DNA from: Sinorhizobium fredii NGR234
GTDB lineage: Bacteria > Pseudomonadota > Alphaproteobacteria > Rhizobiales > Rhizobiaceae
NCBI RefSeq assembly: GCF_000018545.1
Contig: NC_012586.1
Span: 1,612,001-1,676,000 of the forward strand
Length of the DNA: 64,000 bases
Direction: 5' to 3'
Shown here: piece after piece, positions 1 to 64,000 of the stretch
How the letters are laid out: each line of letters begins with the position of its first letter
How positions within the stretch are numbered: position 1 is the first letter of the stretch
The notes under the pieces: model-generated
The model's input: the letters and a program-made list of their open reading frames with translations, nothing else
Database searches by the model: none
Told to the model about the DNA's origin: nothing
Translations under genes and position numbers: made by a program

Positions 1-191
1 TTGATGGCGACGGCGGTGGCGTTCGGATTCGTGCGGTCGAGCGTTGTCAGCAAACCATTGTGCAGGATCAGATCGGCGCTCATTGGCTTGTCTCCTGAAG
101 TCGAAGCGGAATTGGCGGCGCGCGCCGGTGAAAACAGGTTCGGGAGCGCCAGCGCGGACGCCGCCCCGAGAAAACCGCGGCGGGTCGGCAT
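1..191 (-). CDS. Tat-exported amidohydrolase, N-terminal part only
   Basis: The gene runs off the left edge, so only the first 63 or so residues are visible. They begin with a twin-arginine leader (MPTRRGFLGAASALAL) ending near an Ala-Arg-Ala-Ala cleavage site, followed by a stretch (SADLILHNGLLTTLDRTNP) typical of the N-terminal beta strands of YtcJ-type metal-dependent amidohydrolases. The ATG overlaps the stop of the XapX gene upstream (TAATG), so the two are translationally coupled. An inner ATG at 83 would give a cytoplasmic form beginning MSADLI; the in-frame RRGFLG leader favours the longer product. Family assignment rests on a short N-terminus and is moderately secure; substrate unknown. 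Confidence 0.7.
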   Translation of the reverse strand, partial: MPTRRGFLGAASALALPNLFSPARAANSASTSGDKPMSADLILHNGLLTTLDRTNPNATAVAI

Positions 192-481
192 TAGCCGATC
201 CTCCGTGTCGGTGCCCGGTCGGAGGCACCAGCATGATCATGATCTGCCCCGGTCGGCAGTTCCCCGAAGACGTGCGGGATGCAGCGGCTGCCGACCCAGG
301 AAACGGTGAGCGGATTGCCTGACATTAGGCGCTTGACGAGAGGCACCGCCTGTTCGCCGACGAGGATCCCCAGGAGCCCCACCAGCGCGATCACCGGCGG
401 AGCCGGCGAGCGAACGTTGAGCAGGCTGTAGATGACACCGACGAGGAGCCCGGCCCCGAGCGAGAGGAGATACATCTTCAT
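191..481 (-). CDS. XapX domain small membrane protein
   Basis: A 96-residue protein with two hydrophobic segments (about residues 2-18 and 28-48) and the XapX signature: the N-terminal GAGLLVGVIYSLLNVRSPAPP and the following VIALVGLLGILVGEQ. The C-terminal tail (SWVGSRCIPHVFGE) also recurs in XapX proteins. Start chosen at the ATG at 481 because an AAAGGAA ribosome site sits 7 nt upstream; the in-frame TTG at 487 lies too close to it. It ends in a TAATG overlap with the exported amidohydrolase and lies 87 nt downstream of the isochorismatase-type hydrolase, so the three probably form one transcript. XapX has no established biochemical function. Confidence 0.8.
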   Translation of the reverse strand: MKMYLLSLGAGLLVGVIYSLLNVRSPAPPVIALVGLLGILVGEQAVPLVKRLMSGNPLTVSWVGSRCIPHVFGELPTGADHDHAGASDRAPTRRIG

Positions 482-568
482 CGTCAATTCCTTTGTTCCG
501 CTTGCGGTCGCTGCTCCGACCGCAAGCGTGCGGCCGGAGCGATGCTCTACGGATGAGCCCAGTGGATG

Positions 569-1225
569 TCAGTGGCCTTCGGAAGCGCCGAACATGGTCT
601 TGGCGTAGATGATGCCGAGGCCATAGGCGCCACCAAACTTCTTGGCGATGCCGGTGGTCATGTCGTAGGTCTCGGTGCGGGCCCAGTCGCGCTGCAGCTC
701 GAGCATATACTGGAGTGAGGTCATCGGCCGAACGCCGGCCTGCACCATGCGGTCCATCGCGCGCTCGTGCGCCTCGTCGGACACGTCGCCACAGGCGTCG
801 GCGATCACGTAGACCTCGAAGCCTTGATCGAGAGCTGACAGGGTCGGACCAACAATGCAGACCGATGTCCAAAGCCCGCAGAACACGAGGCGCTTCTTGC
901 CGATGCGGTTGACTTCTTCGATTACCGCGGCGTCTTCCCAGGTGTTCATGGAGGTGCGGTCGAGAAGCGGCTGTCCGGGGAAGGCATCGGTGATCTCGGC
1001 GAACATGGGCCCGGAGAAGCTCTTTTCCGCAACCGTCGTCAGGATCGTGGGGACCTTGAAACCGGCAGCCGCGTTGGCGACCAGGGCCGCATTGTTGCGC
1101 AGTTGCACAGCGTCGATCGACTTTGTCGCAAACGACATTTGCGATTGGAAGTCGATCATGATCAGCGCGTGATCCTTGGGCGAGACGAGGAGGTTGCCGG
1201 GGGTCGGTGTTGCGTTCAGCGTCAT
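569..1225 (-). CDS. Isochorismatase-family cysteine hydrolase (YcaC-like)
   Basis: A 218-residue cytoplasmic protein of the isochorismatase-like alpha/beta fold. It shows the DFQSQM strand after the first beta strand (catalytic Asp, near residue 26), the lysine region, and the nucleophile elbow GLWTSVCIVGPTLSAL carrying the catalytic Cys. It resembles YcaC-type hydrolases, whose natural substrates are mostly unknown. Start set at the ATG at 1225, preceded by AGAAAGAGG; an in-frame upstream start at 1264 would include that ribosome site in the coding sequence. The 236-nt gap upstream to the AraC gene, same strand, probably holds its promoter. Neighbouring XapX and amidohydrolase genes suggest hydrolysis of an amide or ester compound. 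Confidence 0.87.
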   Translation of the reverse strand: MTLNATPTPGNLLVSPKDHALIMIDFQSQMSFATKSIDAVQLRNNAALVANAAAGFKVPTILTTVAEKSFSGPMFAEITDAFPGQPLLDRTSMNTWEDAAVIEEVNRIGKKRLVFCGLWTSVCIVGPTLSALDQGFEVYVIADACGDVSDEAHERAMDRMVQAGVRPMTSLQYMLELQRDWARTETYDMTTGIAKKFGGAYGLGIIYAKTMFGASEGH

Positions 1226-1461
1226 GATACTGGCCTCTTTCTGTTGGTTGCCGATGTTCACCACTATGCCGATGATGGGATCGCGATTCTTGTAGCGAAC
1301 GACGGACTTTTGTATTTTTTAATCGCCGCCGGTTCCGAGGCCGATGCGAGATCAAGAGCCGTAGTTGAGCCACCGAGACACGCTTCAACCGAGCGGCATG
1401 GTGCTCTTTGCCCTCCCAGAGGCCCTCGTTGTCCGATCTGCTGTTTGTCGTTGAGCCTTGC

Positions 1462-2268
1462 TCAGGACTGCCGGCTTCGTCTCCAGGCGCCGGGGGTGGT
1501 GCCCATCGCCTGTACAAATGCACGTGTGAAGTGGCTTTGGTCGGAGAAGCCGCAGACGCGGGCGATCTCGCTCAACTGGGCTTGTGAGAACTGCAGCAGA
1601 TCAACGGCCTTTTCGATGCGCTGTTGCTGCAGCCATCGATGCGGCGTTTTCCCCATGGTTTCGCGGAAGGCACGAAGAAAAGCTGCCTGCGAGAGATTGC
1701 AGGCCGAAGCGAGCTGTTCGATGCTCAGTTCACCATTCAACTGGCTCTGGACGAGGTCCCTGATCCTGGCCTGGCAGCGTGCGGAAAGCCGGCGTCCGCT
1801 GGCGGCCGCGCCTCCGCAGCCGTTGCCGTACTGCTGAACGACATAAACCCCAATTGCGATCGAGAGCTGGTCAACGAACAAGGCGCTTCTGTTCGCGCTT
1901 CCGTCCACTGTCGCAAACAAGGCGCTCAGCATGCCACCGAGCACTGGATCTGCGTGCGCGGCAATCGGGCGCAATTCGCTGACACTTCTCAGGTCCGCCG
2001 CGTCGGCGATCCGCTCGAGCGCGTTGTGATTGATTTCAACAAGCATGAAGTCGAATGAACCGCTGAGATCGGCGCGATAGTCATCGGCGAAAGTCCGCAG
2101 GTAAACGGCGTTCTGGTCGAAATCATGGACGGTCGAATGATGCTCTTTGAAGATCCGGCGCCTGTGTCCGCCTGCTGCGGAAAGACCAAGCAGATATCCG
2201 CGCCCGGTCGCCGGTGTCGTGACCCTGTCCGGCGGCGCCGACGCCGACCGCTTGCGATAGAACGTCAT
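1462..2268 (-). CDS. AraC-family transcriptional regulator
   Basis: The C-terminal 100 residues form a double helix-turn-helix AraC domain: first helix LSIEQLASACNLSQAAFLRAF, then the typical GKTPHRWLQQQRIEKA linker, second helix LSEIARVCGFSDQSHFTRAF, and the terminal GTTPGAWRR. The N-terminal region is a poorly conserved ligand or dimerisation domain. The start is uncertain: the ATG at 2268 has the best ribosome site (GAGGG, about 8 nt upstream), while in-frame ATGs at 2310 and 2367 would lengthen it to 282 or 301 residues. It lies upstream of the isochorismatase-type hydrolase on the same strand and may control it. First of three AraC genes in tandem. Confidence 0.85.
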   Translation of the reverse strand: MTFYRKRSASAPPDRVTTPATGRGYLLGLSAAGGHRRRIFKEHHSTVHDFDQNAVYLRTFADDYRADLSGSFDFMLVEINHNALERIADAADLRSVSELRPIAAHADPVLGGMLSALFATVDGSANRSALFVDQLSIAIGVYVVQQYGNGCGGAAASGRRLSARCQARIRDLVQSQLNGELSIEQLASACNLSQAAFLRAFRETMGKTPHRWLQQQRIEKAVDLLQFSQAQLSEIARVCGFSDQSHFTRAFVQAMGTTPGAWRRSRQS

Positions 2269-2529
2269 ATCGCGGCCCTCGATAGTCCGGTCGTCGTCGA
2301 GCCTGTCCATCGAGCAGCCGAGACTGTCATGTCTTTTGGTTGCTGCGATGGAAGCGACGCCCGTCATGCCTTGGGTCCCGTGCTTTGAGCCTACCTGTAG
2401 CCCGAGCGAGCCCATGTGCGGAGATCTCCGAGTCGCTCTGAATTGGCGCATCATCGCCGCGACTGCGACAACGTTCTTGTACAAAACTCACGCGTTTTGA
2501 ACGATGTGGGCCAATGGAAGTGATTAGAC

Positions 2530-3456
2530 TCAAAGCGGATCCAAGGCCACGCCGAGCGGCCTATTCTTTCGTCTGAAGCGTGCCGGTGTGTCGCCCGTCA
2601 GACTAGTGAACACTCTGGTCATGTGGCTCTGATCGGCGAAGCCGCAATTGATCGCGACCTCCGCAATCGACAGGTCCTGCAACAACAGCTCCTTGACCCG
2701 CGCGACCCGGTACTCGGTCAGCCATTTCGAAGGGGTGCGCGCAAAGCTCTCCTTGAAAGCCTTGTTGAAATAGCTGCGCGACAGTTCGCAGCGAGAAGCC
2801 AGATCTCCGATCGAGAACGGCTTGTTGAAATGAGCTGCGAGAAATTCGGTAGCGAGTCTTTCCTGCCAGGGCGCCAAGGTCCCTTTCTTGTCCACCGGAA
2901 AGTGCAGGCCGCCATAGGTCTGACTGAGATGCGCCAGCATGGCGAGATTGATCTGCTCCAGGAACAGAGGATTGGCCTGTTCCGGGTTGTCGAGCGACGG
3001 GAGCAATGCCTGCGCGAGCCCGTGCATCACGGGATCGATGCGACCCGAGAAGCAAGAAAGCGCGACGTATTCGCTGCGCCCGACCTCCTCCGCAAAGGCG
3101 CGCAGGCGGGCAAATGGAATCTGGAAACGAACGTTGTCGAACGGGGAGAGTGAATGACATTGCCATTCATCGCGAAGATCGGTGATCGTAAGCGAGGCCT
3201 TGGCACCCCCGCCGTCATGCACCAACTCGGCACCTCGCCACAACCTCTGGGAATTGAAGTCACGCAGTTGAACGGTGACGCCAAATGCTTCCGAGCGCGG
3301 AATGACGGCTGCGTCCATATCGAAGCGATCGGAATACGTCCTGGTGACAATGATGTCGCCGGAAGCAACTGATTTGACGATCGGGCCCAGCCGATGACGT
3401 GTGCCGTTCAATCCCTCATGCAGGTCCATCGGCGTCGTCTCCAGATAACTGGCCAT
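2530..3456 (-). CDS. AraC-family transcriptional regulator
   Basis: A 308-residue regulator with the AraC DNA-binding domain at about residues 200-300: helix FSIGDLASRCELSRSYFNKAF, linker ARTPSKWLTEYRVARVK, second helix LSIAEVAINCGFADQSHMTRVF and end SLTGDTPARFRR. The N-terminal 190 residues resemble the AraC-binding-like domains of regulators that begin by sensing small hydrophobic ligands, but no ligand can be inferred. No clear ribosome site precedes the ATG at 3456; an in-frame ATG lies at 3429. It is about as divergent from its two AraC neighbours as unrelated members are, so a recent tandem duplication is unlikely. Confidence 0.87.
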   Translation of the reverse strand: MASYLETTPMDLHEGLNGTRHRLGPIVKSVASGDIIVTRTYSDRFDMDAAVIPRSEAFGVTVQLRDFNSQRLWRGAELVHDGGGAKASLTITDLRDEWQCHSLSPFDNVRFQIPFARLRAFAEEVGRSEYVALSCFSGRIDPVMHGLAQALLPSLDNPEQANPLFLEQINLAMLAHLSQTYGGLHFPVDKKGTLAPWQERLATEFLAAHFNKPFSIGDLASRCELSRSYFNKAFKESFARTPSKWLTEYRVARVKELLLQDLSIAEVAINCGFADQSHMTRVFTSLTGDTPARFRRKNRPLGVALDPL

Positions 3457-3568
3457 GTGCGACCGTCAGTGCTGTCTCCAGGGCTACAATAGTGCCGGAT
3501 CGACTGCAGTGCGATCTCTACAATAGTCCCGAGGTTTGAATGGAAAATGGCCTCATTGCACAAAACCG

Positions 3569-4474
3569 TCACTGTAACCAACGCGCCCGCCAGGCCCCTG
3601 GGGTGCTGCCCGTCACGCGACGGAAACCCGTGATAAAGTGATTCTCGTCGGTGAAGCCGCAGCGGGTGGCGATCTCCGGTACTGTCAAAGAATGCTCGCC
3701 GAGGTACTGCTTGGCACGTGCTGTGCGATAGCCCAGAAGCCACTGTTGCGGCGTCTGACCCGTCACCCCCTTGAAGCCTGCGATAAAGCGACGGGTGGAA
3801 ACACCGGCCGCCGAAGCTGCTGCGGCCATTGAGAACTGATCGGCAAAATGGTCGATCATGAAGTCCTTGGCCGCCTTTTCCTGCCAAACGGAGAGGCGCG
3901 TTGAACTGGAGCCTGGCTGATCGGGATCGCCGTAGGCGTGAAGCAAGTGCGCACAGATGGCGATGGCAATGTGCTGTAAGACCGGGGCCTGGGAGTTCCC
4001 TTGCCTCTCGAACAGCGGCAGAAGCGCCGCTCCGAGATTGCACATCACATCATCGTGCTCGCCCCGCCGGCATCGAAGCCTCGTTGCTTTTGGGGCAGTG
4101 GAGAACTCTGAAACTTCCCGAAAGAGTTCTCGCGGTATTTGGAAGGCGAGGGAATCGAGATCGCTGGACAGCCGGATGCAGGCTCCATTGGCAAGGTCGA
4201 CGAGGCAAATGGAACCCTGCCGGAAGCGGCGTGTCTCGCTCTCGGTGCCATCGGGACCGACATCGCAATGATACGCATCCTTGAGGTACAGCATCAGAAA
4301 GTAAGCTTCGTCGGGCGGCAAGGACACCAGGCGGCTGGCGTTCCCGTCGAGCCGCCATTGCAGGCGCGTCACGGAAAATCCGGCGTCCCGAACCGGCCGA
4401 GCCGGGAGACATGGAGCATACGGCAGGCCGAAATGAGCGCCGACGCCCTCTTCCGTTCCCGTCCTGTGATTCAT
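3569..4474 (-). CDS. AraC-family transcriptional regulator
   Basis: A 301-residue regulator. The C-terminal AraC domain shows the helices FSMAAAASAAGVSTRRFIAGF and LTVPEIATRCGFTDENHFITGF around the linker GQTPQQWLLGYRTARAK, and ends GSTPGAWRARW. The ATG at 4474 is chosen because GGGAGG lies 5 nt upstream; the GTG two codons earlier overlaps that site. Third in the tandem row of AraC regulators, separated from the LysR gene by 126 nt. Target unknown. Confidence 0.87.
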   Translation of the reverse strand: MNHRTGTEEGVGAHFGLPYAPCLPARPVRDAGFSVTRLQWRLDGNASRLVSLPPDEAYFLMLYLKDAYHCDVGPDGTESETRRFRQGSICLVDLANGACIRLSSDLDSLAFQIPRELFREVSEFSTAPKATRLRCRRGEHDDVMCNLGAALLPLFERQGNSQAPVLQHIAIAICAHLLHAYGDPDQPGSSSTRLSVWQEKAAKDFMIDHFADQFSMAAAASAAGVSTRRFIAGFKGVTGQTPQQWLLGYRTARAKQYLGEHSLTVPEIATRCGFTDENHFITGFRRVTGSTPGAWRARWLQ

Positions 4475-4600
4475 CCGCACCTCCCAATGCTGCTAAAGGA
4501 AGCATGCCTGCAGGCGCCTTCAAATTCTTGTAACATTTGCTCGCCTTTTGCCGGAAAGGACACCTTTGAGCCGAAAACAGGACTGGAGTTCGCGGCGGCC

Positions 4601-5500
4601 TCACAGCGGGCGCGTATGGGTGACGTACTTTTCGAAGAAGTCCGAGAACCTTGCAACGCGCATCGGCAGCTTCTCGTAAGGCGGATAGTATAATGTCAGC
4701 CACAGTTCGGGAGGCTCCCACTCAGCAAGGACCTGCTTCAGAGTGCCGCGCGACAGCGCATCATCGACGATGAAATGCGGCAGCAGAGCCACGCCCTGCC
4801 CATCTTCCGCCAACCTGGCGATTAGCTCGCCGTTGTTCGCGGCCAGTACTTTGCCGGCCAACGCCTTTCGGGTCCGCCCGCCGTTCGTCAGCTCCCAGCT
4901 CTCGGCGATCGCCTCCTCGTCGTAGGCGATGCAGGCATGTCGATGCAGGTCATCGGGCATCTCGGGCGTTCCGAAAGCAGCGAGATGGCCTGGGGAGGCG
5001 ACAAGGATACGCCGCACGCGACATACTTTGCGCCATATTGTTGACTTGTCCCGCGGCGGCTCCGAAACCCTCAGTGCGAGATCGAACCTTTCGGACACGA
5101 TGTCGATGAACCGGTCTGTCAGGGACAGGGAAACACTCACCCGCGGAAATTCGGCCCGAAAGCCTGAAACGATGTCTGGCAGGATCTGTTGACCGATCGA
5201 CAGCGGCGCGTTGATGCGGATCAGCCCCGCCACGTCCCCATGCTCTTCGCGCAGATCCTCCCTCACTTGGTCGAACTGTCTGATTAGCGGCTCTACGCGC
5301 GCCGCGTAGACGGCTCCCGCGGACGTCAGGGAAACCTGACGTGTGGTGCGCAGCAGGAGCTGAACTCCCAGGCTCTCCTCCAGCGCACTGACGGCGCGGG
5401 TCACGGTCGGTGGTGTCATCGACAACTGTCGCGCCGCCGCCGTGAAGCTGCGCTGCTGCGCAACGGCCAGGAATACTCGGATATCGCTCAGATCGCTCAT
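4601..5500 (-). CDS. LysR-family regulator divergent from the dioxygenase/esterase pair
   Basis: A 299-residue LysR protein. The N-terminal winged helix is complete (IRVFLAVAQQRSFTAAARQL, then TPPTVTRAVSALEESLGVQL), followed by the linker helix and a substrate-binding fold with the usual RFDLALRV and DGQGVALLPHFIVDDAL motifs. It is transcribed away from the ring-cleaving dioxygenase gene, 122 nt between the two starts. In this family such geometry usually means the divergent gene is the target and the regulator represses itself. The gap contains an AT-rich stretch (5510-5545) suited to a LysR box. By analogy the effector would be a quinone or an electrophile, which is inference only. Confidence 0.9.
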   Translation of the reverse strand: MSDLSDIRVFLAVAQQRSFTAAARQLSMTPPTVTRAVSALEESLGVQLLLRTTRQVSLTSAGAVYAARVEPLIRQFDQVREDLREEHGDVAGLIRINAPLSIGQQILPDIVSGFRAEFPRVSVSLSLTDRFIDIVSERFDLALRVSEPPRDKSTIWRKVCRVRRILVASPGHLAAFGTPEMPDDLHRHACIAYDEEAIAESWELTNGGRTRKALAGKVLAANNGELIARLAEDGQGVALLPHFIVDDALSRGTLKQVLAEWEPPELWLTLYYPPYEKLPMRVARFSDFFEKYVTHTRPL

Positions 5501-5622
5501 GCCGTTTTATTGCAATACGTGAAATAAATTTGTCAATATTATTCCTGTTCACTTTCGTGACGGCCTGAGCGATTTTCTCTCCAGATCAGCCGATACACGC
5601 TAGCGCGGAGGGGAAACCTGCC

Positions 5623-6555
5623 ATGCTCACACAGATCAAAGGCCTTCATCACGTCACGTCGATGGCCGCCAGCGCCCAAGAGAACAGCGACTTCTTCACC
5701 AAAACGCTCGGCTTGCGCCGCGTGAAGAAGACAGTCAATTTCGACGATCCGGAGGTCTTTCACCTCTACTATGGTGACGAGATCGGTACGCCAGGCTCGG
5801 TGATGACGTATTTCCCGTTTCCCCACATTGCGAGGGGACGTCGTGGCGCTGGCGAAGTGGCCGAGACCTCCTTTGCCATCCCTGAGGGCACGCTCGGCTA
5901 CTGGAAGGAACGACTCGCCTCGCGCGGTGTCGCCGGATTTTCTGAGCACCAACTCTGGGGGGAGAAGCGCCTTCAGTTCAAGGGCCCGGACGGCGATGCC
6001 TTCTCTCTGGTCGAAGTGAAAAACGATCCGCGCCGCGGCTGGACCGGCACTGAGGTCGACGCGGACAAAGCCGTCAAGGGCTTCCACGGCGCAACTTTGC
6101 GTCTTACCGATCCTGGCGCAACGCGGGAACTTCTGAGCTTCATGGGTTACCAGGAGGTCGACCGCAAAGGCGAGTGGTCACGCTTCACGATCAGCGGCGG
6201 CAACGGCGCCGACGTCGTCGACCTGGAAATCGTTCCCGGTGCCGATCTTGCGCGGCTCGGCGCCGGCTCCGTGCATCACATCGCCTTCGCGGTGGAGGAT
6301 CGCGCGGCCCAGCTTGAGGTCCGCAAGGCTCTGATCGATACCGGCTATCAGGTCACGCCAGTTATCGATCGCGACTACTTTTGGGCGATTTACTTCCGCA
6401 CGCCCGGCGGTGTGCTGTTCGAGATCGCCACCAACGAGCCGGGATTTGATCGCGATGAAGACACCGAGCACCTCGGTGAGGTCCTGAAGCTTCCCACGCG
6501 CTACGAGCCCTATCGCGATCAGATCTCACGCCGCCTCGAGCCGATCAGAGACTGA
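5623..6555 (+). CDS. Ring-cleaving dioxygenase / glyoxalase-fold protein (MhqO-like)
   Basis: A 310-residue vicinal-oxygen-chelate protein with two glyoxalase-like halves. The first metal histidine is in GLHHVTSMAASAQENSDFF; the second half carries VHHIAFAVEDRAAQ and the metal Glu in GGVLFEIATNEPGF. Length and motif order match the MhqO family, implicated in quinone and methylhydroquinone resistance in Gram-positive bacteria and common with an MhqD-type hydrolase in proteobacteria. It starts an operon with the esterase 53 nt downstream and is divergent from a LysR gene. Likely role: handling of quinones or catechols; the substrate has not been shown for this subgroup. Confidence 0.9.
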   Translation: MLTQIKGLHHVTSMAASAQENSDFFTKTLGLRRVKKTVNFDDPEVFHLYYGDEIGTPGSVMTYFPFPHIARGRRGAGEVAETSFAIPEGTLGYWKERLASRGVAGFSEHQLWGEKRLQFKGPDGDAFSLVEVKNDPRRGWTGTEVDADKAVKGFHGATLRLTDPGATRELLSFMGYQEVDRKGEWSRFTISGGNGADVVDLEIVPGADLARLGAGSVHHIAFAVEDRAAQLEVRKALIDTGYQVTPVIDRDYFWAIYFRTPGGVLFEIATNEPGFDRDEDTEHLGEVLKLPTRYEPYRDQISRRLEPIRD

Positions 6556-6608
6556 CTCGCTTCGGGACCACACGGCAATTCGGGTCCGGCCCGACGGAGA
6601 AGACTACC

Positions 6609-7211
6609 ATGACGACCTCATCCTATCGGGCGCTCATGAGAGCGCCGCGACGCAACGCGCCCATTATCTTCGCGTTTCATGGCACGGGTGGAGACGAATA
6701 TCAGTTCGCCGACCTGGCCAGGCAAATCTTGCCGGATGCCGGGCTGATTTCGCCGCGTGGGGACGTCTCGGAGTTTGGCGCGCTGCGCTTCTTTCGCCGG
6801 ACGAGCGAAGGCTCCTATGACATGCAGGATCTGGCGAGGCGAACAGATAAGATGGTCGAGTTCATTGCTTCCCACAAAGCGGAAAATCCCGGACGAGCAA
6901 TATATGGATTCGGCTATTCAAACGGGGCAAACATCCTGGCGTCAGTTCTGTTCACGCAGCCCCAGCTTTTCGATCGAGCTGCGCTGCTCCATCCGCTCAT
7001 TCCTTGGATCCCCGCGGATAACAAGCAGTTGAAAGATCGGCGAATTCTGATCACCGCCGGCCAACGCGATCCGATCTCCCCGCTGCCCCTTACAGAGCGG
7101 CTCGTCGACTACTTTGCAGCGCAGAGAGCCCGGGTAGAAGCATGCTACCATTCCGGTGGACATGAGATCCGACCCGAGGAATTGCAAGCATTGCAATCGT
7201 TCCTGACCTGA
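6609..7211 (+). CDS. Alpha/beta hydrolase, phospholipase/carboxylesterase family (MhqD-like)
   Basis: A 200-residue single-domain alpha/beta hydrolase with the oxyanion region AFHGTGGDEYQF, the nucleophile elbow GFGYSNGANI (GxSxG), an Asp in ITAGQRDPISPL, and the catalytic His in CYHSGGHEI. These place it in the small carboxylesterase/phospholipase group that includes MhqD. GAAGACTACC, 53 nt after the dioxygenase, holds a weak ribosome site; the two are surely co-transcribed. MhqD/MhqO pairs are associated with quinone stress. No signal peptide, so cytoplasmic. A short GC-rich hairpin (GGCGGC/GCCGCC, near 7221-7237) follows the stop. Confidence 0.88.
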   Translation: MTTSSYRALMRAPRRNAPIIFAFHGTGGDEYQFADLARQILPDAGLISPRGDVSEFGALRFFRRTSEGSYDMQDLARRTDKMVEFIASHKAENPGRAIYGFGYSNGANILASVLFTQPQLFDRAALLHPLIPWIPADNKQLKDRRILITAGQRDPISPLPLTERLVDYFAAQRARVEACYHSGGHEIRPEELQALQSFLT

Positions 7212-7392
7212 AGAAATCGGCGGCGACCGGCCGCCTTGGCAACGGTCGGATTCTTCCTGAGGCGCCGCCGACATCTATTTATTCACGCCAGCCGAACGCA
7301 GATCTAAGGCCGGCCGCGACTGAAGACGAACTCTCGACCCACAGCGGCCGGTCGACGATCACACGAGCAATGTCCCGTAACGGATCTAGCGG

Positions 7393-8400
7393 TCATCCGC
7401 TTACCGATCCGGCGGTGTGGATGCGGACGCGATTGGCAGCAGCGGCAAGGCGGTCGGCTGCAAGGTCTCCGCCCATCACTGCTTCGACAACACCGTCGCA
7501 CAACTCTTCAAGATGGTGACCTCCGGCAACCAGCAACAGGTCCGTGCCAGCGTTCAACGAAGCAATTGCAGTGTCCAGCAGGTTCCGCTGACGCATCGTG
7601 GCCGGCGCATCGAGGTCGTCGCTGACGATCAGACCGTCAAATCCAAAATCACGACGGAGCATACTGATGATCGGTTCGGATGTGCATGCCGCATTTTCCG
7701 GATCGATCGCGGTCACCGGTGCGGGGCCAACCATTATCGCCTTTGTGCCGGCTCTGACAGCCGCATGAAAAGGCCCGGCGTTTTCAAGAATTTCTTCGCG
7801 GGAGGTATGAAGCGATACATCGGTGAGTGCCGGGTCGGCGTCTAGGTGATTGAACCCGGGAAAATGCTTCGTCGTTGCGATGACCCCGGCACGCTGCACT
7901 CCGCTGATATACGCGGAAACCAGGCGGCCGACCTCTTCCTTGTCGATACCGAGCGTGCGGCCCGCAAGCCATGGATTTTGCCCATCAACGATATCGGCAA
8001 TCGGAGCAAGGTACATCGTCACGCCCAGTGCTCGGGCCGCCTTTGCGTTCTCGAAACATCTGCCCTCCACTTCGACAAGCGAGAGCGATCTCGCTTCAAT
8101 GAGATCAGGCAGCGGAGGCGCAAGTCCCTCGAGCCGCCGAATACCTGACATCTCCTCATCGACCGCAACGATGAGGCGGGGGCAGACAACTTTCAACCTG
8201 GATATCGTGTCGAGAAACAGCGACGCGCTTTCCTTCAGCAGGCGTTCCTTGGACATCCTCCTGGCGACATACTCGCTTCGCGATTCGCCAATCAGGATTG
8301 AGCAGCCGCCGTTGCGTAAGAAGGGTTCCATGACGTCGTGAAAGTCCAGCGAGTCGAAAGCCGGAAGAAAAACCGCCCGTGCATCACGCTCAATCGTCAT
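7393..8400 (-). CDS. Glycoside hydrolase family 3 protein (NagZ/BglX-like)
   Basis: A 335-residue single-domain GH3 barrel without signal peptide, so cytoplasmic. The family lysine-histidine loop is present as ATTKHFPGFNHLDADP, and the nucleophile Asp is in LIVSDDLDAP. The KHFPG loop is followed by FNHLDADP instead of the GHGxTxxDSH of true NagZ N-acetylhexosaminidases, so the His/Asp general-acid dyad is not obvious and specificity probably differs. AGGAGCAGGAA gives a good ribosome site. It lies 98 nt downstream of the GMC gene on the same strand and may be the last member of the carbohydrate operon that begins at 19093. Confidence 0.85.
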   Translation of the reverse strand: MTIERDARAVFLPAFDSLDFHDVMEPFLRNGGCSILIGESRSEYVARRMSKERLLKESASLFLDTISRLKVVCPRLIVAVDEEMSGIRRLEGLAPPLPDLIEARSLSLVEVEGRCFENAKAARALGVTMYLAPIADIVDGQNPWLAGRTLGIDKEEVGRLVSAYISGVQRAGVIATTKHFPGFNHLDADPALTDVSLHTSREEILENAGPFHAAVRAGTKAIMVGPAPVTAIDPENAACTSEPIISMLRRDFGFDGLIVSDDLDAPATMRQRNLLDTAIASLNAGTDLLLVAGGHHLEELCDGVVEAVMGGDLAADRLAAAANRVRIHTAGSVSG

Positions 8401-8498
8401 TTCCTGCTCCTGCGAAAGCTGATTCTAAAGTCACGGCACCTACTCAAGCCCCGCGCCCACGGCCGTCATCGATGCCGTCGGACCCGGCGCATTACTCC

Positions 8499-10082
8499 CT
8501 AAACCGACTCCTTTAGATGTTCCGCAGCCTTCTCGCCGATCATGATGCACACCGCGTTGGGATTTCCGGAGATGAGCGTGGGCATGATCGAAGCATCCGC
8601 CACCCGGAGACCCAAGACGCCGCGTACGCGAAGCTGCGGGTCGACCACAGCCATGTCATCCTGGCCTGCCCGGCAGGTTCCGGCCGGGTGCAACGCGGCG
8701 TGAGCCTCGCGTTGGCAGAAGTCTCGGATCTCCTGACGCGAAGAAGCGGAAGCCGGAACATGTCGACCCGCGAGATACCGACGGATCGCCGGCTGATCCA
8801 TGATGTCCATGGCGAACAGGGTGCCGTCCGTCAAAGCATCCAGGTCTTCCGGCTCGGCAAAGTAGTTTGGGGCGATACGAGGCGGCTCGCCCGGACTGGC
8901 GCTGTTGAGGCTTACTTGGCCTCGCGATCGGGGGCGTATCTGTCCGAGATTGATCGTGCAGCCGTTGCCTCCAGGCACGGCATCGACGCCTTCCTCGATT
9001 CCGGCGCCCACGACCATGAAGTACTGGATATCCGGAACCGGCTCGTCCTTGTTGCCCCACCAGAATGCGCCGCCTTCGATCAGATTTGACGATGCCGGCC
9101 CTCCCCTGAACAGGAGATAGTTCAGGCCTGCGAGCGCCTTCCAATGCAGCTTCTTATATTTGTCGTAGCTGTGCGGTCCGGTCAGTTGATAGATCAGGGA
9201 TATCTCGATGTGATCCTGGAGGTTCTGGCCGACGCCGGGGAGATCGGCGTGCACTTTGATGCCGTGCTTCTCGAGATGCTCAGCCGGTCCGATGCCCGAC
9301 AACATCAGGAGCTTCGGCGAGTTTATGGCCCCGGCCGACAGGATGACCTCCCGGTCGGCGCGCAAGATCTGGGTTCGCCCGCCTTTCACGTATTCGACTC
9401 CGACTGCCCTTCCCTTTTCGATGACCACTCGCGTGACGCGGGCGCCGGTCTCGACCCGCAGGTTACGCCTCTTGCGCGCCGGTCCGATGTAGGCGACAGC
9501 AGCGCTGCTCCGCCTGCCGTTCCTCGCGGTGATCTGATAGAGGCCGCAGCCCGCTTGGTTGCCCGAATTGAAGTCCGGATTGTAGGGAAGACCCGCCTGT
9601 TGGCAGGCCAGCAGCCATGCTCGCGTCAAGGGATGAATATACTCGATATCCGAAACGCCGAGCGGACCGCCAACCGCGTGGCTCTCATTGCAGAACCGGT
9701 TGTTATCCTCCGCCTTCAGGAAATAGGGTAGAACGTCACTGTAGCTCCAACCCGTCGCGCCGAGTTCGACCCATCGTTCGTAGTCGGAGGGAACGCCCCT
9801 GATGTAGATCATGGCGTTGACGGAGCTCCCTCCCCCGAGAACGCTTGCCTGCACCATTGTCGGATCCTCGGATCGGCCCTGTTCCGGCCTCGGGATCCAC
9901 GGCATGCGCTTCAGCAAAGAGCCTTGTGCGGTTTTGTAGTAGGCGCCAGGTATGTGAATGTACGGATTTATGTCCCTCGGTCCCTCTTCCAGAAGCACGA
10001 CCGACCTGTCGGGATCTTCGGACAGGCGAGAAGCAACCACGCACCCGGTGGAACCGCCGCCAATGACGATGTAATCAACCAT
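8499..10082 (-). CDS. GMC-family FAD oxidoreductase (choline/alcohol dehydrogenase type)
   Basis: A 527-residue GMC flavoenzyme. It begins with the FAD-binding DYIVIGGGSTGCVVASRLSE, then the GMC signature around VQASVLGGGSSVNAMIYIRG and the second signature ILSAGAINSPKLLMLSGIGP. The C-terminal catalytic region has HPAGTCRAG and the paired Asn in ISGNPNAVCIMIGEKAA. These are typical of BetA-like alcohol dehydrogenases. Its ATG abuts the stop of the other GMC gene (TGAATG), so the two are translationally coupled. In an operon with a sugar transporter it probably oxidises a sugar, polyol or glycoside; the acceptor and substrate cannot be read from sequence. Confidence 0.9.
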   Translation of the reverse strand: MVDYIVIGGGSTGCVVASRLSEDPDRSVVLLEEGPRDINPYIHIPGAYYKTAQGSLLKRMPWIPRPEQGRSEDPTMVQASVLGGGSSVNAMIYIRGVPSDYERWVELGATGWSYSDVLPYFLKAEDNNRFCNESHAVGGPLGVSDIEYIHPLTRAWLLACQQAGLPYNPDFNSGNQAGCGLYQITARNGRRSSAAVAYIGPARKRRNLRVETGARVTRVVIEKGRAVGVEYVKGGRTQILRADREVILSAGAINSPKLLMLSGIGPAEHLEKHGIKVHADLPGVGQNLQDHIEISLIYQLTGPHSYDKYKKLHWKALAGLNYLLFRGGPASSNLIEGGAFWWGNKDEPVPDIQYFMVVGAGIEEGVDAVPGGNGCTINLGQIRPRSRGQVSLNSASPGEPPRIAPNYFAEPEDLDALTDGTLFAMDIMDQPAIRRYLAGRHVPASASSRQEIRDFCQREAHAALHPAGTCRAGQDDMAVVDPQLRVRGVLGLRVADASIMPTLISGNPNAVCIMIGEKAAEHLKESV

Positions 10083-11597
10083 TCAGTTCCCCCGACCGTC
10101 GAACCTTGCCTTGATCGCGTGCCCCGCCTTGATCGCGAGTGCCGCGATGGTCAGCGCCGGATTGACCGCAGCAGACGTCGGCAGCACCGAAGCATCGGTG
10201 ACGTAGAGATTATCGAGATCATGGGCGCGGCAGTCGAGCGACACGACCGAGCTCTTGGGATCTTCGCCCAGCCTTGCGGTGCCGCACTGGTGTGAGGTCG
10301 TCTTGCGGCCGAAAGTGCGCGTCAGCACAAGGGGAAAGCCGGCCCTGCGCATCACGTCGCGGGTTCTTTTGATCAGGGCTTCATGGGCACGCATGTTGGA
10401 GCGCACCCAATGCATCACGATCTTGCCGTCGCGCACCATGACGCGGCTCTCGGGATTCGGCAGATCCTCGCTTGTCAGGAACCACCCATAGGCATAGCGC
10501 GCCATGAGCCCTGCCATCCATGCAGGCACCGTCGGCGTTTGGGCCTTCAGGATATTGCCGGTGATGTGGCCGAGTAGTTGAACATTGCCCAACGGAAAGC
10601 CTGTATCCGGGTCTTTGTTGTAGAAATCGTTGAAGGCCAAGGTCTTCTGATAGACGGCGGTGTTGCGAGCCCTTGGGTCGATCGTCAGCATCGCGGTCGT
10701 GTTGTGGTTCATGAAGTTGCGGCCAAGCTGATCGGAGCTGTTGGCGAGACCCCGAGGATGCGCGTCATTGGCGGACCTCAGCAGCAGCGCGGCGGACTGA
10801 ACCGCACCGGCAGCAACCGCGAAAATCACGGCGCCGATCCGCTGCTCTTCACCATCTTTGATAAACACGGCGGCCGTCACTTTCGTGCCGGAGGGGTCCG
10901 TTTCCAGTCGCACCACATTGGCGCCCGTGATAACGCTGACGTTCGGGTGCGCCAAGGCACTGGCCAGCGGGCCGACCTCCGCATCGATCTTGCCACGTCC
11001 GGTATTCGGGAAAGCATCCCAACCCGTTTTCGCCCGTCGGAGCCATTCCTCGATATCGATCGCCAACGGCAGGCTTGCAGGGTGGACGCCGGCCTTGCGC
11101 AATCTTTCGCGTACTGCGGCAATGGCCGGCTCATCGGGGACAGCCGGAAAGCGGTAGGAATGCGATCGGGGCGGCTCCGTCGGATCCTCACCGGCCGCAC
11201 CGCGGACGCTGTAGATTTCCTCCGCCTTCTCGTACCAGGGCTCCATGTCGGCGTAGCTCAGCGGCCAGCCAGGCGACCTGCCATCCATGTGCGGCCGCGG
11301 CTCGAAGTCCTCGGCCCTATAGCGATACATCACCGCCCCGAAGAACTTCGAATTGCCTCCGACATAGTAGTAATTTCCAGGCAGGAAGGACTCGCCATCG
11401 GTACCGACCCATTCTTCAGCCGACCTGTAGAAGCCCTTCTGGAAGATCGCCACGTCATCCCGAGCCTCGGGCGTGTCCTTGAGATACTCCCCGCGCTCAA
11501 GGATGACGATGCGCTTTCCGCAGCCAGCAAGACTGTAGGCGAGAGAGCTGCCGCCGATGCCCGACCCGATGATGACGATGTCTGCTACCTGCTGCAT
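10083..11597 (-). CDS. GMC-family FAD oxidoreductase, glycoside-dehydrogenase-like branch
   Basis: A 504-residue GMC flavoenzyme distinct from its neighbour. FAD motif IVIIGSGIGGSSLAYSLAG near the N-terminus, a YYYVGGNSKFFGAVMYRY segment in place of the GMC signature, and a C-terminal SHQCGTARLGEDPKSSV followed by AAVNPALTIAALAIK (His/Asn pair). The HQCGTxRxG form is seen in the branch that holds pyranose 2-oxidase and FAD sugar dehydrogenases, including glycoside 3-dehydrogenases. Start at the ATG at 11597 with AGGA 7 nt upstream; a TTG at 11612 overlaps the ABC ATPase stop. No Tat leader, so probably cytoplasmic. Specificity is inferred. Confidence 0.88.
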   Translation of the reverse strand: MQQVADIVIIGSGIGGSSLAYSLAGCGKRIVILERGEYLKDTPEARDDVAIFQKGFYRSAEEWVGTDGESFLPGNYYYVGGNSKFFGAVMYRYRAEDFEPRPHMDGRSPGWPLSYADMEPWYEKAEEIYSVRGAAGEDPTEPPRSHSYRFPAVPDEPAIAAVRERLRKAGVHPASLPLAIDIEEWLRRAKTGWDAFPNTGRGKIDAEVGPLASALAHPNVSVITGANVVRLETDPSGTKVTAAVFIKDGEEQRIGAVIFAVAAGAVQSAALLLRSANDAHPRGLANSSDQLGRNFMNHNTTAMLTIDPRARNTAVYQKTLAFNDFYNKDPDTGFPLGNVQLLGHITGNILKAQTPTVPAWMAGLMARYAYGWFLTSEDLPNPESRVMVRDGKIVMHWVRSNMRAHEALIKRTRDVMRRAGFPLVLTRTFGRKTTSHQCGTARLGEDPKSSVVSLDCRAHDLDNLYVTDASVLPTSAAVNPALTIAALAIKAGHAIKARFDGRGN

Positions 11598-11608
11598 GGA
11601 ATATCCTG

Positions 11609-12709
11609 TCAATTCATCAGCTCTTCGCTGTCCGGATCGAAGAGAACGACTTTCGAAGTATCGACGGAGAGCGTCGCCGGGGTGCGTGCACTCACCTGCC
11701 GGGGCGGCAATCGGGCCGTGACCTCCACGCCGCCAAGCTGGAACACGGCGAGCGTATCGGGGCCGGTGGGCTCCACCACATCAACGTCTACAGAGACTGC
11801 ACCCTGGGTCTGGCCATTTCCGACGCTGAACATTTCGGGCCGGATGCCGACGAGGACTTTTCGGTTGGCGTATTTGGACGCGGCCTGGCTGGACAGAGTG
11901 ATTCCTGGAATGCGCGCAGCCTGCCTGTTCGCGACGTCGATGACCGCAGTTAGGGCCCCGCCCTCGATTTCGACTTTGCCTGGAATGATATTCATGGAAG
12001 GCGAACCGACGAACCTGGCGACGTAGACGTTCGCCGGCCGGTCGTACACCGTCTGGGGTTCGTCGAGCTGCTGGACCACGCCGCCCTTCATGACGGCGAC
12101 GCGGGTCGCCAGCGTCATCGCTTCGATCTGGTCGTGCGTGACATAGACGATCGTCGTGCCGAGCCGCGCGTGCAAGCGCTTAATCTCCGTGCGCATGTCG
12201 ACGCGCAGCTTCGCGTCGAGGTTCGACAGCGGCTCATCGAACAGGAACAGCTTGGGTTGGCGCACGATGGCGCGTCCCATCGCAACGCGCTGGCGCTGAC
12301 CGCCCGACAGTTGCGAGGGTTTGCGATCCAGCAGATGCGTGATCTGCAACAGATCCGCCGCAGCTCGAACGGCCTTCTCGCGGTGAGCCGGCGGTATGCC
12401 GCGGATCTTCATGCCGAATTCGATGTTCTGCCGAACAGTCATCGTCGGATAAAGCGCGTAGGACTGGAAGACCATCGCAATGTCGCGATCTTTCGGCGAC
12501 AGCTCGTTCACCACCTTGCCGGCAATCCGGACCTCTCCGCCTGAGATGTTTTCAAGTCCGGCAATCATGTTCAGAAGGGTGGACTTGCCACATCCGGACG
12601 GACCAAGAAGGACAAGAAAGTCTCCCGTCCCGATTGAGATGCTCACCTCCTTGAGGACTTCGAGATTACCGTAGGTTTTGCGGACGCGATCGATTTCAAG
12701 AGTGGACAT
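11609..12709 (-). CDS. CUT1 sugar ABC transporter ATP-binding protein (UgpC/MsmK type)
   Basis: A 366-residue ATPase with Walker [19 protein letters not shown], signature [14 protein letters not shown], Walker [18 protein letters not shown] and the H-loop [10 protein letters not shown]. The C-terminal 130 residues form the OB-fold/TOBE regulatory domain typical of carbohydrate CUT1 importers. It is the fourth transporter gene of the set and probably energises the two permeases upstream, as the 4-nt gap implies. In these systems the ATPase sits on the cytoplasmic face and binds the EAA loops of both permeases. Confidence 0.95.
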
Positions 12710-12713
12710 GGGA

Positions 12714-13619
12714 TCAGCCTTTCACGGCGCCGGCCGTCAGTCCGCGGACGAAGTAGCGTCCTGCGATGATGTAGACCAAGAGAGTGGGGATGGCGGCGAT
12801 CATGGCTGCGGCCATGTCGACGTTGTACTGTTTGCGCCCGGTGGTCACGTTGACGATGTTGTTGAGCGCAACCGTTATCGGGCTGTTGCCACCGGATGTG
12901 AACGAAACGCCGAACAGGAAGTCGTTCCAGATCTGCGTGAATTGCCAGATGCAGGAGACGACGATGATCGGGATAGATGTGGGCAGGATGACGCTCCAGA
13001 AGATCCTGAAGAAGCCAGCGCCATCGACCATGGCCGCCTTCGTGAGTTCGTCTGGTAGCGAGACGAAAAAGTTCCTGAAAAACAGCGTCGTGAAGCAAAT
13101 GCCGTAGGCGACATGGACAAACACGAGGCCGGGAATGCTGCCCGCAAGGCCAAGGAGCCCCAGCGTCCGCGCCATCGGGATGAGGATCGCCTGATAGGGC
13201 AGGAAGCATCCGAAGAGTAGCAAGCCGAAGACGAAGTTTGCGCCCGGAAACCGCCATTTCGTCAGGATGTAGCCGTTGATGGCCCCAATGCCGGTCGAAA
13301 GGACGACCGCCGGAATCACCATGAGCAGCGAGTTTACGAAATAGGGCTTCAGACCGGTGCATTCCGTGCCGATGCAGGCCTCAGACCAGGCTGCACGCCA
13401 AGCGTCAAGCGTGACTGTCTGCGGCGGGCCTATGAAGGAGCCGCCGTAGATTTCGTCGAGCGGCTTGAGCGATGTCACGACCATGACCCAAAGGGGCATC
13501 AGGTAGAGAACCGCCATGACAGCGAGTGGGCCATAGATGAACAGACGACCCAGCCGCATCCGATTTTTCTGCGAAAGGGCGTCGCCAATTTGTGTCTGCT
13601 GCGAGAGGGCGTTAGCCAT
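12714..13619 (-). CDS. CUT1 sugar ABC transporter permease (MalG type)
   Basis: A 301-residue permease with six predicted membrane helices. The EAA loop ([20 protein letters not shown]) faces the ATPase. The N-terminal 30 residues are cytosolic and polar. The first eight nucleotides of the gene overlap the end of the partner permease gene, and the ATPase follows 4 nt after the stop. It imports an unknown sugar-like solute together with the 13612-14505 permease and the periplasmic binding protein. Confidence 0.94.
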
Positions 13620-14505
13620 TGTTGCGCTCCCGAAGTTCGGAATAGAGATAGGGGATGATGATTGCCGCGACGGTCATGAGCATCATGATCGCGCTCGCCG
13701 CCCCGACCCCCATCTGGTTTCTGCGGAACGTCGCCGAGAACATGAAGGTCGACGGAAGTTCCGTTGCGGATCCCGGGCCCCCGTTGGTCAGCGCCAGCAC
13801 GAGGTCGAAGCTCTTGATCGCGATGTAGCTCAAAAGGACAATCACGCTGAGCATCGCCGGCCGCAGCATCGGGATGATGATCTGCCGATAGATCAGCGGG
13901 AGGCTTGCGCCTTCGATCTGCGCGGCCTTGATCACCGAGTTGTCGATGCCTCGCAAACCGGCCAGGAAAATCGCCATGGCGAACCCCGAGGATTGCCAGA
14001 CACCGGCAATGACGACGGTGTAGATCGCCATATTCGGATCGGTGATCCAGTCGAACGTGAAGCCCGTCCAGCCGAGGTCGTTGACCACCTTCTGGATGCC
14101 GAGGCCGGGGTTCATGATCCACTTCCATGCCGTTCCCGTGACGATGAACGACAGGGCCATCGGATAGAGGTAGACCGCCCTCAAGAACCCTTCCGAGCGG
14201 ATGTTCTGGTCGAGGAGGATTGCCATCAGCAGGCCGATGCCAGTCGAGAGCAACAGGAAGAGAGCGGAGAAGATAAACAGGTTCGCGACGGCAGTGTGCC
14301 AGCGCGGCGTCGCCCACAGCCGAACAAATTGCTCGAGACCCACGAAGTCGTAGACCGGCACGAACTTCGAGGAGGTGAAAGAGATCACACCCGTCCAAAG
14401 GATGAACAGGTAAACCGTGACGATGACGACGAGCAGGCTGGGAGCGACGACAATGCGTGGAAGCCAGCCTGCCAATCGTGATGAAAAACTCTTGGCGGCG
14501 TTCAT
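13612..14505 (-). CDS. CUT1 sugar ABC transporter permease (MalF type)
   Basis: A 297-residue inner-membrane protein with about six helices and the EAA loop IKAAQIEGASLPLIYRQIII. The short form without a long periplasmic loop is usual in rhizobial CUT1 systems. It lies 60 nt after the binding-protein gene and overlaps the second permease, giving the standard order binding protein, MalF-type, MalG-type, ATPase. Confidence 0.94.
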   Translation of the reverse strand: MNAAKSFSSRLAGWLPRIVVAPSLLVVIVTVYLFILWTGVISFTSSKFVPVYDFVGLEQFVRLWATPRWHTAVANLFIFSALFLLLSTGIGLLMAILLDQNIRSEGFLRAVYLYPMALSFIVTGTAWKWIMNPGLGIQKVVNDLGWTGFTFDWITDPNMAIYTVVIAGVWQSSGFAMAIFLAGLRGIDNSVIKAAQIEGASLPLIYRQIIIPMLRPAMLSVIVLLSYIAIKSFDLVLALTNGGPGSATELPSTFMFSATFRRNQMGVGAASAIMMLMTVAAIIIPYLYSELRERNNG

Positions 14506-14565
14506 GTGCTAGCTCCGATGACCAATCCATTGAGGGGGCCGGGTGCTGGGCACCCGGCCGTTGTG

Positions 14566-15813
14566 TCAGCGGGCGTTGTCGATGCCTTCGACGAGCATCT
14601 TGACGGCGTCTTCCGAAGACATGTTGCCGACAAAGAACTGAGCGGCCACGTCGCCGAACACCGATGCGAATTCCGGCTTGGCGGCAAAGCCGTGCGTCAT
14701 CGCGCCCAACATGCTGCCCGCCTTGATGGCTTCGGCACGTTCGTTGAAACCAAGCTTCGCGCAATCATCGAAGTCGTCCACGGAAACGTCAGTTCGAGCC
14801 GGAATGGACCCCTTGATCAGGTTGAAGCCCTTCTGCACCTTCGGATCCATGATCGTTTCGGCCAGAGCCACCTGGGCCTTCTGGACCGTCTCGTCCTTCA
14901 CGGTGAACATGCCGAAGCTGTCGATGACGTACTGGAACGAGGTGACCTTGGCAGGCGTCGCGAAGCAGTAGAAGTCTGTATTCGGCTTCAGCCCCTTGGC
15001 GAGGAACTCGCCCTTCGCCCAGTCTCCCATGAACTGCATCGCAGCTTCGCCGTTGATGACCATGCCGGTGGCGACGGCCCAATCGCGGCCGACGAAATTA
15101 GCGTCGACGAGACCACGGACCTCACGCAGCGTGTCGAACACCTTGACCATTTCCGGACTGTTCAGCGCCGCCGGGTCGAGGTCGATGGCTGCCTTCTTGT
15201 AGAATTCCGGGCCGTTCAGGTCCGACAGCAGCGCATCGAAGATGATCCCGATCTGCCATGGCTCGTCGCCCATGGCGACCGGTGTCACGCCTTTCTCCTT
15301 GAGCTTCTTGCCGGCTGCGATCAGGTCCGCCCATGTCTTGGGCACCGCGATACCGGCCTCGTCGAAGATCTTCTTGTTGGCCCATACCCAGTTCTGGCGG
15401 TGCATATTGATCGGCGCCGCAATGAACGCCTCTCCGGAGGTTACGAATGTCAGCAACTGCGGGGGAAGCGCCTCACGCCAGCCGCCGGCCTTGGCAAGGT
15501 CGTTCAGGTCGCGGACGACGCCCTGTTCGGCCCACTGCGGGCCTTCCCAGCCCAGGAACTGCATGGCCCCCGGCGGGTCGCCCGACGTCAGGCGGGACCG
15601 CAGGGCCTGCTGCGCGTTTGCGCCGCTCATGCCTCCGACGGCGGAATCCTTCCACTGGAAACCCTTGGTTTCCAGGTCCTTGCGGATGACGTTCAGGGCG
15701 TCGACCTCGCTCTGGGAAACCCAGTGGTGGAGAACCTCGATCGTGCCTTCCGCATGTGCGGCCGCTGGCACCAACATCGTGGCAGCGACAAGACTTGCGA
15801 TAAACTTTGACAT
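14566..15813 (-). CDS. CUT1 sugar ABC transporter periplasmic binding protein
   Basis: A 415-residue protein with a Sec signal peptide (SKFIASLVAATMLVPAAAHA, cleavage after residue 22). The mature part has the family-1 solute-binding features: EVLHHWVSQSEVDALNVI near the N-terminus, a GDPPGAMQFLGWEGPQWAEQG segment and the hinge region with AMQFMGDWAKGEF. It resembles binding proteins of glucose/mannose-type GtsA systems, but the ligand cannot be assigned. It follows the HisD-like gene by 63 nt and precedes the permeases by 60 nt. Confidence 0.93.
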   Translation of the reverse strand: MSKFIASLVAATMLVPAAAHAEGTIEVLHHWVSQSEVDALNVIRKDLETKGFQWKDSAVGGMSGANAQQALRSRLTSGDPPGAMQFLGWEGPQWAEQGVVRDLNDLAKAGGWREALPPQLLTFVTSGEAFIAAPINMHRQNWVWANKKIFDEAGIAVPKTWADLIAAGKKLKEKGVTPVAMGDEPWQIGIIFDALLSDLNGPEFYKKAAIDLDPAALNSPEMVKVFDTLREVRGLVDANFVGRDWAVATGMVINGEAAMQFMGDWAKGEFLAKGLKPNTDFYCFATPAKVTSFQYVIDSFGMFTVKDETVQKAQVALAETIMDPKVQKGFNLIKGSIPARTDVSVDDFDDCAKLGFNERAEAIKAGSMLGAMTHGFAAKPEFASVFGDVAAQFFVGNMSSEDAVKMLVEGIDNAR

Positions 15814-15876
15814 CTATGTATTCCTCTCTGGTTGCGGTTGATCGCAGGCCCTTGGCGGGCTCTTTGTGCGAAGTCG

Positions 15877-17190
15877 TTAGTTGGGGTCCGCCGGCATCGC
15901 GTAGCCGACGTTTTTGCGGCCATACCGGCGAACACGGATGTTCGATTGCTCTGCGTGGCCGGCAAATCCTTCCATGAGGCAAAGCCGCGAGCCGTATTGC
16001 CCGATCAAAGCGGATGCCTCGTCCGTCTCGATGCGCTGATAGGTGCAGGTCTTGAGGAACTTGCCGACCCAGAGACCGCCGGTGTAGCGGGCGGCCCTGT
16101 TCGTCGGCAGGGTGTGATTGGTACCGATGACCTTGTCCCCGAACGAGACGTTGGTGCGGGCACCCAGGAAGAGCGCGCCGTAATTCCTCATGTTGTCGAG
16201 GAAGTAGTCGGGATCGCGGGTCAGGACCTGAACGTGCTCGGAGGCGACCCGGTCCCCTTCGGCAACCATCTCGTCGACCGTGTCGCACAGGATGATTTCG
16301 CCGAAGTCTTCCCATGCCTTTGCCGCAATCGCCGCGGTCGGCAGGATCTTCAGGAGCCGATCGATCTCGGAGAGGGTGTCATGAGCGAGCTTTTCCGAGT
16401 TGGTGATCAGGACAGCCGGCGAGTTGACGCCATGTTCGGCCTGTCCCAGCAGGTCCGTGGCGACCAGTTCGCCGTCGACACTGTCGTCGGCGATGACGAG
16501 GGTTTCGGTCGGGCCGGCGAAGAGATCGATTCCGACCTTCCCGAACAGCAAGCGCTTCGCCTCGGCGACATAGGCGTTGCCGGGACCCGCCAGCATGTCA
16601 ACGGGTGCGATCGTTTCCGTCCCATAGGCCATCGCCGCGATCGCCTGGACACCACCCAGGCAATAGATCTCGTCTGCGCCGGCCAGCGCCTGGGCCGCGA
16701 CGATCTTCTCGGAAACCCTGCCCTGGAAAGGCGGCGCGCAGGTGATGACGCGCTCACAGCCGGCAACGCGCGCCGTCAGGACGGTCATATGCGCCGAAGC
16801 GAGCAGCGGATACTTGCCGCCCGGCACATAGCAGCCGACATTCTGGATCGGGACGTTGCGATGACCCAGGATCACTCCAGGAAGCGTCTCGACCTCGAGA
16901 TCGGTCAGAGTTGCCTTCTGCGCTTCCGCAAACTTCCGAACCTGGTCCTGCGCGAAGTCGAGGTCTTCCCGCTCCTGTTTCGTGAGGGAATTGATCGACC
17001 GATCGATTTCCTGCTTCGAAAGGCGATAGGATTCGCGGTCAAGCTTGTCGAACTGGATCGACAATTCGCGAACTGCCTTGTCCCCGCCATTTCGGACTTT
17101 TGCGAGAAGCGCTTCGACTGCTTTGGTCACCGCGCTGTCGGTACCGCCTTCTTCTACTGGGGCCCGCGCTGTTTTGATGTGCCGTATCAT
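15877..17190 (-). CDS. Histidinol-dehydrogenase-family enzyme, HpsN-like
   Basis: A 437-residue zinc NAD-dependent dehydrogenase of the HisD fold. The expected zinc ligands and catalytic residues can all be placed: Gln250 and His253 (GQAEHG), Glu318 and His319 (ASEHVQ), Asp352 (FGDK) and His412 (EGFAGHAE). The loop after the first zinc site reads HGVNSPA where true HisD has HDPxAQ, as in paralogues such as sulfopropanediol 3-dehydrogenase HpsN. There is no his gene nearby; it sits between a TPP enzyme and a sugar importer, so it probably oxidises a catabolic alcohol to an acid rather than making histidine. Exact substrate unknown. Confidence 0.85.
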
Positions 17191-17290
17191 GACAAAGACT
17201 CTTCGTTTACGGACGCCGCAAGCGCCGCACTCTCAACGTGATGGATGGTGAGGTGCGAGGGTGGCCTGCTGCCCCCTCGCGAAGTTCTAC

Positions 17291-19093
17291 TTAGAGGTGC
17301 TGCTCGCGCGCACGCATCTCGGCGTAGGCAGCCTGTTCCTTCTCGTAGTAGGCCGGCGACGGGAAGTCCCACCAGCCGGTGGCGAACGGACCTGCCGCAT
17401 CGCGAGATACGATGACTTCAACCAGGGCCGGACCGCCGCATTCCAGCGCCGCCTTCAGGCTCTTTTCCAGGTCTTCGTCCTTCTCCACCTTCCACGCCTC
17501 CAGGCCGAAGGCGCGCGCCGAGGCCGCAATGTCGGCCGAGTAGGGCTGACCATTGCCGGCGTGACGGTTGAACTCCGATGCGATGTGGCGCCCCATGAAC
17601 TTGCGTTGACCGCCGCGGATCGACATATAGCCCTGGTTGTTCAGCACGAGGAACACCACGTTGATGCCGTTCATTGCCGCCGTGCCCATCTCCGGCAGGG
17701 ACATCATGAAGTCACCGTCGCCGACAATGGCGACGACCTGACGGTCGGGGCAAGCGAGCTTCGCGCCAAGTGCAGCCGGGACTGCCCAGCCCATCGGGGA
17801 ATAGGAACCCGAGGTAAGATGTGTGCGCGGTTCATAGACCGGGAAGCTCTGCTTGACCGAGCCTTGCGTGTTGCCGGACCCGACAACGACGATGCCATTG
17901 CGGTCCAGAACCTTGCGAAGGGCCATGAGCGGACGTTGGGAGGTGAAGGGCGTTTCGCGGCTGTTTTCACGCGGCTCGACCTGGGCGCGCCAGTCGGCCT
18001 TTGCCTTTTGAACGTCGGCAAGAAACGTCTCGCGACGTGACAGCATCTTCTTGGATTCGGCGTCGGAGATCATCGCCAGCAGCGCTTCCAGCGCGACCTT
18101 CGCATCCGAAACGATGCCGACTTCGGTCTCGTAGTTCTTGCCGATCTCGCGCGGATCAAGGTCGATGTGGATCAGCTTGGCCGAGGGGATCGAGAAAGAC
18201 ACGCCCTTGGCGTAGGACGACGCCGACCAATCGGTGAACCGGCAGCCGACAGAGACGACGACGTCGGCGGAAGCGGTGATCTTGTTGCCGCAGGTCGTGC
18301 CGGTCTGACCGACTGCGCCGATGAACAGCGCGTGATCTTCCGAGATCGCTCCCTTGCCGTTCCAGGTGATCGACACGGCCGCGCCGAGCTTTTCGGCAAG
18401 GCGGGTCAGCTCAGTCGAGGCGTTTGCGGTGATCGCGCCGCCACCTGCGACGATAACCGGACGCTCGGCGTTGAGCAGCACCTTGATCGCCGCCTCGATC
18501 GCCTTCGGGTCCGGATAAGCCACGCCAATCGGCAGGCGCTTCTCCAGCGGGTGAATGGTGACGTCTGCCGCCTCGACCTGCACATCCATCGGCACTTCGA
18601 CATGGACGGGGCCCGGACGGCCCGTCACCATCGCATTGAAGGCACGATGCATGATGCTCGGCAGGACCTGAACCGAGTTCGCTTGCCAGGCGCGCTTCGT
18701 CACCTGCTCGGTAATGCGTGGGAAGGCGTTGTCCTGCTGGCGCTCCAACTCCTGCATGGTGCCGTGACCGTGCATATAGGTTTGCGGCGAACCGGAAACA
18801 TAGAAGAGCGACGTGGAGTCGCAATAGGCCGTTGCGAGACCGATGATCGTGTTCGCGGCGCCCGGACCCACAGAGGTCGAGCAGGCCATCGGGCGTCCCG
18901 AGGCACGGAAGTAGCCATCCGCCATATGCACGGCGCTCTGCTCGTGCATGACCTGGATGAAGGGAATCTCAGAGCCCTCTTCAAGAAAGGCGTCAAATAG
19001 CGACCAGATGCCGTGGCCCGGAACACCGGCCACATACTCCACTCCGTATTCCTTTAACGCTTTCGCAACGACTTGACCGCCCGTGAGCTTCAT
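17291..19093 (-). CDS. Thiamine-pyrophosphate-dependent enzyme, acetolactate-synthase-like
   Basis: A 600-residue TPP enzyme with three domains: the pyrimidine-binding domain with catalytic Glu51 (VMHEQSAVHMADGY), a central Rossmann-like domain (residues about 190-330) and the PP-binding domain with the GDGDF motif at 458-462 and Asn-Asn at 485-486. It is acetolactate-synthase-like in order but has no small-subunit gene next to it. Comparable proteins include IolD, which hydrolyses a cyclic diketone, and decarboxylases of sugar acids. It heads the minus-strand operon; its promoter should lie in 19094-19467, where a TGACGCA direct repeat is found. Reaction not assignable from sequence. Confidence 0.9.
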   Translation of the reverse strand: MKLTGGQVVAKALKEYGVEYVAGVPGHGIWSLFDAFLEEGSEIPFIQVMHEQSAVHMADGYFRASGRPMACSTSVGPGAANTIIGLATAYCDSTSLFYVSGSPQTYMHGHGTMQELERQQDNAFPRITEQVTKRAWQANSVQVLPSIMHRAFNAMVTGRPGPVHVEVPMDVQVEAADVTIHPLEKRLPIGVAYPDPKAIEAAIKVLLNAERPVIVAGGGAITANASTELTRLAEKLGAAVSITWNGKGAISEDHALFIGAVGQTGTTCGNKITASADVVVSVGCRFTDWSASSYAKGVSFSIPSAKLIHIDLDPREIGKNYETEVGIVSDAKVALEALLAMISDAESKKMLSRRETFLADVQKAKADWRAQVEPRENSRETPFTSQRPLMALRKVLDRNGIVVVGSGNTQGSVKQSFPVYEPRTHLTSGSYSPMGWAVPAALGAKLACPDRQVVAIVGDGDFMMSLPEMGTAAMNGINVVFLVLNNQGYMSIRGGQRKFMGRHIASEFNRHAGNGQPYSADIAASARAFGLEAWKVEKDEDLEKSLKAALECGGPALVEVIVSRDAAGPFATGWWDFPSPAYYEKEQAAYAEMRAREQHL

Positions 19094-19467
19094 CTGATCA
19101 ACCCTCCTCGGTGTGTTCTTGACTGCGAGCCTTCATCAGCGTGGCTCTTCCGACCGTGGGGGAAACAGTCCGTCTTTCGGGTAAACCTTACAAGTTCGCA
19201 GCACACGATTAGCTGACGCAGACTGACGCAAGACCCGCTGAGGTCTGCATCACTCGCTTGGCGCCTTCCGCATGATAAACTTGGGTCAGTCCGAGCTCCT
19301 CGCGAGCCAGGGACCTGCATGCGCCTTGACGGCTGGCTCAAGAGGATTCGCAACTAGACGCACTGTGCGCGTATACTTGCGTGGCAAATCAGAGTCCCGC
19401 GCAATAGGCATTTTGTTCCTGCCGTGGCTTCCTTTGAGGAAAGTAGCCTTTGCAGGAGGAGTTCGCC
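19094..19467. other. Divergent intergenic region with a TGACGCA direct repeat
   Basis: No gene is visible in this 374-nt gap between the divergent TPP-enzyme and unknown-protein genes. It must hold promoters for both. The clearest element is TGACGCA at 19214-19220 repeated at 19224-19230, a 10-nt period (one helical turn), which also occurs upstream of the MFS gene. GCAGGAGGAG at 19452-19461 is the ribosome site of the plus-strand gene. Confidence 0.5.
19214..19230. promoter_or_regulatory. TGACGCA-N3-TGACGCA direct repeat, putative regulator site
   Basis: Two identical heptamers with a 10-nt period stand about 121-137 nt upstream of the TPP-enzyme start. The same arrangement, in the same orientation relative to the downstream minus-strand gene, is at 25908-25924. 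Repeats one helical turn apart suit a regulator that binds one DNA face. The XRE protein encoded at 20234-21058 is the nearest candidate; that link is a guess. Confidence 0.4.
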
Positions 19468-20157
19468 GTGGAGAACAAAATCAGAGATCTCGCGTTTGCC
19501 GACGAGTTCATTTACGCGAAGCTCGTCGAGACCGTTGTCGACTACGAGGTCGAGGACGCGATCGTCGTCAACCTCAGCCCGCGGTCGCTTGTAACGGGAG
19601 ATGAGCATCCGGCGATCGTTCCCGCCTGGAAATCCACCTGGCTGCGCGGCGGACGCATCAAGAGCGCCGAGCGGGTTGCGCTGCTGAAGGTGCAGCGTGC
19701 GACCAATCTTGGGGGAGCGATGTTCCGGGGCTGGGACTGGCTCGGCAACCGGATCCGCAGTTTTCCGAGGGACACTCCCCTCTTCATCTCTAAGCAGGAC
19801 GAGGTCGGCTCGGTCACGACGGACCCGCGTGTTTTCACGAACGAGCGCACGGACCACGAGGCGCCTCAGTCGTTCACGTTGAAGCTAAATCTCTGGTGGG
19901 CACCCGGCGACACGGACTGTTTCATTCATCATGAGCACCCATTCCTGGAGACGCATACGCAGATCCATGGCTCTGGCCGGATGCAGAAGTTCAAGCAACG
20001 GGACCCCTCCACCTTGTACGAGGACGTGGTGATGCCCGTCGGCTATTCGCATGATCCGTTCTGCAGGGTGACGGGAAAAAACGAATGGACTTACCCCTGG
20101 CACCGCTACTACGCCGACACCGACTCCGTCTGGTTGGCGGTGGAGTTGCATCCCTGA
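19468..20157 (+). CDS. Conserved-looking protein of unknown function with a His-rich motif
   Basis: A 229-residue cytoplasmic protein I do not recognise. The GTG start at 19468 is chosen because a strong AGGAGGAG lies 6-7 nt upstream. The most distinctive part is FIHHEHPFLETHTQIHG at about residues 148-164, four His and two Glu residues spaced as in a cupin-like metal site, flanked by beta-rich sequence with many aromatic residues (LNLWWAPGD, WTYPWHRYYAD). It has no signal peptide or membrane segment. It is divergent from the TPP enzyme and followed by an inverted repeat. Its position suggests a part in the same sugar pathway, perhaps as a metal-dependent isomerase or epimerase; this is inference. 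Confidence 0.8.
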   Translation: MENKIRDLAFADEFIYAKLVETVVDYEVEDAIVVNLSPRSLVTGDEHPAIVPAWKSTWLRGGRIKSAERVALLKVQRATNLGGAMFRGWDWLGNRIRSFPRDTPLFISKQDEVGSVTTDPRVFTNERTDHEAPQSFTLKLNLWWAPGDTDCFIHHEHPFLETHTQIHGSGRMQKFKQRDPSTLYEDVVMPVGYSHDPFCRVTGKNEWTYPWHRYYADTDSVWLAVELHP

Positions 20158-20210
20158 CGGACTCTACGGCGTCATGCGTCTCGTCAGAGCAATTCGAGGA
20201 AACAGGCAGG

Positions 20211-20234
20211 AAGCCCGGCCATGCGGTCGGGCTT
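20211..20234 (+). terminator. Hairpin downstream of the unknown His-rich protein gene
   Basis: AAGCCCG at 20211-20217 pairs perfectly with CGGGCTT at 20228-20234 around a 10-nt loop. It lies between the convergent ends of the 19468-20157 gene and the XRE gene. There is no long T run, so it may be a weak or bidirectional terminator. Confidence 0.4.
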
Positions 20235-21058
20235 CATCCCATCTGGATCATGTCGGACCCGTCACCCAGATATTGCAAGGCTTCGCGGGGTATGGACGGG
20301 TCGTTCCGATCCATCACGGTCAGGTTGTTGAGGTGTTCGCGCTTCAAAAGGCCCGGTCCACGGTAGTGGAGCGCCACTTTCGTGGAATAGGGCGACCTGA
20401 ACATGTTCGCGGCAATCCCGCTCGCGATGCCGAACATGAAGTTCTTGGAATTTCGCTTGACCTGAGCATAGACCCCGAAGGTCAGTTCGTTGCGCTGGAT
20501 TCCCTCAAAATCAGCCGTGAAGATGCGATCGGCGACGGGAAAACAGAAGCCGTAATATTTGAACACATACTCCGTTTTCTTTGGATCGTCGAAGCTCGGG
20601 AACCGCTCGACATAATAGTGCTGAAGGAACTCCTTGTTGCGATAGATGCAGAAGGCGGATCTCAGGACGAAGCCCTTATAGATGGAGGAAAACTGATACC
20701 TGTCATAGACACCCAGAATATCGCTATCGAGCGAGTTGTTCTCGACGATCATGTTCGACACGAAGCGTGAAAACTCCGGTAGCTGGCGGGCGGTGGACAT
20801 GGCATGGAAGAAATTGCCGTCGACCAGCGTGCGAAATTCGTCCGGATCCGAAAACAATATAGGGACGCTGAGGCCGAAATAGTTCGCGATCATCCTCAGA
20901 TTGGATGCGGAGGGGACGTGAGCGCCCGAAAGATATTTATTGAACTGCTGCCGATTGACGTTGATCTTTCGACAGACCGCCGCGATCGATCCATGCCCTT
21001 CGCAAAGGGTTCTGAGATTGGCCGCCAGAGCCGCTGCGTTTCCCCCGAACTGATCCAT
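20234..21058 (-). CDS. XRE-type transcriptional regulator with a large C-terminal sensing domain
   Basis: A 274-residue protein. The first 70 residues form a Cro/C1-type helix-turn-helix (SIAAVCRKINVNRQQFNKYL followed by GAHVPSASNLRMIANYFGLS). The remaining 200 residues are rich in Phe and Tyr (FSSIYKGFVLRSAFCIYRN; VFKYYGFCFPVADRIF) and presumably bind an effector; the family is frequent in rhizobia but has no characterised ligand known to me. Start at the ATG at 21058, closest to the conserved part; an in-frame start lies at 21094. Located between the unknown protein and the Gfo/Idh/MocA gene, from which it is divergent, so it is the likely local regulator of the carbohydrate block. Confidence 0.87.
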   Translation of the reverse strand: MDQFGGNAAALAANLRTLCEGHGSIAAVCRKINVNRQQFNKYLSGAHVPSASNLRMIANYFGLSVPILFSDPDEFRTLVDGNFFHAMSTARQLPEFSRFVSNMIVENNSLDSDILGVYDRYQFSSIYKGFVLRSAFCIYRNKEFLQHYYVERFPSFDDPKKTEYVFKYYGFCFPVADRIFTADFEGIQRNELTFGVYAQVKRNSKNFMFGIASGIAANMFRSPYSTKVALHYRGPGLLKREHLNNLTVMDRNDPSIPREALQYLGDGSDMIQMG

Positions 21059-21152
21059 CAGTCCACGTCCCCAAACTGAAGCAACGAGAAGCACACTCTA
21101 CTTCTTTTCGCGAAGGACATCAATGGGATGCGAAATTGCCGCATGAGCGGCC

Positions 21153-22205
21153 ATGCCTCACAGTGCGCCAAAAGCCGATATGCGAGGCGCCATGGTATTG
21201 CGACAGAACGCCGAGGAGGGATGGTCCGTTATGGGGACCGGGACGATCGCAACCGAGCACATGGTTGCGGCAATCCGTGCGATGGGGCATTCGCCGCTTT
21301 GGGTGGTGAGCAAAAGCCGAGCAGACGCCCTCCATTTCTCCAATGACTTGGGCATTCCCCAGGCGACGACAGATTTGGAACGGGTGCGGTCCGATCCGGC
21401 AGTCAAGTTCGCCTACATAAGCGCCAGCCTCAAGCGTCGGCCACATTACGTTCTCGCGGCGGCCGATGCCGGAAAGCACATCCTCTGCGATGGCCCGCTA
21501 TCGCAAGACAGCAGAACCGCAAAAAGACTCGTCAAGCACTGCGCGGACGGTGGAGTGCTGCTCGCAGTCAACCAGCCCCTTCGTGCCTCCGCCATTCACC
21601 AGACGATGCGACGGTTAATTCTCGAAGGAGAGATCGGGTTGATCCAGTCCCTATCAATCCTGCGTGGCGGTCCGTTTCAGCCCCCTCCAAATCGGAGGAG
21701 CGAGATGCCCCACAATGGCGGAAACGTTTATCTCGACGTCTGCGCCGAGGACATCGATCTCGCGCGCTTTCTTACCGGTGCTGAGCCGGTCGAGGCGATT
21801 GCCTTCGCAAAGGAATCGAACGGCTCGCCCAACCATCTCGCTTATACAATCCGCATGGAGAATGAGAGCCTTCTCCAAGCGCATGAGAGTTTTGGCACAG
21901 CCGATATCGAAAGCATGGTGGTGGCAGCCGGCACCGACGGCGTGCTGATTGCAAGCGGTACATTGAGCTCGCGCGGTTCCGGCGTTCTGGTGCGTCGGCT
22001 CGCTGGCCGCAACGAGCTCGTTCCCGTGCGTGAACGAGACCTGCACACCGCCACATTGGAAGAGTTTGTCGGCGCAGCGAGACTTGAAGCTTCCCCACTG
22101 GCGACTGGCATGGACAGTTTCGCGGCGCTGGTCGCCACCGAAGCAGTGGCTTCAGCAGCAAGAACGGGCCGAGCGACGGCGATCCGACCAAGTGCGAGCT
22201 CATGA
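21153..22205 (+). CDS. Gfo/Idh/MocA-family protein lacking the usual EKP lysine
   Basis: A 350-residue NAD(P)-binding protein with the N-terminal Rossmann motif SVMGTGTIATEHMVAAI, and the C-terminal beta-sheet domain containing GGNVYLDVCAEDIDLARFLTG, where family members have their substrate-binding helix (usually G-x-x-x-D-x-x-x-H). The conserved EKP tripeptide after HILC is replaced by DGP (HILCDGPLSQD), so the lysine generally needed for redox catalysis is missing. The start is uncertain, with ATGs at 21153, 21180 and 21192. The stop is 61 nt before the isomerase gene. Probably a sugar-processing enzyme or a pseudo-enzyme, possibly acting in elimination rather than oxidation. Confidence 0.85.
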   Translation: MPHSAPKADMRGAMVLRQNAEEGWSVMGTGTIATEHMVAAIRAMGHSPLWVVSKSRADALHFSNDLGIPQATTDLERVRSDPAVKFAYISASLKRRPHYVLAAADAGKHILCDGPLSQDSRTAKRLVKHCADGGVLLAVNQPLRASAIHQTMRRLILEGEIGLIQSLSILRGGPFQPPPNRRSEMPHNGGNVYLDVCAEDIDLARFLTGAEPVEAIAFAKESNGSPNHLAYTIRMENESLLQAHESFGTADIESMVVAAGTDGVLIASGTLSSRGSGVLVRRLAGRNELVPVRERDLHTATLEEFVGAARLEASPLATGMDSFAALVATEAVASAARTGRATAIRPSASS

Positions 22206-22266
22206 ACACACAACGCGCGGGCGTGTCGGTCCTACCCTGCCCGCAACTGCACATCTGGAAAGATTG

Positions 22267-23154
22267 ATGACCATGACCAAAACGAACCAGCTCCTGCTGC
22301 ACTCGCTCGTCGCAAGACATTCCACGCTGGCGATCGATCTCGACATCGCTGAAAAGGTCGGATTCGACGGGATAGAAGCTTCGGCGGCCAAGCTACGGGC
22401 ATTTCTGCAGGCAGGCTTTTCGGAGGCAGAGCTGGCGGAGCTGCTCCGGGGCGTGAACGTACCGGGAATGGGCTTCCTGATAGACATAGAGCGCCAGGGC
22501 GAAGCGAAGAAAGAGCTCTTGCAAGAAGCGGAGGAACTCTTTCGTCTCGCTTCCGTAGCGGGAGCCAAAGGGGTTCAGGTGCTGACTGGCCCCGTCAATG
22601 TCGAGGCGGTGCTGCGTCACGAAGCCGGCCACCCGGCGAATCTCTACAGCGGGTTGCTCGGCCGAACTCTGGAGGAGCAGATCGCCCTTACCGCGAGGAA
22701 TCTATCCGAGATCGCCGACCTCGCTCGTAGCTATGGGCTCCTCGTTTACCTCGAGGCGCTTTCCTGGACGCCGCTGAATACGATTGAAAAGCAACGGATG
22801 ATCATCGAGACCGCCGCCCGCGATAATATCCGAATGGTCATCGATTTCTGGCATTGCTTTACATCCGGAGATACGCCCGACGACATCGCCCGGCTCGACA
22901 AGGACATCATTTACGGCGTCCACGTATGCGACTCGTTGGCGTTTTCCGGCGGAGTTCCCGACGAAGTGGTCCTGAGAGACGTTCCGACAGGCGCCGGGGT
23001 GATCGACCTGAAGCTCTGGGCTGATGCAGTCAAAGCGACCGGTTACGACGGATGGTGGAGTTGCGAGCTCTTCTGCAGAAAACAGCAGCAGCAGAATAGC
23101 TACCAGGTGGCGCGCGAACTGCACGCCTTGATGTCGAATCTCGTCCTTCGCTGA
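22267..23154 (+). CDS. Xylose-isomerase-like TIM-barrel sugar isomerase/epimerase
   Basis: A 295-residue TIM-barrel protein of the AP-endonuclease-2/sugar isomerase family. The metal-site strands are visible: YLEALSWTPLN (Glu), MVIDFWHCFTSGD (Asp and His), GVHVCDSLAF (His) and WWSCELFCRK (Glu). These fit IolE/IolI/hydroxypyruvate-isomerase relatives. Start at the ATG at 22267 (GGAAAG upstream); a second ATG follows two codons later. It belongs to one transcript with the Gfo/Idh/MocA gene. In C-glycoside and 3-keto-sugar pathways, this fold and Gfo/Idh/MocA proteins cooperate in eliminations; whether so here is untested. Confidence 0.88.
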   Translation: MTMTKTNQLLLHSLVARHSTLAIDLDIAEKVGFDGIEASAAKLRAFLQAGFSEAELAELLRGVNVPGMGFLIDIERQGEAKKELLQEAEELFRLASVAGAKGVQVLTGPVNVEAVLRHEAGHPANLYSGLLGRTLEEQIALTARNLSEIADLARSYGLLVYLEALSWTPLNTIEKQRMIIETAARDNIRMVIDFWHCFTSGDTPDDIARLDKDIIYGVHVCDSLAFSGGVPDEVVLRDVPTGAGVIDLKLWADAVKATGYDGWWSCELFCRKQQQQNSYQVARELHALMSNLVLR

Positions 23155-23307
23155 TTTCCCTCGGGGTCACAGGCGATCCTTCGAGCCATCATTCGCAACT
23201 GATGGGACAATGTGCGTCACATTGCTTCCCGTATTTTAAGCGTGAGAAAGCGACCTCCGGCGCCCGTTGTCTTATCCTCGAGTGGTGTTCAGCGGAGGGA
23301 GGGGAAC

Positions 23308-23487
23308 TTGACGCTACATAGAATCACCGTGCTAGCCACGCCAGCCACCGTGGCAATCCTCGCAGCACTCTGCCTCTGGTGGTCAGGGCTGCTTGTGGGC
23401 CAGTTTTTTGCCGAGATCGCTTCCCTTTACGAGATTCAGGCCAGCCTAAAGAGAGACGCGGTGCTGACCATCCTGCAGGGAAACTAG
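23308..23487 (+). CDS. Possible small single-span membrane protein (TTG start)
   Basis: A 59-codon frame preceded by GGAGGGAGGGG, an exceptionally strong ribosome site 4-6 nt before a TTG. The product has one hydrophobic segment (about residues 8-30: VLATPATVAILAALCLWWSG) and a charged C-terminal end (EIQASLKRDAVLTILQGN). It follows the isomerase by 153 nt and precedes a strong hairpin. No homologue is recognised, and the start is a rare one, so coding is only a suggestion. Confidence 0.35.
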   Translation: MTLHRITVLATPATVAILAALCLWWSGLLVGQFFAEIASLYEIQASLKRDAVLTILQGN

Positions 23488-23536
23488 CTACGAGCTTGCC
23501 ACCCGCTGTACGTTACCAAAATTGCAAAGGGTGGCA

Positions 23537-23564
23537 GGCGGCGGTGGTTCTCCCCACCGCCGCC
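23537..23564 (+). terminator. Rho-independent terminator-like hairpin
   Basis: GGCGGCGGTGG (23537-23547) pairs perfectly with CCACCGCCGCC (23554-23564), an 11-bp stem with a 6-nt loop, followed by AACTTTTG. It ends the plus-strand sugar genes or the small frame before it. Confidence 0.6.
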
Positions 23565-23613
23565 AACTTTTGTATGGCTGCTCGTCCTCCGCAGTTAAAC
23601 GAGGCGCGGCTAA

Positions 23614-24423
23614 ATGTCTGAACGACGCTTGGATAGAAATATGATCCAAATCCCGCCCGTGTCCTTTCTACACCGTCTGGCCGACGAGGCTTCCAAGGAA
23701 ACGCTGCCGCGCTTTCGCACGACCCTCGCGGTCGAAGAGAAGTTCAAGCCTGGCTATCGTTTTGATCCGGTGACCTTGGCCGACAAGGAAGCCGAAAGAG
23801 TATTGCGCGAGCTGATTTCGTCCGAGTACCCCGACCACGCAATACTTGGTGAGGAGTTCGGTGAGACCGGGACCGGTCCGTGGAAATGGGTCATCGATCC
23901 GGTCGACGGCACGAGGCCCTTCATCTGCGGGATCCCTGTATGGGGAACATTGATCGGGCTGACGCTGGAAGGTCGCAGCGTCATGGGGATGATGAGCCAG
24001 CCCTTCACAAAGGAACGCTTCTGGGGAGATCAGGAAGGGGCTTGGGTGCAGGATTCGTCAGGCACCCGTCGCATGAAGACGAGATCAACGACAGATCTGT
24101 CGCGGGCGATCCTGCACACGAACTCTCCCGACCGTTACGGAGATTTTCCGGACGTCAACTTCGAACGCTTGCGGAACAGCGTCCAGATGACGCGCTATGG
24201 CGGCGAATGTTATGCCTTCGCCATGCTCGCATCCGGCCAGATCGACCTTTGCCTGGAACTGGCGTTGCAGCCCTACGACATCGTCGCTTTGATACCGATC
24301 ATCGAACGGGCGGGCGGCGTTGTGACGGGCTTAAACGGCGAGCGGCCCGAAGATGGCGGCCACGTCCTAGCATCTGCAAATGGACCGCTGCACGAGCGTG
24401 CGCTGAAAGCGTTGAATGGCTGA
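23614..24423 (+). CDS. Inositol-monophosphatase-family phosphatase (HisN-like)
   Basis: A 269-residue Mg-dependent phosphatase. The two metal motifs are complete: GEEFGETG and VIDPVDGTRPFICGIPVWGT, and the C-terminal Asp motif lies in LQPYDIVALIPIIERAGG. The G(T/I)PVWGTLIGL phrase is characteristic of the histidinol-phosphatase HisN branch of inositol monophosphatases. With no his operon here, and a HisD-fold enzyme also recruited nearby, it probably removes phosphate from a sugar or polyol intermediate. It starts about 50 nt after a terminator, so it may have its own promoter. Confidence 0.88.
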   Translation: MSERRLDRNMIQIPPVSFLHRLADEASKETLPRFRTTLAVEEKFKPGYRFDPVTLADKEAERVLRELISSEYPDHAILGEEFGETGTGPWKWVIDPVDGTRPFICGIPVWGTLIGLTLEGRSVMGMMSQPFTKERFWGDQEGAWVQDSSGTRRMKTRSTTDLSRAILHTNSPDRYGDFPDVNFERLRNSVQMTRYGGECYAFAMLASGQIDLCLELALQPYDIVALIPIIERAGGVVTGLNGERPEDGGHVLASANGPLHERALKALNG

Positions 24424-24542
24424 GCACAGACTTCGGTGCGCAGGCCGACCACTCCCTAGATCGATAGGCGACGAGTGGTCGCCCAGGTCGGCGACGCGCT
24501 ATCGCTCCCATGCTCTTCCTCGAGCAGCCGCAAGTGCGTCGA

Positions 24543-25775
24543 TCACGCGAAGCTTTCGCTTAATTGATCTTTCGCATGATATGCCTTGAGGCGACGATTC
24601 AAATAGAAGGTACCAGCGGAGATCAATCCAAACGCCAATGTGACGAGCCCGAGACTAAATGTCAGGCTCGAAACTTGCGCAACAAAACCTAGCAGAGCGG
24701 GTCCGAGGAGCAGGCCGCTATATCCCATCGTTGACACGATCGACATCGCTTTTCCGACTGCATGCGAACCGATTTTGCCCGCTGACGCGAAAACCGCGGG
24801 TATCATGTTCGCAACGCCAAAACCGCACAGCGCCAAGACGATCAGGCTGATTGCAACGCTATTCCCGACCAGCATTATCAAAAGCGACAACGCGCAAATG
24901 ATTCCTCCGAACCGTAGAACCTTCACGTGTCCTATTTGTCTGGTCACGGCGTCACCAAACAACCGCGCAATTGCCATGGCGGCTGCAAAGATAGCGAAAC
25001 CGTAAGCGCCAAGACTTTCGGACGCACCAAGGGTGCTGACCAAGTAGACAGCAGACCAGTCCATGATCCCGCCTTCAGCGAGGAAAGCCAAGAAGGCTAT
25101 AATGCCGAACATGAAAACGAGCATTTTCTGCGACGTGCTCAACTCGCGATTGGTATTAGAATCGGCGGTCTCTATGGCGCGCGACCTTTTACGAGTTCTG
25201 CTATAGGCGATCAATCTTGTTGAGATCGCCGTGAGAAGCACGATTACTCCGGCACCTCCTAGGCACTCGCGCAAATTGCCACCGTAGGAGGCGACTACAC
25301 CAACGAGAGAGGCGCCAATGATGTTGCCGATGCTAAACAAGGCGTGGAATGACGACATCAAGTGTCTGCCGGTACCTCGCTCTATTTCAGATGCCTCAAT
25401 GTTCATCGACACGTCGAGCGTTCCGAAACCCGCTCCGGCAACAAACACGAGCGCCCCCAACGGCAGCAGACTGTCCACGAACGGGACGATCAATATGGCG
25501 AGGCCAAATACCATGCTTCCACCGAGGCTCAGCAAATAGCTGCTGCTAAACCGGCTACTCAGTCGGCCAACATTCGCCATCAATACGATCGCCCCAAGGG
25601 CAAAACACAATAGCAGAGTTCCGAGTTGCCCCTTGTCGAGTCCCACCTTTGCGGAAAGCAGCGGCAGGCTCGATGCCCACGATCCAATTCCAACGCCGCC
25701 TGCTAGAAAGAACAGGCTGCAACCCACTCTCTTCGAGCCGCGAATGTTGTCGACGAAAATTCGAACTTTAGCCAT
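24543..25775 (-). CDS. MFS transporter, YbjJ-like
   Basis: A 410-residue inner-membrane protein with about twelve membrane helices. The segments SLFFLAGGVGIGSWASSLPL, the loop GTLDVSMNIEASEIERGTG and GEGGIMDWSAVYL-type sequence (AEGGIMDWSAVYLVSTLG) match the YbjJ/FucP-like group of the major facilitator superfamily. Start at the ATG at 25775 (MAKVRIF); the longer in-frame extension is Arg/Cys-rich and unlike protein. The gene is less GC-rich than its surroundings, hinting at acquisition. It shares the TGACGCA direct repeat with the TPP-enzyme operon, so the two may be co-regulated. Substrate unknown. Confidence 0.87.
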   Translation of the reverse strand: MAKVRIFVDNIRGSKRVGCSLFFLAGGVGIGSWASSLPLLSAKVGLDKGQLGTLLLCFALGAIVLMANVGRLSSRFSSSYLLSLGGSMVFGLAILIVPFVDSLLPLGALVFVAGAGFGTLDVSMNIEASEIERGTGRHLMSSFHALFSIGNIIGASLVGVVASYGGNLRECLGGAGVIVLLTAISTRLIAYSRTRKRSRAIETADSNTNRELSTSQKMLVFMFGIIAFLAFLAEGGIMDWSAVYLVSTLGASESLGAYGFAIFAAAMAIARLFGDAVTRQIGHVKVLRFGGIICALSLLIMLVGNSVAISLIVLALCGFGVANMIPAVFASAGKIGSHAVGKAMSIVSTMGYSGLLLGPALLGFVAQVSSLTFSLGLVTLAFGLISAGTFYLNRRLKAYHAKDQLSESFA

Positions 25776-26105
25776 AGCGGGACCACGCAGGTAGCATTCA
25801 GCAATGAGAAGGCCGCGGTAGTGACGATGGCTTCGCGAGCGGCAGGGACGATAACGACAAACTAGTCTACAGTTTTGACGGCGCAACCTCGCACTGTTCA
25901 CGAAAGTGACGCAAGCTGACGCACTTGTGACCTGCGGCGACTCCACCGCACACTATGTCGTATCCCTATGCGCAGGTGCGCGCTTTTTGCGCTGATGAGC
26001 GTCATATCTCCTGCGCGAAATTGCCGGCACGACAGAGCCCGCTTGCCACCCGCGCTGACCGGCCGAAACGGACACTTACTCGTCACCCCCTATACTGTCT
26101 CACCA
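25776..26105. other. Intergenic region upstream of the MFS gene
   Basis: A 330-nt gap without a gene between the MFS and outer-membrane-factor genes, both on the minus strand. It holds the promoter of the MFS gene and the TGACGCA direct repeat at 25908-25924. No terminator hairpin with a T run was identified for the efflux gene that ends at 26106. Confidence 0.45.
25908..25924. promoter_or_regulatory. TGACGCA-N3-TGACGCA direct repeat, second copy
   Basis: TGACGCA at 25908-25914 and 25918-25924, period 10 nt, 133-149 nt upstream of the MFS start. Same heptamers, spacing and distance to the gene as the copy at 19214-19230 upstream of the TPP enzyme. Confidence 0.4.
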
Positions 26106-27629
26106 CTACGAACCGCTGCTCTGACCCGTGGCGCGCGCCAGGTGCGGCCCGGTGTTGACATCAACCACGGCCGGCTTTGACACCTCGATGCCACCGTCCC
26201 AGCCGCCGCCGAGCGCCTTGTTGAGGGCGATGAAATAGATGGCGATATCGGCGCGGCTCCTGATCAGTGCCTCTTCGGCGGTATAGAGGGAGCGCTCCGC
26301 GTCGAGCACATCGAGAAAATCGACGGCGCCAGCCTCGTTGAGGGTCCGCGACAGTTCGGCGGCCCGGCGATAGGAGGCGGTCGAGGACGTGAGTTTCGCG
26401 TAGCGCGCCCGCGTTTGCGACAGCGACACGATGGCGTTCTCGACATCCTCCATCGCAGAGAGCACCGCTGCCTGATAAGCCGCGTAATATTGGTCGCGCT
26501 GGGCTTTTGCGACGTCGACGGTGGCCTTAAGCTGCCCGCCGTTGAAGATCGGCACGGTGAGCGTCGGGCCGAAGCTCCAGCCGATCGACGACTTCTTGCC
26601 GAGGTCGCTTGTGCTCAGCGCCGAGGTGGCGGTATCGCCCGTCAGGCTGATCGACGGATAGCGGTTGGCCTCGGCCTGGCCGATCTTCGCGGTGGATTGC
26701 GCAAGCTGCCGCTCGGCGAGCCGCACATCCGGGCGGTTCACGAGGAGATCGGCCGGGATGCCGGCCGCAACGGGCGACTTCGGCAGCGGCACCGCGCCGC
26801 CCTTCTTCAGCCGTCCCTCCAGCGCCGCCGGGGGTTGGCCGATGAGAATGCTCAAGCGATGAACGGTCTGGGCGTAGGAGATCTGATAGGTCGGGATGTC
26901 GGCTTCCGTCGACGTCGCCTGGGCATCCGCCTTGGCGTCGTCGACCCCGGTTGCCTCGCCGGCCGCCAATTGTTCCCGGGTCAGCTTCGCAGTCTCGCGC
27001 TGCGACGCGGCCGAGCGCCGGGCGAGCGCCAGCAGCGACTGATATTCGCGCGCCTGAATATAGTAAGAGGTCACATCGCCGACGAGCGTGACGAGGGTGT
27101 CGCGCAGTTCCTCCTCGGCTGCCTCCGCCCCGTACCGGGCAGCCTCCAGGCCACGCCGGTTGCCGCCGAACAGATCGAGCTCCCAGCTTGCATCGAAGCC
27201 GCCCTGGTACTGGTTGTAGACACTCGGTTCCGAACCGGCGACCGACGACGTCGAGCGCGTCCGGGTTGCCGAGGCCGAACCGTCGACGGAGGGAAGAAGC
27301 GTTCCCTGTTGCTCGCGATAAGTCGCACGCGCCTCGCGGATCTTTGCCTTGGCAAGCGCGACGTCGAGGTTGCCTTCGACTGCTTCGGCAATCAGCGTGT
27401 CGAGCAACGGATCGCGAAACTGCCGCCACCATTGCGAAAGCTCAGGCGGCCTGGCTGGCTTCTGTTCCTCCTTGCTTCCCCAATGGGTCGGGAGCGCGAA
27501 CCGCGGTTGCTCGTAATCCGGCCCGACGACGCAGCCAGCAAGCAACGCGACGCTCAAGAGGCTGAGCGCAAGCTTCGTCACACCCGTTCTGGAGGACCGC
27601 ATGTTTCGTCTGGCAGGGAGGATGGTCAT
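26106..27629 (-). CDS. RND efflux outer-membrane lipoprotein, NodT family
   Basis: A 507-residue TolC-like outer-membrane factor. The lipobox LLAGC follows a hydrophobic leader (KLALSLLSVALLAGC), then the family start VVGPDYEQP. Two OEP repeats follow, with the typical DASWELDLFGGNRRGLEAA and GWSFGPTLTVPIFNGGQLKA segments. Starts at 27629 and 27602 are both possible; the latter gives a textbook 23-residue lipoprotein leader. It is separated from, and on the other strand to, the adaptor/pump genes at 31851-36076, but is the obvious exit duct for that pump. Confidence 0.9.
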   Translation of the reverse strand: MTILPARRNMRSSRTGVTKLALSLLSVALLAGCVVGPDYEQPRFALPTHWGSKEEQKPARPPELSQWWRQFRDPLLDTLIAEAVEGNLDVALAKAKIREARATYREQQGTLLPSVDGSASATRTRSTSSVAGSEPSVYNQYQGGFDASWELDLFGGNRRGLEAARYGAEAAEEELRDTLVTLVGDVTSYYIQAREYQSLLALARRSAASQRETAKLTREQLAAGEATGVDDAKADAQATSTEADIPTYQISYAQTVHRLSILIGQPPAALEGRLKKGGAVPLPKSPVAAGIPADLLVNRPDVRLAERQLAQSTAKIGQAEANRYPSISLTGDTATSALSTSDLGKKSSIGWSFGPTLTVPIFNGGQLKATVDVAKAQRDQYYAAYQAAVLSAMEDVENAIVSLSQTRARYAKLTSSTASYRRAAELSRTLNEAGAVDFLDVLDAERSLYTAEEALIRSRADIAIYFIALNKALGGGWDGGIEVSKPAVVDVNTGPHLARATGQSSGS

Positions 27630-27825
27630 ATGGGCTTCTCGGTCTGGGAGCATTGGAGAGGTTCAGTTGTTGGCCCGCGGCACGCGACCGCCGTTGGACG
27701 CCCCTCCCCGCGCCTCCGACTCGGCGCGACATTCCAATCGCTGAGATGAGGACGTCACGCCGAGGGAAGGAACGTGTGACAGCCTGGACTGCCACACCAA
27801 GAACTTTTGCTTCCTCGCTTCCAAC

Positions 27826-28104
27826 TTAGCTGAAAGGGGAATAGCAAAGCCTTCGCGGCCCTTCGTGGGGCTGGTAGGTATCGTCGTATGCCCGGTAGCT
27901 CCGGTAGCGATGTGCGCACCAGTCCGAGTGCCTCGGATCGTATCGCCGAGCGTAGTCGGGCTCCGGCGGAGGCGGCGCCACAATCGGTGGCGGACCAAGA
28001 GGCAACGGTGGAGGAAGCAGGACAGGAGGCGGGACTTGCGCCACGGCGACTGACTGGCTTGCAAGCACAAGTGACACCGAGACGAACATCGTTAAGCACT
28101 TCAT
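27826..28104 (-). CDS. BA14K-family small secreted protein
   Basis: A 92-residue protein with a signal peptide (about residues 1-22, ending VAVAQ), a proline-rich stretch (about 24-48) and a C-terminal motif WCAHRYRSYRAYDDTYQ ending in RRLC. That matches the BA14K domain (Cys, RYRSY, Thr-Tyr, terminal Cys), first described as a Brucella immunoreactive lectin-like protein. The two Cys residues probably form a disulfide in the periplasm. Its role is unknown in rhizobia. Confidence 0.8.
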   Translation of the reverse strand: MKCLTMFVSVSLVLASQSVAVAQVPPPVLLPPPLPLGPPPIVAPPPPEPDYARRYDPRHSDWCAHRYRSYRAYDDTYQPHEGPRRLCYSPFS

Positions 28105-28167
28105 CGAGATAACCTCATTTTTCCTCGCCGCGAGTGAGGCGGCGCCAAGACTTCTGGCTCGATGTCC

Positions 28168-28527
28168 CTAACGACTGAATTTCAGGTCGGGCCTGTCGCC
28201 GTCCCAGCCCTGAAGCCCTCCAGCAACCTCACTGAAGCGAAGGCACCTGGTGCCCATTCTGCCGTCAATGCACACCCCGTCACCCTTGACCGCCCAGGTG
28301 ACGGACAGCGTGAACGGCAGAGGACCGCGGATGCTTCCGGTGCCGTCTTTCTTGAGGGTGACCTTCAGGGTCTTGCCATCCGGAGCAAGCGCCGACCAGG
28401 GTTGTCCGTCTGCAAGAACGGCAGCGGCCTGCTGCGGCGGCAGGAAAGACTTCCCTTCCTGGGCAAATGCGGGACTTGCGGCAAGCATGGCGCCGCATAT
28501 CACTGCAAGGCGGGGATTCGTCTTCAT
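28168..28527 (-). CDS. Small periplasmic protein of unknown function
   Basis: A 119-residue protein with a Sec signal peptide (KTNPRLAVICGAMLAASPAFAQ). The mature part contains APDGKTLKVTLKKDGTGSIRG, a DGVCIDGRMGTRCLRF motif with two Cys, and ends near RPDLKFS, suggesting a small beta-sheet domain with one disulfide. I do not know a characterised member. The ATG at 28527 follows GAAAGGAAACC. It sits among envelope genes of the efflux locus. Confidence 0.78.
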   Translation of the reverse strand: MKTNPRLAVICGAMLAASPAFAQEGKSFLPPQQAAAVLADGQPWSALAPDGKTLKVTLKKDGTGSIRGPLPFTLSVTWAVKGDGVCIDGRMGTRCLRFSEVAGGLQGWDGDRPDLKFSR

Positions 28528-28645
28528 TCGGTTTCCTTTCTCATTTGATCTGCCTGGTTTCGCTAAGGTGCCGCAGGAATCTCGCGGCCACTGAATAGCG
28601 TTCGCGCAAAAGTGGGAGGTTCCCACGTCTGCCGTCGCGCGGTTG

Positions 28646-29491
28646 CTATTGCGGAGCCGACGCGCCCTTGTCGGTCCAGGCGGGCGGCAGGCCGAGCTGA
28701 CCGGCGACCGCACCCTTGATGCCGGGGGCAACCCCGAATGCCTTGCAGGCGTCGTATTTCGGATCGCCGCCGAGCGACGCTTTCATTTTTTGCATCGACG
28801 GCATCGCCATCATTCCCTTGAACGGGTCTCGGCCGGTGACCAGCAGGCGGCTGAAGTCGCTGCCGAAAGCGGAAGAGAGCGAATAGGCATCCCCGATCGT
28901 GGACACCCGGGCCTTTGTCGTGAGCATGTTCGCGCCGCGCGACCAGAGCATCGCTGCCTTCTGCGATCCCTCCTGGCCGATGGCCTCGGCTTCGACGGAC
29001 AAGCCGCCGAGACCGATCGGAAGTCGCGGGACCGGAACGGGAAGCACTGCCGCCACGCCGAGCGAGGCGACGGTCGAGGTCGCCGCGGCCGCCCGGTTGG
29101 TCGCAACGATGTCGGTGACCGTCGCGTGGACGACGAGGTCTGCCGGCTGGTTCGCAGCGACGACCTCGAAGCGGTCGCTGAGACCGGTACAGAGCGCCCG
29201 GTCGATGGTATTGGTGACGAGCGCGAGTTCCTTGGGGTCGAAGGCAACACCGCTGCCGATCTCGGCCGACGTCGGCGTGATCCGCACCGTCTGCGCGGCA
29301 AGGACCGGGGCCGGATCCACCCGCAGCTTCGCCTTGGTCAGAGCGCCGCCCGAGGCGGTCATTCCCGCATAGGAACCGAGTGACGTTCCCTCGTGCAGCG
29401 GCACGTTTGCGCAGGAGGAGACCGCTGACAACAGGATAACGCAGAGCGCTGCCTGCGGGCGTATTTTGGGTATCTGGATGCTAAAGGGCAT
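28646..29491 (-). CDS. DUF3313 family lipoprotein
   Basis: A 281-residue protein with a lipobox ending at Cys27 (LLSAVSSC). The mature sequence follows the DUF3313 pattern: LGSYAGMTASGGALTKAKLRVDP early, then VVHATVTDIVATNRAA and VEAEAIGQEGSQKAAMLWSRG. Such proteins are predicted outer-membrane-anchored and of unknown function. It sits downstream of the sensor kinase gene on the same strand, with 130 nt between them, so it may be controlled together with the two-component system. Confidence 0.82.
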   Translation of the reverse strand: MPFSIQIPKIRPQAALCVILLSAVSSCANVPLHEGTSLGSYAGMTASGGALTKAKLRVDPAPVLAAQTVRITPTSAEIGSGVAFDPKELALVTNTIDRALCTGLSDRFEVVAANQPADLVVHATVTDIVATNRAAAATSTVASLGVAAVLPVPVPRLPIGLGGLSVEAEAIGQEGSQKAAMLWSRGANMLTTKARVSTIGDAYSLSSAFGSDFSRLLVTGRDPFKGMMAMPSMQKMKASLGGDPKYDACKAFGVAPGIKGAVAGQLGLPPAWTDKGASAPQ

Positions 29492-29621
29492 GTGCCAAAT
29501 CTCTGATCCGGGATCTTGGCTCAGGTTTTAGCGATGCCAGCGTTAATGGCGGTAAAGGCAGTGTAAAGTTGAGTAAAATCCAAAAGCCGGCATCTGTCGC
29601 CAGCCGGGGTCTTCATTCGTA

Positions 29622-30911
29622 TCAGGCTTGATCGTCCAACGGACGATGCGCTGTCGGCTTGCGCGGAAGTTCGAGAGTAATGGCGAGACCGCCTGCGTCC
29701 GGCAGCGATGCGTAGACCCGCCCGCCATGGCGCTCGACGGCCTGCCGGGCGATCGCCAGGCCGAGACCGTATCCGCCGCGTGGGACCGCATCGTTGCCGC
29801 GGGAGAACGGCTGGAAGATACGCTCAAGTTCGTCTCGCATCATGCCCGGTCCCCGATCTGTGACGCGGATCCTGAGAAGGTCGACCGTCGTTTCGCAAAG
29901 CACCGATATTTGCGAATGCTCGGCCGTGTACTTGACGGCATTGCGGACGACGTTTTCAAGCGCCCTGTAGATCAACTCGCCTTCGACCTCGGCGAGGAAG
30001 GCACCGTTGACACTCGTGGTGATCGAAACGTCCCGCGCCTGGGCTTCGAACGCCGCATCGCCGAGGATTTCGTTCAGGAGGTCGACGACGTCCAAAGTCT
30101 GCGTTGTCGGCGGCAGGCCGGACCTGGCCGTCAGCCTGGCCAGCGTCAGGACCTCCCCCACCAGTGTATCCAGCCGCTCGACTTCCCGGTCGATGCGGTC
30201 CAGCATGGCATCGAGCTTTGCCGGACTCTGCCGGAGGACGCCGACGACTGCCTGCAGACGGGATAACGGCGATCGCAGTTCATGTGAAACGTCGTGGAAG
30301 AGCCGCTGCTGTGCATCCTGAAGCTCCTTGAGCCGCGCGGCACTGGAATCGAAATCATGAGCAAGCGCGGTGACCTCGTCCCTGCGCCCAGCCATCTTGT
30401 CGCCGATACGGACATCGAAGCGACCGTGGGCGAGTGCACTCAAGCCGTCGCGCAGATGTACGACGGGACGAATGAGATACCGCGCGAGTGCTGCCGCGGA
30501 TATCGTGCTCGAGACGAATATGGCGATCCACGGCATCAACAGGGCGAGGTAGTCGAGAATGCCGCTCGCCCCTTCGGAAACGGAGATCGTGTAGCAAATT
30601 CCGTCTTTCACGATGGATCTTACCTCTGCCCTGCCCTCGTCCGCACAAGCCCCGGATGCCGTGGTCTTCGATATCGTCAGGCCGAGCGGTAGCGTTTCCT
30701 CGCTGACGCGGACGAACCGCGCGGCGGCATCCCCGCCATTCCTCGTCAGCACGTTCGCGGTCAGGTTCAGAATGACCGTTTGCTCCCGGTGTTCCTGTTC
30801 ACGCGCGGGAGGCGGGATCTCAAAGATGTTGATCATGAGGATGATGACCGCGACCGTTGTCGCGAGCGTCAGCCAGATTGTCGCGAAAAACTTCCAGAAG
30901 AGCCGGGGCAT
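29622..30911 (-). CDS. Sensor histidine kinase (CpxA/EnvZ class)
   Basis: A 429-residue inner-membrane kinase. Helix 1 at about residues 10-29, a 90-residue periplasmic domain with two Cys (ASGACADEG; KDGICYT), helix 2 at about 124-145, a HAMP linker, then the H-box with His210 (FHDVSHELRSPLSRLQ), N-box NVVRNAVKYT, and G-boxes DRGPGM and GGYGLGLAIA. It follows the response regulator by 2 nt. The real start is the ATG at 30911; a long upstream extension in this frame overlaps the regulator. The system probably senses envelope stress and drives the divergent pump operon. Confidence 0.93.
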   Translation of the reverse strand: MPRLFWKFFATIWLTLATTVAVIILMINIFEIPPPAREQEHREQTVILNLTANVLTRNGGDAAARFVRVSEETLPLGLTISKTTASGACADEGRAEVRSIVKDGICYTISVSEGASGILDYLALLMPWIAIFVSSTISAAALARYLIRPVVHLRDGLSALAHGRFDVRIGDKMAGRRDEVTALAHDFDSSAARLKELQDAQQRLFHDVSHELRSPLSRLQAVVGVLRQSPAKLDAMLDRIDREVERLDTLVGEVLTLARLTARSGLPPTTQTLDVVDLLNEILGDAAFEAQARDVSITTSVNGAFLAEVEGELIYRALENVVRNAVKYTAEHSQISVLCETTVDLLRIRVTDRGPGMMRDELERIFQPFSRGNDAVPRGGYGLGLAIARQAVERHGGRVYASLPDAGGLAITLELPRKPTAHRPLDDQA

Positions 30912-30913
30912 GG

Positions 30914-31600
30914 TCAGTCCAGCAGAAGTTGATAGCCCTGGCCGCGGACGGACTGGATCCAGGACTGTCCATCCTCTCTGAGCCCGAGCTTCTGGCGAAC
31001 GCTGCTGATATGGACGTCGATGCGGCGATCGAAGGGTGTCAGCGGTTTCCCGAAGGCCCGCTTCGAGATGTCCTGCTTCGACACCAGTTGGCCGGCATTG
31101 CGGGCGAGAACCTCGAGCAGGCTGAACTCCGTGCCGGTAAGTTCCAAAGGCTCTCCGAGCCATTCGGCGGTTCTGTTGCCGGGATGCATGACGAGCCGGC
31201 CGGCTTTCAGCGTATCGGTGGAGGTACCGACCACAGACTGACTTGCCCGACGAAGGATTGCCCGGAGCCTCGCGGCGAGCTCTCCCGGCGAACAGGGCTT
31301 CGGCACGTAGTCGTCGGCGCCGAGATTGAGGCCCGATATCCGATCGACATCATCGCCTCGCGCTGTGAGCATCAACACCGGGACCTGGCTCAGTTTTCTG
31401 ATCCTCTGCAGCACCTCGATCCCGTTCATTCGAGGCATCATGATATCGAGCACGATGATATCTACAGAGTTGCCGGCGGCGGCAGCGATGGCCGCGCGAC
31501 CGTCCGTGTCGGTCGCCACATCATATCCTTCTTCGGCCAGGTATTCCTGCAGAAGCGTTGTCAGTTCGACGTCGTCGTCGATGAGGAGAACCTTGTTCAT
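30914..31600 (-). CDS. OmpR-family response regulator (CpxR-like)
   Basis: A 228-residue regulator: receiver domain with acidic Asp8-10, phospho-acceptor Asp52 (IVLDIMMPRMNG) and Lys in DDYVPKPCSP, then a winged-helix DNA-binding domain with ELTGTEFSLLEVLARNAG and RRIDVHISSVRQKLG. Start at 31600 (MNKVLLIDDD); ATG 31621 and GTG 31630 are alternatives. It is divergent from the adaptor gene, 251 nt away, so it most likely activates the pump operon and its own. Confidence 0.92.
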   Translation of the reverse strand: MNKVLLIDDDVELTTLLQEYLAEEGYDVATDTDGRAAIAAAAGNSVDIIVLDIMMPRMNGIEVLQRIRKLSQVPVLMLTARGDDVDRISGLNLGADDYVPKPCSPGELAARLRAILRRASQSVVGTSTDTLKAGRLVMHPGNRTAEWLGEPLELTGTEFSLLEVLARNAGQLVSKQDISKRAFGKPLTPFDRRIDVHISSVRQKLGLREDGQSWIQSVRGQGYQLLLD

Positions 31601-31850
31601 CTGCTTTCGTCCGTCATTCATCTCAGCCACCCATACAGCACAAACGCGCGCGGACGACGGGATTTTACCCAGCTTAACACTAACTTGACCGCACTTAACG
31701 TTCGTCCGGCTACTCGTGGAGCACGGCGACGTCGGTCGTGGGCCTGGGAACGGTCCGCCCTGCCGTTCGCGCTATCGATCGAATGAACCGTCCGTCGAGC
31801 TGGCGCAAATAAGGGGAGAGCGCCGAAGCCGTGGAATATGAGGAACGCCG

Positions 31851-32918
31851 TTGAGAAGATCGTTTATCCCACTCGCCACCGCCCTTGTCGGGGCGGTGCT
31901 CCTGCTTCCCTTTCGTAGCGCCATTGCGGATCAGCCCGCCGCGCCCGCCCTCACCGTCTCGCTGGTGGCGCCGGCGCAACGGGAGTGGCCGGAAACGGTT
32001 CCCGCAAGCGGCTGGCTGAAACCATGGCAGGAAGCGATCATCGCCTCCGAAACGAGCGGTCTTCGTATAACCGACGTTCTGGTCGATGTCGGATCCGTTG
32101 TGAGAAAGGGGCAGACGCTGGTCCGGCTTTCACAGGACAGCGTGGTGGCGGACCTTCGAAAGCAGGCGGCGGCCGTCGAGACCGCCAAGGCAAATCTGGC
32201 CAAGGCCAAGGCCGATGCAGACCGAGCCCGGCAGCTTCGTCCTTCGGGCGCTCTTTCCGCTCAGAACATCACCGAACGGCTGACCGATGAGCAGACGGCA
32301 AAGGCAAGCCTTGAATCGGAAGAAGCGGCGCTCGAAAGTCAGAACATCAAGCTCGCCCAGACGACGATCACGGCCGTCGACGACGGCCTCATAACGTCGC
32401 GCTCGGCCGAGCTTGGCGCGGTCGTCTCCTCCGGCACCGAGCTGTTCCGCCTCATCCGTCAGCAGCGTATCGAATGGCAGGCCGAAGTTTCGGCACGCTA
32501 CCTTTCGCGCATCTCGGAGGGGCTGAGCGTCGAGATCAACGGACCGGAAGATCGCCCGATCAAGGGCAAAGTGAGGCTCGTCGGACCTTCCGTCAGCACG
32601 GGTACCGGCCGCGCGATCGTCTACGTCGCGCTTCCCGCCGACGTCCATCCGACCGTCGGCCTCTATGTCACTGGCAGCATCGAACTTGACACCACCCCGG
32701 CGCTCACGGTTCCGGAGACGGCGATCGTCTATCGTGACGGCATCAATTACGTCTTCACAGCCGACGAAAACAAACGCGTGCGAAGGGTCCGCGTCGAGAC
32801 CGGCCGCCGCAACGATGGCGAGGTCGAGATCGTCTCCGGCATGGACCGGTCCGCAAAGGTCGTGACGTCTGGCGGAGCATTTCTGTCCGACAACGACCTC
32901 GTGAATGTTGCGGGGTAA
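31851..32918 (+). CDS. RND efflux periplasmic adaptor (HlyD/MFP family)
   Basis: A 355-residue adaptor with a signal peptide (FIPLATALVGAVLLLPFRSA). The order is typical: biotinyl-lipoyl half (ETSGLRITDVLVDVGSVVRKGQ), coiled-coil hairpin (about residues 95-150), second lipoyl half, beta barrel and membrane-proximal domain. The start is a TTG, preceded by GAGGA. The pump gene begins 5 nt after the stop. It bridges the inner-membrane pump and the NodT-type duct. Confidence 0.92.
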   Translation: MRRSFIPLATALVGAVLLLPFRSAIADQPAAPALTVSLVAPAQREWPETVPASGWLKPWQEAIIASETSGLRITDVLVDVGSVVRKGQTLVRLSQDSVVADLRKQAAAVETAKANLAKAKADADRARQLRPSGALSAQNITERLTDEQTAKASLESEEAALESQNIKLAQTTITAVDDGLITSRSAELGAVVSSGTELFRLIRQQRIEWQAEVSARYLSRISEGLSVEINGPEDRPIKGKVRLVGPSVSTGTGRAIVYVALPADVHPTVGLYVTGSIELDTTPALTVPETAIVYRDGINYVFTADENKRVRRVRVETGRRNDGEVEIVSGMDRSAKVVTSGGAFLSDNDLVNVAG

Positions 32919-32923
32919 GGCCG

Positions 32924-35900
32924 ATGAATTTCTCCGCCTGGTCGATCCGCAATCCCGTACCGTCGATCCTGCTGTTCGCAATGCTCACCGTCGGGGGGCT
33001 GCTTGCGTTCAAGCGCCTGCCGATCCAGAACTTCCCCGATATGGACCTCCCGGCCATCAGCATCACCGCCACGCTCGAAGGCGCGGCGCCGACGCAGCTC
33101 GAGACGGAGGTTGCCCGCACCATCGAGGACCAGCTCGCCTCGTTGAGCTACCTCGACCACATCACCACGACGATCACCGACGGAACCGTCTCGATCAAGG
33201 TCTCCTTCAAGCTGGAGAAGGACAGTGAAGAGGCCTTGAACGAGGTCCGAAATGCGGTGGATAGCGCAAAGGCCGATCTGCCGGCGCAGATGGAGTCTCC
33301 GAGCGTCACCAAGGTGACGCTGCAGAGCGCCGCACTGGTCACGTATGCGATCCGCTCGACCCACCTTAACGAGACAGAGCTTTCCTGGTTCATCGACAAC
33401 GACATGACAAAGGCACTCCTGTCGGTACAGGGAGTGGGACAGGTCAGCCGCGTCGGCGGGATTGACCGCGAGGTTCATGTCGACCTCGATCCCGCAACGA
33501 TGGCGTCGCTCGGGGTCACTGCGGCCACTGTATCGGCGCAGTTGAAGTCGGTCCAGGCCGACACTTCGGGTGGTCTTGGGGAAATCGGCGGCACCCGGCA
33601 GACCCTGCGGACGCTCGGCGCCGTCGCGTCGGTCGACGCCCTGAAGGGGCTCCGTATTCCGCTCGCCAACGGTCAGCAGGTTCGTCTCGACGATATCGCT
33701 TCCGTCACCGACAGCTTCGCCGACCGGTCGTCGCTCGCCTATCTCGACGGCCAGCCCGTGACGGCGGTCGAGGTCAAGCGCTCGAACGGCTTCTCGGATA
33801 CCGGCGTCGCCGCCGAGGTCGAGAAGGCAATGCAGCAGTTCGCCGCCGCACATCCCGATGTCGAGATCGATGAGGCCTACAGCACGGTCGGGCCGATCCT
33901 CGACAATTACGACGGTTCGATGCATATGCTGATCGAGGGGGCGATCCTCGCGGTCGTCGTCGTCTGGCTCTTCCTCCGGGATTGGCGCGCGACAATCTTG
34001 TCGGCTGTGGCACTGCCCTTGTCGGTCATACCGACCTTCCTCGCCATGTACCTCGCCGACTTCAGCCTGAATATCATCACGCTGCTGGCACTGTCGCTGA
34101 TCGTCGGCATCCTCGTCGACGATGCCATCGTCGAGGTCGAGAACATCGCCCGCCACCTGCAGATGGGCAAGCGGCCGATCGACGCCGCGCTCGAAGCGGC
34201 CGACGAGATCGGATGGACGGTCATCGCCACCACGCTCACGCTCGTCGCGGTCTTCCTGCCGACGGCTTTCATGAGCGGCATACCGGGGCTGCTCTTCCGC
34301 CAGTTCGGCGTCACCGCCGCGGTCACCGTGCTCGCCTCGCTCGTCGTCGCGCGGCTGCTGACGCCGATGATGGCGGCCTATTTCATGAAGGCTCATCCGA
34401 TCGAGGAAAAGGATAGCCGCATCATGCGTGCCTACATGGCGGTCGTGAACGCATCCCTGAGCTACAGGAAGACCACCGTCTTCGTGACGGCCGCCTTCGT
34501 CGCCCTTTCGCTTTCCACCATCCCCCTCCTGAAATCGGGCTTTCTGCCCGCCGCCGACGACGCGCGGACGCAGGTGACACTGACCCTGCAGCCCGGCGCC
34601 ACTATCGATCAGATGGACGCAACGACCAAAAAAGCCACGGACATCGTCCGCAAGCTTCCCGATGTAACGCATGTGTTCTCGGCGGTCGGTTCGGCATCGT
34701 CGGGCGGCGGCCCCGATGCCACCACCACCAGCAGCGTCGGAACCGCCACGCTCGTCGTCACGCTGACGGCTATCGACGAGCGGGACCGGAAGCAGTCGGA
34801 GATTGAAAACGACATCCGTTCGGCTCTCTCGCTCCTACCCGGCGTGCGGGTTGCGGTCGGCGGCGGCGGCAATGGGACGCAGCTCGACATCACCCTTGCC
34901 AGCGACGATCCCTACGCCCTCGATAGTGCAAGCACGGCGCTCGAAGAGCAGCTCCGCACGCTCAATGGTATCGGAGCGGTAACGTCGAGTGCCGCAAGGC
35001 AGGCGCCCGAGGTTCAGATCACCCCCGACTTTGCGCGCGCGGCCGCCCTTGGCGTGACCTCGAGCGACATTGCCGAAGCCGTGCGCGTGGCGACAGACGG
35101 GGAATACTCCTCCGCCCTGCCGAAGCTCAACCTGCCGCAACGGCAGGTCCCGATCGTCGTACGGTTCACCCCTGAGGCACGCACCAACCTTGACGACATC
35201 CGGAACATGAGGGTGGCCGGAACGACTGGCAGCGTCGATCTCGGATCGATCGCCGACATCCGTGTCGGCGGCAGTCCTTCCGAAATCGACCGCATCGATC
35301 GCATGCGCAATGTCACGCTTTCCGTCGAGCTCAATGGCCGCATCCTGAACGACGTCTACCGTGAGGCAAAGGCGCTGCCGGCTCTTCAGCATCTGCCGTC
35401 CGGCGTCACTCTCGTCGAGCAAGGTGAACTTCAACGTAGTTCGGAGTTGTTCCAGAGTTTCGCTCTTGCAATGGCAATCGGCGTCTTCTGTGTCTATGCG
35501 GTCCTTGTCGTGCTGTTCCACGATTTCCTGCAGCCGTTCACCATCCTGATGGCCCTGCCGCTCTCGCTCGGCGGTGCGCTGCTGCCGCTGGTGGTGACCG
35601 GAACGAGCTTCTCGATGCCGGCCGTCATCGGGCTGCTGATGCTGATGGGCGTGGTGACGAAGAACTCGATCCTTCTCGTCGAATACGCGATCATGTCGCG
35701 CCGCCAGGGAATGTCGAGATTCGATGCGCTCGTCGATGCCTGTCACAAGCGCGCGCGGCCGATCGTCATGACCACCATCGCCATGGGATCGGGCATGCTT
35801 CCGGCCGCTCTCAGCCTGACGGGGGGCGATTCAAGTTTCCGGCAGCCGATGGCGATCGTCGTGATCGGCGGGGTGATAACGTCGACGCTGCTCAGCCTCA

Positions 35901-36076
35901 TCGTCATCCCGGTCATCTTCACCTTCGTCGATGACCTGCTCGCGGCTATCAAGCGGCTCGTGCACCGGACCGGGCCACGCCAGGAAATCGCCGGCGAGGA
36001 AACGCATGTGTCGAATGATCGCGAGCCGATCGCCTTTGAGCGCAGCCCCGCGAAGCGAGGTCATGGCCAGAGATGA
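32924..36076 (+). CDS. RND multidrug efflux transporter permease (AcrB/MexF class)
   Basis: A 1050-residue inner-membrane pump with the usual duplicated layout of 6+6 helices and two large periplasmic loops. N-terminal NFSAWSIRNPVPSILLFAML, then the helix-4 proton relay GILVDDAIVEVENIARHLQ (Asp-Asp), and the second-half helix-10 KNSILLVEYA with its Lys. It is coupled to the adaptor (5 nt) and overlaps the next gene (ATGA). Probable substrates are hydrophobic toxicants; specificity cannot be read. Confidence 0.95.
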   Translation: MNFSAWSIRNPVPSILLFAMLTVGGLLAFKRLPIQNFPDMDLPAISITATLEGAAPTQLETEVARTIEDQLASLSYLDHITTTITDGTVSIKVSFKLEKDSEEALNEVRNAVDSAKADLPAQMESPSVTKVTLQSAALVTYAIRSTHLNETELSWFIDNDMTKALLSVQGVGQVSRVGGIDREVHVDLDPATMASLGVTAATVSAQLKSVQADTSGGLGEIGGTRQTLRTLGAVASVDALKGLRIPLANGQQVRLDDIASVTDSFADRSSLAYLDGQPVTAVEVKRSNGFSDTGVAAEVEKAMQQFAAAHPDVEIDEAYSTVGPILDNYDGSMHMLIEGAILAVVVVWLFLRDWRATILSAVALPLSVIPTFLAMYLADFSLNIITLLALSLIVGILVDDAIVEVENIARHLQMGKRPIDAALEAADEIGWTVIATTLTLVAVFLPTAFMSGIPGLLFRQFGVTAAVTVLASLVVARLLTPMMAAYFMKAHPIEEKDSRIMRAYMAVVNASLSYRKTTVFVTAAFVALSLSTIPLLKSGFLPAADDARTQVTLTLQPGATIDQMDATTKKATDIVRKLPDVTHVFSAVGSASSGGGPDATTTSSVGTATLVVTLTAIDERDRKQSEIENDIRSALSLLPGVRVAVGGGGNGTQLDITLASDDPYALDSASTALEEQLRTLNGIGAVTSSAARQAPEVQITPDFARAAALGVTSSDIAEAVRVATDGEYSSALPKLNLPQRQVPIVVRFTPEARTNLDDIRNMRVAGTTGSVDLGSIADIRVGGSPSEIDRIDRMRNVTLSVELNGRILNDVYREAKALPALQHLPSGVTLVEQGELQRSSELFQSFALAMAIGVFCVYAVLVVLFHDFLQPFTILMALPLSLGGALLPLVVTGTSFSMPAVIGLLMLMGVVTKNSILLVEYAIMSRRQGMSRFDALVDACHKRARPIVMTTIAMGSGMLPAALSLTGGDSSFRQPMAIVVIGGVITSTLLSLIVIPVIFTFVDDLLAAIKRLVHRTGPRQEIAGEETHVSNDREPIAFERSPAKRGHGQR

Positions 36077-37281
36077 CCGTGTTCCAGCAGGAAATCCATC
36101 AGGGCCGGGGCGTCCTCGCGACGAGGCTTGCCCCAGCCCTGATCAGAGTGCTCGTGGCTCTAGTTCCGGTCGCCTTCATCCTGTCCGGTTGCATGCAGAC
36201 GCTCGACAGGGCGCTTGACGCGCAGGAGGCAGACAGGGCCTCGATCGCGGGCTATGACGAGATCCGAAGCTATCTCGACGCCCGGCTCGACGAATTTCCG
36301 CGCAATGCCCAGGATTGGGCGCCAGCGAGCAAGCCGGGCGGCCTCGATGTCCTGATGATCTCGGGCGGCGGTTCGGCCGGCGCCTTCAGCGTCGGCGTGC
36401 TTTCGGCGTGGAGCGCAGCGCAGACCCGCCCTGAGTTCGATGTCGTCACCGGCGTCAGCACCGGAGCCTTGATCGCACCCTTGGCTTTCCTCGGATCGGC
36501 CTACGACGACACTCTGGTGCACCTCTACACGAGCGGCGTCGCCGAGGGCCTTACCAGTAGCAAGAGCCTCGGCGGATTGCTCGGGTCCAGCCTGTTGAGC
36601 GCCGAACCATTGTCACGGATGGTCGAGCGCTTCATCACGCCCGAGGTCCTTGAGCAAGTTGCTGCCGAGCACCGAAAAGGCCGTCGCCTCTTCGTCCTGA
36701 CCACCAACCTCGACACCCAGCGTGCCGTCATCTGGAACATGGGCGCCATTGCCGGCAGCAATCGCCCGGAGGCGCTGAAGCTGTTCCGGAACATTCTGTT
36801 GGCGTCGGCCAGCATCCCAGGCGTTTATCCGGCAGTGATGATCGAGGCCGAGGCGGACGGGCGCCACTTCAAGGAAATGCATTCGGATGGAGGGTCCGCG
36901 TCGCAGGTCCTGATGCTTCCACAGACTCTGCTGGCAAGCGGCAAAAGCCTCGTGCCCGCCAAGCGGCAGAACGTCAATTTCTATGTAATCGTCAACAACG
37001 CACTGATGCCGGAGTTTGCCTCCACGCCGGATAGAACGCTGTCCGTGATCGCACGGGCATACTCGATCTTCGTCAAGTCGCAGACGCAGAGCGCGCTGAC
37101 GGCCCTCTATAACTATTCCAAGCTGACCAAGGCACGGTTTCAGCTTGCGTCAATCGACATCCAACTCCCCTATTCGATGTCCGATCCGTTCAACACCGAC
37201 TACATGCGGACCGTCTATAATCTCGGCTACGCGGAGTTCGCCGCTGGAACCCTGTGGAGAGACAGCCCGGTCTTTCGGTGA
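36073..37281 (+). CDS. Patatin-like phospholipase lipoprotein
   Basis: A 402-residue protein with an N-terminal hydrophobic segment and lipobox (AFILSGC, Cys about residue 40). The patatin core is complete: oxyanion loop SGGGSAGAFSVGV, nucleophile elbow TGVSTGALIAP with the catalytic Ser, and the Asp of the dyad in HSDGGSASQ. Its ATG overlaps the pump stop (ATGA), so it is translated with the efflux genes. A lipase coupled to an RND pump may act in envelope lipid repair; that is inference. Confidence 0.9.
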   Translation: MTVFQQEIHQGRGVLATRLAPALIRVLVALVPVAFILSGCMQTLDRALDAQEADRASIAGYDEIRSYLDARLDEFPRNAQDWAPASKPGGLDVLMISGGGSAGAFSVGVLSAWSAAQTRPEFDVVTGVSTGALIAPLAFLGSAYDDTLVHLYTSGVAEGLTSSKSLGGLLGSSLLSAEPLSRMVERFITPEVLEQVAAEHRKGRRLFVLTTNLDTQRAVIWNMGAIAGSNRPEALKLFRNILLASASIPGVYPAVMIEAEADGRHFKEMHSDGGSASQVLMLPQTLLASGKSLVPAKRQNVNFYVIVNNALMPEFASTPDRTLSVIARAYSIFVKSQTQSALTALYNYSKLTKARFQLASIDIQLPYSMSDPFNTDYMRTVYNLGYAEFAAGTLWRDSPVFR

Positions 37282-37518
37282 TGAGGCGTTTATTGTCGTC
37301 CCGGTGCGCTGGATAGAGATCCATCAAGGAGCCGCTGCCCCGCCCCAGCGTCCCCGATGCGAGTTAAAGCAAATGTCCCGTTTTGGTGTGGAGCAGTCGG
37401 CAAGCGTTCGCGTGTCAAACTTCCGCTGTCCACCCGAAGTCAATTCCAGGAGGATTATCATTAAGCGGCTTGACAATTGAGCGCTGCGGCAGTGGAGGGT
37501 GGCTCTAGGAGCACGGCT

Positions 37519-38115
37519 ATGTCTAGCTGGAACTCGGGCCGCATCATCGGTCAGAAGCCTCCATTGAAGCCGAAGGAGGTCTGGGCCATCCGAACCCGCC
37601 TGCAGATGTCGGGTGCGATACGCGACCTGGCGCTGTTCAATCTCGCAATCGACAGCAAATTGCGAGCTTGTGATCTCGTCGCGATCTCAGTTGCCGACGT
37701 TGGAATTTCCGGAAGGGTTCGCGAGCGGGCGATCATCATCCAACGGAAAACAGGCCGACCAGTGCAGTTCGAACTGACCGACCAAACGCGGGAGGCTGTC
37801 GGTGCCTGGATCGGACGTCGCCGGCTTGGTGAACGAGATTACCTGTTTCCCAGCCGAGTGCATGCAAAGCCGCATCTGTCGACGCGGCAGTATGGCAGGA
37901 TCGTCGAACGGTGGGTGTCGAGCATCGGGCTTGACCCGAAGCGCTACGGCACGCATTCGATGAGGAGGACGAAGGCGGCCCACATCTACAAGAAGACGGG
38001 CAACCTGCGCGCCGTCCAACTCTTGCTCGGCCACAAGAAGCTGGAGAGCACCGTACAATACCTCGGAATAGAGGTGGACGACGCCTTAGCCATTTCTGAG
38101 CAAGTCGAGCTGTAG
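37519..38115 (+). CDS. Short tyrosine recombinase / integrase
   Basis: A 198-residue protein with only the catalytic domain. All tyrosine-recombinase residues can be seen: Arg in SKLRACDLVAIS, HSMRR (His-x-x-Arg), LLGHKKLESTVQYLG with the second His and the Tyr nucleophile. The N-terminal SAM-like core-binding domain of normal integrases is missing or reduced to about 30 residues. Start at 37519, 9 nt after AGGA. Such short integrase-like proteins occur in several copies in rhizobial genomes; a mobile element around it is not apparent. A perfect hairpin follows it. Confidence 0.87.
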   Translation: MSSWNSGRIIGQKPPLKPKEVWAIRTRLQMSGAIRDLALFNLAIDSKLRACDLVAISVADVGISGRVRERAIIIQRKTGRPVQFELTDQTREAVGAWIGRRRLGERDYLFPSRVHAKPHLSTRQYGRIVERWVSSIGLDPKRYGTHSMRRTKAAHIYKKTGNLRAVQLLLGHKKLESTVQYLGIEVDDALAISEQVEL

Positions 38116-38122
38116 CACTCAA

Positions 38123-38151
38123 GGGCGGCGCTTCGCTTCGAAGCGCCGCCC
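38123..38151 (+). terminator. Perfect 13-bp hairpin after the recombinase gene
   Basis: GGGCGGCGCTTCG (38123-38135) and CGAAGCGCCGCCC (38139-38151) pair perfectly around a 3-nt loop, starting 8 nt after the stop codon. There is no T run after it, so it could be a factor-assisted terminator or a structured site related to the recombinase. Confidence 0.5.
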
Positions 38152-38392
38152 GCTGGCCTACTGAGGCGAAAGTTCGACCCGAAGCAGACACTTGCGGTGA
38201 AGCAGTCGATGTCTCGTATCGAGGGAAAGCGGAAATGTTGTGATCGACCTTTGCGCCGCTCTTAGCATCGCACCCCTCCAGCGCAGTCGATTTGAAAGCG
38301 CAGGTGCGAGAGAGTACGCTTACCGGATTAGAACGCCCCCGCACACGATGTGAACGGGGGTGATTGGACAGCGCTCGTGATGTGGTGCTGGC

Positions 38393-38974
38393 TTACCGTC
38401 CTCGGCCTTCAATCTCTATGTAGAGCTTTACGTCGTCTCCGATCATCCCGAGCGCGGTCTTCAAACCAAAATCGCTTCGCTTGATCGTCGTTTCGGCACT
38501 GAAGCCGACGACATGGCTCTTATCCCACGGGTTCTCGCCTTCTTTGTTAAAGACAACATCGAGCGTGGCGGCTTGGGTAATTCCCGCAATTGTGAGATCG
38601 CCAGCGATCTTGCCCGATTTCTCCCCCGTCTGCTTGAACTCCTTGCCGACAAACGTGATCTCGGGAAATTCGGCTGCATTGAACCAATCGGCGCCCTGAA
38701 TGTCGCTGTCGCGCTGCTGGTTATTTGTGGAAATGCTCTCCACCTTGACCGCCACGTCCAGTGAGCTCGCTGGCAGATTGGCGGGATCGAATTCGAAACT
38801 GCCTCCGAAATCCCGCGCCACCCCGACGACACGCGAGAAGCCGAGGTGGTCGATGAAGAAAACGATATTCGAGTGAACGATGTCGATATCGTAAGTTCGC
38901 GCCTGGACCGGCCCGCTCGAAAGAGCTGCCGCGACGAGAACCGATGCGAGATAGGCGCATGCCAGCTTGATCAT
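38393..38974 (-). CDS. YceI-family periplasmic protein
   Basis: A 193-residue protein with a signal peptide (IKLACAYLASVLVAAALSSG, cleaved after VQA). The lipocalin-like YceI core follows: YDIDIVHSNIVFFIDHLGFS, GSFEFDPANLPASSLDVAV and GDLTIAGITQAATLDV. YceI proteins bind isoprenoid or other hydrophobic molecules. The second ATG (38974) is used because GGGAGGA lies 7 nt upstream of it and directly abuts the first ATG. It is 16 nt downstream of the membrane-protein gene, so they form an operon. Confidence 0.92.
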   Translation of the reverse strand: MIKLACAYLASVLVAAALSSGPVQARTYDIDIVHSNIVFFIDHLGFSRVVGVARDFGGSFEFDPANLPASSLDVAVKVESISTNNQQRDSDIQGADWFNAAEFPEITFVGKEFKQTGEKSGKIAGDLTIAGITQAATLDVVFNKEGENPWDKSHVVGFSAETTIKRSDFGLKTALGMIGDDVKLYIEIEGRGR

Positions 38975-38990
38975 TGACATTCCTCCCTTG

Positions 38991-39845
38991 TCAAATTGGA
39001 AAGCCTGAGCCGTGTGAGATGATGGCAACCGCAGCTCCGGACGCCGCAGGTATGACGCAAAGCAATCCGAACGCGCAGAGACGAGCAAAGGGGTTTCGAA
39101 GCCGGACGATCCATCCGGTCCGCCTTGCGACCTCTGGAACCAGGAACACGAGCGCGAGGATCGCAAGCGCAAGCAGATCGGCCTTACGGGTTATCAGCGT
39201 CACTGCAAAGATGACGGACAACATGCCGCCGGCTCCACCAAGAAAGGCCGGAGTTCCGAAAGGATTGTCCTCACTTCCTAGATTCCAGACGACGATCGCC
39301 AAAAGGGCGGCGGCGAACATCAAGCAGAGCTGCAGGCTTGACGAGGACGCGCCAAGCAACGCGATCGGCGCAAAACCGGTAGAAGCGATGGCAAGAAGCA
39401 GCATCCTTTTGACGCCATCTTCCCCGGCGGAGCCGCCAAAGTCACGGCGCAGCAATGCCATCGACAACATGCCGACGGCGGCAGCGAGGACCAGTTCAAA
39501 CGGGGCTGCAGTTAGTCGGCTTTGCCCTATGTACAAGACTGCGGCCAGCGGCTGCAGCACCACCGCCCAAGTTGTCAGCCGCGGTCGATCGGCAAGATCG
39601 ACAGCAAGGCCTATGAGGGCACCCGCCAAAGAAATGTAGAAAATCTTGTTCACTGCACCGATGGGCGGAAACGGCGGCACTTTCTGGTAGACGAGGAAAT
39701 AGGAAGCCAGGAAGGCTGCCGAAACAATCAGCCCGACCCAAGCCGCGCTGAGACTGAGCATTCGGCGAAGGCCCGCCAGGACGAAGACGGCGATTGAGAC
39801 CGAAGCCGTCCCGATGAGAACGGCTTCCTGAGGGGTGTCTCCCAT
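38991..39845 (-). CDS. Polytopic membrane protein of unknown function
   Basis: A 284-residue protein with eight to nine predicted membrane helices; no charged extramembrane domain and no family signature that I recognise. Helices include VSIAVFVLAGLRRMLSLSAA near the start and FGLLCVIPAASGAAVAII at the end. The ATG at 39845 follows GAGGGGG. In an operon with the YceI gene; the pair may sit under two degenerate TetR-type operators at 39938-39971, which would tie it to the P450 regulon. Confidence 0.75.
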   Translation of the reverse strand: MGDTPQEAVLIGTASVSIAVFVLAGLRRMLSLSAAWVGLIVSAAFLASYFLVYQKVPPFPPIGAVNKIFYISLAGALIGLAVDLADRPRLTTWAVVLQPLAAVLYIGQSRLTAAPFELVLAAAVGMLSMALLRRDFGGSAGEDGVKRMLLLAIASTGFAPIALLGASSSSLQLCLMFAAALLAIVVWNLGSEDNPFGTPAFLGGAGGMLSVIFAVTLITRKADLLALAILALVFLVPEVARRTGWIVRLRNPFARLCAFGLLCVIPAASGAAVAIISHGSGFPI

Positions 39846-39937
39846 CGAAATCACCCCCTCAACCAACATAATCAATGCACGAGTTCGGCATCACCGCTCT
39901 CCTCCCCAGGTCGGCGACAAAGACCAACTGGAATGCT

Positions 39938-39971
39938 AATACCTTCTGGTCTTCTAATTCCATTTAGTATT
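39938..39971. promoter_or_regulatory. Two degenerate copies of the RATACC-N4-RGTATY operator
   Basis: AATACCTTCTGGTCTT (39938-39953) and AATTCCATTTAGTATT (39956-39971) each match the island operator with one changed position per arm, 18 nt apart. TGTCAA at 39985-39990 gives a minus-strand TTGACA, but it is only 14 nt from the ATACT in the second copy, unlike the 16-17 nt at the other sites. The sites are 93 nt or more upstream of the membrane-protein gene. Confidence 0.4.
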
Positions 39972-40082
39972 CCGATGTGAGCGTTGTCAACCGCTGTCGG
40001 ACCACCTCAGCAAGAACAGACCTCCGCGCAGCGGTGGCGAGGCGGTTGTTTCTGCGCCCTCGGCGGCACGACCGCCTCAACG

Positions 40083-40991
40083 TCACGCAAACGCCTGTTG
40101 AAGGTAGAGGCTATCGAAGACCCCAGCGGCGGACGCACGCTTCCCTTCCTCCAGCAAGCCTGCGCGGATCATCAGATCAATGGTGGTGTCGAGCGCCTTC
40201 CCAGGAATGGAAAGGCCTTGCGGCCACATGCCCATGTCGCGCATGTAGCGCAAACCCCGCAGCGCAAGATCGGCGTCATCCGGAACGGTGATGCGCCGGA
40301 AAATCGGCAGAGTGATCTCCTCCTTCGCCGGATCGTTGGTGATCGCGTGGGCCTCGGCGAGCGCCTTCAGGAGCTTCCGCACTGTTTTGCCATTCGCTTC
40401 AAGCCAGCTTTTATTGGCGATGAGGGCGGCAAATACGATCTCGGGGATCGCATCATTGACCTCGCCGATCAGATTATATCCCGCTGCTTCGGCGATGAAG
40501 TTCCACGGCGCCGGCTGTGGGGCACAGTCAATATCTCCCGCTAGTAGGGCGTCCCAACGTTTTGTATGGACGCCGGTGAGCGCGAACTGATAGTCGCCCG
40601 GATACTTCAATCCTTCACGGCCAAGCAGGAGCTGCGTATAGATCGCCGTGCCTTCCGTGAGCGACGAGGTGCCGACCTTCTTGCCCCTGAGTTCCGCGAT
40701 CGAGGCGATCGACGGATGCGCCACGATCGACATGGGAAGGCGGTTCGAGTTCGACGCCACCACACGAAGTTCGCCGCCATTGATGTAGTTCGAAACGGCG
40801 CCTTCCGGCGGTGTAATTGCCAGATCCGCTACCCCCTCCAGAACGGCCGTGGTCGCCTTGTCGACGCTGCCCATGCGCAGATATTCGATCTTCAGACCAT
40901 GTTTCGCGAAAAGGCCATTCTCTTCCGCAACGAAGACGGGCAGCCAATTGAAGCCCTGGGCACCGCCCGCCAGCTTGACTGTGGTCGTCAT
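40083..40991 (-). CDS. NMT1/THI5-fold binding-protein-like protein without signal peptide
   Basis: A 302-residue protein of the periplasmic binding-protein fold: KLAGGAQGFNWLPVFVAEEN, VADLAITPPEGAVSNYINGG and LRGKKVGTSSLTEGTAIYTQ match NMT1/SsuA-type proteins. It begins MTTTVKLAGG with no leader, so it should remain in the cytoplasm, and no permease or ATPase lies next to it. In the same fold, cytoplasmic enzymes are known (4,5-dihydroxyphthalate decarboxylase; THI5). It is the last gene of the P450-LigJ operon, 28 nt after LigJ, so a catalytic role on an aromatic or ring-fission intermediate is plausible. Start at 40991 from GGAGGAATATTC upstream. Confidence 0.8.
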   Translation of the reverse strand: MTTTVKLAGGAQGFNWLPVFVAEENGLFAKHGLKIEYLRMGSVDKATTAVLEGVADLAITPPEGAVSNYINGGELRVVASNSNRLPMSIVAHPSIASIAELRGKKVGTSSLTEGTAIYTQLLLGREGLKYPGDYQFALTGVHTKRWDALLAGDIDCAPQPAPWNFIAEAAGYNLIGEVNDAIPEIVFAALIANKSWLEANGKTVRKLLKALAEAHAITNDPAKEEITLPIFRRITVPDDADLALRGLRYMRDMGMWPQGLSIPGKALDTTIDLMIRAGLLEEGKRASAAGVFDSLYLQQAFA

Positions 40992-41019
40992 GAATATTCC
41001 TCCATTTGTCGCGCCGAGA

Positions 41020-42045
41020 TTACCGGCCCTGCGCCTTGAGCCGTTTGTCGAGCAAGGGATAGACGCGCCGCGCATTGCCCTCGAAGACCGCGTGCCTGTC
41101 CTCGGCGCTAAGATCGAGCGCGTCGATATAGCGCCTGGTATCGTCGAAGCTGTGCCCGGTTTCCGGGTCCACCGCCTTGACGGCGCCGAGCAGTTCGGAG
41201 CCGAACAGGATGTTCTTCTTGTCCACCACGCGAAACAGCGTATCGATGCCGGCCTGGTGGTAGACGCAGGTGTCGAAGAACAGATTGTTCATGAGGTGCT
41301 CGGCAAGCGGCGGCTTTTCGAGCATGATCGAGAGGCCCCGGTAGCGTCCCCAGTGATAGGGTGCAGCACCCCCGCCATGCGGGATGATCAGGCGCAGCTT
41401 CGGGTGCCGCTCGAAGAGGTCGCCTTGGACGAGCTGCATGAAGACGGCCGTGTCGGCGTTGATGTAATGGGCGCCGGTCGTGTGCAGACAGCGCTCGCAG
41501 GAGCCCGAAACATGGATCATCGCCGGGACGTCGAGCGCGGCCATGGCCTGCCACAGAGGATCCCACCACTCGTCATAGACCGGCGGCGCGCTCCACCTTC
41601 CCCCCGATGGGTCCGGATTGAGGTTGCAGCCGACGAAACCTTGCTCGACGCAATGCTGCAGCTCAAAAATCACCGGCGTCAGATCACCATTGACCGTTTG
41701 CGGCAATTGGCAGACACCGGCGAAATTGGCCGGGAACATGTCCACGATGCGCCTGACGTTATCGTTCGAGATGCGGGCCCATTCGTTGGCGATCGCCACG
41801 TTATCAATATGGTGGCCCATCCCCGAGGCTCTGGGACTTATGATGGTCAGATCCGAGCCGCGCTCCTTCTGCAGCCGCAGTTGGTTTGCCTCGATGATCG
41901 CGTAGAGTTCGTCATCGGAAATGCCCGGGTAGGCCGGCCTTTCGGCCGCTTTGCCTTCCGCATAGGCGACCTGCGCTTTGCGGAAATCATGATGTTTCTG
42001 CGGCTCGGTTGTGAAGTGGCCGTGACAATCGATAATCAGGGTCAT
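41020..42045 (-). CDS. ligJ: 4-oxalomesaconate hydratase, LigJ-like
   Basis: A 341-residue amidohydrolase-fold hydratase. LigJ converts 4-oxalomesaconate to 4-carboxy-4-hydroxy-2-oxoadipate in the protocatechuate 4,5-cleavage and gallate pathways. The zinc and catalytic residues I recall for Sphingobium LigJ fall at matching places: His8 and His10 (DCHGHF), His178 (MIHVSGS), His223 (IPHGGGAAPYHWGR) and Glu284 (FGSELLGAV). Long stretches such as EANQLRLQKERG and FFDTCVYHQAGI agree with LigJ. The start overlaps the P450 stop (TGATG). Product cleavage would be done by the LigK-like aldolase at 50120-50794. Confidence 0.9.
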   Translation of the reverse strand: MTLIIDCHGHFTTEPQKHHDFRKAQVAYAEGKAAERPAYPGISDDELYAIIEANQLRLQKERGSDLTIISPRASGMGHHIDNVAIANEWARISNDNVRRIVDMFPANFAGVCQLPQTVNGDLTPVIFELQHCVEQGFVGCNLNPDPSGGRWSAPPVYDEWWDPLWQAMAALDVPAMIHVSGSCERCLHTTGAHYINADTAVFMQLVQGDLFERHPKLRLIIPHGGGAAPYHWGRYRGLSIMLEKPPLAEHLMNNLFFDTCVYHQAGIDTLFRVVDKKNILFGSELLGAVKAVDPETGHSFDDTRRYIDALDLSAEDRHAVFEGNARRVYPLLDKRLKAQGR

Positions 42046-43235
42046 CACGCGTCCCACTTCGCCGGAAGCACGTTCACGCCGCGGAAGCGCCAGCCCTTGG
42101 CCTTGATCTCCTGTTCAGGATCGAGGCGCAGGTTCGGCAATTGCCGGAAGGCTTCCTGAAGAGCGATCTCGCCCATGGCGCGCGACAGGAAATGGCCGGA
42201 ACAGAAATGCGGCCGGAAGCCGAAGGATACGTGCTGCTTCTTCTTGCGGAACATGTCGAACCGGTCGGGATTCTCGAAGCGCGCTTCGTCGCGGTTCGCG
42301 GATCCCATGACGATCGCTACCGATGAGCCTGCGGGGATAGTGGTGCCGGCGATCTCGAAGTCTTCGAGCGCGACGCGCGGGGTCACTCCGATCGGTGCTA
42401 CCCAGCGCAGTCCCTCGTCAAAGGCCCTGAGCGCGTGTGCGGACGGGTCCTCGGCCATGACTTTGGCCTGCTCGGGATTGGAAAGCAGTCCCGCACAAGC
42501 ATTTGCAGCCGCATGCCCCGGCTCCTGCAGGCCGCCCAGGATGATGACGCGCATGGTCGGCGAGATTTCCTTCAGGCTGCGCACCTGGCCCTCGGGCATG
42601 CCGCCATGCATGACATGGCTCATCAGCGTGCTGTTCGGCTTCGACAATGCCGCTTCATAAAGCGCGCCAAGCTGGTCATCGATGTCTGCAAGCGCTACGT
42701 CGAGTCGGTCCCAGACTGTCTGATCGTTGGAGACGTTCTGCAGGCCGAGAGCCATGGCGTGGAACCACTCCACGAGATTGTCGTTCGAAGTCTCGGTGAG
42801 CCCGATCACGTCGCCAATGCAGCGCACCGAGATGGGTTCGAAGAGTTCCGTCGTAAGATTCGCTTCGCCTTTGGGCTTGATCTCATCAAGGAAGCGCTGG
42901 ACCACCGGAAGCGTGAGGCGCTCGACATAGGAACGCACCCGCTCCTGCGTTAAGTTGAGGTCGATGCCTTCGCGCAGGCAGGCATGCTCTTCGCCCGACA
43001 TGGTCAGGACGTTCGGCATGCCCATGACGCGTGCCTCTGGTCGATCCGCAGCGCCGGACGGTCCGAAGACCCGGTCGGTCGCACCAACGGTGCGACAATC
43101 GTCGTAACGGGTGACGAAATACTCGTTGGTGCCCTCGAAGAGCGCAACAGGCGCCTCGCTCCGCAGCCGCGCATAGACCGGGTACGGGTCGTTGTACAGA
43201 TTTGCGCCCGTCAGTGCTGACGCGTCATTTGCCAT
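42045..43235 (-). CDS. Cytochrome P450 resembling GcoA (CYP255) aromatic O-demethylase
   Basis: A 396-residue soluble bacterial P450. Heme loop FGFRPHFCSG with Cys345, ExxR at Glu274-Arg277. The I helix reads GGLQEPGHAA (about 234-243) in place of the usual AGxDT; guaiacol O-demethylase GcoA has the same QEPGH form. Further matches to GcoA as I remember it: DPYPVYARLRSEAP, EPISVRCIGDVIGL, MHGGMPEGQ, ALRAFDEGLRW and KGWRFRG. Likely reaction: O-demethylation (or hydroxylation) of an aromatic substrate, with release of formaldehyde. Redox partners would be the ferredoxin and reductase at 47947-49508. First gene of an operon with LigJ; promoter and TetR-type operator at 43363-43399. Confidence 0.93.
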   Translation of the reverse strand: MANDASALTGANLYNDPYPVYARLRSEAPVALFEGTNEYFVTRYDDCRTVGATDRVFGPSGAADRPEARVMGMPNVLTMSGEEHACLREGIDLNLTQERVRSYVERLTLPVVQRFLDEIKPKGEANLTTELFEPISVRCIGDVIGLTETSNDNLVEWFHAMALGLQNVSNDQTVWDRLDVALADIDDQLGALYEAALSKPNSTLMSHVMHGGMPEGQVRSLKEISPTMRVIILGGLQEPGHAAANACAGLLSNPEQAKVMAEDPSAHALRAFDEGLRWVAPIGVTPRVALEDFEIAGTTIPAGSSVAIVMGSANRDEARFENPDRFDMFRKKKQHVSFGFRPHFCSGHFLSRAMGEIALQEAFRQLPNLRLDPEQEIKAKGWRFRGVNVLPAKWDA

Positions 43236-43362
43236 GTCTATCCTCCCCTTTGAAATCGCCTGACAACCGATGCTGATTCAGCACCGTTCCTCCGCCTGGC
43301 GTTTGCGAGTTCGTGCGCCCTTTTTGGCTTGCGGCACGCATTTACATACCCATTGGACTTCC

Positions 43363-43399
43363 AATACCAATCAGTATCCGAATGCAGTGAGCGTGTCAA
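43363..43399 (-). promoter_or_regulatory. P450-operon promoter with TetR-type operator (site F)
   Basis: Operator AATACCAATCAGTATC at 43363-43378. On the minus strand TTGACA (43399-43394), 16 nt, then ATACTG (43377-43372) form a sigma70-type promoter whose -10 lies inside the operator, so a bound repressor would block it. About 128 nt upstream of the P450 start. Confidence 0.72.
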
Positions 43400-43424
43400 T
43401 CCCGCAATGCAATTACGCCGGCGC

Positions 43425-43453
43425 TTGCACATTTAAATACCATGTGGTATTTG
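43425..43453 (+). promoter_or_regulatory. Alcohol-dehydrogenase promoter with TetR-type operator (site G)
   Basis: Operator AATACCATGTGGTATT at 43436-43451, perfect 6-bp arms. TTGCAC (43425-43430), 17 nt, TATTTG (43448-43453) form a plus-strand promoter overlapping it, 47 nt before the dehydrogenase ATG. It lies 58 nt from site F, so one divergent control region serves both genes. Confidence 0.7.
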
Positions 43454-43499
43454 AAAACCTGTCGGTATGTTACTATTGAGGGTGGAACGGGAGGAATTC

Positions 43500-44609
43500 A
43501 TGACTGAGACGATGCGCGCCGCGCGGCTGCACGCGGTCGGAGAACCGATGAGAATAGATGAGGTGGCGCGACCCGTGGCCACCGGAAGCGACGTTGTTGT
43601 CGAGGTCAAGGCCTGCGGCATGGTACCCAATCTCGCCAATGTGCTCGCGAACTGGGAAAACTGGTACCCGCAAATGCCCTTGCCGCCGCGTCCCGCGATT
43701 CATGGCCTCGATCCTTCGGGCATCGTCCATCAGGTCGGCGAGCAGGTCGTGGCGATCAAGCCTGGCGACCGGGTATATGTTAATCCGGGCCGTTTCTGCG
43801 GCGCCTGCCACGCCTGCACGTCTGGACGCCCGCAGGCCTGCGATCATTGGACGCTCGGCGGCTACTTCGGCTACAACCCTAAGAGCCTGGAGATGTTCAA
43901 ACGCTATCCCTACGGGGGGTTCAGCGAATATATGCTGGCGCCCCAGGCCCAAGTCATCAAGATTCCGGACAACATGTCCTTCGTGCAGGGCTCGCGGATG
44001 GGCTACCTCGGCACCTCCTACGCAGCCTTGAAAAAGTGCGGTCCTCTGATGGGGCGCTCGCTGATCATCAACGGCGCCACCGGGACGCTCGGCGTCGGCG
44101 CCACTCTTTTCGCGCTCGCGATGGGGGCCGGCAAGATCTATGCGGTCGCGCGTGGCGACGAATTGCTTACTCGGCTGAAGGCGCTTGCGCCGAACCGGAT
44201 CGAAACCTTTTCGAACCGGACCGGCTCGAGCGGTGACTTTGTGAAGGCCAGAACAGCCGGCGTGGGCGCCGATCTGATGCTCGATACGCTTGGTGCCAAG
44301 GCGCCGCTCGGATCCATGCTCGACGCCATGAAAGGCGTGCGCAGAGGTGGTCGCATCGTCAATATCGGCGGAACCGCCGGCGACCTTCCCGTCGACGTGA
44401 AATGGTGGATGGACGAGCAGATGGAGCTGATCGGCTCCGTCTGGTTCACCGCAGCCGAAGGGATGGAGATCGCCGCAATGGTCGAAAGCAAGGTCGTTGA
44501 CCTCTCCGTAATGGAGCCAATGGTCTGGCCGCTCGAAAGCATCAATGAGGCCATTTCCGGTGTCGCCTCGGGCGATGGCGGCTTCACCTACTACGCTGTT
44601 ACGATCTGA
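43500..44609 (+). CDS. Zinc-type MDR alcohol dehydrogenase
   Basis: A 369-residue medium-chain dehydrogenase. Structural-zinc cysteines sit in GRFCGACHACTSGRPQACDHW, and the cofactor-binding motif is NGATGTLGVGATLFALAMGAG. The catalytic-zinc site is unusual: KACGMVPNL in place of GxCGSD and HGLDPSG where most have GHE, so zinc ligation differs or the active site is specialised. GGGAGGA 6 nt before the ATG at 43500 sets the start. Divergent from the P450 and controlled by site G, it may oxidise an aromatic alcohol or aldehyde made by this pathway. Followed by a strong terminator. Confidence 0.88.
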   Translation: MTETMRAARLHAVGEPMRIDEVARPVATGSDVVVEVKACGMVPNLANVLANWENWYPQMPLPPRPAIHGLDPSGIVHQVGEQVVAIKPGDRVYVNPGRFCGACHACTSGRPQACDHWTLGGYFGYNPKSLEMFKRYPYGGFSEYMLAPQAQVIKIPDNMSFVQGSRMGYLGTSYAALKKCGPLMGRSLIINGATGTLGVGATLFALAMGAGKIYAVARGDELLTRLKALAPNRIETFSNRTGSSGDFVKARTAGVGADLMLDTLGAKAPLGSMLDAMKGVRRGGRIVNIGGTAGDLPVDVKWWMDEQMELIGSVWFTAAEGMEIAAMVESKVVDLSVMEPMVWPLESINEAISGVASGDGGFTYYAVTI

Positions 44610-44651
44610 GGGACGCTCAGCGCGTTCGGGGTAGCAATCGCTACGTACACA

Positions 44652-44681
44652 CCCCGCCCGGTGCCGCCGGGCGGGGTTTTT
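44652..44681 (+). terminator. Rho-independent terminator of the alcohol-dehydrogenase gene
   Basis: CCCCGCCCGG (44652-44661) pairs with CCGGGCGGGG (44667-44676), 5-nt loop, followed by five T residues. A textbook intrinsic terminator 43 nt after the stop codon. Confidence 0.9.
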
Positions 44682-44868
44682 GCATGTGTCTGGCGGACGT
44701 GTCACCCAAGGGCCCGCAAACGCTATTTGGCCATCGGCCCCTTGGGGGGCGCGCGAGAACGCGCGGGATGCGGGCCTCGGGTCATAAGGTCCGCCGTTGG
44801 AATGAGCCCACATTCAAGCCGTAAGTGCCTGGAGATGCCACCCGCTGGCCCGGCACACGCCGAAACGC

Positions 44869-44894
44869 AGATGCCCGCCTCGCGGCGGGCATCT
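44869..44894 (-). terminator. Hairpin downstream of pntB
   Basis: AGATGCCCGC (44869-44878) and GCGGGCATCT (44885-44894) form a perfect 10-bp stem with a 6-nt loop, 22 nt beyond the pntB stop. Read on the minus strand it is followed by GCGTTTC, a weak T run. Probable end of the LigK-to-pntB transcript. The rest of 44682-44868 shows no gene. Confidence 0.6.
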
Positions 44895-44915
44895 GTCTCA
44901 GGCTGGGTCTGAAGC

Positions 44916-46316
44916 TCAGTGATTGATCGCCTTGACAATCTCCTCGGTGACCTTCTTGGCGTCGCCCAAGAGCATCATCGTGCCGTCCTTGTAGAACAGC
45001 GTGTTGTCGATGCCGGCATAGCCGGAGCCGAGCGAGCGCTTGACGAACAGGCAGGTCTTGGCCTTGTCGACGTCGAGGATCGGCATGCCGTAGATCGGCG
45101 AGGTCTTGTCGTCGCGCGCCGCCGGGTTGGTGACGTCGTTGGCGCCGATGACATAGGCGACGTCGGCCTGGGCGAACTCGGAATTGATGTCCTCGAGCTC
45201 GAACACCTCGTCATAGGGGACGTTCGCCTCGGCGAGCAGCACGTTCATGTGCCCGGGCATGCGGCCGGCGACCGGATGGATCGCGTATTTGACTTCGACG
45301 CCGGCCTCCTTGAGCTTGTCGGCAAGTTCCCGGAGCGAGTGCTGCGCCTGCGCCACCGCCATGCCGTAGCCCGGCACGATGATCACCTTCGAGGCGTTCT
45401 GCATCAGGAAGGCGGCATCGTCGGCCGAGCCCTGCTTGACCGTCTTCTGCACGCCGCTGTCGTCCGCGGCGATCGCCGTCTCGCCGCCGAAGCCGCCGAG
45501 GATCACCGAGATGAAGGAGCGGTTCATGCCCTTGCACATGATGTAGGAGAGGATCGCCCCCGAGGAACCGACCAGCGCCCCGGTGATGATCAGCGCCAGG
45601 TTGCCGAGGGTGAAGCCGATACCGGCGGCCGCCCAGCCGGAATAGGAGTTCAGCATCGACACCACCACCGGCATGTCGGCGCCGCCGATCGGAACGATGA
45701 TCAGCACGCCGAGCGCCAGCGACAGAAGGACGATCGCCCAGAAATTGAAGTGGCTCTCGGTCAACGCCAGGCCGATGATGAAGAAGACGACGAGGGCGGC
45801 GAGCGCCAGGTTGATCAGATGGCGGTAGGGCAAAAGGATCGGCTTGCCGGACATCCGGCCGTCGAGCTTGAGGAAGGCGATGATCGATCCGGTGAAGGTG
45901 ATCGCGCCGATCGCCACGCCGAGCGCCATCTCGACGAGCGCCTGGGCATGGATCGAGCCCACTTCGCCGATGCCGAAGGAGGACGGCGCGTAGAGCGCCC
46001 CGGCCGCGACCAGCACCGCGGCAAGACCGACCAGCGAATGGAAGCCGGCGACGAGCTGCGGCATCGCCGTCATCGGGATGCGCTTGGCGATGTAGGCACC
46101 GACGCCGCCGCCGAGCGCGAGGCCGAGAACGATCAACAGCAAACCGCCGATCGACGGCCCGGCCAAAAGCAGCGTCGTGACGATGGCAATGGCCATGCCC
46201 ACCATGCCGTAGGCATTGCCCTTGCGACTGGTGGTCGGATGCGAGAGACCGCGGAGCGCCATGATGAACAGCACGCCGGAGACGAGATAGAGGAAGGCTG
46301 CAAAGTTCGCGTTCAT
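44916..46316 (-). CDS. pntB: Proton-translocating NAD(P) transhydrogenase subunit beta
   Basis: A 466-residue inner-membrane subunit: about nine helices, then the NADP(H)-binding domain III with VIIVPGYGMAVAQAQHSLRE, HPVAGRMPGHMNVLLAEANV and the end KRSLGSGYAGIDNTLFYK. It uses the proton gradient to reduce NADP+ with NADH, together with both alpha genes upstream. The ATG at 46316 is correct; a longer frame runs into pntAb. Third and last of the pnt genes, which follow a ferredoxin gene. Confidence 0.95.
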   Translation of the reverse strand: MNANFAAFLYLVSGVLFIMALRGLSHPTTSRKGNAYGMVGMAIAIVTTLLLAGPSIGGLLLIVLGLALGGGVGAYIAKRIPMTAMPQLVAGFHSLVGLAAVLVAAGALYAPSSFGIGEVGSIHAQALVEMALGVAIGAITFTGSIIAFLKLDGRMSGKPILLPYRHLINLALAALVVFFIIGLALTESHFNFWAIVLLSLALGVLIIVPIGGADMPVVVSMLNSYSGWAAAGIGFTLGNLALIITGALVGSSGAILSYIMCKGMNRSFISVILGGFGGETAIAADDSGVQKTVKQGSADDAAFLMQNASKVIIVPGYGMAVAQAQHSLRELADKLKEAGVEVKYAIHPVAGRMPGHMNVLLAEANVPYDEVFELEDINSEFAQADVAYVIGANDVTNPAARDDKTSPIYGMPILDVDKAKTCLFVKRSLGSGYAGIDNTLFYKDGTMMLLGDAKKVTEEIVKAINH

Positions 46317-46326
46317 CGGCCCCGCC

Positions 46327-46737
46327 TCACTTTTCTTTCTTCTTGTACATGGCGAGCATGCGCTGGGTGACGAGGAAGCCGCCGAAGATGTTGACGGAAG
46401 CAAGCACCAGCGCCACGAAGCCGAAGCCGGTGGCAAGCCCGGAAGCGGAGATCCCGACGGCCAAGAGCGCGCCGACGACGATCACCGATGAGATCGCGTT
46501 GGTCACCGCCATCAGCGGCGTGTGCAGCGCCGGCGTCACCGACCAGACGACGTAATAGCCGACGAAGATCGCCAGCACGAAGATCGCCAGGCGGAAGACA
46601 AAAGGATCGATAGCGCCGCCGGTGGCGCCATGGGCAACCGCCCCGGCCGCATCCGGCACGTATTCGGCGGCGGTCCTGACCGCCTCGACCGCCCGTTCAA
46701 GGTCGGTCAGTGCCTTGTCCAACAGTTCGTTCGCCAT
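46327..46737 (-). CDS. pntAb: NAD(P) transhydrogenase subunit alpha part 2 (membrane domain)
   Basis: A 136-residue protein with three or four membrane helices ([57 protein letters not shown]). It is the membrane part of PntA, separate from the NAD-binding part as in other alphaproteobacteria. The ATG at 46737 overlaps the stop of pntAa (TGATG). Confidence 0.94.
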
Positions 46738-47891
46738 CACTTTTCCCCCTCATTCGTGCCGCCGAAGGCCGGATGCACCACGGCGCCGCCATAGGTCAGC
46801 GCCGTTGCCTTGACGAGTTCGTCCTCCATGTTCACCGCCAGCCGCTTTTCCTCCTTGGAGACCATCGTCTCCAAAAAGGTGACGAGGTTCTTGGCATAAA
46901 GGAGCGAGGCGGAGGCGGCGATGCGGCCCGGCACGTTGAGGTGCCCGACGACCTTGACGCCGGCGACCTCCGTCACCTTGCCGGCTTCTGCCCCCTCGAC
47001 GTTGCCGCCGCGCTCGACGGCGAGGTCGACGACGACCGAGCCGGGCTTCATCGAATGGAGCATTTCGCGGGTGACGAGCCGCGGCGCCGGGCGGCCGGGG
47101 ATCAGCGCCGTAGTGATGACGATGTCCTGCTTGGAAATGTGATCGGCGACGAGTGCGGCCTGCTTGGCCTGATACTCCTTCGACATCTCCTTGGCATAGC
47201 CGCCGGCGGTTTCGGCCGCCTTGAACTCCTCGTCCTCGACGGCGATGAACTTGGCGCCGAGCGAGGCGACCTGTTCCTTGGCCGCCGGACGGACGTCGGT
47301 TGCCGAGACGACGGCGCCCAAGCGCCTTGCAGTGGCGATCGCCTGCAGGCCGGCAACGCCGGCGCCCATGACGAACACCTTCGCGGCCGGCACCGTGCCG
47401 GCCGCAGTCATCATCATCGGCAGCGCCCGATCATATTCGTGGGCCGCATCGATCACCGCCTGATAACCGGCGAGGTTCGCCTGCGAGGAAAGCACGTCCA
47501 TCGATTGCGCCCGGGTGATGCGCGGCATCAACTCCATGGCGAAGGCGGTTACGCCGGCGTTGGCCATGGCGGCGATCGCCTCCGCGTTGCCGTAAGGGTC
47601 CATGATGGCGATGACGAGCGCGCCCGGCTTGTAGGCGGCGATCTCCCCGGCGATCGGGCGGCGGACCTTCAGGATGACGTCGGCGGTCTTGGCATCGGCG
47701 GCGCTCCCGATCCGGGCGCCGGCCTTCTCGAACTCAGCATCCGGAATGCGCGAACAGCGGCCTGCTCCGGCCTCCACGACTACCTCAAGGCCGAACGACA
47801 GGATTTTCTTCACCGTCTCAGGCGAGCCCGCTACGCGCGGCTCGTCGGGACTGCTTTCCCTTGCAATGTAAACACTTACACTCACCGTCAC
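46737..47891 (-). CDS. pntAa: NAD(P) transhydrogenase subunit alpha part 1 (NAD-binding)
   Basis: A 384-residue cytoplasmic subunit homologous to alanine dehydrogenase: [20 protein letters not shown] at the start, the Rossmann motif [20 protein letters not shown], and [17 protein letters not shown]. The start is a GTG; the second GTG at 47885 is better spaced from GGAGG. Only 55 nt separate it from the ferredoxin stop, without a terminator, so it is probably read through from the LigK-cupin-reductase-ferredoxin operon. Confidence 0.94.
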
Positions 47892-47946
47892 CTACCTCCG
47901 GGCGGTAATGGATCACTGATTGGAGAGATACGCCCCGGCGAAGAGG

Positions 47947-48264
47947 TCAGTCTTCCGGTGCCAGCGTCACGATCATGCCCGCAAGCTCCGCAGTGAAACG
48001 TACCTGGCAGGACAGCCGCGATTGCGGTCGCCGGTGATCCGAACTGTCGAGCAGATCGTCTTCATCGACGGAGAGCGACGGTAGATGTTCCTGGAAATCG
48101 TCATCGACATAGACGTGACAGGTGGCACAGGAACAGCAGCCGCCACAAAGCGCCAGCAATTCGTCCACGCCCGCATCGCGGATATGCTCCATGATCGAGA
48201 TTCCATCGCGCCCCTCGACGGGCACGATCTGTCCGTTTCGCGAGATCACCGTAAAATTCGACAT
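47947..48264 (-). CDS. [2Fe-2S] ferredoxin, putidaredoxin type
   Basis: A 105-residue ferredoxin. The cluster ligands are Cys40, Cys46, Cys49 and Cys86 ([10 protein letters not shown], and LSCQV), the C-x5-C-x2-C...C spacing of adrenodoxin/putidaredoxin-type proteins. Two extra Cys (43, 44) lie in the loop. It starts 29 nt after the reductase stop and would pass single electrons from that reductase to the P450. Confidence 0.94.
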
Positions 48265-48293
48265 TTAAACCTCCCACATCGCTCTCGTGTGCT

Positions 48294-49508
48294 TCACGCA
48301 AGGGCCAGCGATTTCAGTCTGATGCTGTTGTTTGCCAGGACGTCCGGACTGACGCGCGCGCGCCTTTCGACCAGCATTCGGCCTTCGACGTAGTCCCTGA
48401 CGCTATTGATGCAGTCCAGGGCGATCACCGCACCCTCGCGGAGATAGACGATACTGAAGCTGCGGGTGTTGGGATCGCCGCGCACCACCGTCCTGTCGAA
48501 GCCGGCGGAAAGACCCACGGTCTGAAGCCGGAGGTCGTACTGGTTCGACCAGAACCAGGGCGTTGCGCTGTAAGGCGTCAATTCCCCGCAAAGCGTCTTT
48601 GCCACGGCAGTGGCCTGATCATGGGCATTCTGCACGGACTCGATCCGCAGGCCGTGGGCGCTCTTGACCCGGGCGCAGTCGCCGACCGCGAACACGTCCG
48701 GCAGACTTGTCCGGCAATGCTCGTCGACGTCGAGGCCGTTCTCTCCCGACGCTCCGGCCTCGATCAGCGGTTCGACACAAGGCACGATACCGATGCCGAC
48801 GATCGCGATATCCGCAGGAAGCGTCACACCATCCTTCAAGAGAACGCCAGTGAGGCGTCCCTCGCTACCGACGAACTTGTCGACACCGGTCTCGAGCCTG
48901 ATTTCGACGCCGTGGTCACGGTGCTCCCTCTCATAGAAACGAGACAGCGGTTCCGCCGCGACACGGGCAAGCACCCTGTTCATCGCTTCGACGACGGTCA
49001 CCGTCTTTCCGAGCTTGGTTAGCGCGGCCGCGGCCTCGAGCCCGATGTAACCGCCGCCGACGACCACCACTCCTTCCGCGCTGGCAAGATCCTTCACGAG
49101 CCGGTCCACATCCGAGCGTGTCCGGACCGCGTGGATGCCTTGAAGATCATGACCGGGGCAGGACATCCGGCGCGGGCGCCCGCCAGCGGACCAGATGAGG
49201 TAGCCGTAACTGTAGGTGGCACCGTCCGCGCAAAGGACCTGCTTCTCCTTCGCGTGGACCTTGACGACTTCGTGCCCGAGCAGCAGGTCGATGCTGCGCG
49301 ACGTCCAGAACTCAGCCGGCCGGATCAGAATGCGGTCGAAGGTCTTGCCACCAAGGAGATAATCCTTGGAGAGGGGCGGACGTTCATAAGGCGGATCCCG
49401 GTCTTCGCTGAGGATTCCGATCGATCCTTGGAAGCCGTTCTGACGAAGCGACGTCGCTGCCTGGGCGCCCCCGTGCCCGCTTCCGACGATGAGGCAATCG
49501 TAATGCAT
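48294..49508 (-). CDS. FAD-dependent ferredoxin reductase, putidaredoxin-reductase type
   Basis: A 404-residue flavoprotein with FAD motif LIVGSGHGGAQAATSLR, the class motif PPYERPPLSKDYLLG, the NAD-binding motif VVVVGGGYIGLEAAAAL, and DVFAVGDCARV near the C-terminal third. It transfers electrons from NADH to the ferredoxin 29 nt downstream. The ATG at 49508 follows GGAGGGCG. GcoA from actinomycetes uses a fused reductase instead; here the class-I three-component layout is present. Confidence 0.93.
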   Translation of the reverse strand: MHYDCLIVGSGHGGAQAATSLRQNGFQGSIGILSEDRDPPYERPPLSKDYLLGGKTFDRILIRPAEFWTSRSIDLLLGHEVVKVHAKEKQVLCADGATYSYGYLIWSAGGRPRRMSCPGHDLQGIHAVRTRSDVDRLVKDLASAEGVVVVGGGYIGLEAAAALTKLGKTVTVVEAMNRVLARVAAEPLSRFYEREHRDHGVEIRLETGVDKFVGSEGRLTGVLLKDGVTLPADIAIVGIGIVPCVEPLIEAGASGENGLDVDEHCRTSLPDVFAVGDCARVKSAHGLRIESVQNAHDQATAVAKTLCGELTPYSATPWFWSNQYDLRLQTVGLSAGFDRTVVRGDPNTRSFSIVYLREGAVIALDCINSVRDYVEGRMLVERRARVSPDVLANNSIRLKSLALA

Positions 49509-49572
49509 CGCGCCCTCCTCCGGCAGCGTGAATTGCACATGTGTTGATTTCCGCGCGTGCGAGCGATGTTGC

Positions 49573-50130
49573 TCAGGAACGCGCTGCTCCAATCAGGACG
49601 AAGGCCATCGTTGCCGGCGACGTCCCTTTATTTCGCCAGGCATGGCGTGTGCCGCACTGGATCGCGACGTCGCCTTGCCGCAGATTGACCTCCGCCCCGT
49701 CATCGAGCTCCAGCCAGATCTCGCCTTCGAGCACGATGTCGTAGTCGATCGAGTCCGTCGTGTGCATCCCGGGGTTTTCGCGTTCGAAGAGTTCCGCGAG
49801 CCCAGGAAGGTGGACCTGCTGCTCCGCATCCGCCGCTGCGGGATCGAAGGACGGGTCCGCCATCACCGAGTCCGGCGGGAAACGAACGATCATCAAGCGC
49901 GTTTCGCCGGCCGAAGGGGTAATTCGGGTCCCGGGCAGAGCGGGGTCCGAACCATCCAGCGGCAACTCCGGACCGGCCGGCGTCGCCCAGCAGACCGACG
50001 TCATGAAACCGGGGATCGATGCATGCAGGTGCGCATTCGGCACGAGATCGTCGCTGACGAAGACGGAGCGGCCATTGCGGATGCCCGTCACGACCCGTCG
50101 CGGCACGGCTGATTTGCTCTCAGTCGACAT
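49573..50130 (-). CDS. Cupin-domain protein
   Basis: A 185-residue protein with a C-terminal beta-barrel cupin: [20 protein letters not shown] followed by [15 protein letters not shown]. The first motif lacks the G-x5-H-x-H histidines ([14 protein letters not shown] has a single His), so metal binding is in doubt. Its start overlaps the end of LigK by 11 nt, with GGAGGAAGGAC as ribosome site. Cupins of this type accompany catabolic genes as isomerases, tautomerases or regulators; a tautomerase for oxalomesaconate would fit the gap in the pathway but is only a suggestion. Confidence 0.82.
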
Positions 50131-50794
50131 AGACGAGTCCTTCCTCCGCGAGCTTCCGGCGCATGTTGTTGACGTCGAGGCTGAGTTCGCCCGCCGCATA
50201 ACGCAGCCGCTTCTCCTCCTCCATCTTCTCCCGCGCACGCCCCTTCTCGAGCACCATCGCCGCGTCCTCGGCGGGAACCACGCAGACGCCATCGTCATCG
50301 GCGACGATGACGTCGCCCGGGTTGATCAGGCATCCGGCACAGACGATCGGCACCTGGACATTGGCCAAGGTCTCCTTGACCGTCCCTTGGGCGGAGATGG
50401 CTTTCGACCACACGGGGAATTGCATTTCCGTCAGGGTGGCGACGTCACGTACGCCTGCATCTATGATCAGGCCGTGGATACCGAGCGCCTTGGCGGACGT
50501 CGCCAGGAGATCGCCGAAATAGCCGTCGTCGCAGGGCGATGTCGGCGTGACTACGAGAATGTCTCCCGGGCGGGCCTCGCCCAGCGCCACGTGGATCATC
50601 CAGTTGTCCCCGGGAGCGACCTCGCAGGTCAGCGCGTTGCCGGCAATCTTTGCGCGCCGATAGATCGGCCGCATATGGGGCGCAAGCAGGCCTCGTCTCC
50701 CCTGCGCCTCATGCACGGTAGCAACCCCAAGGGCACCGAGCCCGCGGACGATCGCATCGTCCATCCGCTTTATGTTCCGTATCACTTTCGCCAT
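50120..50794 (-). CDS. ligK: 4-carboxy-4-hydroxy-2-oxoadipate aldolase, LigK-like
   Basis: A 224-residue RraA-fold aldolase. LigK splits 4-carboxy-4-hydroxy-2-oxoadipate into pyruvate and oxaloacetate and decarboxylates oxaloacetate. Motifs: [41 protein letters not shown], and the active-site IDAGVRD with Arg116 and Asp117, then [20 protein letters not shown]. The CHA/HMG aldolase subgroup of RraA is indicated by the PGDNWMIHV and [12 protein letters not shown] phrases. First gene of the operon that continues with cupin, reductase, ferredoxin and pnt; promoter and TetR-type operator at 50853-50890. Confidence 0.9.
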
Positions 50795-50852
50795 GACGCC
50801 CCTCCCGCGGCAATCACTCCTGGAGAATCTGCAAGCCTCCCCAGCAATTTAG

Positions 50853-50890
50853 AATACCATTCAGTATCTGAATTCTATTCGGAATGTCAA
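50853..50890 (-). promoter_or_regulatory. ligK-operon promoter with TetR-type operator (site E)
   Basis: Operator AATACCATTCAGTATC at 50853-50868. Minus-strand TTGACA (50890-50885), 17 nt, ATACTG (50867-50862): the same promoter/operator layout as the other sites. It lies 59 nt upstream of ligK and only 22 nt from the IS target duplication, so the insertion spared it. Confidence 0.75.
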
Positions 50891-50911
50891 CCTCCATTCG
50901 TATGGAAATGG

Positions 50912-50920
50912 CTAGACTAG
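50912..50920. repeat. Left 9-bp target-site duplication of the IS
   Basis: CTAGACTAG, repeated in direct orientation at 52583-52591 on the other side of the element. Confidence 0.8.
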
Positions 50921-52582
50921 TGCCCATCCATAAACGCCTGTTTTTCTGCGGTTTTGCAAGGTTGTTTGCCGGCTGACATCGTTTCTTGGGACGCGTGATG
51001 GCACAAGGCGGCGCAGGTTATGGCCCGAAGAGCGATCTGGCGGCAATGGGTCATGGGGTATCGGCCGACGCTCGCCGGCCTTGCTCTGAACGCCACCGGA
51101 TCAGGAGCGTCAGGTCGGCCTGAGGCGGGCGAAGAGGGCGAGATTGTAAGCGACCACCGAGGACCAGACATAAGCCTTGAAGTGGTCGAGCCCACGCCAG
51201 GTGCAGCGCCCCAAGCCATAAGCGCGTTTCAGGCAAGAGATGCCGGCCTCGATGCCGGCGCGGAAGTTGCGCAGCTTGCGATAGACCCAGCGGCTGCTGA
51301 CCATGTCTTCGATGCTGAGGCCGCGCTTCTTGTGGAAGGCCATGTCGCGGATGCCGCGGGCTTTGGCTCCGCTCAGGTTTTCGCGGCTGGCATAGCCGCC
51401 GTCGGCCGCCGCCTGACGCGGCGGCTCGCCGTAAAAGGCGATGTGGCGTTCCAGCATCGGCAGCAAGCGCTCGCTGTCGGTCGGATTGCCGGCTTCGATG
51501 ACGAGGTCGAGGATCAGTCCGCTTCTGCCGGTGGTCAGATTGAGTTTGTGGCCGTAGTCGACGTCGCGGCTGCCCTTGACGATGATGTCGGCATGCGGCT
51601 CGAACAGGCTCACCAGCTTCTCGCCGGCAGGGACCGGCTCCCCGACCAGGACCCGCTGTTCGGTCTGGGCGATGATCCGCTCGATCAGCGGCCGGTAATG
51701 GCGGAGTTGGGCCTGCCACAGTGCGCCGGCCGGGCCCGCCGTCAGCGGCACCTGTTCACTGGCCTGCTGCAGATAACTCAAAGTCGTGTGCGTGATCTTG
51801 AGCAGTTCGCGATAGTGCCTGATTCGTTTGGGGCGGCCGCGGGTATATTCGATCGCCCGAGCCCGCTTCTTTGCCGCGCGGCGATGGTCGTGCCATGGGA
51901 TGGCGCTACCCAGCGCCTCGGCCTGCTGCAACAGCCGCACCGTCACCCGGACAGCGTCCCATAACAGGCTGCTGTCGCTCGGTTCATGTATCGGTGCGGC
52001 GGTGACGGTGCTGTCCACGCGCACGACCTTGCCACTTTCCAGCTTCTCCTGCCGGGCGCTCGCCAGCAGCACCCCGTTGATCTCTTCAAAGGTTTGCGCC
52101 CGGATCGCGCTGATCGTCTTGTGCAAGACCGACTTCTTCGGGTTCCAGCCCCACGGCAGCCGGGCAAACGCCCGGAACGAGGCGGAGTCTTCGAGATGGA
52201 AGGCCAGTTCCTGGTAACTCAACTGGCGATGCTGCTTGAGCAGCGCGCAGCGCAGCACAGCCTCGGCTGGTAGCCCCTCGCGGCCGGTCTGTCTGAGACC
52301 ATGCCGGCGCAGGTCCCCCGCCACCAGCCCGAGCAACTCGCCATGCTCATCCAGCCATTCCGACATCGCCTTCAGTTCACGACCGATCTCGTGTTCGGCG
52401 AAAAGATCAAATATGCTGGCTTGGACGGTGCGTTCTTGGCGCATTGTCGGCTCCGGCGGTTACGGGTTTGTCTTTAGAATCAGTAGCTTGATCTAAAGTA
52501 TACCTGAAACCGCCGGGCTTTGCCCGCGCAGATATCGCGATTCACCCAATAATTTCAGCAGTTTACCGTTTGTGGACGGGCA
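50921..52582 (-). mobile_element. Complete insertion sequence, 1662 bp (ISNCY-like)
   Basis: The ends are TGCCCATCCATAAACG (50921-50936) and its inverted partner at 52567-52582 (TGCCCGTCCACAAACG when reversed), 14 of 16 identical. A 9-bp direct repeat CTAGACTAG flanks it. One transposase gene fills most of it. Intact ends, duplications and gene point to a fairly recent insertion. It sits between the ligK promoter and the terminator of the ABC-transporter operon. Confidence 0.88.
51110..52444 (-). CDS. IS transposase (DDE type, probably ISNCY family)
   Basis: A 444-residue transposase, full length. N-terminal region with QASIFDLFAEHEIGRELKAM and YQELAFHLEDSASFRAFARL, DDE catalytic core with VVRVDSTVTAAPIH (first Asp), a central ADGGYASRENLSGAKARG (second Asp), and AGIEAGISCLKRAYGLGRC (Glu). 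These resemble proteins labelled ISNCY family in rhizobia and Burkholderia. No frameshift seen. Confidence 0.92.
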   Translation of the reverse strand: MRQERTVQASIFDLFAEHEIGRELKAMSEWLDEHGELLGLVAGDLRRHGLRQTGREGLPAEAVLRCALLKQHRQLSYQELAFHLEDSASFRAFARLPWGWNPKKSVLHKTISAIRAQTFEEINGVLLASARQEKLESGKVVRVDSTVTAAPIHEPSDSSLLWDAVRVTVRLLQQAEALGSAIPWHDHRRAAKKRARAIEYTRGRPKRIRHYRELLKITHTTLSYLQQASEQVPLTAGPAGALWQAQLRHYRPLIERIIAQTEQRVLVGEPVPAGEKLVSLFEPHADIIVKGSRDVDYGHKLNLTTGRSGLILDLVIEAGNPTDSERLLPMLERHIAFYGEPPRQAAADGGYASRENLSGAKARGIRDMAFHKKRGLSIEDMVSSRWVYRKLRNFRAGIEAGISCLKRAYGLGRCTWRGLDHFKAYVWSSVVAYNLALFARLRPT

Positions 52583-52591
52583 CTAGACTAG
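52583..52591. repeat. Right 9-bp target-site duplication of the IS
   Basis: CTAGACTAG, identical and in the same orientation as 50912-50920. Confidence 0.8.
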
Positions 52592-52601
52592 CGAAGAACA
52601 C

Positions 52602-52626
52602 AAAAAAGGGGCGCCCTGAGCGCCCC
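52602..52626 (-). terminator. Rho-independent terminator of the Liv-type operon
   Basis: GGGGCGC (52608-52614) pairs with GCGCCCC (52620-52626) around a 5-nt loop; on the minus strand the stem is followed by six T residues (AAAAAA at 52602-52607 on the plus strand). It lies 23 nt beyond the stop of the binding-protein gene and 11 nt from the IS target site. Confidence 0.88.
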
Positions 52627-52649
52627 CTTCACGATGTATTGGATCGCAG

Positions 52650-53891
52650 TCAATGTGACGGCGTCTTCCCTTCGAAGGAGATCATCGAGCCGACAGGCTG
52701 GTACGTTGCTCCATCGAACTGGAAGAGCTGCAGCGACTCGATGGGATAGACGTCCTCGCCGCTTTTCGTGTTCAGGGTGATGCCCGGCAGAAGCAGATCC
52801 AATTGGACACTGTCGAGGTTTCGAGCCGTCTCCATCATCGCTGCACGGGTTGGCTCCTTCATCGATGAGAGCACCTTCACCAGCGCATCGCCGGTCGCAT
52901 ATCCGACCTGACCGAGCGCGTCGTCGATGGCGAAGCTGGCCTTGGCGGCCTCACGGTCGGCGATGTAATGCTTGATGCCTGCGTCGTCGCCCGGGGCTTT
53001 GGCATTCACTTGCTTGAGGTATTGGCTTGTGATCACGCCTTTTGCATTTTCGAGGCCCGCCGGTTTCAGGGAAGCGACGGAGGCTGCGATGTTCGACACG
53101 AGAGTCGTCGGATTCCAGCCGCTCTCGGTGGCGAAGCGCACTGCTTCTGCCCCCTGCTTCGGACCGGTGATCACGACCAGGGTATCGGCACCGGAGGCCT
53201 TGAGGGTCGAAAGCTGGTTTTCGACCGTTGGGTCCGCCGAGGTCACCGGTTGCGCCGCGACGATCTTGATGTTGGACATGCTGACCGCGTCCTCCAGGGC
53301 CTTCTGGAAGGTCTGCCCCGTCTCGGTGTTCAGATAGAGAAGGGCGATTTTCGCTTCGGGCTTGGTGTCCAGCAGATAGCGCGCGAATGCGGCCGCCTCC
53401 GTCGTGAAGGAGGGAACGAGGCCGATCTCCCACTCCGGTCCGGCGAGTTCGTGGACGCCCGAATACATGAAGAGGTTGGGCACCTCGCGTTGCGTAATAT
53501 ACCGGCCGATCGCCTGGTTGTTAGGCGTGCCGGCCGTCGCCAGGACTGCGAACACCTCCTCGCGCTCAACGAGCTTGCGCACATTGGTGAGCGTGCGTTG
53601 CGGATCCAACCCGTCATCCTCGACGACAAGTTCGATCTTGCGGGTCTTGCCGTCGCCCATCTTGACGCCGCCCGCAGCATTGATGGCGTCGACCTTCGTC
53701 CTTACTCCCTCGGTGATCGCGCCGATCGCCGCAACCGGCCCGGTCAGCGGTCCTGAAATGCCGATGCGGACCGCATCGCTCGTGATGCCGGGGGACTCGC
53801 TCTCCTGTGCCTGGGCGCTGCCGGTCATAAGGCCCGTCAACGCCACCACATGCAGCAGGCTGAAAGCTCCTCTAGGAACGCGTATCGGCAT
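52650..53891 (-). CDS. Liv-type ABC transporter periplasmic binding protein
   Basis: A 413-residue family-4 binding protein with signal peptide (VPRGAFSLLHVVALTGLMTG, cleaved after SAQA). The mature start VRIGISGPLTGPVAAIGAIT, the NAAGGVKMGDGKTRKIELVV segment and ATAGTPNNQAIGRYI are typical of the LivK/aromatic-acid binding group. It is the last gene of the five-gene operon, 1 nt after LivM. In catabolic islands this family often imports aromatic acids rather than leucine; the operon has the island's TetR-type operator. Confidence 0.92.
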   Translation of the reverse strand: MPIRVPRGAFSLLHVVALTGLMTGSAQAQESESPGITSDAVRIGISGPLTGPVAAIGAITEGVRTKVDAINAAGGVKMGDGKTRKIELVVEDDGLDPQRTLTNVRKLVEREEVFAVLATAGTPNNQAIGRYITQREVPNLFMYSGVHELAGPEWEIGLVPSFTTEAAAFARYLLDTKPEAKIALLYLNTETGQTFQKALEDAVSMSNIKIVAAQPVTSADPTVENQLSTLKASGADTLVVITGPKQGAEAVRFATESGWNPTTLVSNIAASVASLKPAGLENAKGVITSQYLKQVNAKAPGDDAGIKHYIADREAAKASFAIDDALGQVGYATGDALVKVLSSMKEPTRAAMMETARNLDSVQLDLLLPGITLNTKSGEDVYPIESLQLFQFDGATYQPVGSMISFEGKTPSH

Positions 53892-53892
53892 G

Positions 53893-54900
53893 TCATTCTC
53901 CTCCCAATTGGCCGGGCAACGGGCCCGGCATTCGCGACAAGACCTTGAACTTGAAGACCGCAGAAAGAGCGGCGAGAAACGTCTCGATCCGCAGCCCGGC
54001 AATGCCCTGGCGGGCGACCATCATCATGGCGATCAGGCAGAGGCCGTAAATCAACCCGCCGAGTGCAGGGTTGATATCGGTCGTGAAGCCCGGCACGAAG
54101 ACGACGAAGCCGGCCCCGATGAAAGCGCCGGCAATGCTGGTGATGCCGCCGACGATACCGCCGATCAGGATGTCGATCGATTTCATCGGCAGGAACGATT
54201 GTGGGCTGATGAACCCGTTGAGGATGCAGAAGAGGCCGCCGCCAAGCCCGGCGAGCGCCGAACTCACGGCAAAGGCCGCCAAGCGGCCTTTCGTGAGATT
54301 GACGCCGAGCGCCTCGGCAATCACCGGATTGTCGCGGAGGGCGCGCATCAGACGACCGGTATCGCCGCGCAGCAGGCGCGTGACGACCATGATGGAGATG
54401 GCTGCGCATATCAGTGACACGCCATAGAGCCAGGCTTCCTGGCTGCCGGGGAACCATTTGGGCGCAAACGGCTGGTCGGTTGCAAGGCCGGTCACGCCGC
54501 CGGTCAGCGTGTCCATCTTCAACAGGAGCTGCGGAAAGGCCGACGCGACGCCGAAGGTGATGATCGCGAGCTGCAGACCTTGCAGCCTCAAGGCAGGGAG
54601 GCCGATGATCACGCCAATCAGCCCTGCGGAGACGGCCGCCAATGGGAGCGTCGCCAGCGGATCCAAGCCGAAACTGACATTGAGAATGGCCGTCGTATAG
54701 GCACCCACGCCGAACAACGCACCCTGTGCCAAGCAGATCTGTCCCGTGAAGCCGAGGAGCAAATTGAGGCCGAGGATCGCAATCCCGTAGGAGACGGCAA
54801 TGCTGATTTCGAACAACAGGAAATCCGGAACAACGAGAGGCGAGCCGAGGGCAGCGGCGACAAGGACCAAGGGGGCAAATCGAAGAAGTTGCGTGTTCAT
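53893..54900 (-). CDS. Liv-type ABC transporter permease (LivM)
   Basis: A 335-residue inner-membrane permease with about ten helices, including LGLNLLLGFTGQICLAQGALFGVGAYTTA, shown here as family landmark GFTGQICLAQGALFGVGA, and the EAA-like loop NPVIAEALGVNLTKGRLAAF. It overlaps LivH by four bases (ATGA). Confidence 0.93.
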   Translation of the reverse strand: MNTQLLRFAPLVLVAAALGSPLVVPDFLLFEISIAVSYGIAILGLNLLLGFTGQICLAQGALFGVGAYTTAILNVSFGLDPLATLPLAAVSAGLIGVIIGLPALRLQGLQLAIITFGVASAFPQLLLKMDTLTGGVTGLATDQPFAPKWFPGSQEAWLYGVSLICAAISIMVVTRLLRGDTGRLMRALRDNPVIAEALGVNLTKGRLAAFAVSSALAGLGGGLFCILNGFISPQSFLPMKSIDILIGGIVGGITSIAGAFIGAGFVVFVPGFTTDINPALGGLIYGLCLIAMMMVARQGIAGLRIETFLAALSAVFKFKVLSRMPGPLPGQLGGE

Positions 54901-55778
54901 AGCTTGACCACCGTGCGAGTACCGAAGAGACCGACCGGCCGAACGAGCAGGACGACGAGAGTGACGAGTATCGGGATCACCACGCGCAGATCCGCACCGA
55001 TGAAGGGGAGAAAGGTCGCGCCGAGGCTTTCCGCCACACCGACAATCAGACCGCCGATCATCGCCCCGAGCGGGCTGTCCCAGCCGCCAAGGGTCGCCGA
55101 CGCCAGGGCGTAGAGCAGGATCGGCATCATCATCGTCGGGCTCAGGAACAGCCGCGGCCCGACCAGAAGCGCCGCGACGAAGCCAATCACCGCGGCAAAG
55201 CCCCAGCCGAGCATCAGCATCCGTTCGACGGGGATCCCAACAAGCAGGCTCTTCTCGCCATCAAAGGCGGAGGCTCGCATGGCGAGGCCAAGCCGTGTGA
55301 AGCGAAAGACCGCCCCCGTGGCCACGGCGAGACAGAGCAGAAGGGCGATCATGCCGGCCGCACTTGCCGTCATGCGCACGCCAAGGAAATCCCAGCCGAT
55401 GTTCGGGAACAGCGAGGGAAAAGCACGCTGGTCGGAACCCCAGAGCCACAGGGATAGCGCCTGGAAGACGACGAAGAGCCCGAGCGTCACGACGACGACG
55501 GCCTCGACCGGGGCCTTAGAAACCGGCCTGATGACGAAGCGGAAAATGCCGATCCCGAGCACGAACGCGAAGACGCCGACGACGAGGAAGGAAAGCATCA
55601 TCGGCATGCCCCATTCATAGAGCTGCCAGGCACAATAAGCCGAGAAGGTGGCCATTTCGCCTTGCCCGAAATTGACGATGCGCGTCGCACGGAAGATCAG
55701 GACCAAGGCCAGCGCCAGGGACGCGTAGATGGCTCCGGATGCAAGGCCATCGACGACAAGTTGGAAGAACAGTTCCAT
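54897..55778 (-). CDS. Liv-type ABC transporter permease (LivH)
   Basis: A 293-residue permease with about eight helices. VDGLASGAIYASLALALVLI, then VNFGQGEMATFSAYCAW and the loop RASAFDGEKSLLVGIPVERM mark the LivH family. It follows LivF by 1 nt and overlaps LivM. Confidence 0.94.
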   Translation of the reverse strand: MELFFQLVVDGLASGAIYASLALALVLIFRATRIVNFGQGEMATFSAYCAWQLYEWGMPMMLSFLVVGVFAFVLGIGIFRFVIRPVSKAPVEAVVVVTLGLFVVFQALSLWLWGSDQRAFPSLFPNIGWDFLGVRMTASAAGMIALLLCLAVATGAVFRFTRLGLAMRASAFDGEKSLLVGIPVERMLMLGWGFAAVIGFVAALLVGPRLFLSPTMMMPILLYALASATLGGWDSPLGAMIGGLIVGVAESLGATFLPFIGADLRVVIPILVTLVVLLVRPVGLFGTRTVVKL

Positions 55779-55779
55779 C

Positions 55780-56490
55780 TCACACCCCCAGATAGGATTG
55801 CTGGACGGCCTCGTTGCCCAAGAGATCCCGCGCCGCGCCGCTCACCGTGAAAGATCCGGACTCGAGGACGTAGGCCGTATCCGCGAATTGGAGGGTGAGG
55901 TCGGCATTCTGCTCGACGATCAGGAGCGTCATGCCGTGCTCCCGATTGAGCGACTTGAGTATTTCGAAGATTTCTTCGGTGATCGCCGGCGCAAGGCCAA
56001 GCGAAGGCTCGTCGCACATCAGAAGCTTCGGGCGCGACATGAGCGCCCGGGCAAGGGCCAGCATCTGCTGCTCGCCGCCGCTGAGGCTGCCGGCCTGCTG
56101 CTGCCGACGCTCGGCGAGCCGCGGAAAGGCCGCGTACCACCGCTCCATGTCGGAGGCGATCTGTTGCCTGTCGCCGACCGTATAGGCCCCGACCGCAAGG
56201 TTTTCCTCAACCGTGAAGTCGCCGAATGTTCCGCGGCCCTGCGGTATGTGCGCAAGACCAAGCGCCACTCTCTGTGCCGCGTTGCAGGGGGTGAGATTCG
56301 AGCCGCAAAAATCGATCGTTCCCCGCGCCGGCATGAGCCCCGACAGAGCTCTAAGGATCGTCGTCTTGCCGGCGCCGTTCGATCCGAGCAGCGCTACGAT
56401 CGCGCCTTGCTCGACGAAAAAGTCGACGCCATGCAGAACGTCGGCTGCGCCGTATCCGGCGGATAGGCCTTGTACCTTTAGCATTGTCAT
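55780..56490 (-). CDS. Liv-type ABC transporter ATPase (LivF)
   Basis: A 236-residue ATPase: Walker A LLGSNGAGKTTILRALSG, signature LSGGEQQMLALARAL, Walker B KLLMCDEPSLGLAP and the H-loop LIVEQNADL. The short length and EQN sequence identify LivF. Overlaps LivG (ATGA). Confidence 0.95.
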   Translation of the reverse strand: MTMLKVQGLSAGYGAADVLHGVDFFVEQGAIVALLGSNGAGKTTILRALSGLMPARGTIDFCGSNLTPCNAAQRVALGLAHIPQGRGTFGDFTVEENLAVGAYTVGDRQQIASDMERWYAAFPRLAERRQQQAGSLSGGEQQMLALARALMSRPKLLMCDEPSLGLAPAITEEIFEILKSLNREHGMTLLIVEQNADLTLQFADTAYVLESGSFTVSGAARDLLGNEAVQQSYLGV

Positions 56491-57284
56491 CGCGCCCTCC
56501 CGAGATAGGCATCGATGACTGCCGGATTGGCCTTGACCTCTGCGGGCGTGCCGCTCGCCAGGTTGCGACCGAGGTGGAAAACCTCAATTCGATCGCAAAG
56601 GCTCATCACCAGACCCATATGGTGCTCGATGAGCACGATCGTGACGCCATGATCGTCGCGGACGCGGGTGACGAGCTCGCCGAACTCTGCAACTTCCCCA
56701 TGGGTGAGCCCGCCCGCCGGCTCATCGAGAAGAAGCACCGTGGGACGGGAGGCAAGCGCCCGGGCGATTTCCATGCGCTTTTGCGTCGGATAGGGCAGCG
56801 AGCCGGCTGTCTTGTCGGCAACGCCGGTGAGATTGAGGTGTTCGAGGATCGCCCGACAGTGCTGCTCCGTCGCGCTTTCCCGATCACGGGCACGCCCGGG
56901 TCGCAGCACCGCCTCGATAAAGCGGCCGCCCGTCAAGTGGTGGGCGCCAAGCATGACATTCTCCAGCACCGTCATGGCGCCGTAGATGCCGAGATTCTGA
57001 AACGTGCGCGCAACGCCCAGTTGGATGATTTGGCGCGCGGGCAACGCTTCGATCGCCCGTCCGCAAAGGCGGATCGAACCGGCGGTCACCGCGCTCAGCC
57101 GGGTAATGGAGTTGAACAGCGTCGTCTTGCCGGCGCCGTTCGGGCCAATCAGGCCGCATATTTCGCCGGCATTCACGCTGAGCGAGACGCCCTTTAGCGC
57201 ATGTATGCCGCCAAAGCGCACGTCAACATTTTCGACGGAAAGCACCGGGCCGCCGTTGCCGGCAGCCTTGAGATCCACAGCCAT
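56487..57284 (-). CDS. Liv-type ABC transporter ATPase (LivG)
   Basis: A 265-residue ATPase: Walker A LIGPNGAGKTTLFNSITR, signature as PYPTQKRMEIARALAS (a LivG-typical variant of LSGGQ), Walker B TVLLLDEPAGGLTHGE and LIEHHMGLVM, the H-loop of LivG. First gene of the transporter operon, 99 nt downstream of the operator/promoter at 57368-57405. Confidence 0.95.
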   Translation of the reverse strand: MAVDLKAAGNGGPVLSVENVDVRFGGIHALKGVSLSVNAGEICGLIGPNGAGKTTLFNSITRLSAVTAGSIRLCGRAIEALPARQIIQLGVARTFQNLGIYGAMTVLENVMLGAHHLTGGRFIEAVLRPGRARDRESATEQHCRAILEHLNLTGVADKTAGSLPYPTQKRMEIARALASRPTVLLLDEPAGGLTHGEVAEFGELVTRVRDDHGVTIVLIEHHMGLVMSLCDRIEVFHLGRNLASGTPAEVKANPAVIDAYLGRAR

Positions 57285-57353
57285 CCTATCCTCCCCTAGG
57301 GCTGTTCGGTCGGTCCCGAAGTTGTCGGCGCCAATTCTCCTCTGCGGCGCCGC

Positions 57354-57405
57354 TTGACAATCCTCAAGATACCGAAAAGTATCTGAAATCCGAACGGTAT
57401 GTCAA
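57354..57405. promoter_or_regulatory. Divergent promoters sharing one TetR-type operator (site B)
   Basis: Operator GATACCGAAAAGTATC at 57368-57383. Minus strand: TTGACA (57405-57400), 17 nt, ATACTT (57382-57377), for the transporter operon. Plus strand: TTGACA (57354-57359), 17 nt, AAGTAT (57377-57382), toward the DoxX gene at 57659. Both promoters use the same six bases as -10, inside the operator, so only one polymerase or the repressor can occupy it. The 57406-57658 leader holds no supported gene. Confidence 0.72.
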
Positions 57406-57658
57406 TGCTTACTTTGAAGTGTAGGGACAAGCCGTCGGGTAGCAATGATGTGAGGCGACCGCCTGCAAGCGGGAGAGCCGGCCGGGAGGGCAAATTGAGG
57501 AAGCAGTGTTTGAGCGGCCGGCTCGGCGGGCGAGACCTTCATCCGATCCGCGGTCCACGGCGGCACCCTCGCATATCGAACAGCGCCAGAAGCCTTGCCG
57601 GCAGGACCGGCCGGATGCTGCGTCAATCCAACAGACCACACCAAAAGGAGACACACAG

Positions 57659-58075
57659 ATGATCGATTCACGTACTGCCCCCTACGCCATCCTCATGCTG
57701 CGGGTGACACTCGGACTACTCTTTCTCGCCCATGCCGGTTTGAAGGTCTTCGTCTTCACGCCGGCCGGGACGGCGCAGTTCTTTGCAAGCCTCGGCCTGC
57801 CGGCTGCCCTCGCCTATCTGACGATCGCTCTCGAGACCCTGGGCGGCCTCGCCCTCATCGCCGGTTTCTTCGCGCGCGTGGCTGCGCTGGTCCTGATACC
57901 GGTATTGCTCGGCGCGATCATCATGGTCCATGCCGCGGCCGGCTTCTTCTTCACCAACCCGAATGGCGGATGGGAATTCTTGGCTTTGTGGATCGTTGGA
58001 TTGGCCGCGGTTGTTCTCGCGGGCGACGGTGCGCTTGCGGTGCGCCCGACCTTCAACAGCAAGGCAACCGCTTAA
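57659..58075 (+). CDS. DoxX-family membrane protein
   Basis: A 138-residue inner-membrane protein with four helices and the DoxX pattern LRVTLGLLFLAHAGLKVFVF, then ASLGLPAALAYLTIALETLG, and GGWEFLALWIVGLAAVVLAG. DoxX proteins have no assigned enzymatic role; some accompany oxidoreductases and sulfur or quinone metabolism. AAAGGAG 8 nt upstream fixes the start. Expressed from the plus-strand promoter at site B, so it is part of the regulon. A hairpin follows it. Confidence 0.88.
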   Translation: MIDSRTAPYAILMLRVTLGLLFLAHAGLKVFVFTPAGTAQFFASLGLPAALAYLTIALETLGGLALIAGFFARVAALVLIPVLLGAIIMVHAAAGFFFTNPNGGWEFLALWIVGLAAVVLAGDGALAVRPTFNSKATA

Positions 58076-58086
58076 TCATGGCGCTG

Positions 58087-58113
58087 GCCCGCGGCCGAAT
58101 AACTGCCGCGGGC
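58087..58113 (+). terminator. Hairpin between convergent DoxX and TetR genes
   Basis: GCCCGCGGC (58087-58095) pairs with GCCGCGGGC (58105-58113), 9-bp perfect stem, 9-nt loop, 12 nt after the DoxX stop. Followed by GCTCCCCTTTGC; likely terminator. Confidence 0.55.
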
Positions 58114-58143
58114 GCTCCCCTTTGCGTCGCACCCTCAACTGGC

Positions 58144-58746
58144 TCAGATCGCCTTTTCCCTGGCGCCATAGGCCTCGTACATCGATGTCAAGGCGACTTT
58201 CACAAGCTCGCCGACCGTCGGCCCGTTTGTGAAGCTCGACGCTGCGCCATAGGTGAGCTCGAAAACAATACCGCCGAGCGCCGTCGGACCGGCGGGCGCC
58301 CCGCCTTCCGGGAATATCCGAAGCAGTATCTTGCCCAATCCCTCCCATTGCGCGCGGAACAGGTTTGAATGACGCTCCCCGAAGGTGGCGTTGCGTCGCG
58401 CGTGGCGGAAGAGCTCCAATGCCAGCATCCCCCAGCTCGGGTCGGTAGAGCGCTCCTGGGCCCAATTGCTCAATGTATCGATCAAGTCGCGCGGATCTTC
58501 GATCGGACCGAGCAGTGCCTGCAGCTCGACGACGTCTTCGCCCGCATGGGTCTCGAGCAGGTAAAGGAAAATGTCTTCCTTGCCGTTGAAATTGGAATAG
58601 AAGGCTCCCTTGCTGAAGCCCGCTTCCTCGGCGATGCGTTCAATGGTTGCGCCCTCGTAACCTTCACGGGCGACGACCTCGCGCGCGGACGCCAGCAGCT
58701 TCGCTTTCGTCCGCGCCTGGCTCTGTTCTCGTGTCAATCGCGCCAA
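58144..58746 (-). CDS. TetR-family repressor, probable regulator of the island
   Basis: A 200-residue TetR protein. Helix-turn-helix at about residues 28-58: GATIERIAEEAGFSKGAFYSNF, typical of the AcrR-like group, with the C-terminal ligand and dimer domain unassigned. Its own promoter carries a consensus copy of RATACC-N4-RGTATY (58777-58792), the motif that recurs in front of the P450, alcohol dehydrogenase, ligK, transporter and frmA genes. It is the only regulator inside the island, so it is the best candidate to bind all these sites and to be released by an aromatic pathway compound. Function as repressor is inferred from operator/-10 overlap. Confidence 0.92.
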   Translation of the reverse strand: MARLTREQSQARTKAKLLASAREVVAREGYEGATIERIAEEAGFSKGAFYSNFNGKEDIFLYLLETHAGEDVVELQALLGPIEDPRDLIDTLSNWAQERSTDPSWGMLALELFRHARRNATFGERHSNLFRAQWEGLGKILLRIFPEGGAPAGPTALGGIVFELTYGAASSFTNGPTVGELVKVALTSMYEAYGAREKAI

Positions 58747-58776
58747 GATTACTCTCCCTGATTGCTATCGCACTCG

Positions 58777-58813
58777 GATACCTCCCAGTATCTCTAAAAG
58801 GCTGGGGCGTCAA
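58777..58813 (-). promoter_or_regulatory. TetR-gene promoter with its own operator (site D)
   Basis: Operator GATACCTCCCAGTATC at 58777-58792. Minus-strand TTGACG (58813-58808), 16 nt, ATACTG (58791-58786). The -35 box overlaps the last codon of the DoxX-2 gene. Layout as in the other sites, implying autoregulation; 31 nt before the TetR start. Confidence 0.75.
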
Positions 58814-59169
58814 TCAAGCACGGCCAGGACGCAAGCCGCCGACCAGAAGATCATGAACTCCGGCCCCTGCTTCTGCCAGCGCCAGTTCCAACCGTTGATA
58901 CGAAGGACGGCATAGCTGGCGCCAAGCAGAACGGCGACAGCCAGACCGGCCGCAAGCTTCGGAAAGATATTGAGGACCAGTCCCGAGCCGGCAATCAGTT
59001 CGGCGATGATGGTAATGATCACGAACGCTCCAGCCGGATGGAACCCGGCCTTGGCAAATGTTGCCGAAGCGGGCCCGACATTTCGCATTTTGCCGATGCA
59101 ATGGGGAATGAACCAGAGGCCGCACAGCACCCGAAGAACTGAGCTCGGCTCGACGGAAAGGAAATCCAT
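58810..59169 (-). CDS. Second DoxX-family membrane protein
   Basis: A 119-residue protein with three to four helices and the DoxX pattern VLRVLCGLWFIPHCIGKMRN, then AGAFVIITIIAELIAGSGLV. Distantly related to the first DoxX protein at 57659. GGAGGGC before the ATG. Its upstream neighbour is a tiny gene ending 12 nt before the start, and both would be read from the minus-strand promoter at 59498-59470. Confidence 0.86.
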   Translation of the reverse strand: MDFLSVEPSSVLRVLCGLWFIPHCIGKMRNVGPASATFAKAGFHPAGAFVIITIIAELIAGSGLVLNIFPKLAAGLAVAVLLGASYAVLRINGWNWRWQKQGPEFMIFWSAACVLAVLD

Positions 59170-59181
59170 AGCCGGGCCCTC

Positions 59182-59355
59182 CTATGCCGCTTTCGGTGCT
59201 TCGATCTGGCGCTTGCCGCCACCCGGTGCTGAAGTACCGGGCGACCTCAGGTGAGACTCCGACGGAGGCAGCACCTCACTGGAACCGCCGCTACCCGGCG
59301 CATTCATGTTAACTTTCGAACCGCTCGGCGGCTGCGCTCCCGCGACATCAAACAT
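59182..59355 (-). CDS. Small Pro/Gly/Ser-rich protein upstream of DoxX-2
   Basis: A 57-codon frame with ATG at 59355, preceded by AGGGAGGG 5 nt upstream, an excellent ribosome site, and ended by TAG 12 nt before the DoxX-2 ATG. The product (MFDVAGAQPPSGSK at the start, KRQIEAPKAA at the end) is hydrophilic, rich in Pro, Gly and Ser, and without signal or membrane segment; probably disordered. The codon use and spacing fit an operon with DoxX-2. No family recognised; possibly a leader peptide or partner for DoxX. Confidence 0.55.
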   Translation of the reverse strand: MFDVAGAQPPSGSKVNMNAPGSGGSSEVLPPSESHLRSPGTSAPGGGKRQIEAPKAA

Positions 59356-59449
59356 TCGAACCCTCCCTGTCTGCGTCAGTTTGACCGATCGCCCAGGACC
59401 CCTATCGGGTCACGGATCGATCATGTGAACACCAACTCGAAACTGCATC

Positions 59450-59498
59450 TTGCAATTTCGGATACCAATGAGTATCTACAAACCACTAAGAACGTCAA
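59450..59498. promoter_or_regulatory. Divergent promoters sharing one TetR-type operator (site C)
   Basis: Operator GATACCAATGAGTATC at 59461-59476. Plus strand: TTGCAA (59450-59455), 17 nt, TATCTA (59473-59478), for frmA. Minus strand: TTGACG (59498-59493), 17 nt, ATACTC (59475-59470), for the small gene and DoxX-2. The two -10 elements overlap inside the operator. Confidence 0.73.
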
Positions 59499-59521
59499 TG
59501 CATATCGAGGGAGGACTCCAC

Positions 59522-60634
59522 ATGAAATCTCGCGCTGCGGTCGCTTGGGCGGCTAACAAGCCACTGTCGATCGAGACAATCGAAATCGGCGGCCCCAAGA
59601 CCGGGGAAGCTCTCATCGAGATCATGGCAACCGGCGTCTGCCATACGGATGCCTACACGCTCTCCGGCCTTGACTCGGAGGGCAAGTTCCCGGCGATCCT
59701 CGGCCACGAGGGTGCCGGGATCGTCCGGGAGGTTGGGCCTGGCGTCACATCGCTGCGGCCTGGCGACCACGTCATTCCGCTCTACACGCCCGAATGCCGG
59801 GAGTGCAAAACCTGCTTGTCGCAACGCTCGAACCTCTGCACCTCGATCCGGGCGACGCAGGGCCAAGGCCTGATGCCGGACAGGACCACCCGCTTCTCGT
59901 GCGACGCCGGCGAGATTTTCCATTACATGGGCTGCTCGACCTTCTCGAATTTCACGGTCCTGCCGGAAATTGCCATCGCCAAGGTTCGCGAGGACGCCCC
60001 CTTCGACAAGATCTGCTACATCGGCTGCGGGGTGACGACCGGCATCGGCGCGGTCATCCACACGGCGAAGGTCTGGCCGGGCGCGAATGTCGCGGTGTTC
60101 GGCCTCGGCGGGATCGGCCTCAACGTGATCCAGGGCGCCCGCATGGTCGGCGCCGACCGGATCATCGGCGTCGATTTGAACCCCGCCAAGGCTGAGATGG
60201 CGCGCCGCTTCGGCATGACGGACTTCGTCAACCCGAACGAGGTCGGGACCGGCAAAGTTGTCGAGGCCATCCAGGACCTGACAGGTGGCGGCGTGGACTT
60301 CTCCTTCGATGCCACCGGCAACACCAATGTCATGCGCCAGGCGCTTGAATGCTGCCATCGCGGCTGGGGCGAGTCGATCATCATCGGCGTTGCCGAAGCC
60401 GGCAAGGAGATCTCGACGCGTCCGTTCCAGCTGGTGACGGGCCGCGTATGGAAGGGCACGGCCTTCGGAGGCGCCCGTGGCCGCACCGACGTTCCGCAGA
60501 TCGTCGACTGGTATATGGAAGGCAAGATCAACATCGACGATCTGATCACCCACACCATGCCACTCGACGAGATCAACACGGCCTTCGACCTGATGCACGA
60601 AGGCAAATCGATCCGTTCCGTCGTTCTCTTCTGA
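59522..60634 (+). CDS. frmA: S-(hydroxymethyl)glutathione dehydrogenase / class III alcohol dehydrogenase
   Basis: A 370-residue enzyme that oxidises the formaldehyde-glutathione adduct. Catalytic zinc [12 protein letters not shown] and ILGHEGAG, structural zinc cysteines in [15 protein letters not shown], the class III landmark [11 protein letters not shown], and the NAD fold [28 protein letters not shown] upstream fixes the ATG at 59522. Its TetR-type operator ties it to the P450: O-demethylation yields formaldehyde, which this enzyme would remove. An S-formylglutathione hydrolase gene is not in the window. Confidence 0.95.
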
Positions 60635-60654
60635 GAAGAAAGCAGGAGAAAATC

Positions 60655-60987
60655 ATGGCTTCTTCAGGCTACACCTACGAAGTATCCTTGCGTTTGGTTG
60701 GCAAGCGTGACGGCAGCGTTCCCGATGAGCCCGCCGTATTGACCTTCGAACATTTCAACCATGACGACATCATCGACATAGTGGAGCGCATGCGCCGCAC
60801 TACCGGCCTCGCTCCGGATGCTGCAGCGGCAGCCGCGGTCGGACTGAAGTTGCTTGGGGAAGTGATGCTGCGAGAAAAAAGAAATGCTCTGTTTGACCCG
60901 CTGCGGACCGCGTTTCGTACGTTCATCACATCCCTGAAAAGCCGCGCTGCGGGCGACGCTGATTTTCTTGACCGGTCTGCCGTATAG
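60655..60987 (+). CDS. DUF3861-like protein
   Basis: A 110-residue protein 20 nt downstream of frmA, ATG after GCAGGAGAAAATC. YEVSLRLVGKRDGSVPDEPA, VLTFEHFNHDDIIDIVERM and AAAVGLKLLGEVMLREK fit the DUF3861 pattern (a short alpha/beta protein with a conserved FEHxNHDD). No function known. Co-transcription with a formaldehyde dehydrogenase suggests a support role, perhaps in glutathione or stress metabolism; inference only. Confidence 0.8.
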   Translation: MASSGYTYEVSLRLVGKRDGSVPDEPAVLTFEHFNHDDIIDIVERMRRTTGLAPDAAAAAAVGLKLLGEVMLREKRNALFDPLRTAFRTFITSLKSRAAGDADFLDRSAV

Positions 60988-61295
60988 CTGACGCGCATGT
61001 CAAATAATGGCAATCGACCCTAAATTGGTGAAAGCGGCCGGCCGACGTTCGCACTTCGTCTTCCGCCCGTTCCACGAAAAGGTCGCTTCGCATCGAAATC
61101 GACGATGAGTTGGCAATGATCGGATACCAGTACCCACCTTTAACGGGCCGCCAGAACCTGGTGGTTGAGTTCCGCAAATTATTGCTTCAATGGCGCCGCG
61201 AGGGTCGTATGATTCCCGTTAGCCATGTCGCTGGTAAAGGTGGGTATTGCGGGTTGCTCGTGCCAGCTCCAATTGCGTAATCAGCGAGGTGCAAG
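60988..61295. other. Non-coding stretch with a 12-bp inverted repeat
   Basis: No gene is supported here. TACCCACCTTTA (61131-61142) and TAAAGGTGGGTA (61235-61246) are perfect inverted copies 92 nt apart. The sequence between has a short open frame (RIEIDDELAMIGYQYPP on the plus strand just before and across the left arm) that may be a decayed antitoxin or regulator, or chance. Confidence 0.35.
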
Positions 61296-61691
61296 ATGGA
61301 CCAAGTCAGCATCGAAATCAGCTCCAAGTCATGGCTCCTTTATGACGGCGACTGCCCGTTTTGCACTGGTTATGCTCGCTACACGCGCCTGAAGGAGGCG
61401 GCAGGACCGCTGCGCCTGGTAGATGCCCGGGAAGCCGGTCCAGAAGCTGGCGAGGCCAAGCGCCGCGGCTACGATCTGAACGAGGGAATGCTATTAAAAT
61501 ATCAAGGGCAGTTTTACCACGGTGATGCCGCTTTGCACCTTCTGGCGATGTTGACCACACCTTCCGGTGTCTTCAACCGCCTGAATGCTTGGCTCTACCG
61601 ATCGCCCCGTCGTGCGCGTATCGCTTATCCATTCCTGCGCCGCAGCCGAAACGCAATCTTGCGTCTTCTTGATGGCAAACCGATCGATTGA
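61296..61691 (+). CDS. DCC-family thiol-disulfide oxidoreductase-like protein (DUF393)
   Basis: A 131-residue protein with the DCC motif LLYDGDCPFCTGYARYTRL near the start, and RLVDAREAGPE and HGDAALHLLAML downstream, all typical of the DUF393/DCC group, a thioredoxin-fold relative with a CxxC-like Cys pair. Ribosome site GCGAGG. Cytoplasmic; function unknown. Not linked to the operator-bearing genes. Confidence 0.9.
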   Translation: MDQVSIEISSKSWLLYDGDCPFCTGYARYTRLKEAAGPLRLVDAREAGPEAGEAKRRGYDLNEGMLLKYQGQFYHGDAALHLLAMLTTPSGVFNRLNAWLYRSPRRARIAYPFLRRSRNAILRLLDGKPID

Positions 61692-62189
61692 GGCTGAGCA
61701 TACCAAGATAGGCCGGAGTTCATCTAACGCCAGTGTCGGCACCAAAGAATGCGCCGGACTTCCGCAGTCCACTCACCCACGACGAATGGGAACCAGAAAG
61801 ATCGACCCGTAGCCGTCGTTCGCAATAGTAGAGCCAATGACAAAGCATTGCATGTCTTCGGACCTTCGCAATACGACCACTCTCGGCATCGTAGCGCGTG
61901 AACGTGTTGAGAACGAGCGCGAGACCGCGTGCCATTCGGGTCGCTGCTCTCAGTCCCGCAGGCAGGCAGCGCGTCAACCGGTAATCCAGCCGCCCTTCTC
62001 TGGCGGGGAACGAGGATTGAGGGGACATGGCTCCCCTCAATCATATCAGTCCGCGGCGGGTCGATCCGCCGAGGCCGGGGCAAACAAATGTCGGTTGCCC
62101 CCTGACTCGACCAATCCTCGGTTGAAGCGCTACTGATGTCGCCGAATTGGCACCTCAGCAGAAGTCCTGACCATACAACCAGCACCCGA
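61692..62189. other. About 500 bases without a supported gene
   Basis: Open frames here lack ribosome sites, families and sensible composition (many Cys, Arg and Trp). The only structure seen is a 9-bp inverted repeat ATTGAGGGG / CCCCTCAAT at 62016-62041 with an 8-nt loop. It could be the remains of a lost gene. Confidence 0.4.
62016..62041. repeat. 9-bp inverted repeat
   Basis: ATTGAGGGG (62016-62024) and CCCCTCAAT (62033-62041), perfect arms, 8-nt loop ACATGGCT. No T run; role unknown, perhaps an operator or terminator. Confidence 0.4.
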
Positions 62190-62408
62190 TCAAATCTTCA
62201 AAGCGATGGAGACTCGCTTCACCCGTGCCGGGTCAGTGTCCTCACCCTGCTCGATCTGGACGATTTCACCCACGGTGAGACCGCAGGTGACCGCAAGATC
62301 CTCGAGGCTGTATCGGGCCGCCTCGCGCGCGGATTTGACGGCGGATCCAATATTCACAACAATCGGCGCGACGTCTGATGTTTCTGCACTGGACTGGAAA
62401 CCCTTCAT
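62190..62408 (-). CDS. Small XRE-type helix-turn-helix protein
   Basis: A 72-residue protein with one Cro/C1-like domain at about residues 20-70: VKSAREAARYSLEDLAVTCG and LTVGEIVQIEQGEDTDPARVK. GAGGGATCAA precedes the ATG. It stands alone between the gene desert and the aminotransferase, from which it is about 90 nt away in the same direction. Target unknown. Confidence 0.78.
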   Translation of the reverse strand: MKGFQSSAETSDVAPIVVNIGSAVKSAREAARYSLEDLAVTCGLTVGEIVQIEQGEDTDPARVKRVSIALKI

Positions 62409-62501
62409 TTGATCCCTCCGTGTTCAACAAACGATTGTTGATATCGAGTGAATGCGGGCTGCGGGCAGGCGCACCACAGTGTGCAACCGCCCCGCCATTC
62501 T

Positions 62502-63860
62502 CTAGTCTGCCCGATCGAGCGCGTCGGCGAGAATCGACATAAGCTCGTCGACCTGCTCCCTCTCGATGGTCAGCGGCGGAGACAGTGCGATGATGTCTCC
62601 GGTCACTCGGATGAGAAGGCCGCGCTTGAAACAGTCAACGAAGACGTCGTATGCCCGTGCTCCTGCGGCCTCCGACCGTGAGGCGAGTTCGATCCCCGCC
62701 ACCAGGCCGATTGTCCGGATATCGATGACGTTCTTCCGGGACCTCAGGCCGTGAACCGCGTCTTCCCAATAGGTTGCCAGTTCCGACGCGCGGGTGAGCA
62801 GAGCTTCCTTCTCATAGATCTCCATCGCCGCCAGTCCGGCGGCACATGCCACCGGATGGCCCGAATAGGTATACCCATGGAACAGCTCGATCTGTGCTTC
62901 CGGTCCATGCATCAGGGCGTCATGCACCTTGCTGCTGGTAAAGACCGCACCCATCGGCACGACGCCATTGGTAAGGCCCTTTGCCGTGGTGATGATGTCC
63001 GGTGTCACGCCAAAATAGTCGACAGCGAACGGAGCGCCGAGACGCCCGAACCCGCTGATGACCTCATCGAATATCAGCAAGATGCCGTGCTTGTCGGCTG
63101 TCGCGCGGAGCCGCTCCAGGTATCCCTTCGGCGGCAGCAGGACGCCCGTCGAACCGGCGACTGGTTCGACGATAACCGCCGCAATTGTCTCCGCGCCGTG
63201 CAGCGCGACAAGACGCTCCAGGTCGTCGGCCAATTCCGCGCCATGTTCCGGGAGCCCGCCCTTGGTGAACGGGTTCCTCGCAAGATCGTGAGTGTGACGA
63301 AGGTGGTCCGCTCCCGGAACCTGCGGAAAGACACGGCGGTTATTGACCAGTCCACCGACCGAGATTCCACCGAATCCTACGCCATGGTAGCCGCGTTCGC
63401 GGCCAATAAGGCGAGTACGGGTGCCCTGCCCGATCGCGCGCTGGTAGGCGATCGCGATCTTTAAAGCTGTGTCTACTGATTCCGATCCCGAGCCCGTGTA
63501 GAAGATTCGATCCAGCTTCTTGCCAGGTTCTCCTGGCGCGATCTCGGCCAACTTCTCCGCGAATTGGAACGCGATCGGGTGCCCCATCTGGAACGACGGC
63601 GCGAAGTCCAGTGTGTTCAACTGGCGCTCGACGGCTTGCGAGATCTCCTTGCGTGCATGTCCGGCGTTAACGCACCAGAGGCCTGCGGTTCCATCGAGCA
63701 CCTGATTGCCGTCGATGTCCCGATAATAGACGCCTTCCGCGGAAGCCAGTAGCCGGGGAGCCGCCTTGAACTGGCGGTTCGCCGTAAACGGCATCCAGTA
63801 ATTCTCGAGATTAGGAGTGTTGGTGCGGTACATGTTGTTTCCTTGTCCGTTTGCCAGCAT
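62502..63860 (-). CDS. Class III aminotransferase (omega-amino acid:pyruvate type)
   Basis: A PLP-dependent fold-type I aminotransferase of 452 (or 443) residues. PLP contacts: GSGSESVDTALKIA, the family signature LLIFDEVISGFGRLGAPFAV, and the Schiff-base Lys in IITTAKGLTNG. NYWMPFTANRQFKAAPR at the start and QVLDGTAGLWCVNAGHAR identify the beta-alanine/omega-amino-acid:pyruvate group. ATG 63860 overlaps the stop of the upstream gene (TAATG); ATG 63833 has its own AAGGAAA. The coupling to a GcvT-type oxidoreductase suggests catabolism of a methylated or amino compound. Confidence 0.92.
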   Translation of the reverse strand: MLANGQGNNMYRTNTPNLENYWMPFTANRQFKAAPRLLASAEGVYYRDIDGNQVLDGTAGLWCVNAGHARKEISQAVERQLNTLDFAPSFQMGHPIAFQFAEKLAEIAPGEPGKKLDRIFYTGSGSESVDTALKIAIAYQRAIGQGTRTRLIGRERGYHGVGFGGISVGGLVNNRRVFPQVPGADHLRHTHDLARNPFTKGGLPEHGAELADDLERLVALHGAETIAAVIVEPVAGSTGVLLPPKGYLERLRATADKHGILLIFDEVISGFGRLGAPFAVDYFGVTPDIITTAKGLTNGVVPMGAVFTSSKVHDALMHGPEAQIELFHGYTYSGHPVACAAGLAAMEIYEKEALLTRASELATYWEDAVHGLRSRKNVIDIRTIGLVAGIELASRSEAAGARAYDVFVDCFKRGLLIRVTGDIIALSPPLTIEREQVDELMSILADALDRAD

Positions 63861-64000
63861 TACATCTTGGTGCGTTCAGCCTTGGGGTCGTACATCGGCC
63901 TCAGCGAAGCCTCGGCCGGGAACCGTTCACCGGCGATCTCGATCTCGTAGCTGGACGACAGCACGTCGGCTTCGCTCTCGCCGTCGCAGGGCACGTAGCC
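63860..64000 (-). CDS. GcvT-type FAD oxidoreductase, C-terminal end only
   Basis: Only the last 46 residues are inside the window: GYVPCDGESEADVLSSSYEI, ERFPAEASLRPMYDPKAER and a terminal TKM. The GY(V/I)P...EI...PA...P(x)YDP(K) pattern is that of the C-terminal beta-barrel of the GcvT fold found in dimethylglycine/sarcosine-dehydrogenase-like enzymes. Overlaps the aminotransferase start by one base. Assignment is tentative because of the short length. Confidence 0.6.
   Translation of the reverse strand, partial: GYVPCDGESEADVLSSSYEIEIAGERFPAEASLRPMYDPKAERTKM

Follow-up and report, generated by a model that had tools for sequence, protein, structure and literature searches.

Results

Genes and palindromes of the island

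The window analysed is a 64,000-nt stretch of Sinorhizobium fredii NGR234 (GCF_000018545.1, contig NC_012586.1, positions 1,612,001-1,676,000). Its genes and palindromic motifs are listed in Table 1.

Table 1. Genes and palindromes of the island, in window coordinates
Feature	Position	Strand	Remarks
Hypothetical protein and YceI-family protein	38393..39875	-	YceI match; no Pfam match for the hypothetical protein
Putative operator half-pair, hypothetical-YceI promoter	39938..39953	.	AATACCTTCTGGTCTT, 1 mismatch
Putative operator half-pair, 18 bp from 39938	39956..39971	.	AATTCCATTTAGTATT, 1 mismatch
NMT1-like SBP, LigJ-like hydratase, cytochrome P450	40083..43235	-	Profile/sequence matches
Weak partner palindrome of 43363	43345..43360	.	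Tandem pattern
Putative operator, P450-ligJ-SBP promoter, reading leftwards	43363..43378	.	Exact motif
Putative operator, ADH promoter, reading rightwards, TTGCA type	43436..43451	.	Exact motif
Partner palindrome of 43436	43454..43469	.	Tandem pattern
Zinc-type alcohol dehydrogenase (ADH)	43500..44609	+	
LigK, cupin, ferredoxin reductase, ferredoxin, transhydrogenase subunits	44916..50794	-	
Putative operator, ligK-cupin-FdR-Fdx-pnt promoter, reading leftwards	50853..50868	.	Exact motif
Partner palindrome of 50853	50871..50886	.	Tandem pattern
Liv-type ABC transporter	52650..57284	-	
Putative operator, livGFHMK promoter, reading leftwards	57368..57383	.	Exact motif
Partner palindrome of 57368	57386..57401	.	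Tandem pattern
DoxX-family protein 1	57659..58075	+	
TetR-family regulator, TTG start	58144..58746	-	PF00440, 53.2 bits (cut-off 24)
Putative single operator, tetR promoter, without partner	58777..58792	.	Exact motif
DoxX-family protein 2	58810..59169	-	
Putative operator between divergent DoxX2 and frmA	59461..59476	.	Exact motif
Weak partner palindrome of 59461	59479..59494	.	3 mismatches in tandem pattern
frmA, S-(hydroxymethyl)glutathione dehydrogenase	59522..60634	+	TIGR02818, 623.4 bits (cut-off 543.95)

A sequence-only reading of this DNA had described six intergenic copies of an inverted repeat, RATACC-N4-RGTATY, as the operator of an undescribed TetR regulon. A scan of the window finds all six copies without mismatch, and no further exact match is present in the window. 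When up to two mismatches are allowed the window has 23 matches, whereas 100 shuffles average 8.6 (sd 4.0) and reach 20 at most. By the gene starts assigned here the intergenic placement holds for 6/6 sites. A raw open reading frame with an upstream TTG start (59450) overlaps the site at 59461; frmA aligns from 59522. The motif form given is exact for the window, but the symmetric form RATACY-N4-RGTATY suits both this island and the second one described below. Similarly, the six operators named are present, but a seventh region, that at 39938/39956, had been overlooked; the counterpart of 39938 in the second island is exact (L017:9089).

Position of the palindromes within promoters

The repeat includes the -10 hexamer, and the palindrome lies over the -10 element at most sites. 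At 5/6 sites the start of TTGAC precedes the palindrome by 21-22 nt on the strand reading into the gene concerned, and at 43436, as well as on the frmA side of 59461, TTGCA is found at -11 instead. The promoter context with TTGAC or TTGCA is thus as had been proposed, with the exception that the spacers measure 15-17 nt rather than 16-17 nt. Among 80 exact sites from NGR234 and relatives (55 of them non-redundant), TTGAC occurs at -24 to -17 in 56, versus 1/80 in a shifted interval. Crude ORF calling places 31 of these 80 sites inside ORFs, and this number is five when the first 200 nt of ORFs are excused for over-long starts; a binomial P for this placement disregards relatedness and carries no weight here.

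A second palindrome at 18-bp spacing

A second, weaker palindrome, overlooked earlier, is found 18 bp from the strong one at 5/6 window sites (weak at 59461), and the tetR promoter has one palindrome only. Genome-wide there are 13 matches to the tandem pattern, all of them in the two islands, where they represent 11 operator regions; the control gives none. The pattern is thus concentrated at promoters of a single set of genes. Of 68 sites in relatives, 15 are also accepted at a spacing of +/-19 and six at +/-17. The 18-bp spacing is therefore dominant, not absolute, and the operator appears to be usually double.

A paralogous island and genome-wide distribution

An inverted, diverged copy of the island is located approximately 160-200 kb away. 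Flanking DNA is 78-85% identical between the islands in 7/8 blocks and 70% in one short block. The island-versus-island protein comparison consists of 13 protein rows, none with stops, the LivG and cupin rows having been dropped and LigJ, the NMT1-like protein, ferredoxin and PntA lying outside it. The site is present at the same seven promoter regions in both islands. The second island has its own TetR, 90.5% identical to that of the window, and 64 of the first 66 residues are identical in the alignment. The claim of one TetR gene is thus true of the window, but the genome has two.

RATACY-N4-RGTATY has 15 exact copies in the 6.89-Mb genome, six in this island, six in the second and three in unrelated ORFs; the motif does not, therefore, occur at random frequency inside genes, an outcome that would have counted against the regulon.

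Co-occurrence of the motif and TetR across bacteria

An exact motif is found in 39 of 41 loci that have a TetR protein at 50-95% identity; these loci were picked by TetR, so that motif-TetR proximity is conditional in this count, and sites of all relatives were kept. The 41 loci span Alpha-, Beta- and Gammaproteobacteria and one Arthrobacter, and the other two (L025, L033) have 1-mismatch sites only. Loci with a more distant TetR have the exact motif in 4/39 cases, and reversed controls in 0/80. The unsupervised dyad count over the 41 loci does not place the motif at the top, because GC-rich dyads dominate. GATAC-N6-GTATC is seen in 20/41 loci in that count, where the reversed-sequence control is uninformative, and this dyad is given no weight.

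A set of 151 genomes of the family was not chosen by TetR. The five TetR-positive genomes, one of which is the window's own, have 13, 4, 4, 4 and 4 tandem sites. Related genomes do not represent independent cases. The 146 TetR-negative genomes have a mean of 0.42 tandem matches versus 0.45 in the control, and one of them also has four. For the exact single motif the mean in genomes without TetR is 1.19, versus 0.66 in the control. At genome level the tandem form is a much better marker than the exact single motif, which is weak. Only three of 397 genomes of the order gave a match in a P450 search, a number too small to build a P450-based control on. One P450 locus of a TetR-positive genome (L102) lacks an exact site over 4.2 kb and displays a 3-mismatch tandem.

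S. sojae and Rhizobium sp. 007 have six exact sites each, with matching spacing. In the islands of S. alkalisoli and R. anhuiense all 13 single matches (one mismatch at most) and all 10 tandem matches are intergenic, as assayed with 30/30 features of L136 and 26 of the 29 of L135, whose remaining three, at the end, lie past every match. The gene order differs in R. anhuiense. Co-occurrence of the motif with this TetR subfamily in several classes, also where gene order differs, supports the regulon proposed by the sequence-only reading.

The TetR regulator

The N-terminal part of the regulator has the TetR_N helix-turn-helix domain (PF00440), and the AF2 model consists of helices only (pLDDT 83.1, pTM 0.73), in keeping with the all-helical TetR fold and its C-terminal ligand domain. 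Among the 50 Foldseek matches listed are TetR proteins, including EthR2, FadR, NemR and QacR, with TM of about 0.46-0.71 and 15-22% identity. In sequence comparison, the best-scoring relatives with a solved structure reach about 40 bits, and the top two (AcnR) align over roughly the N-terminal 75-85 residues. Some TetR relatives are labelled "repressor of aconitase" in the source annotation. Sixteen NCBIfam TetR families are matched; none of the named ones (ScbR, AcuR, RutR, BetI and others) reaches its cut-off, the best being ScbR with 51.8 bits against 150. No description of this TetR or operator came up in searches of one open-access paper library, and on both counts the regulon may be called undescribed, as had been claimed. 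In the available text, "tetr" in PMC12314914, PMC12997858 and PMC6366072 stands for tetrahydrofolate, tetranucleotide or tetrachloroethene, and in PMC10866074 the mention concerns multidrug efflux.

Discussion

The motif very probably serves as operator both for the window's TetR protein and for the paralogue in the second island, dimers of which would repress seven operator regions until a pathway ligand releases them. One dimer would sit on the strong 16-bp palindrome that covers the -10 element; most targets would have a second dimer on the weaker palindrome, which lies at 18 bp distance and mostly between the -35 and -10 elements. The two would jointly exclude RNA polymerase from P450-ligJ-SBP, ADH, ligK-cupin-FdR-Fdx-pnt, livGFHMK, hypothetical-YceI, DoxX2/frmA and tetR. 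The single site at tetR may give milder self-repression. A small molecule from the pathway would release the protein; this is probably an aromatic with methoxy or hydroxy groups, or the product of its ring cleavage.

The palindromes could instead be recognised by another regulator encoded elsewhere, with TetR a mere neighbour. The sites, their geometry, conservation and association with the TetR subfamily are observed, and binding, repression, ligand and substrate are inferred; genes of this catabolic branch are elsewhere under LysR, GntR, MarR or IclR regulators, according to the available text of PMC12314914. However, neither the S. alkalisoli island nor the homologous segment of R. anhuiense has an annotated regulator other than TetR, the motif tracks TetR over several classes and fades as TetR identity drops, and the tetR promoter itself bears the site in both islands. 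We consider a foreign regulator improbable. About as improbable, or slightly more so, is an activating role of TetR bound at these sites, or a role mainly as a sensor that forms no roadblock, in place of repression. Some TetR proteins do activate, but the palindrome overlaps the -10 element at most sites, and since this fits occlusion repression is favoured. A further possibility is that no regulator is involved and that the repeats are just common promoter sequence or leftovers of DNA duplication. The -10 hexamer within the repeat and the paralogy of the islands might suggest this, but plain promoters would not be expected to show palindromic symmetry or an 18-bp partner, or to leave the remaining genome free of tandem matches, and the motif persists where TetR identity is as low as 50-60%, so that this explanation has next to no probability.

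The proposed repression by TetR is of a known general kind, that of catabolic repressors of the TetR type whose palindromic operators overlie promoters. As in these, a helix-turn-helix repressor gene lies in a catabolic island, has a site at its own promoter and is accompanied by palindromes over -35/-10 elements, but the window TetR scores below all named NCBIfam cut-offs and is remote from its solved relatives. Thus the type of circuit is already known, and this regulator-operator pair appears to be new and well supported.

The available text of PMC12314914 describes GalR, VanR2, DesR and DesX, of the LysR, GntR, MarR and IclR types, as controlling syringate, vanillate and gallate catabolism. 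The predicted targets here likewise comprise O-demethylation and 4-oxalomesaconate-branch genes, but the regulator is a TetR. GcoAB is a P450 aromatic O-demethylase (PMC12997858, available text). The best matches with an informative name of the island P450 are GcoA entries, at about 250 bits, the top match being an unnamed P450 (298 bits). Unlike in GcoAB, ferredoxin and reductase are separate genes, and LigJ and LigK accompany the P450.

LigAB, DesB and GalA feed the LigJ-LigK pathway. The island has both LigJ and LigK of this 4,5-cleavage (protocatechuate/gallate) pathway, but the NGR234 genome has no match to PF02900, the LigB-type extradiol dioxygenase, at E<=0.001; the same search gives matches in 4/14 control genomes. 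Besides the P450, LigJ, LigK and frmA, the proposed function is supported by relatives, which have fghA or gfa, and by a Sphingobium locus in which a DesA/LigM-like demethylase occurs together with genes for MTHFR- and formyl-transferase-domain proteins. We suggest tentatively, and with more doubt than confidence, that the regulon may mark an entire undescribed methoxylated-aromatic route to the 4-oxalomesaconate branch without a LigB-type dioxygenase, in which the conserved cupin or another island enzyme opens the ring, the whole being controlled by a single TetR subfamily whose 18-bp tandem operators occur in Alpha-, Beta- and Gammaproteobacteria and some Actinobacteria.

These results provide a candidate regulator-operator pair together with a defined set of genes for degrading aromatics, probably methoxylated and of the lignin type, in rhizobia and other soil bacteria. 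The tandem operator is highly specific in the genome and can therefore delimit the pathway, and the genes under it, the cupin and the NMT1-like protein among them, are candidates. The inducer, once found, would indicate the substrate and yield a biosensor.

Proposed operator sites in the window and the genome

The sequence-only reading proposed six 16-bp palindromes as operators of one TetR regulon, and the analysis supports this regulon. All six are present in the window (see table), which has no other exact match. The genome has 6.89 Mb in three contigs, and the window corresponds to C2:1612001-1676000; the nearest TetR and plasmid matches suggest kinship with Sinorhizobium/Ensifer. A scan of this genome with the symmetric form RATACY-N4-RGTATY yields 15 exact sites, and the reversed pattern yields 1; with up to one mismatch there are 63 sites, and 19 in the reversed control. 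Six of the 15 are in the window and six at C2:1474230-1493104, thus 12 are in two islands; the other three are isolated and within ORFs of 442, 290 and 405 aa.

A diverged copy of the window island, in inverted orientation, occupies C2:1474-1494 kb, with seven DNA blocks 78-85% identical and one short block at 70%. Its Pfam set (frmA-type ADH, DoxX, TetR, DoxX, ABC transporter, LigK-type, reductase, transhydrogenase, ADH, P450, LigJ-type and NMT1-like) has the same content as island 1, and its cupin and LivG are covered by aligned blocks. Protein pairs between the islands (n = 13, compared without stops) are 82-96% identical. The TetR pair is 90.5% identical, and the first 66 residues differ at two. 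A single TetR among the sites is therefore correct for the window, but the second island has its own.

Proposed operator sites and associated genes of island 1 (window positions)
Feature	Position	Promoter element, target-reading strand	Island 2 counterpart
Operator	43363	TTGAC at -22 or -21	C2:1488855, one mismatch
Operator	43436	TTGCA at -11	exact
Operator, ligK	50853	TTGAC at -22 or -21	exact
Operator	57368	TTGAC at -22 or -21	exact
Operator, tetR	58777	TTGAC at -22 or -21	exact
Operator, DoxX2/frmA	59461	TTGAC at -22 or -21; TTGCA at -11 (frmA side)	exact
Tandem pair, upstream of hypothetical-YceI operon	39938/39956		exact
tetR gene	58144..58746 (-)
Conserved cupin	49573-50130
DDE transposase gene, between livK and ligK operator	51110-52444

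The ligK operator at 50853 is intact. Neither island 2 nor S. alkalisoli has a gap long enough for the DDE transposase gene at this place.

Proposed tandem operators and promoter geometry

The six sites stand, and the regulon is widened by tandem operators with 18-bp spacing and by one further promoter, that of the pair 39938/39956. A matrix built from the 12 exact island sites was scored per offset, at a threshold passing about 1%. A partner palindrome is found at +/-18 bp in 9/12 sites of this genome, with 0/12 at 16, 17, 19, 20 and 28 and 3/12 at 36. The same matrix finds it in 46/68 sites of relatives (0 at 16, 6 at 17, 15 at 19, 1 at 20, 1 at 28 and 14 at 36; one-sided, 16 at -7 and 10 at +30). 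ATACY-N4-RGTAT-N4-ATACY-N4-RGTAT, with up to three mismatches, has 13 genome matches, representing 11 operator regions, all within the two islands; the control has 0. The tetR promoter sites (58777; L016:8915 in island 2) are without a partner in either island, and the partner of the island 2 frmA site (L016:8230) is below threshold.

TTGAC occurs at -24..-17 of 56/80 exact sites from this genome and relatives, and of 35/55 after removal of similar flanks, versus 1 in the shifted interval in each case. With TTGAC and TTGCA so placed, the -10 comes from the strong palindrome itself and its partner is usually within the spacer, where a blocking repressor would usually be placed. At 57368 the + strand, opposite to the one reading into the target, has a TTGACA at -14 that is preserved in both islands and may serve the divergent DoxX1 gene.

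Relatives carrying the TetR

A 20-sequence TetR alignment was scanned against one genome per species; 105 relatives were found and the best 80 loci used. Of the 41 loci with 50-95% TetR identity (L021-L061), 39 carry exact sites and two carry sites with one mismatch; among the remaining 39 loci, 4 have exact sites. The reversed-sequence control gives 0/80. The 41 loci include Sinorhizobium/Ensifer, Phyllobacterium, Rhizobium, Mesorhizobium, Bradyrhizobium, Pseudomonas, Paraburkholderia, Pseudoduganella, Sphingobium and Arthrobacter. ADH, LigJ, LigK, NMT1-like protein, DoxX2 and cupin recur beside TetR in variable order. Six exact sites, spaced as in the window, and four tandem matches occur in each of S. 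sojae and Rhizobium sp. 007, both taken as sequence without gene annotation.

In annotated records every match is intergenic, both single (at most one mismatch) and tandem: 9/9 and 6/6 in S. alkalisoli, 4/4 and 4/4 in R. anhuiense. No regulator other than TetR is annotated in the island of S. alkalisoli or within the homologous part of the stretch from R. anhuiense. When ORFs are called crudely, 31/80 sites are inside ORFs (coding, 83% of DNA); when the first 200 nt of called ORFs are excused, 5/80 are inside (core, 64% of DNA).

Five Massilia and Herbaspirillum loci (L063, L068-L071; TetR identity 44-47%) have one-mismatch sites, RATACCGNNYGGTATA or similar, about 4.4-5.1 kb before TetR, perhaps an operator variant of a sister group.

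Among 151 family genomes, TetR (E<=1e-50) is present in five, with tandem counts of 13, 4, 4, 4 and 4 (control 0). The 146 genomes without it average 0.42 tandem matches (control 0.45), and one reaches 4. All but one of the tandem sites listed for G063, G064 and G029 have a TetR gene within about 26 kb; the exception is in G029, on a separate contig that carries the P450.

Likely pathway and mode of control

The top match of the P450 is another P450 that has no name (298 bits), followed by aromatic O-demethylases of the GcoA type (about 250 bits). LigJ scores 477 bits against 4-oxalomesaconate hydratase, LigK is above two equivalog cut-offs, and frmA is above that of TIGR02818. Relatives' loci add fghA or gfa. 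Formaldehyde or one-carbon handling adjoins an aromatic oxygenase, which points to O-demethylation of methoxylated aromatics as the probable island function. In S. alkalisoli fghA (L135:3025-3858) adjoins the P450 operon; the equivalent place in the window has no room for it. In a TetR-linked locus of Sphingobium terrigena (L044:5723-8915), MTHFR-domain and formyl-transferase-domain genes accompany a DesA/LigM-like demethylase, which scores 504 and 471 bits (under cut-offs of 800 and 580); this is a different one-carbon module next to the same motif. The whole genome has no match to LigB-type dioxygenase (PF02900), despite two copies each of LigJ- and LigK-type genes in the islands (window 38393-60634 and C2:1473000-1495000), and the conserved cupin is a candidate for the ring-cleaving step, the source of 4-oxalomesaconate.

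The TetR reaches no NCBIfam subfamily cut-off, and no description of its subfamily was met in the open-access literature searched. Catabolic regulons under TetR are of a known kind. TetR would most likely repress by occluding the promoters, and a pathway ligand would release the putatively bound protein.
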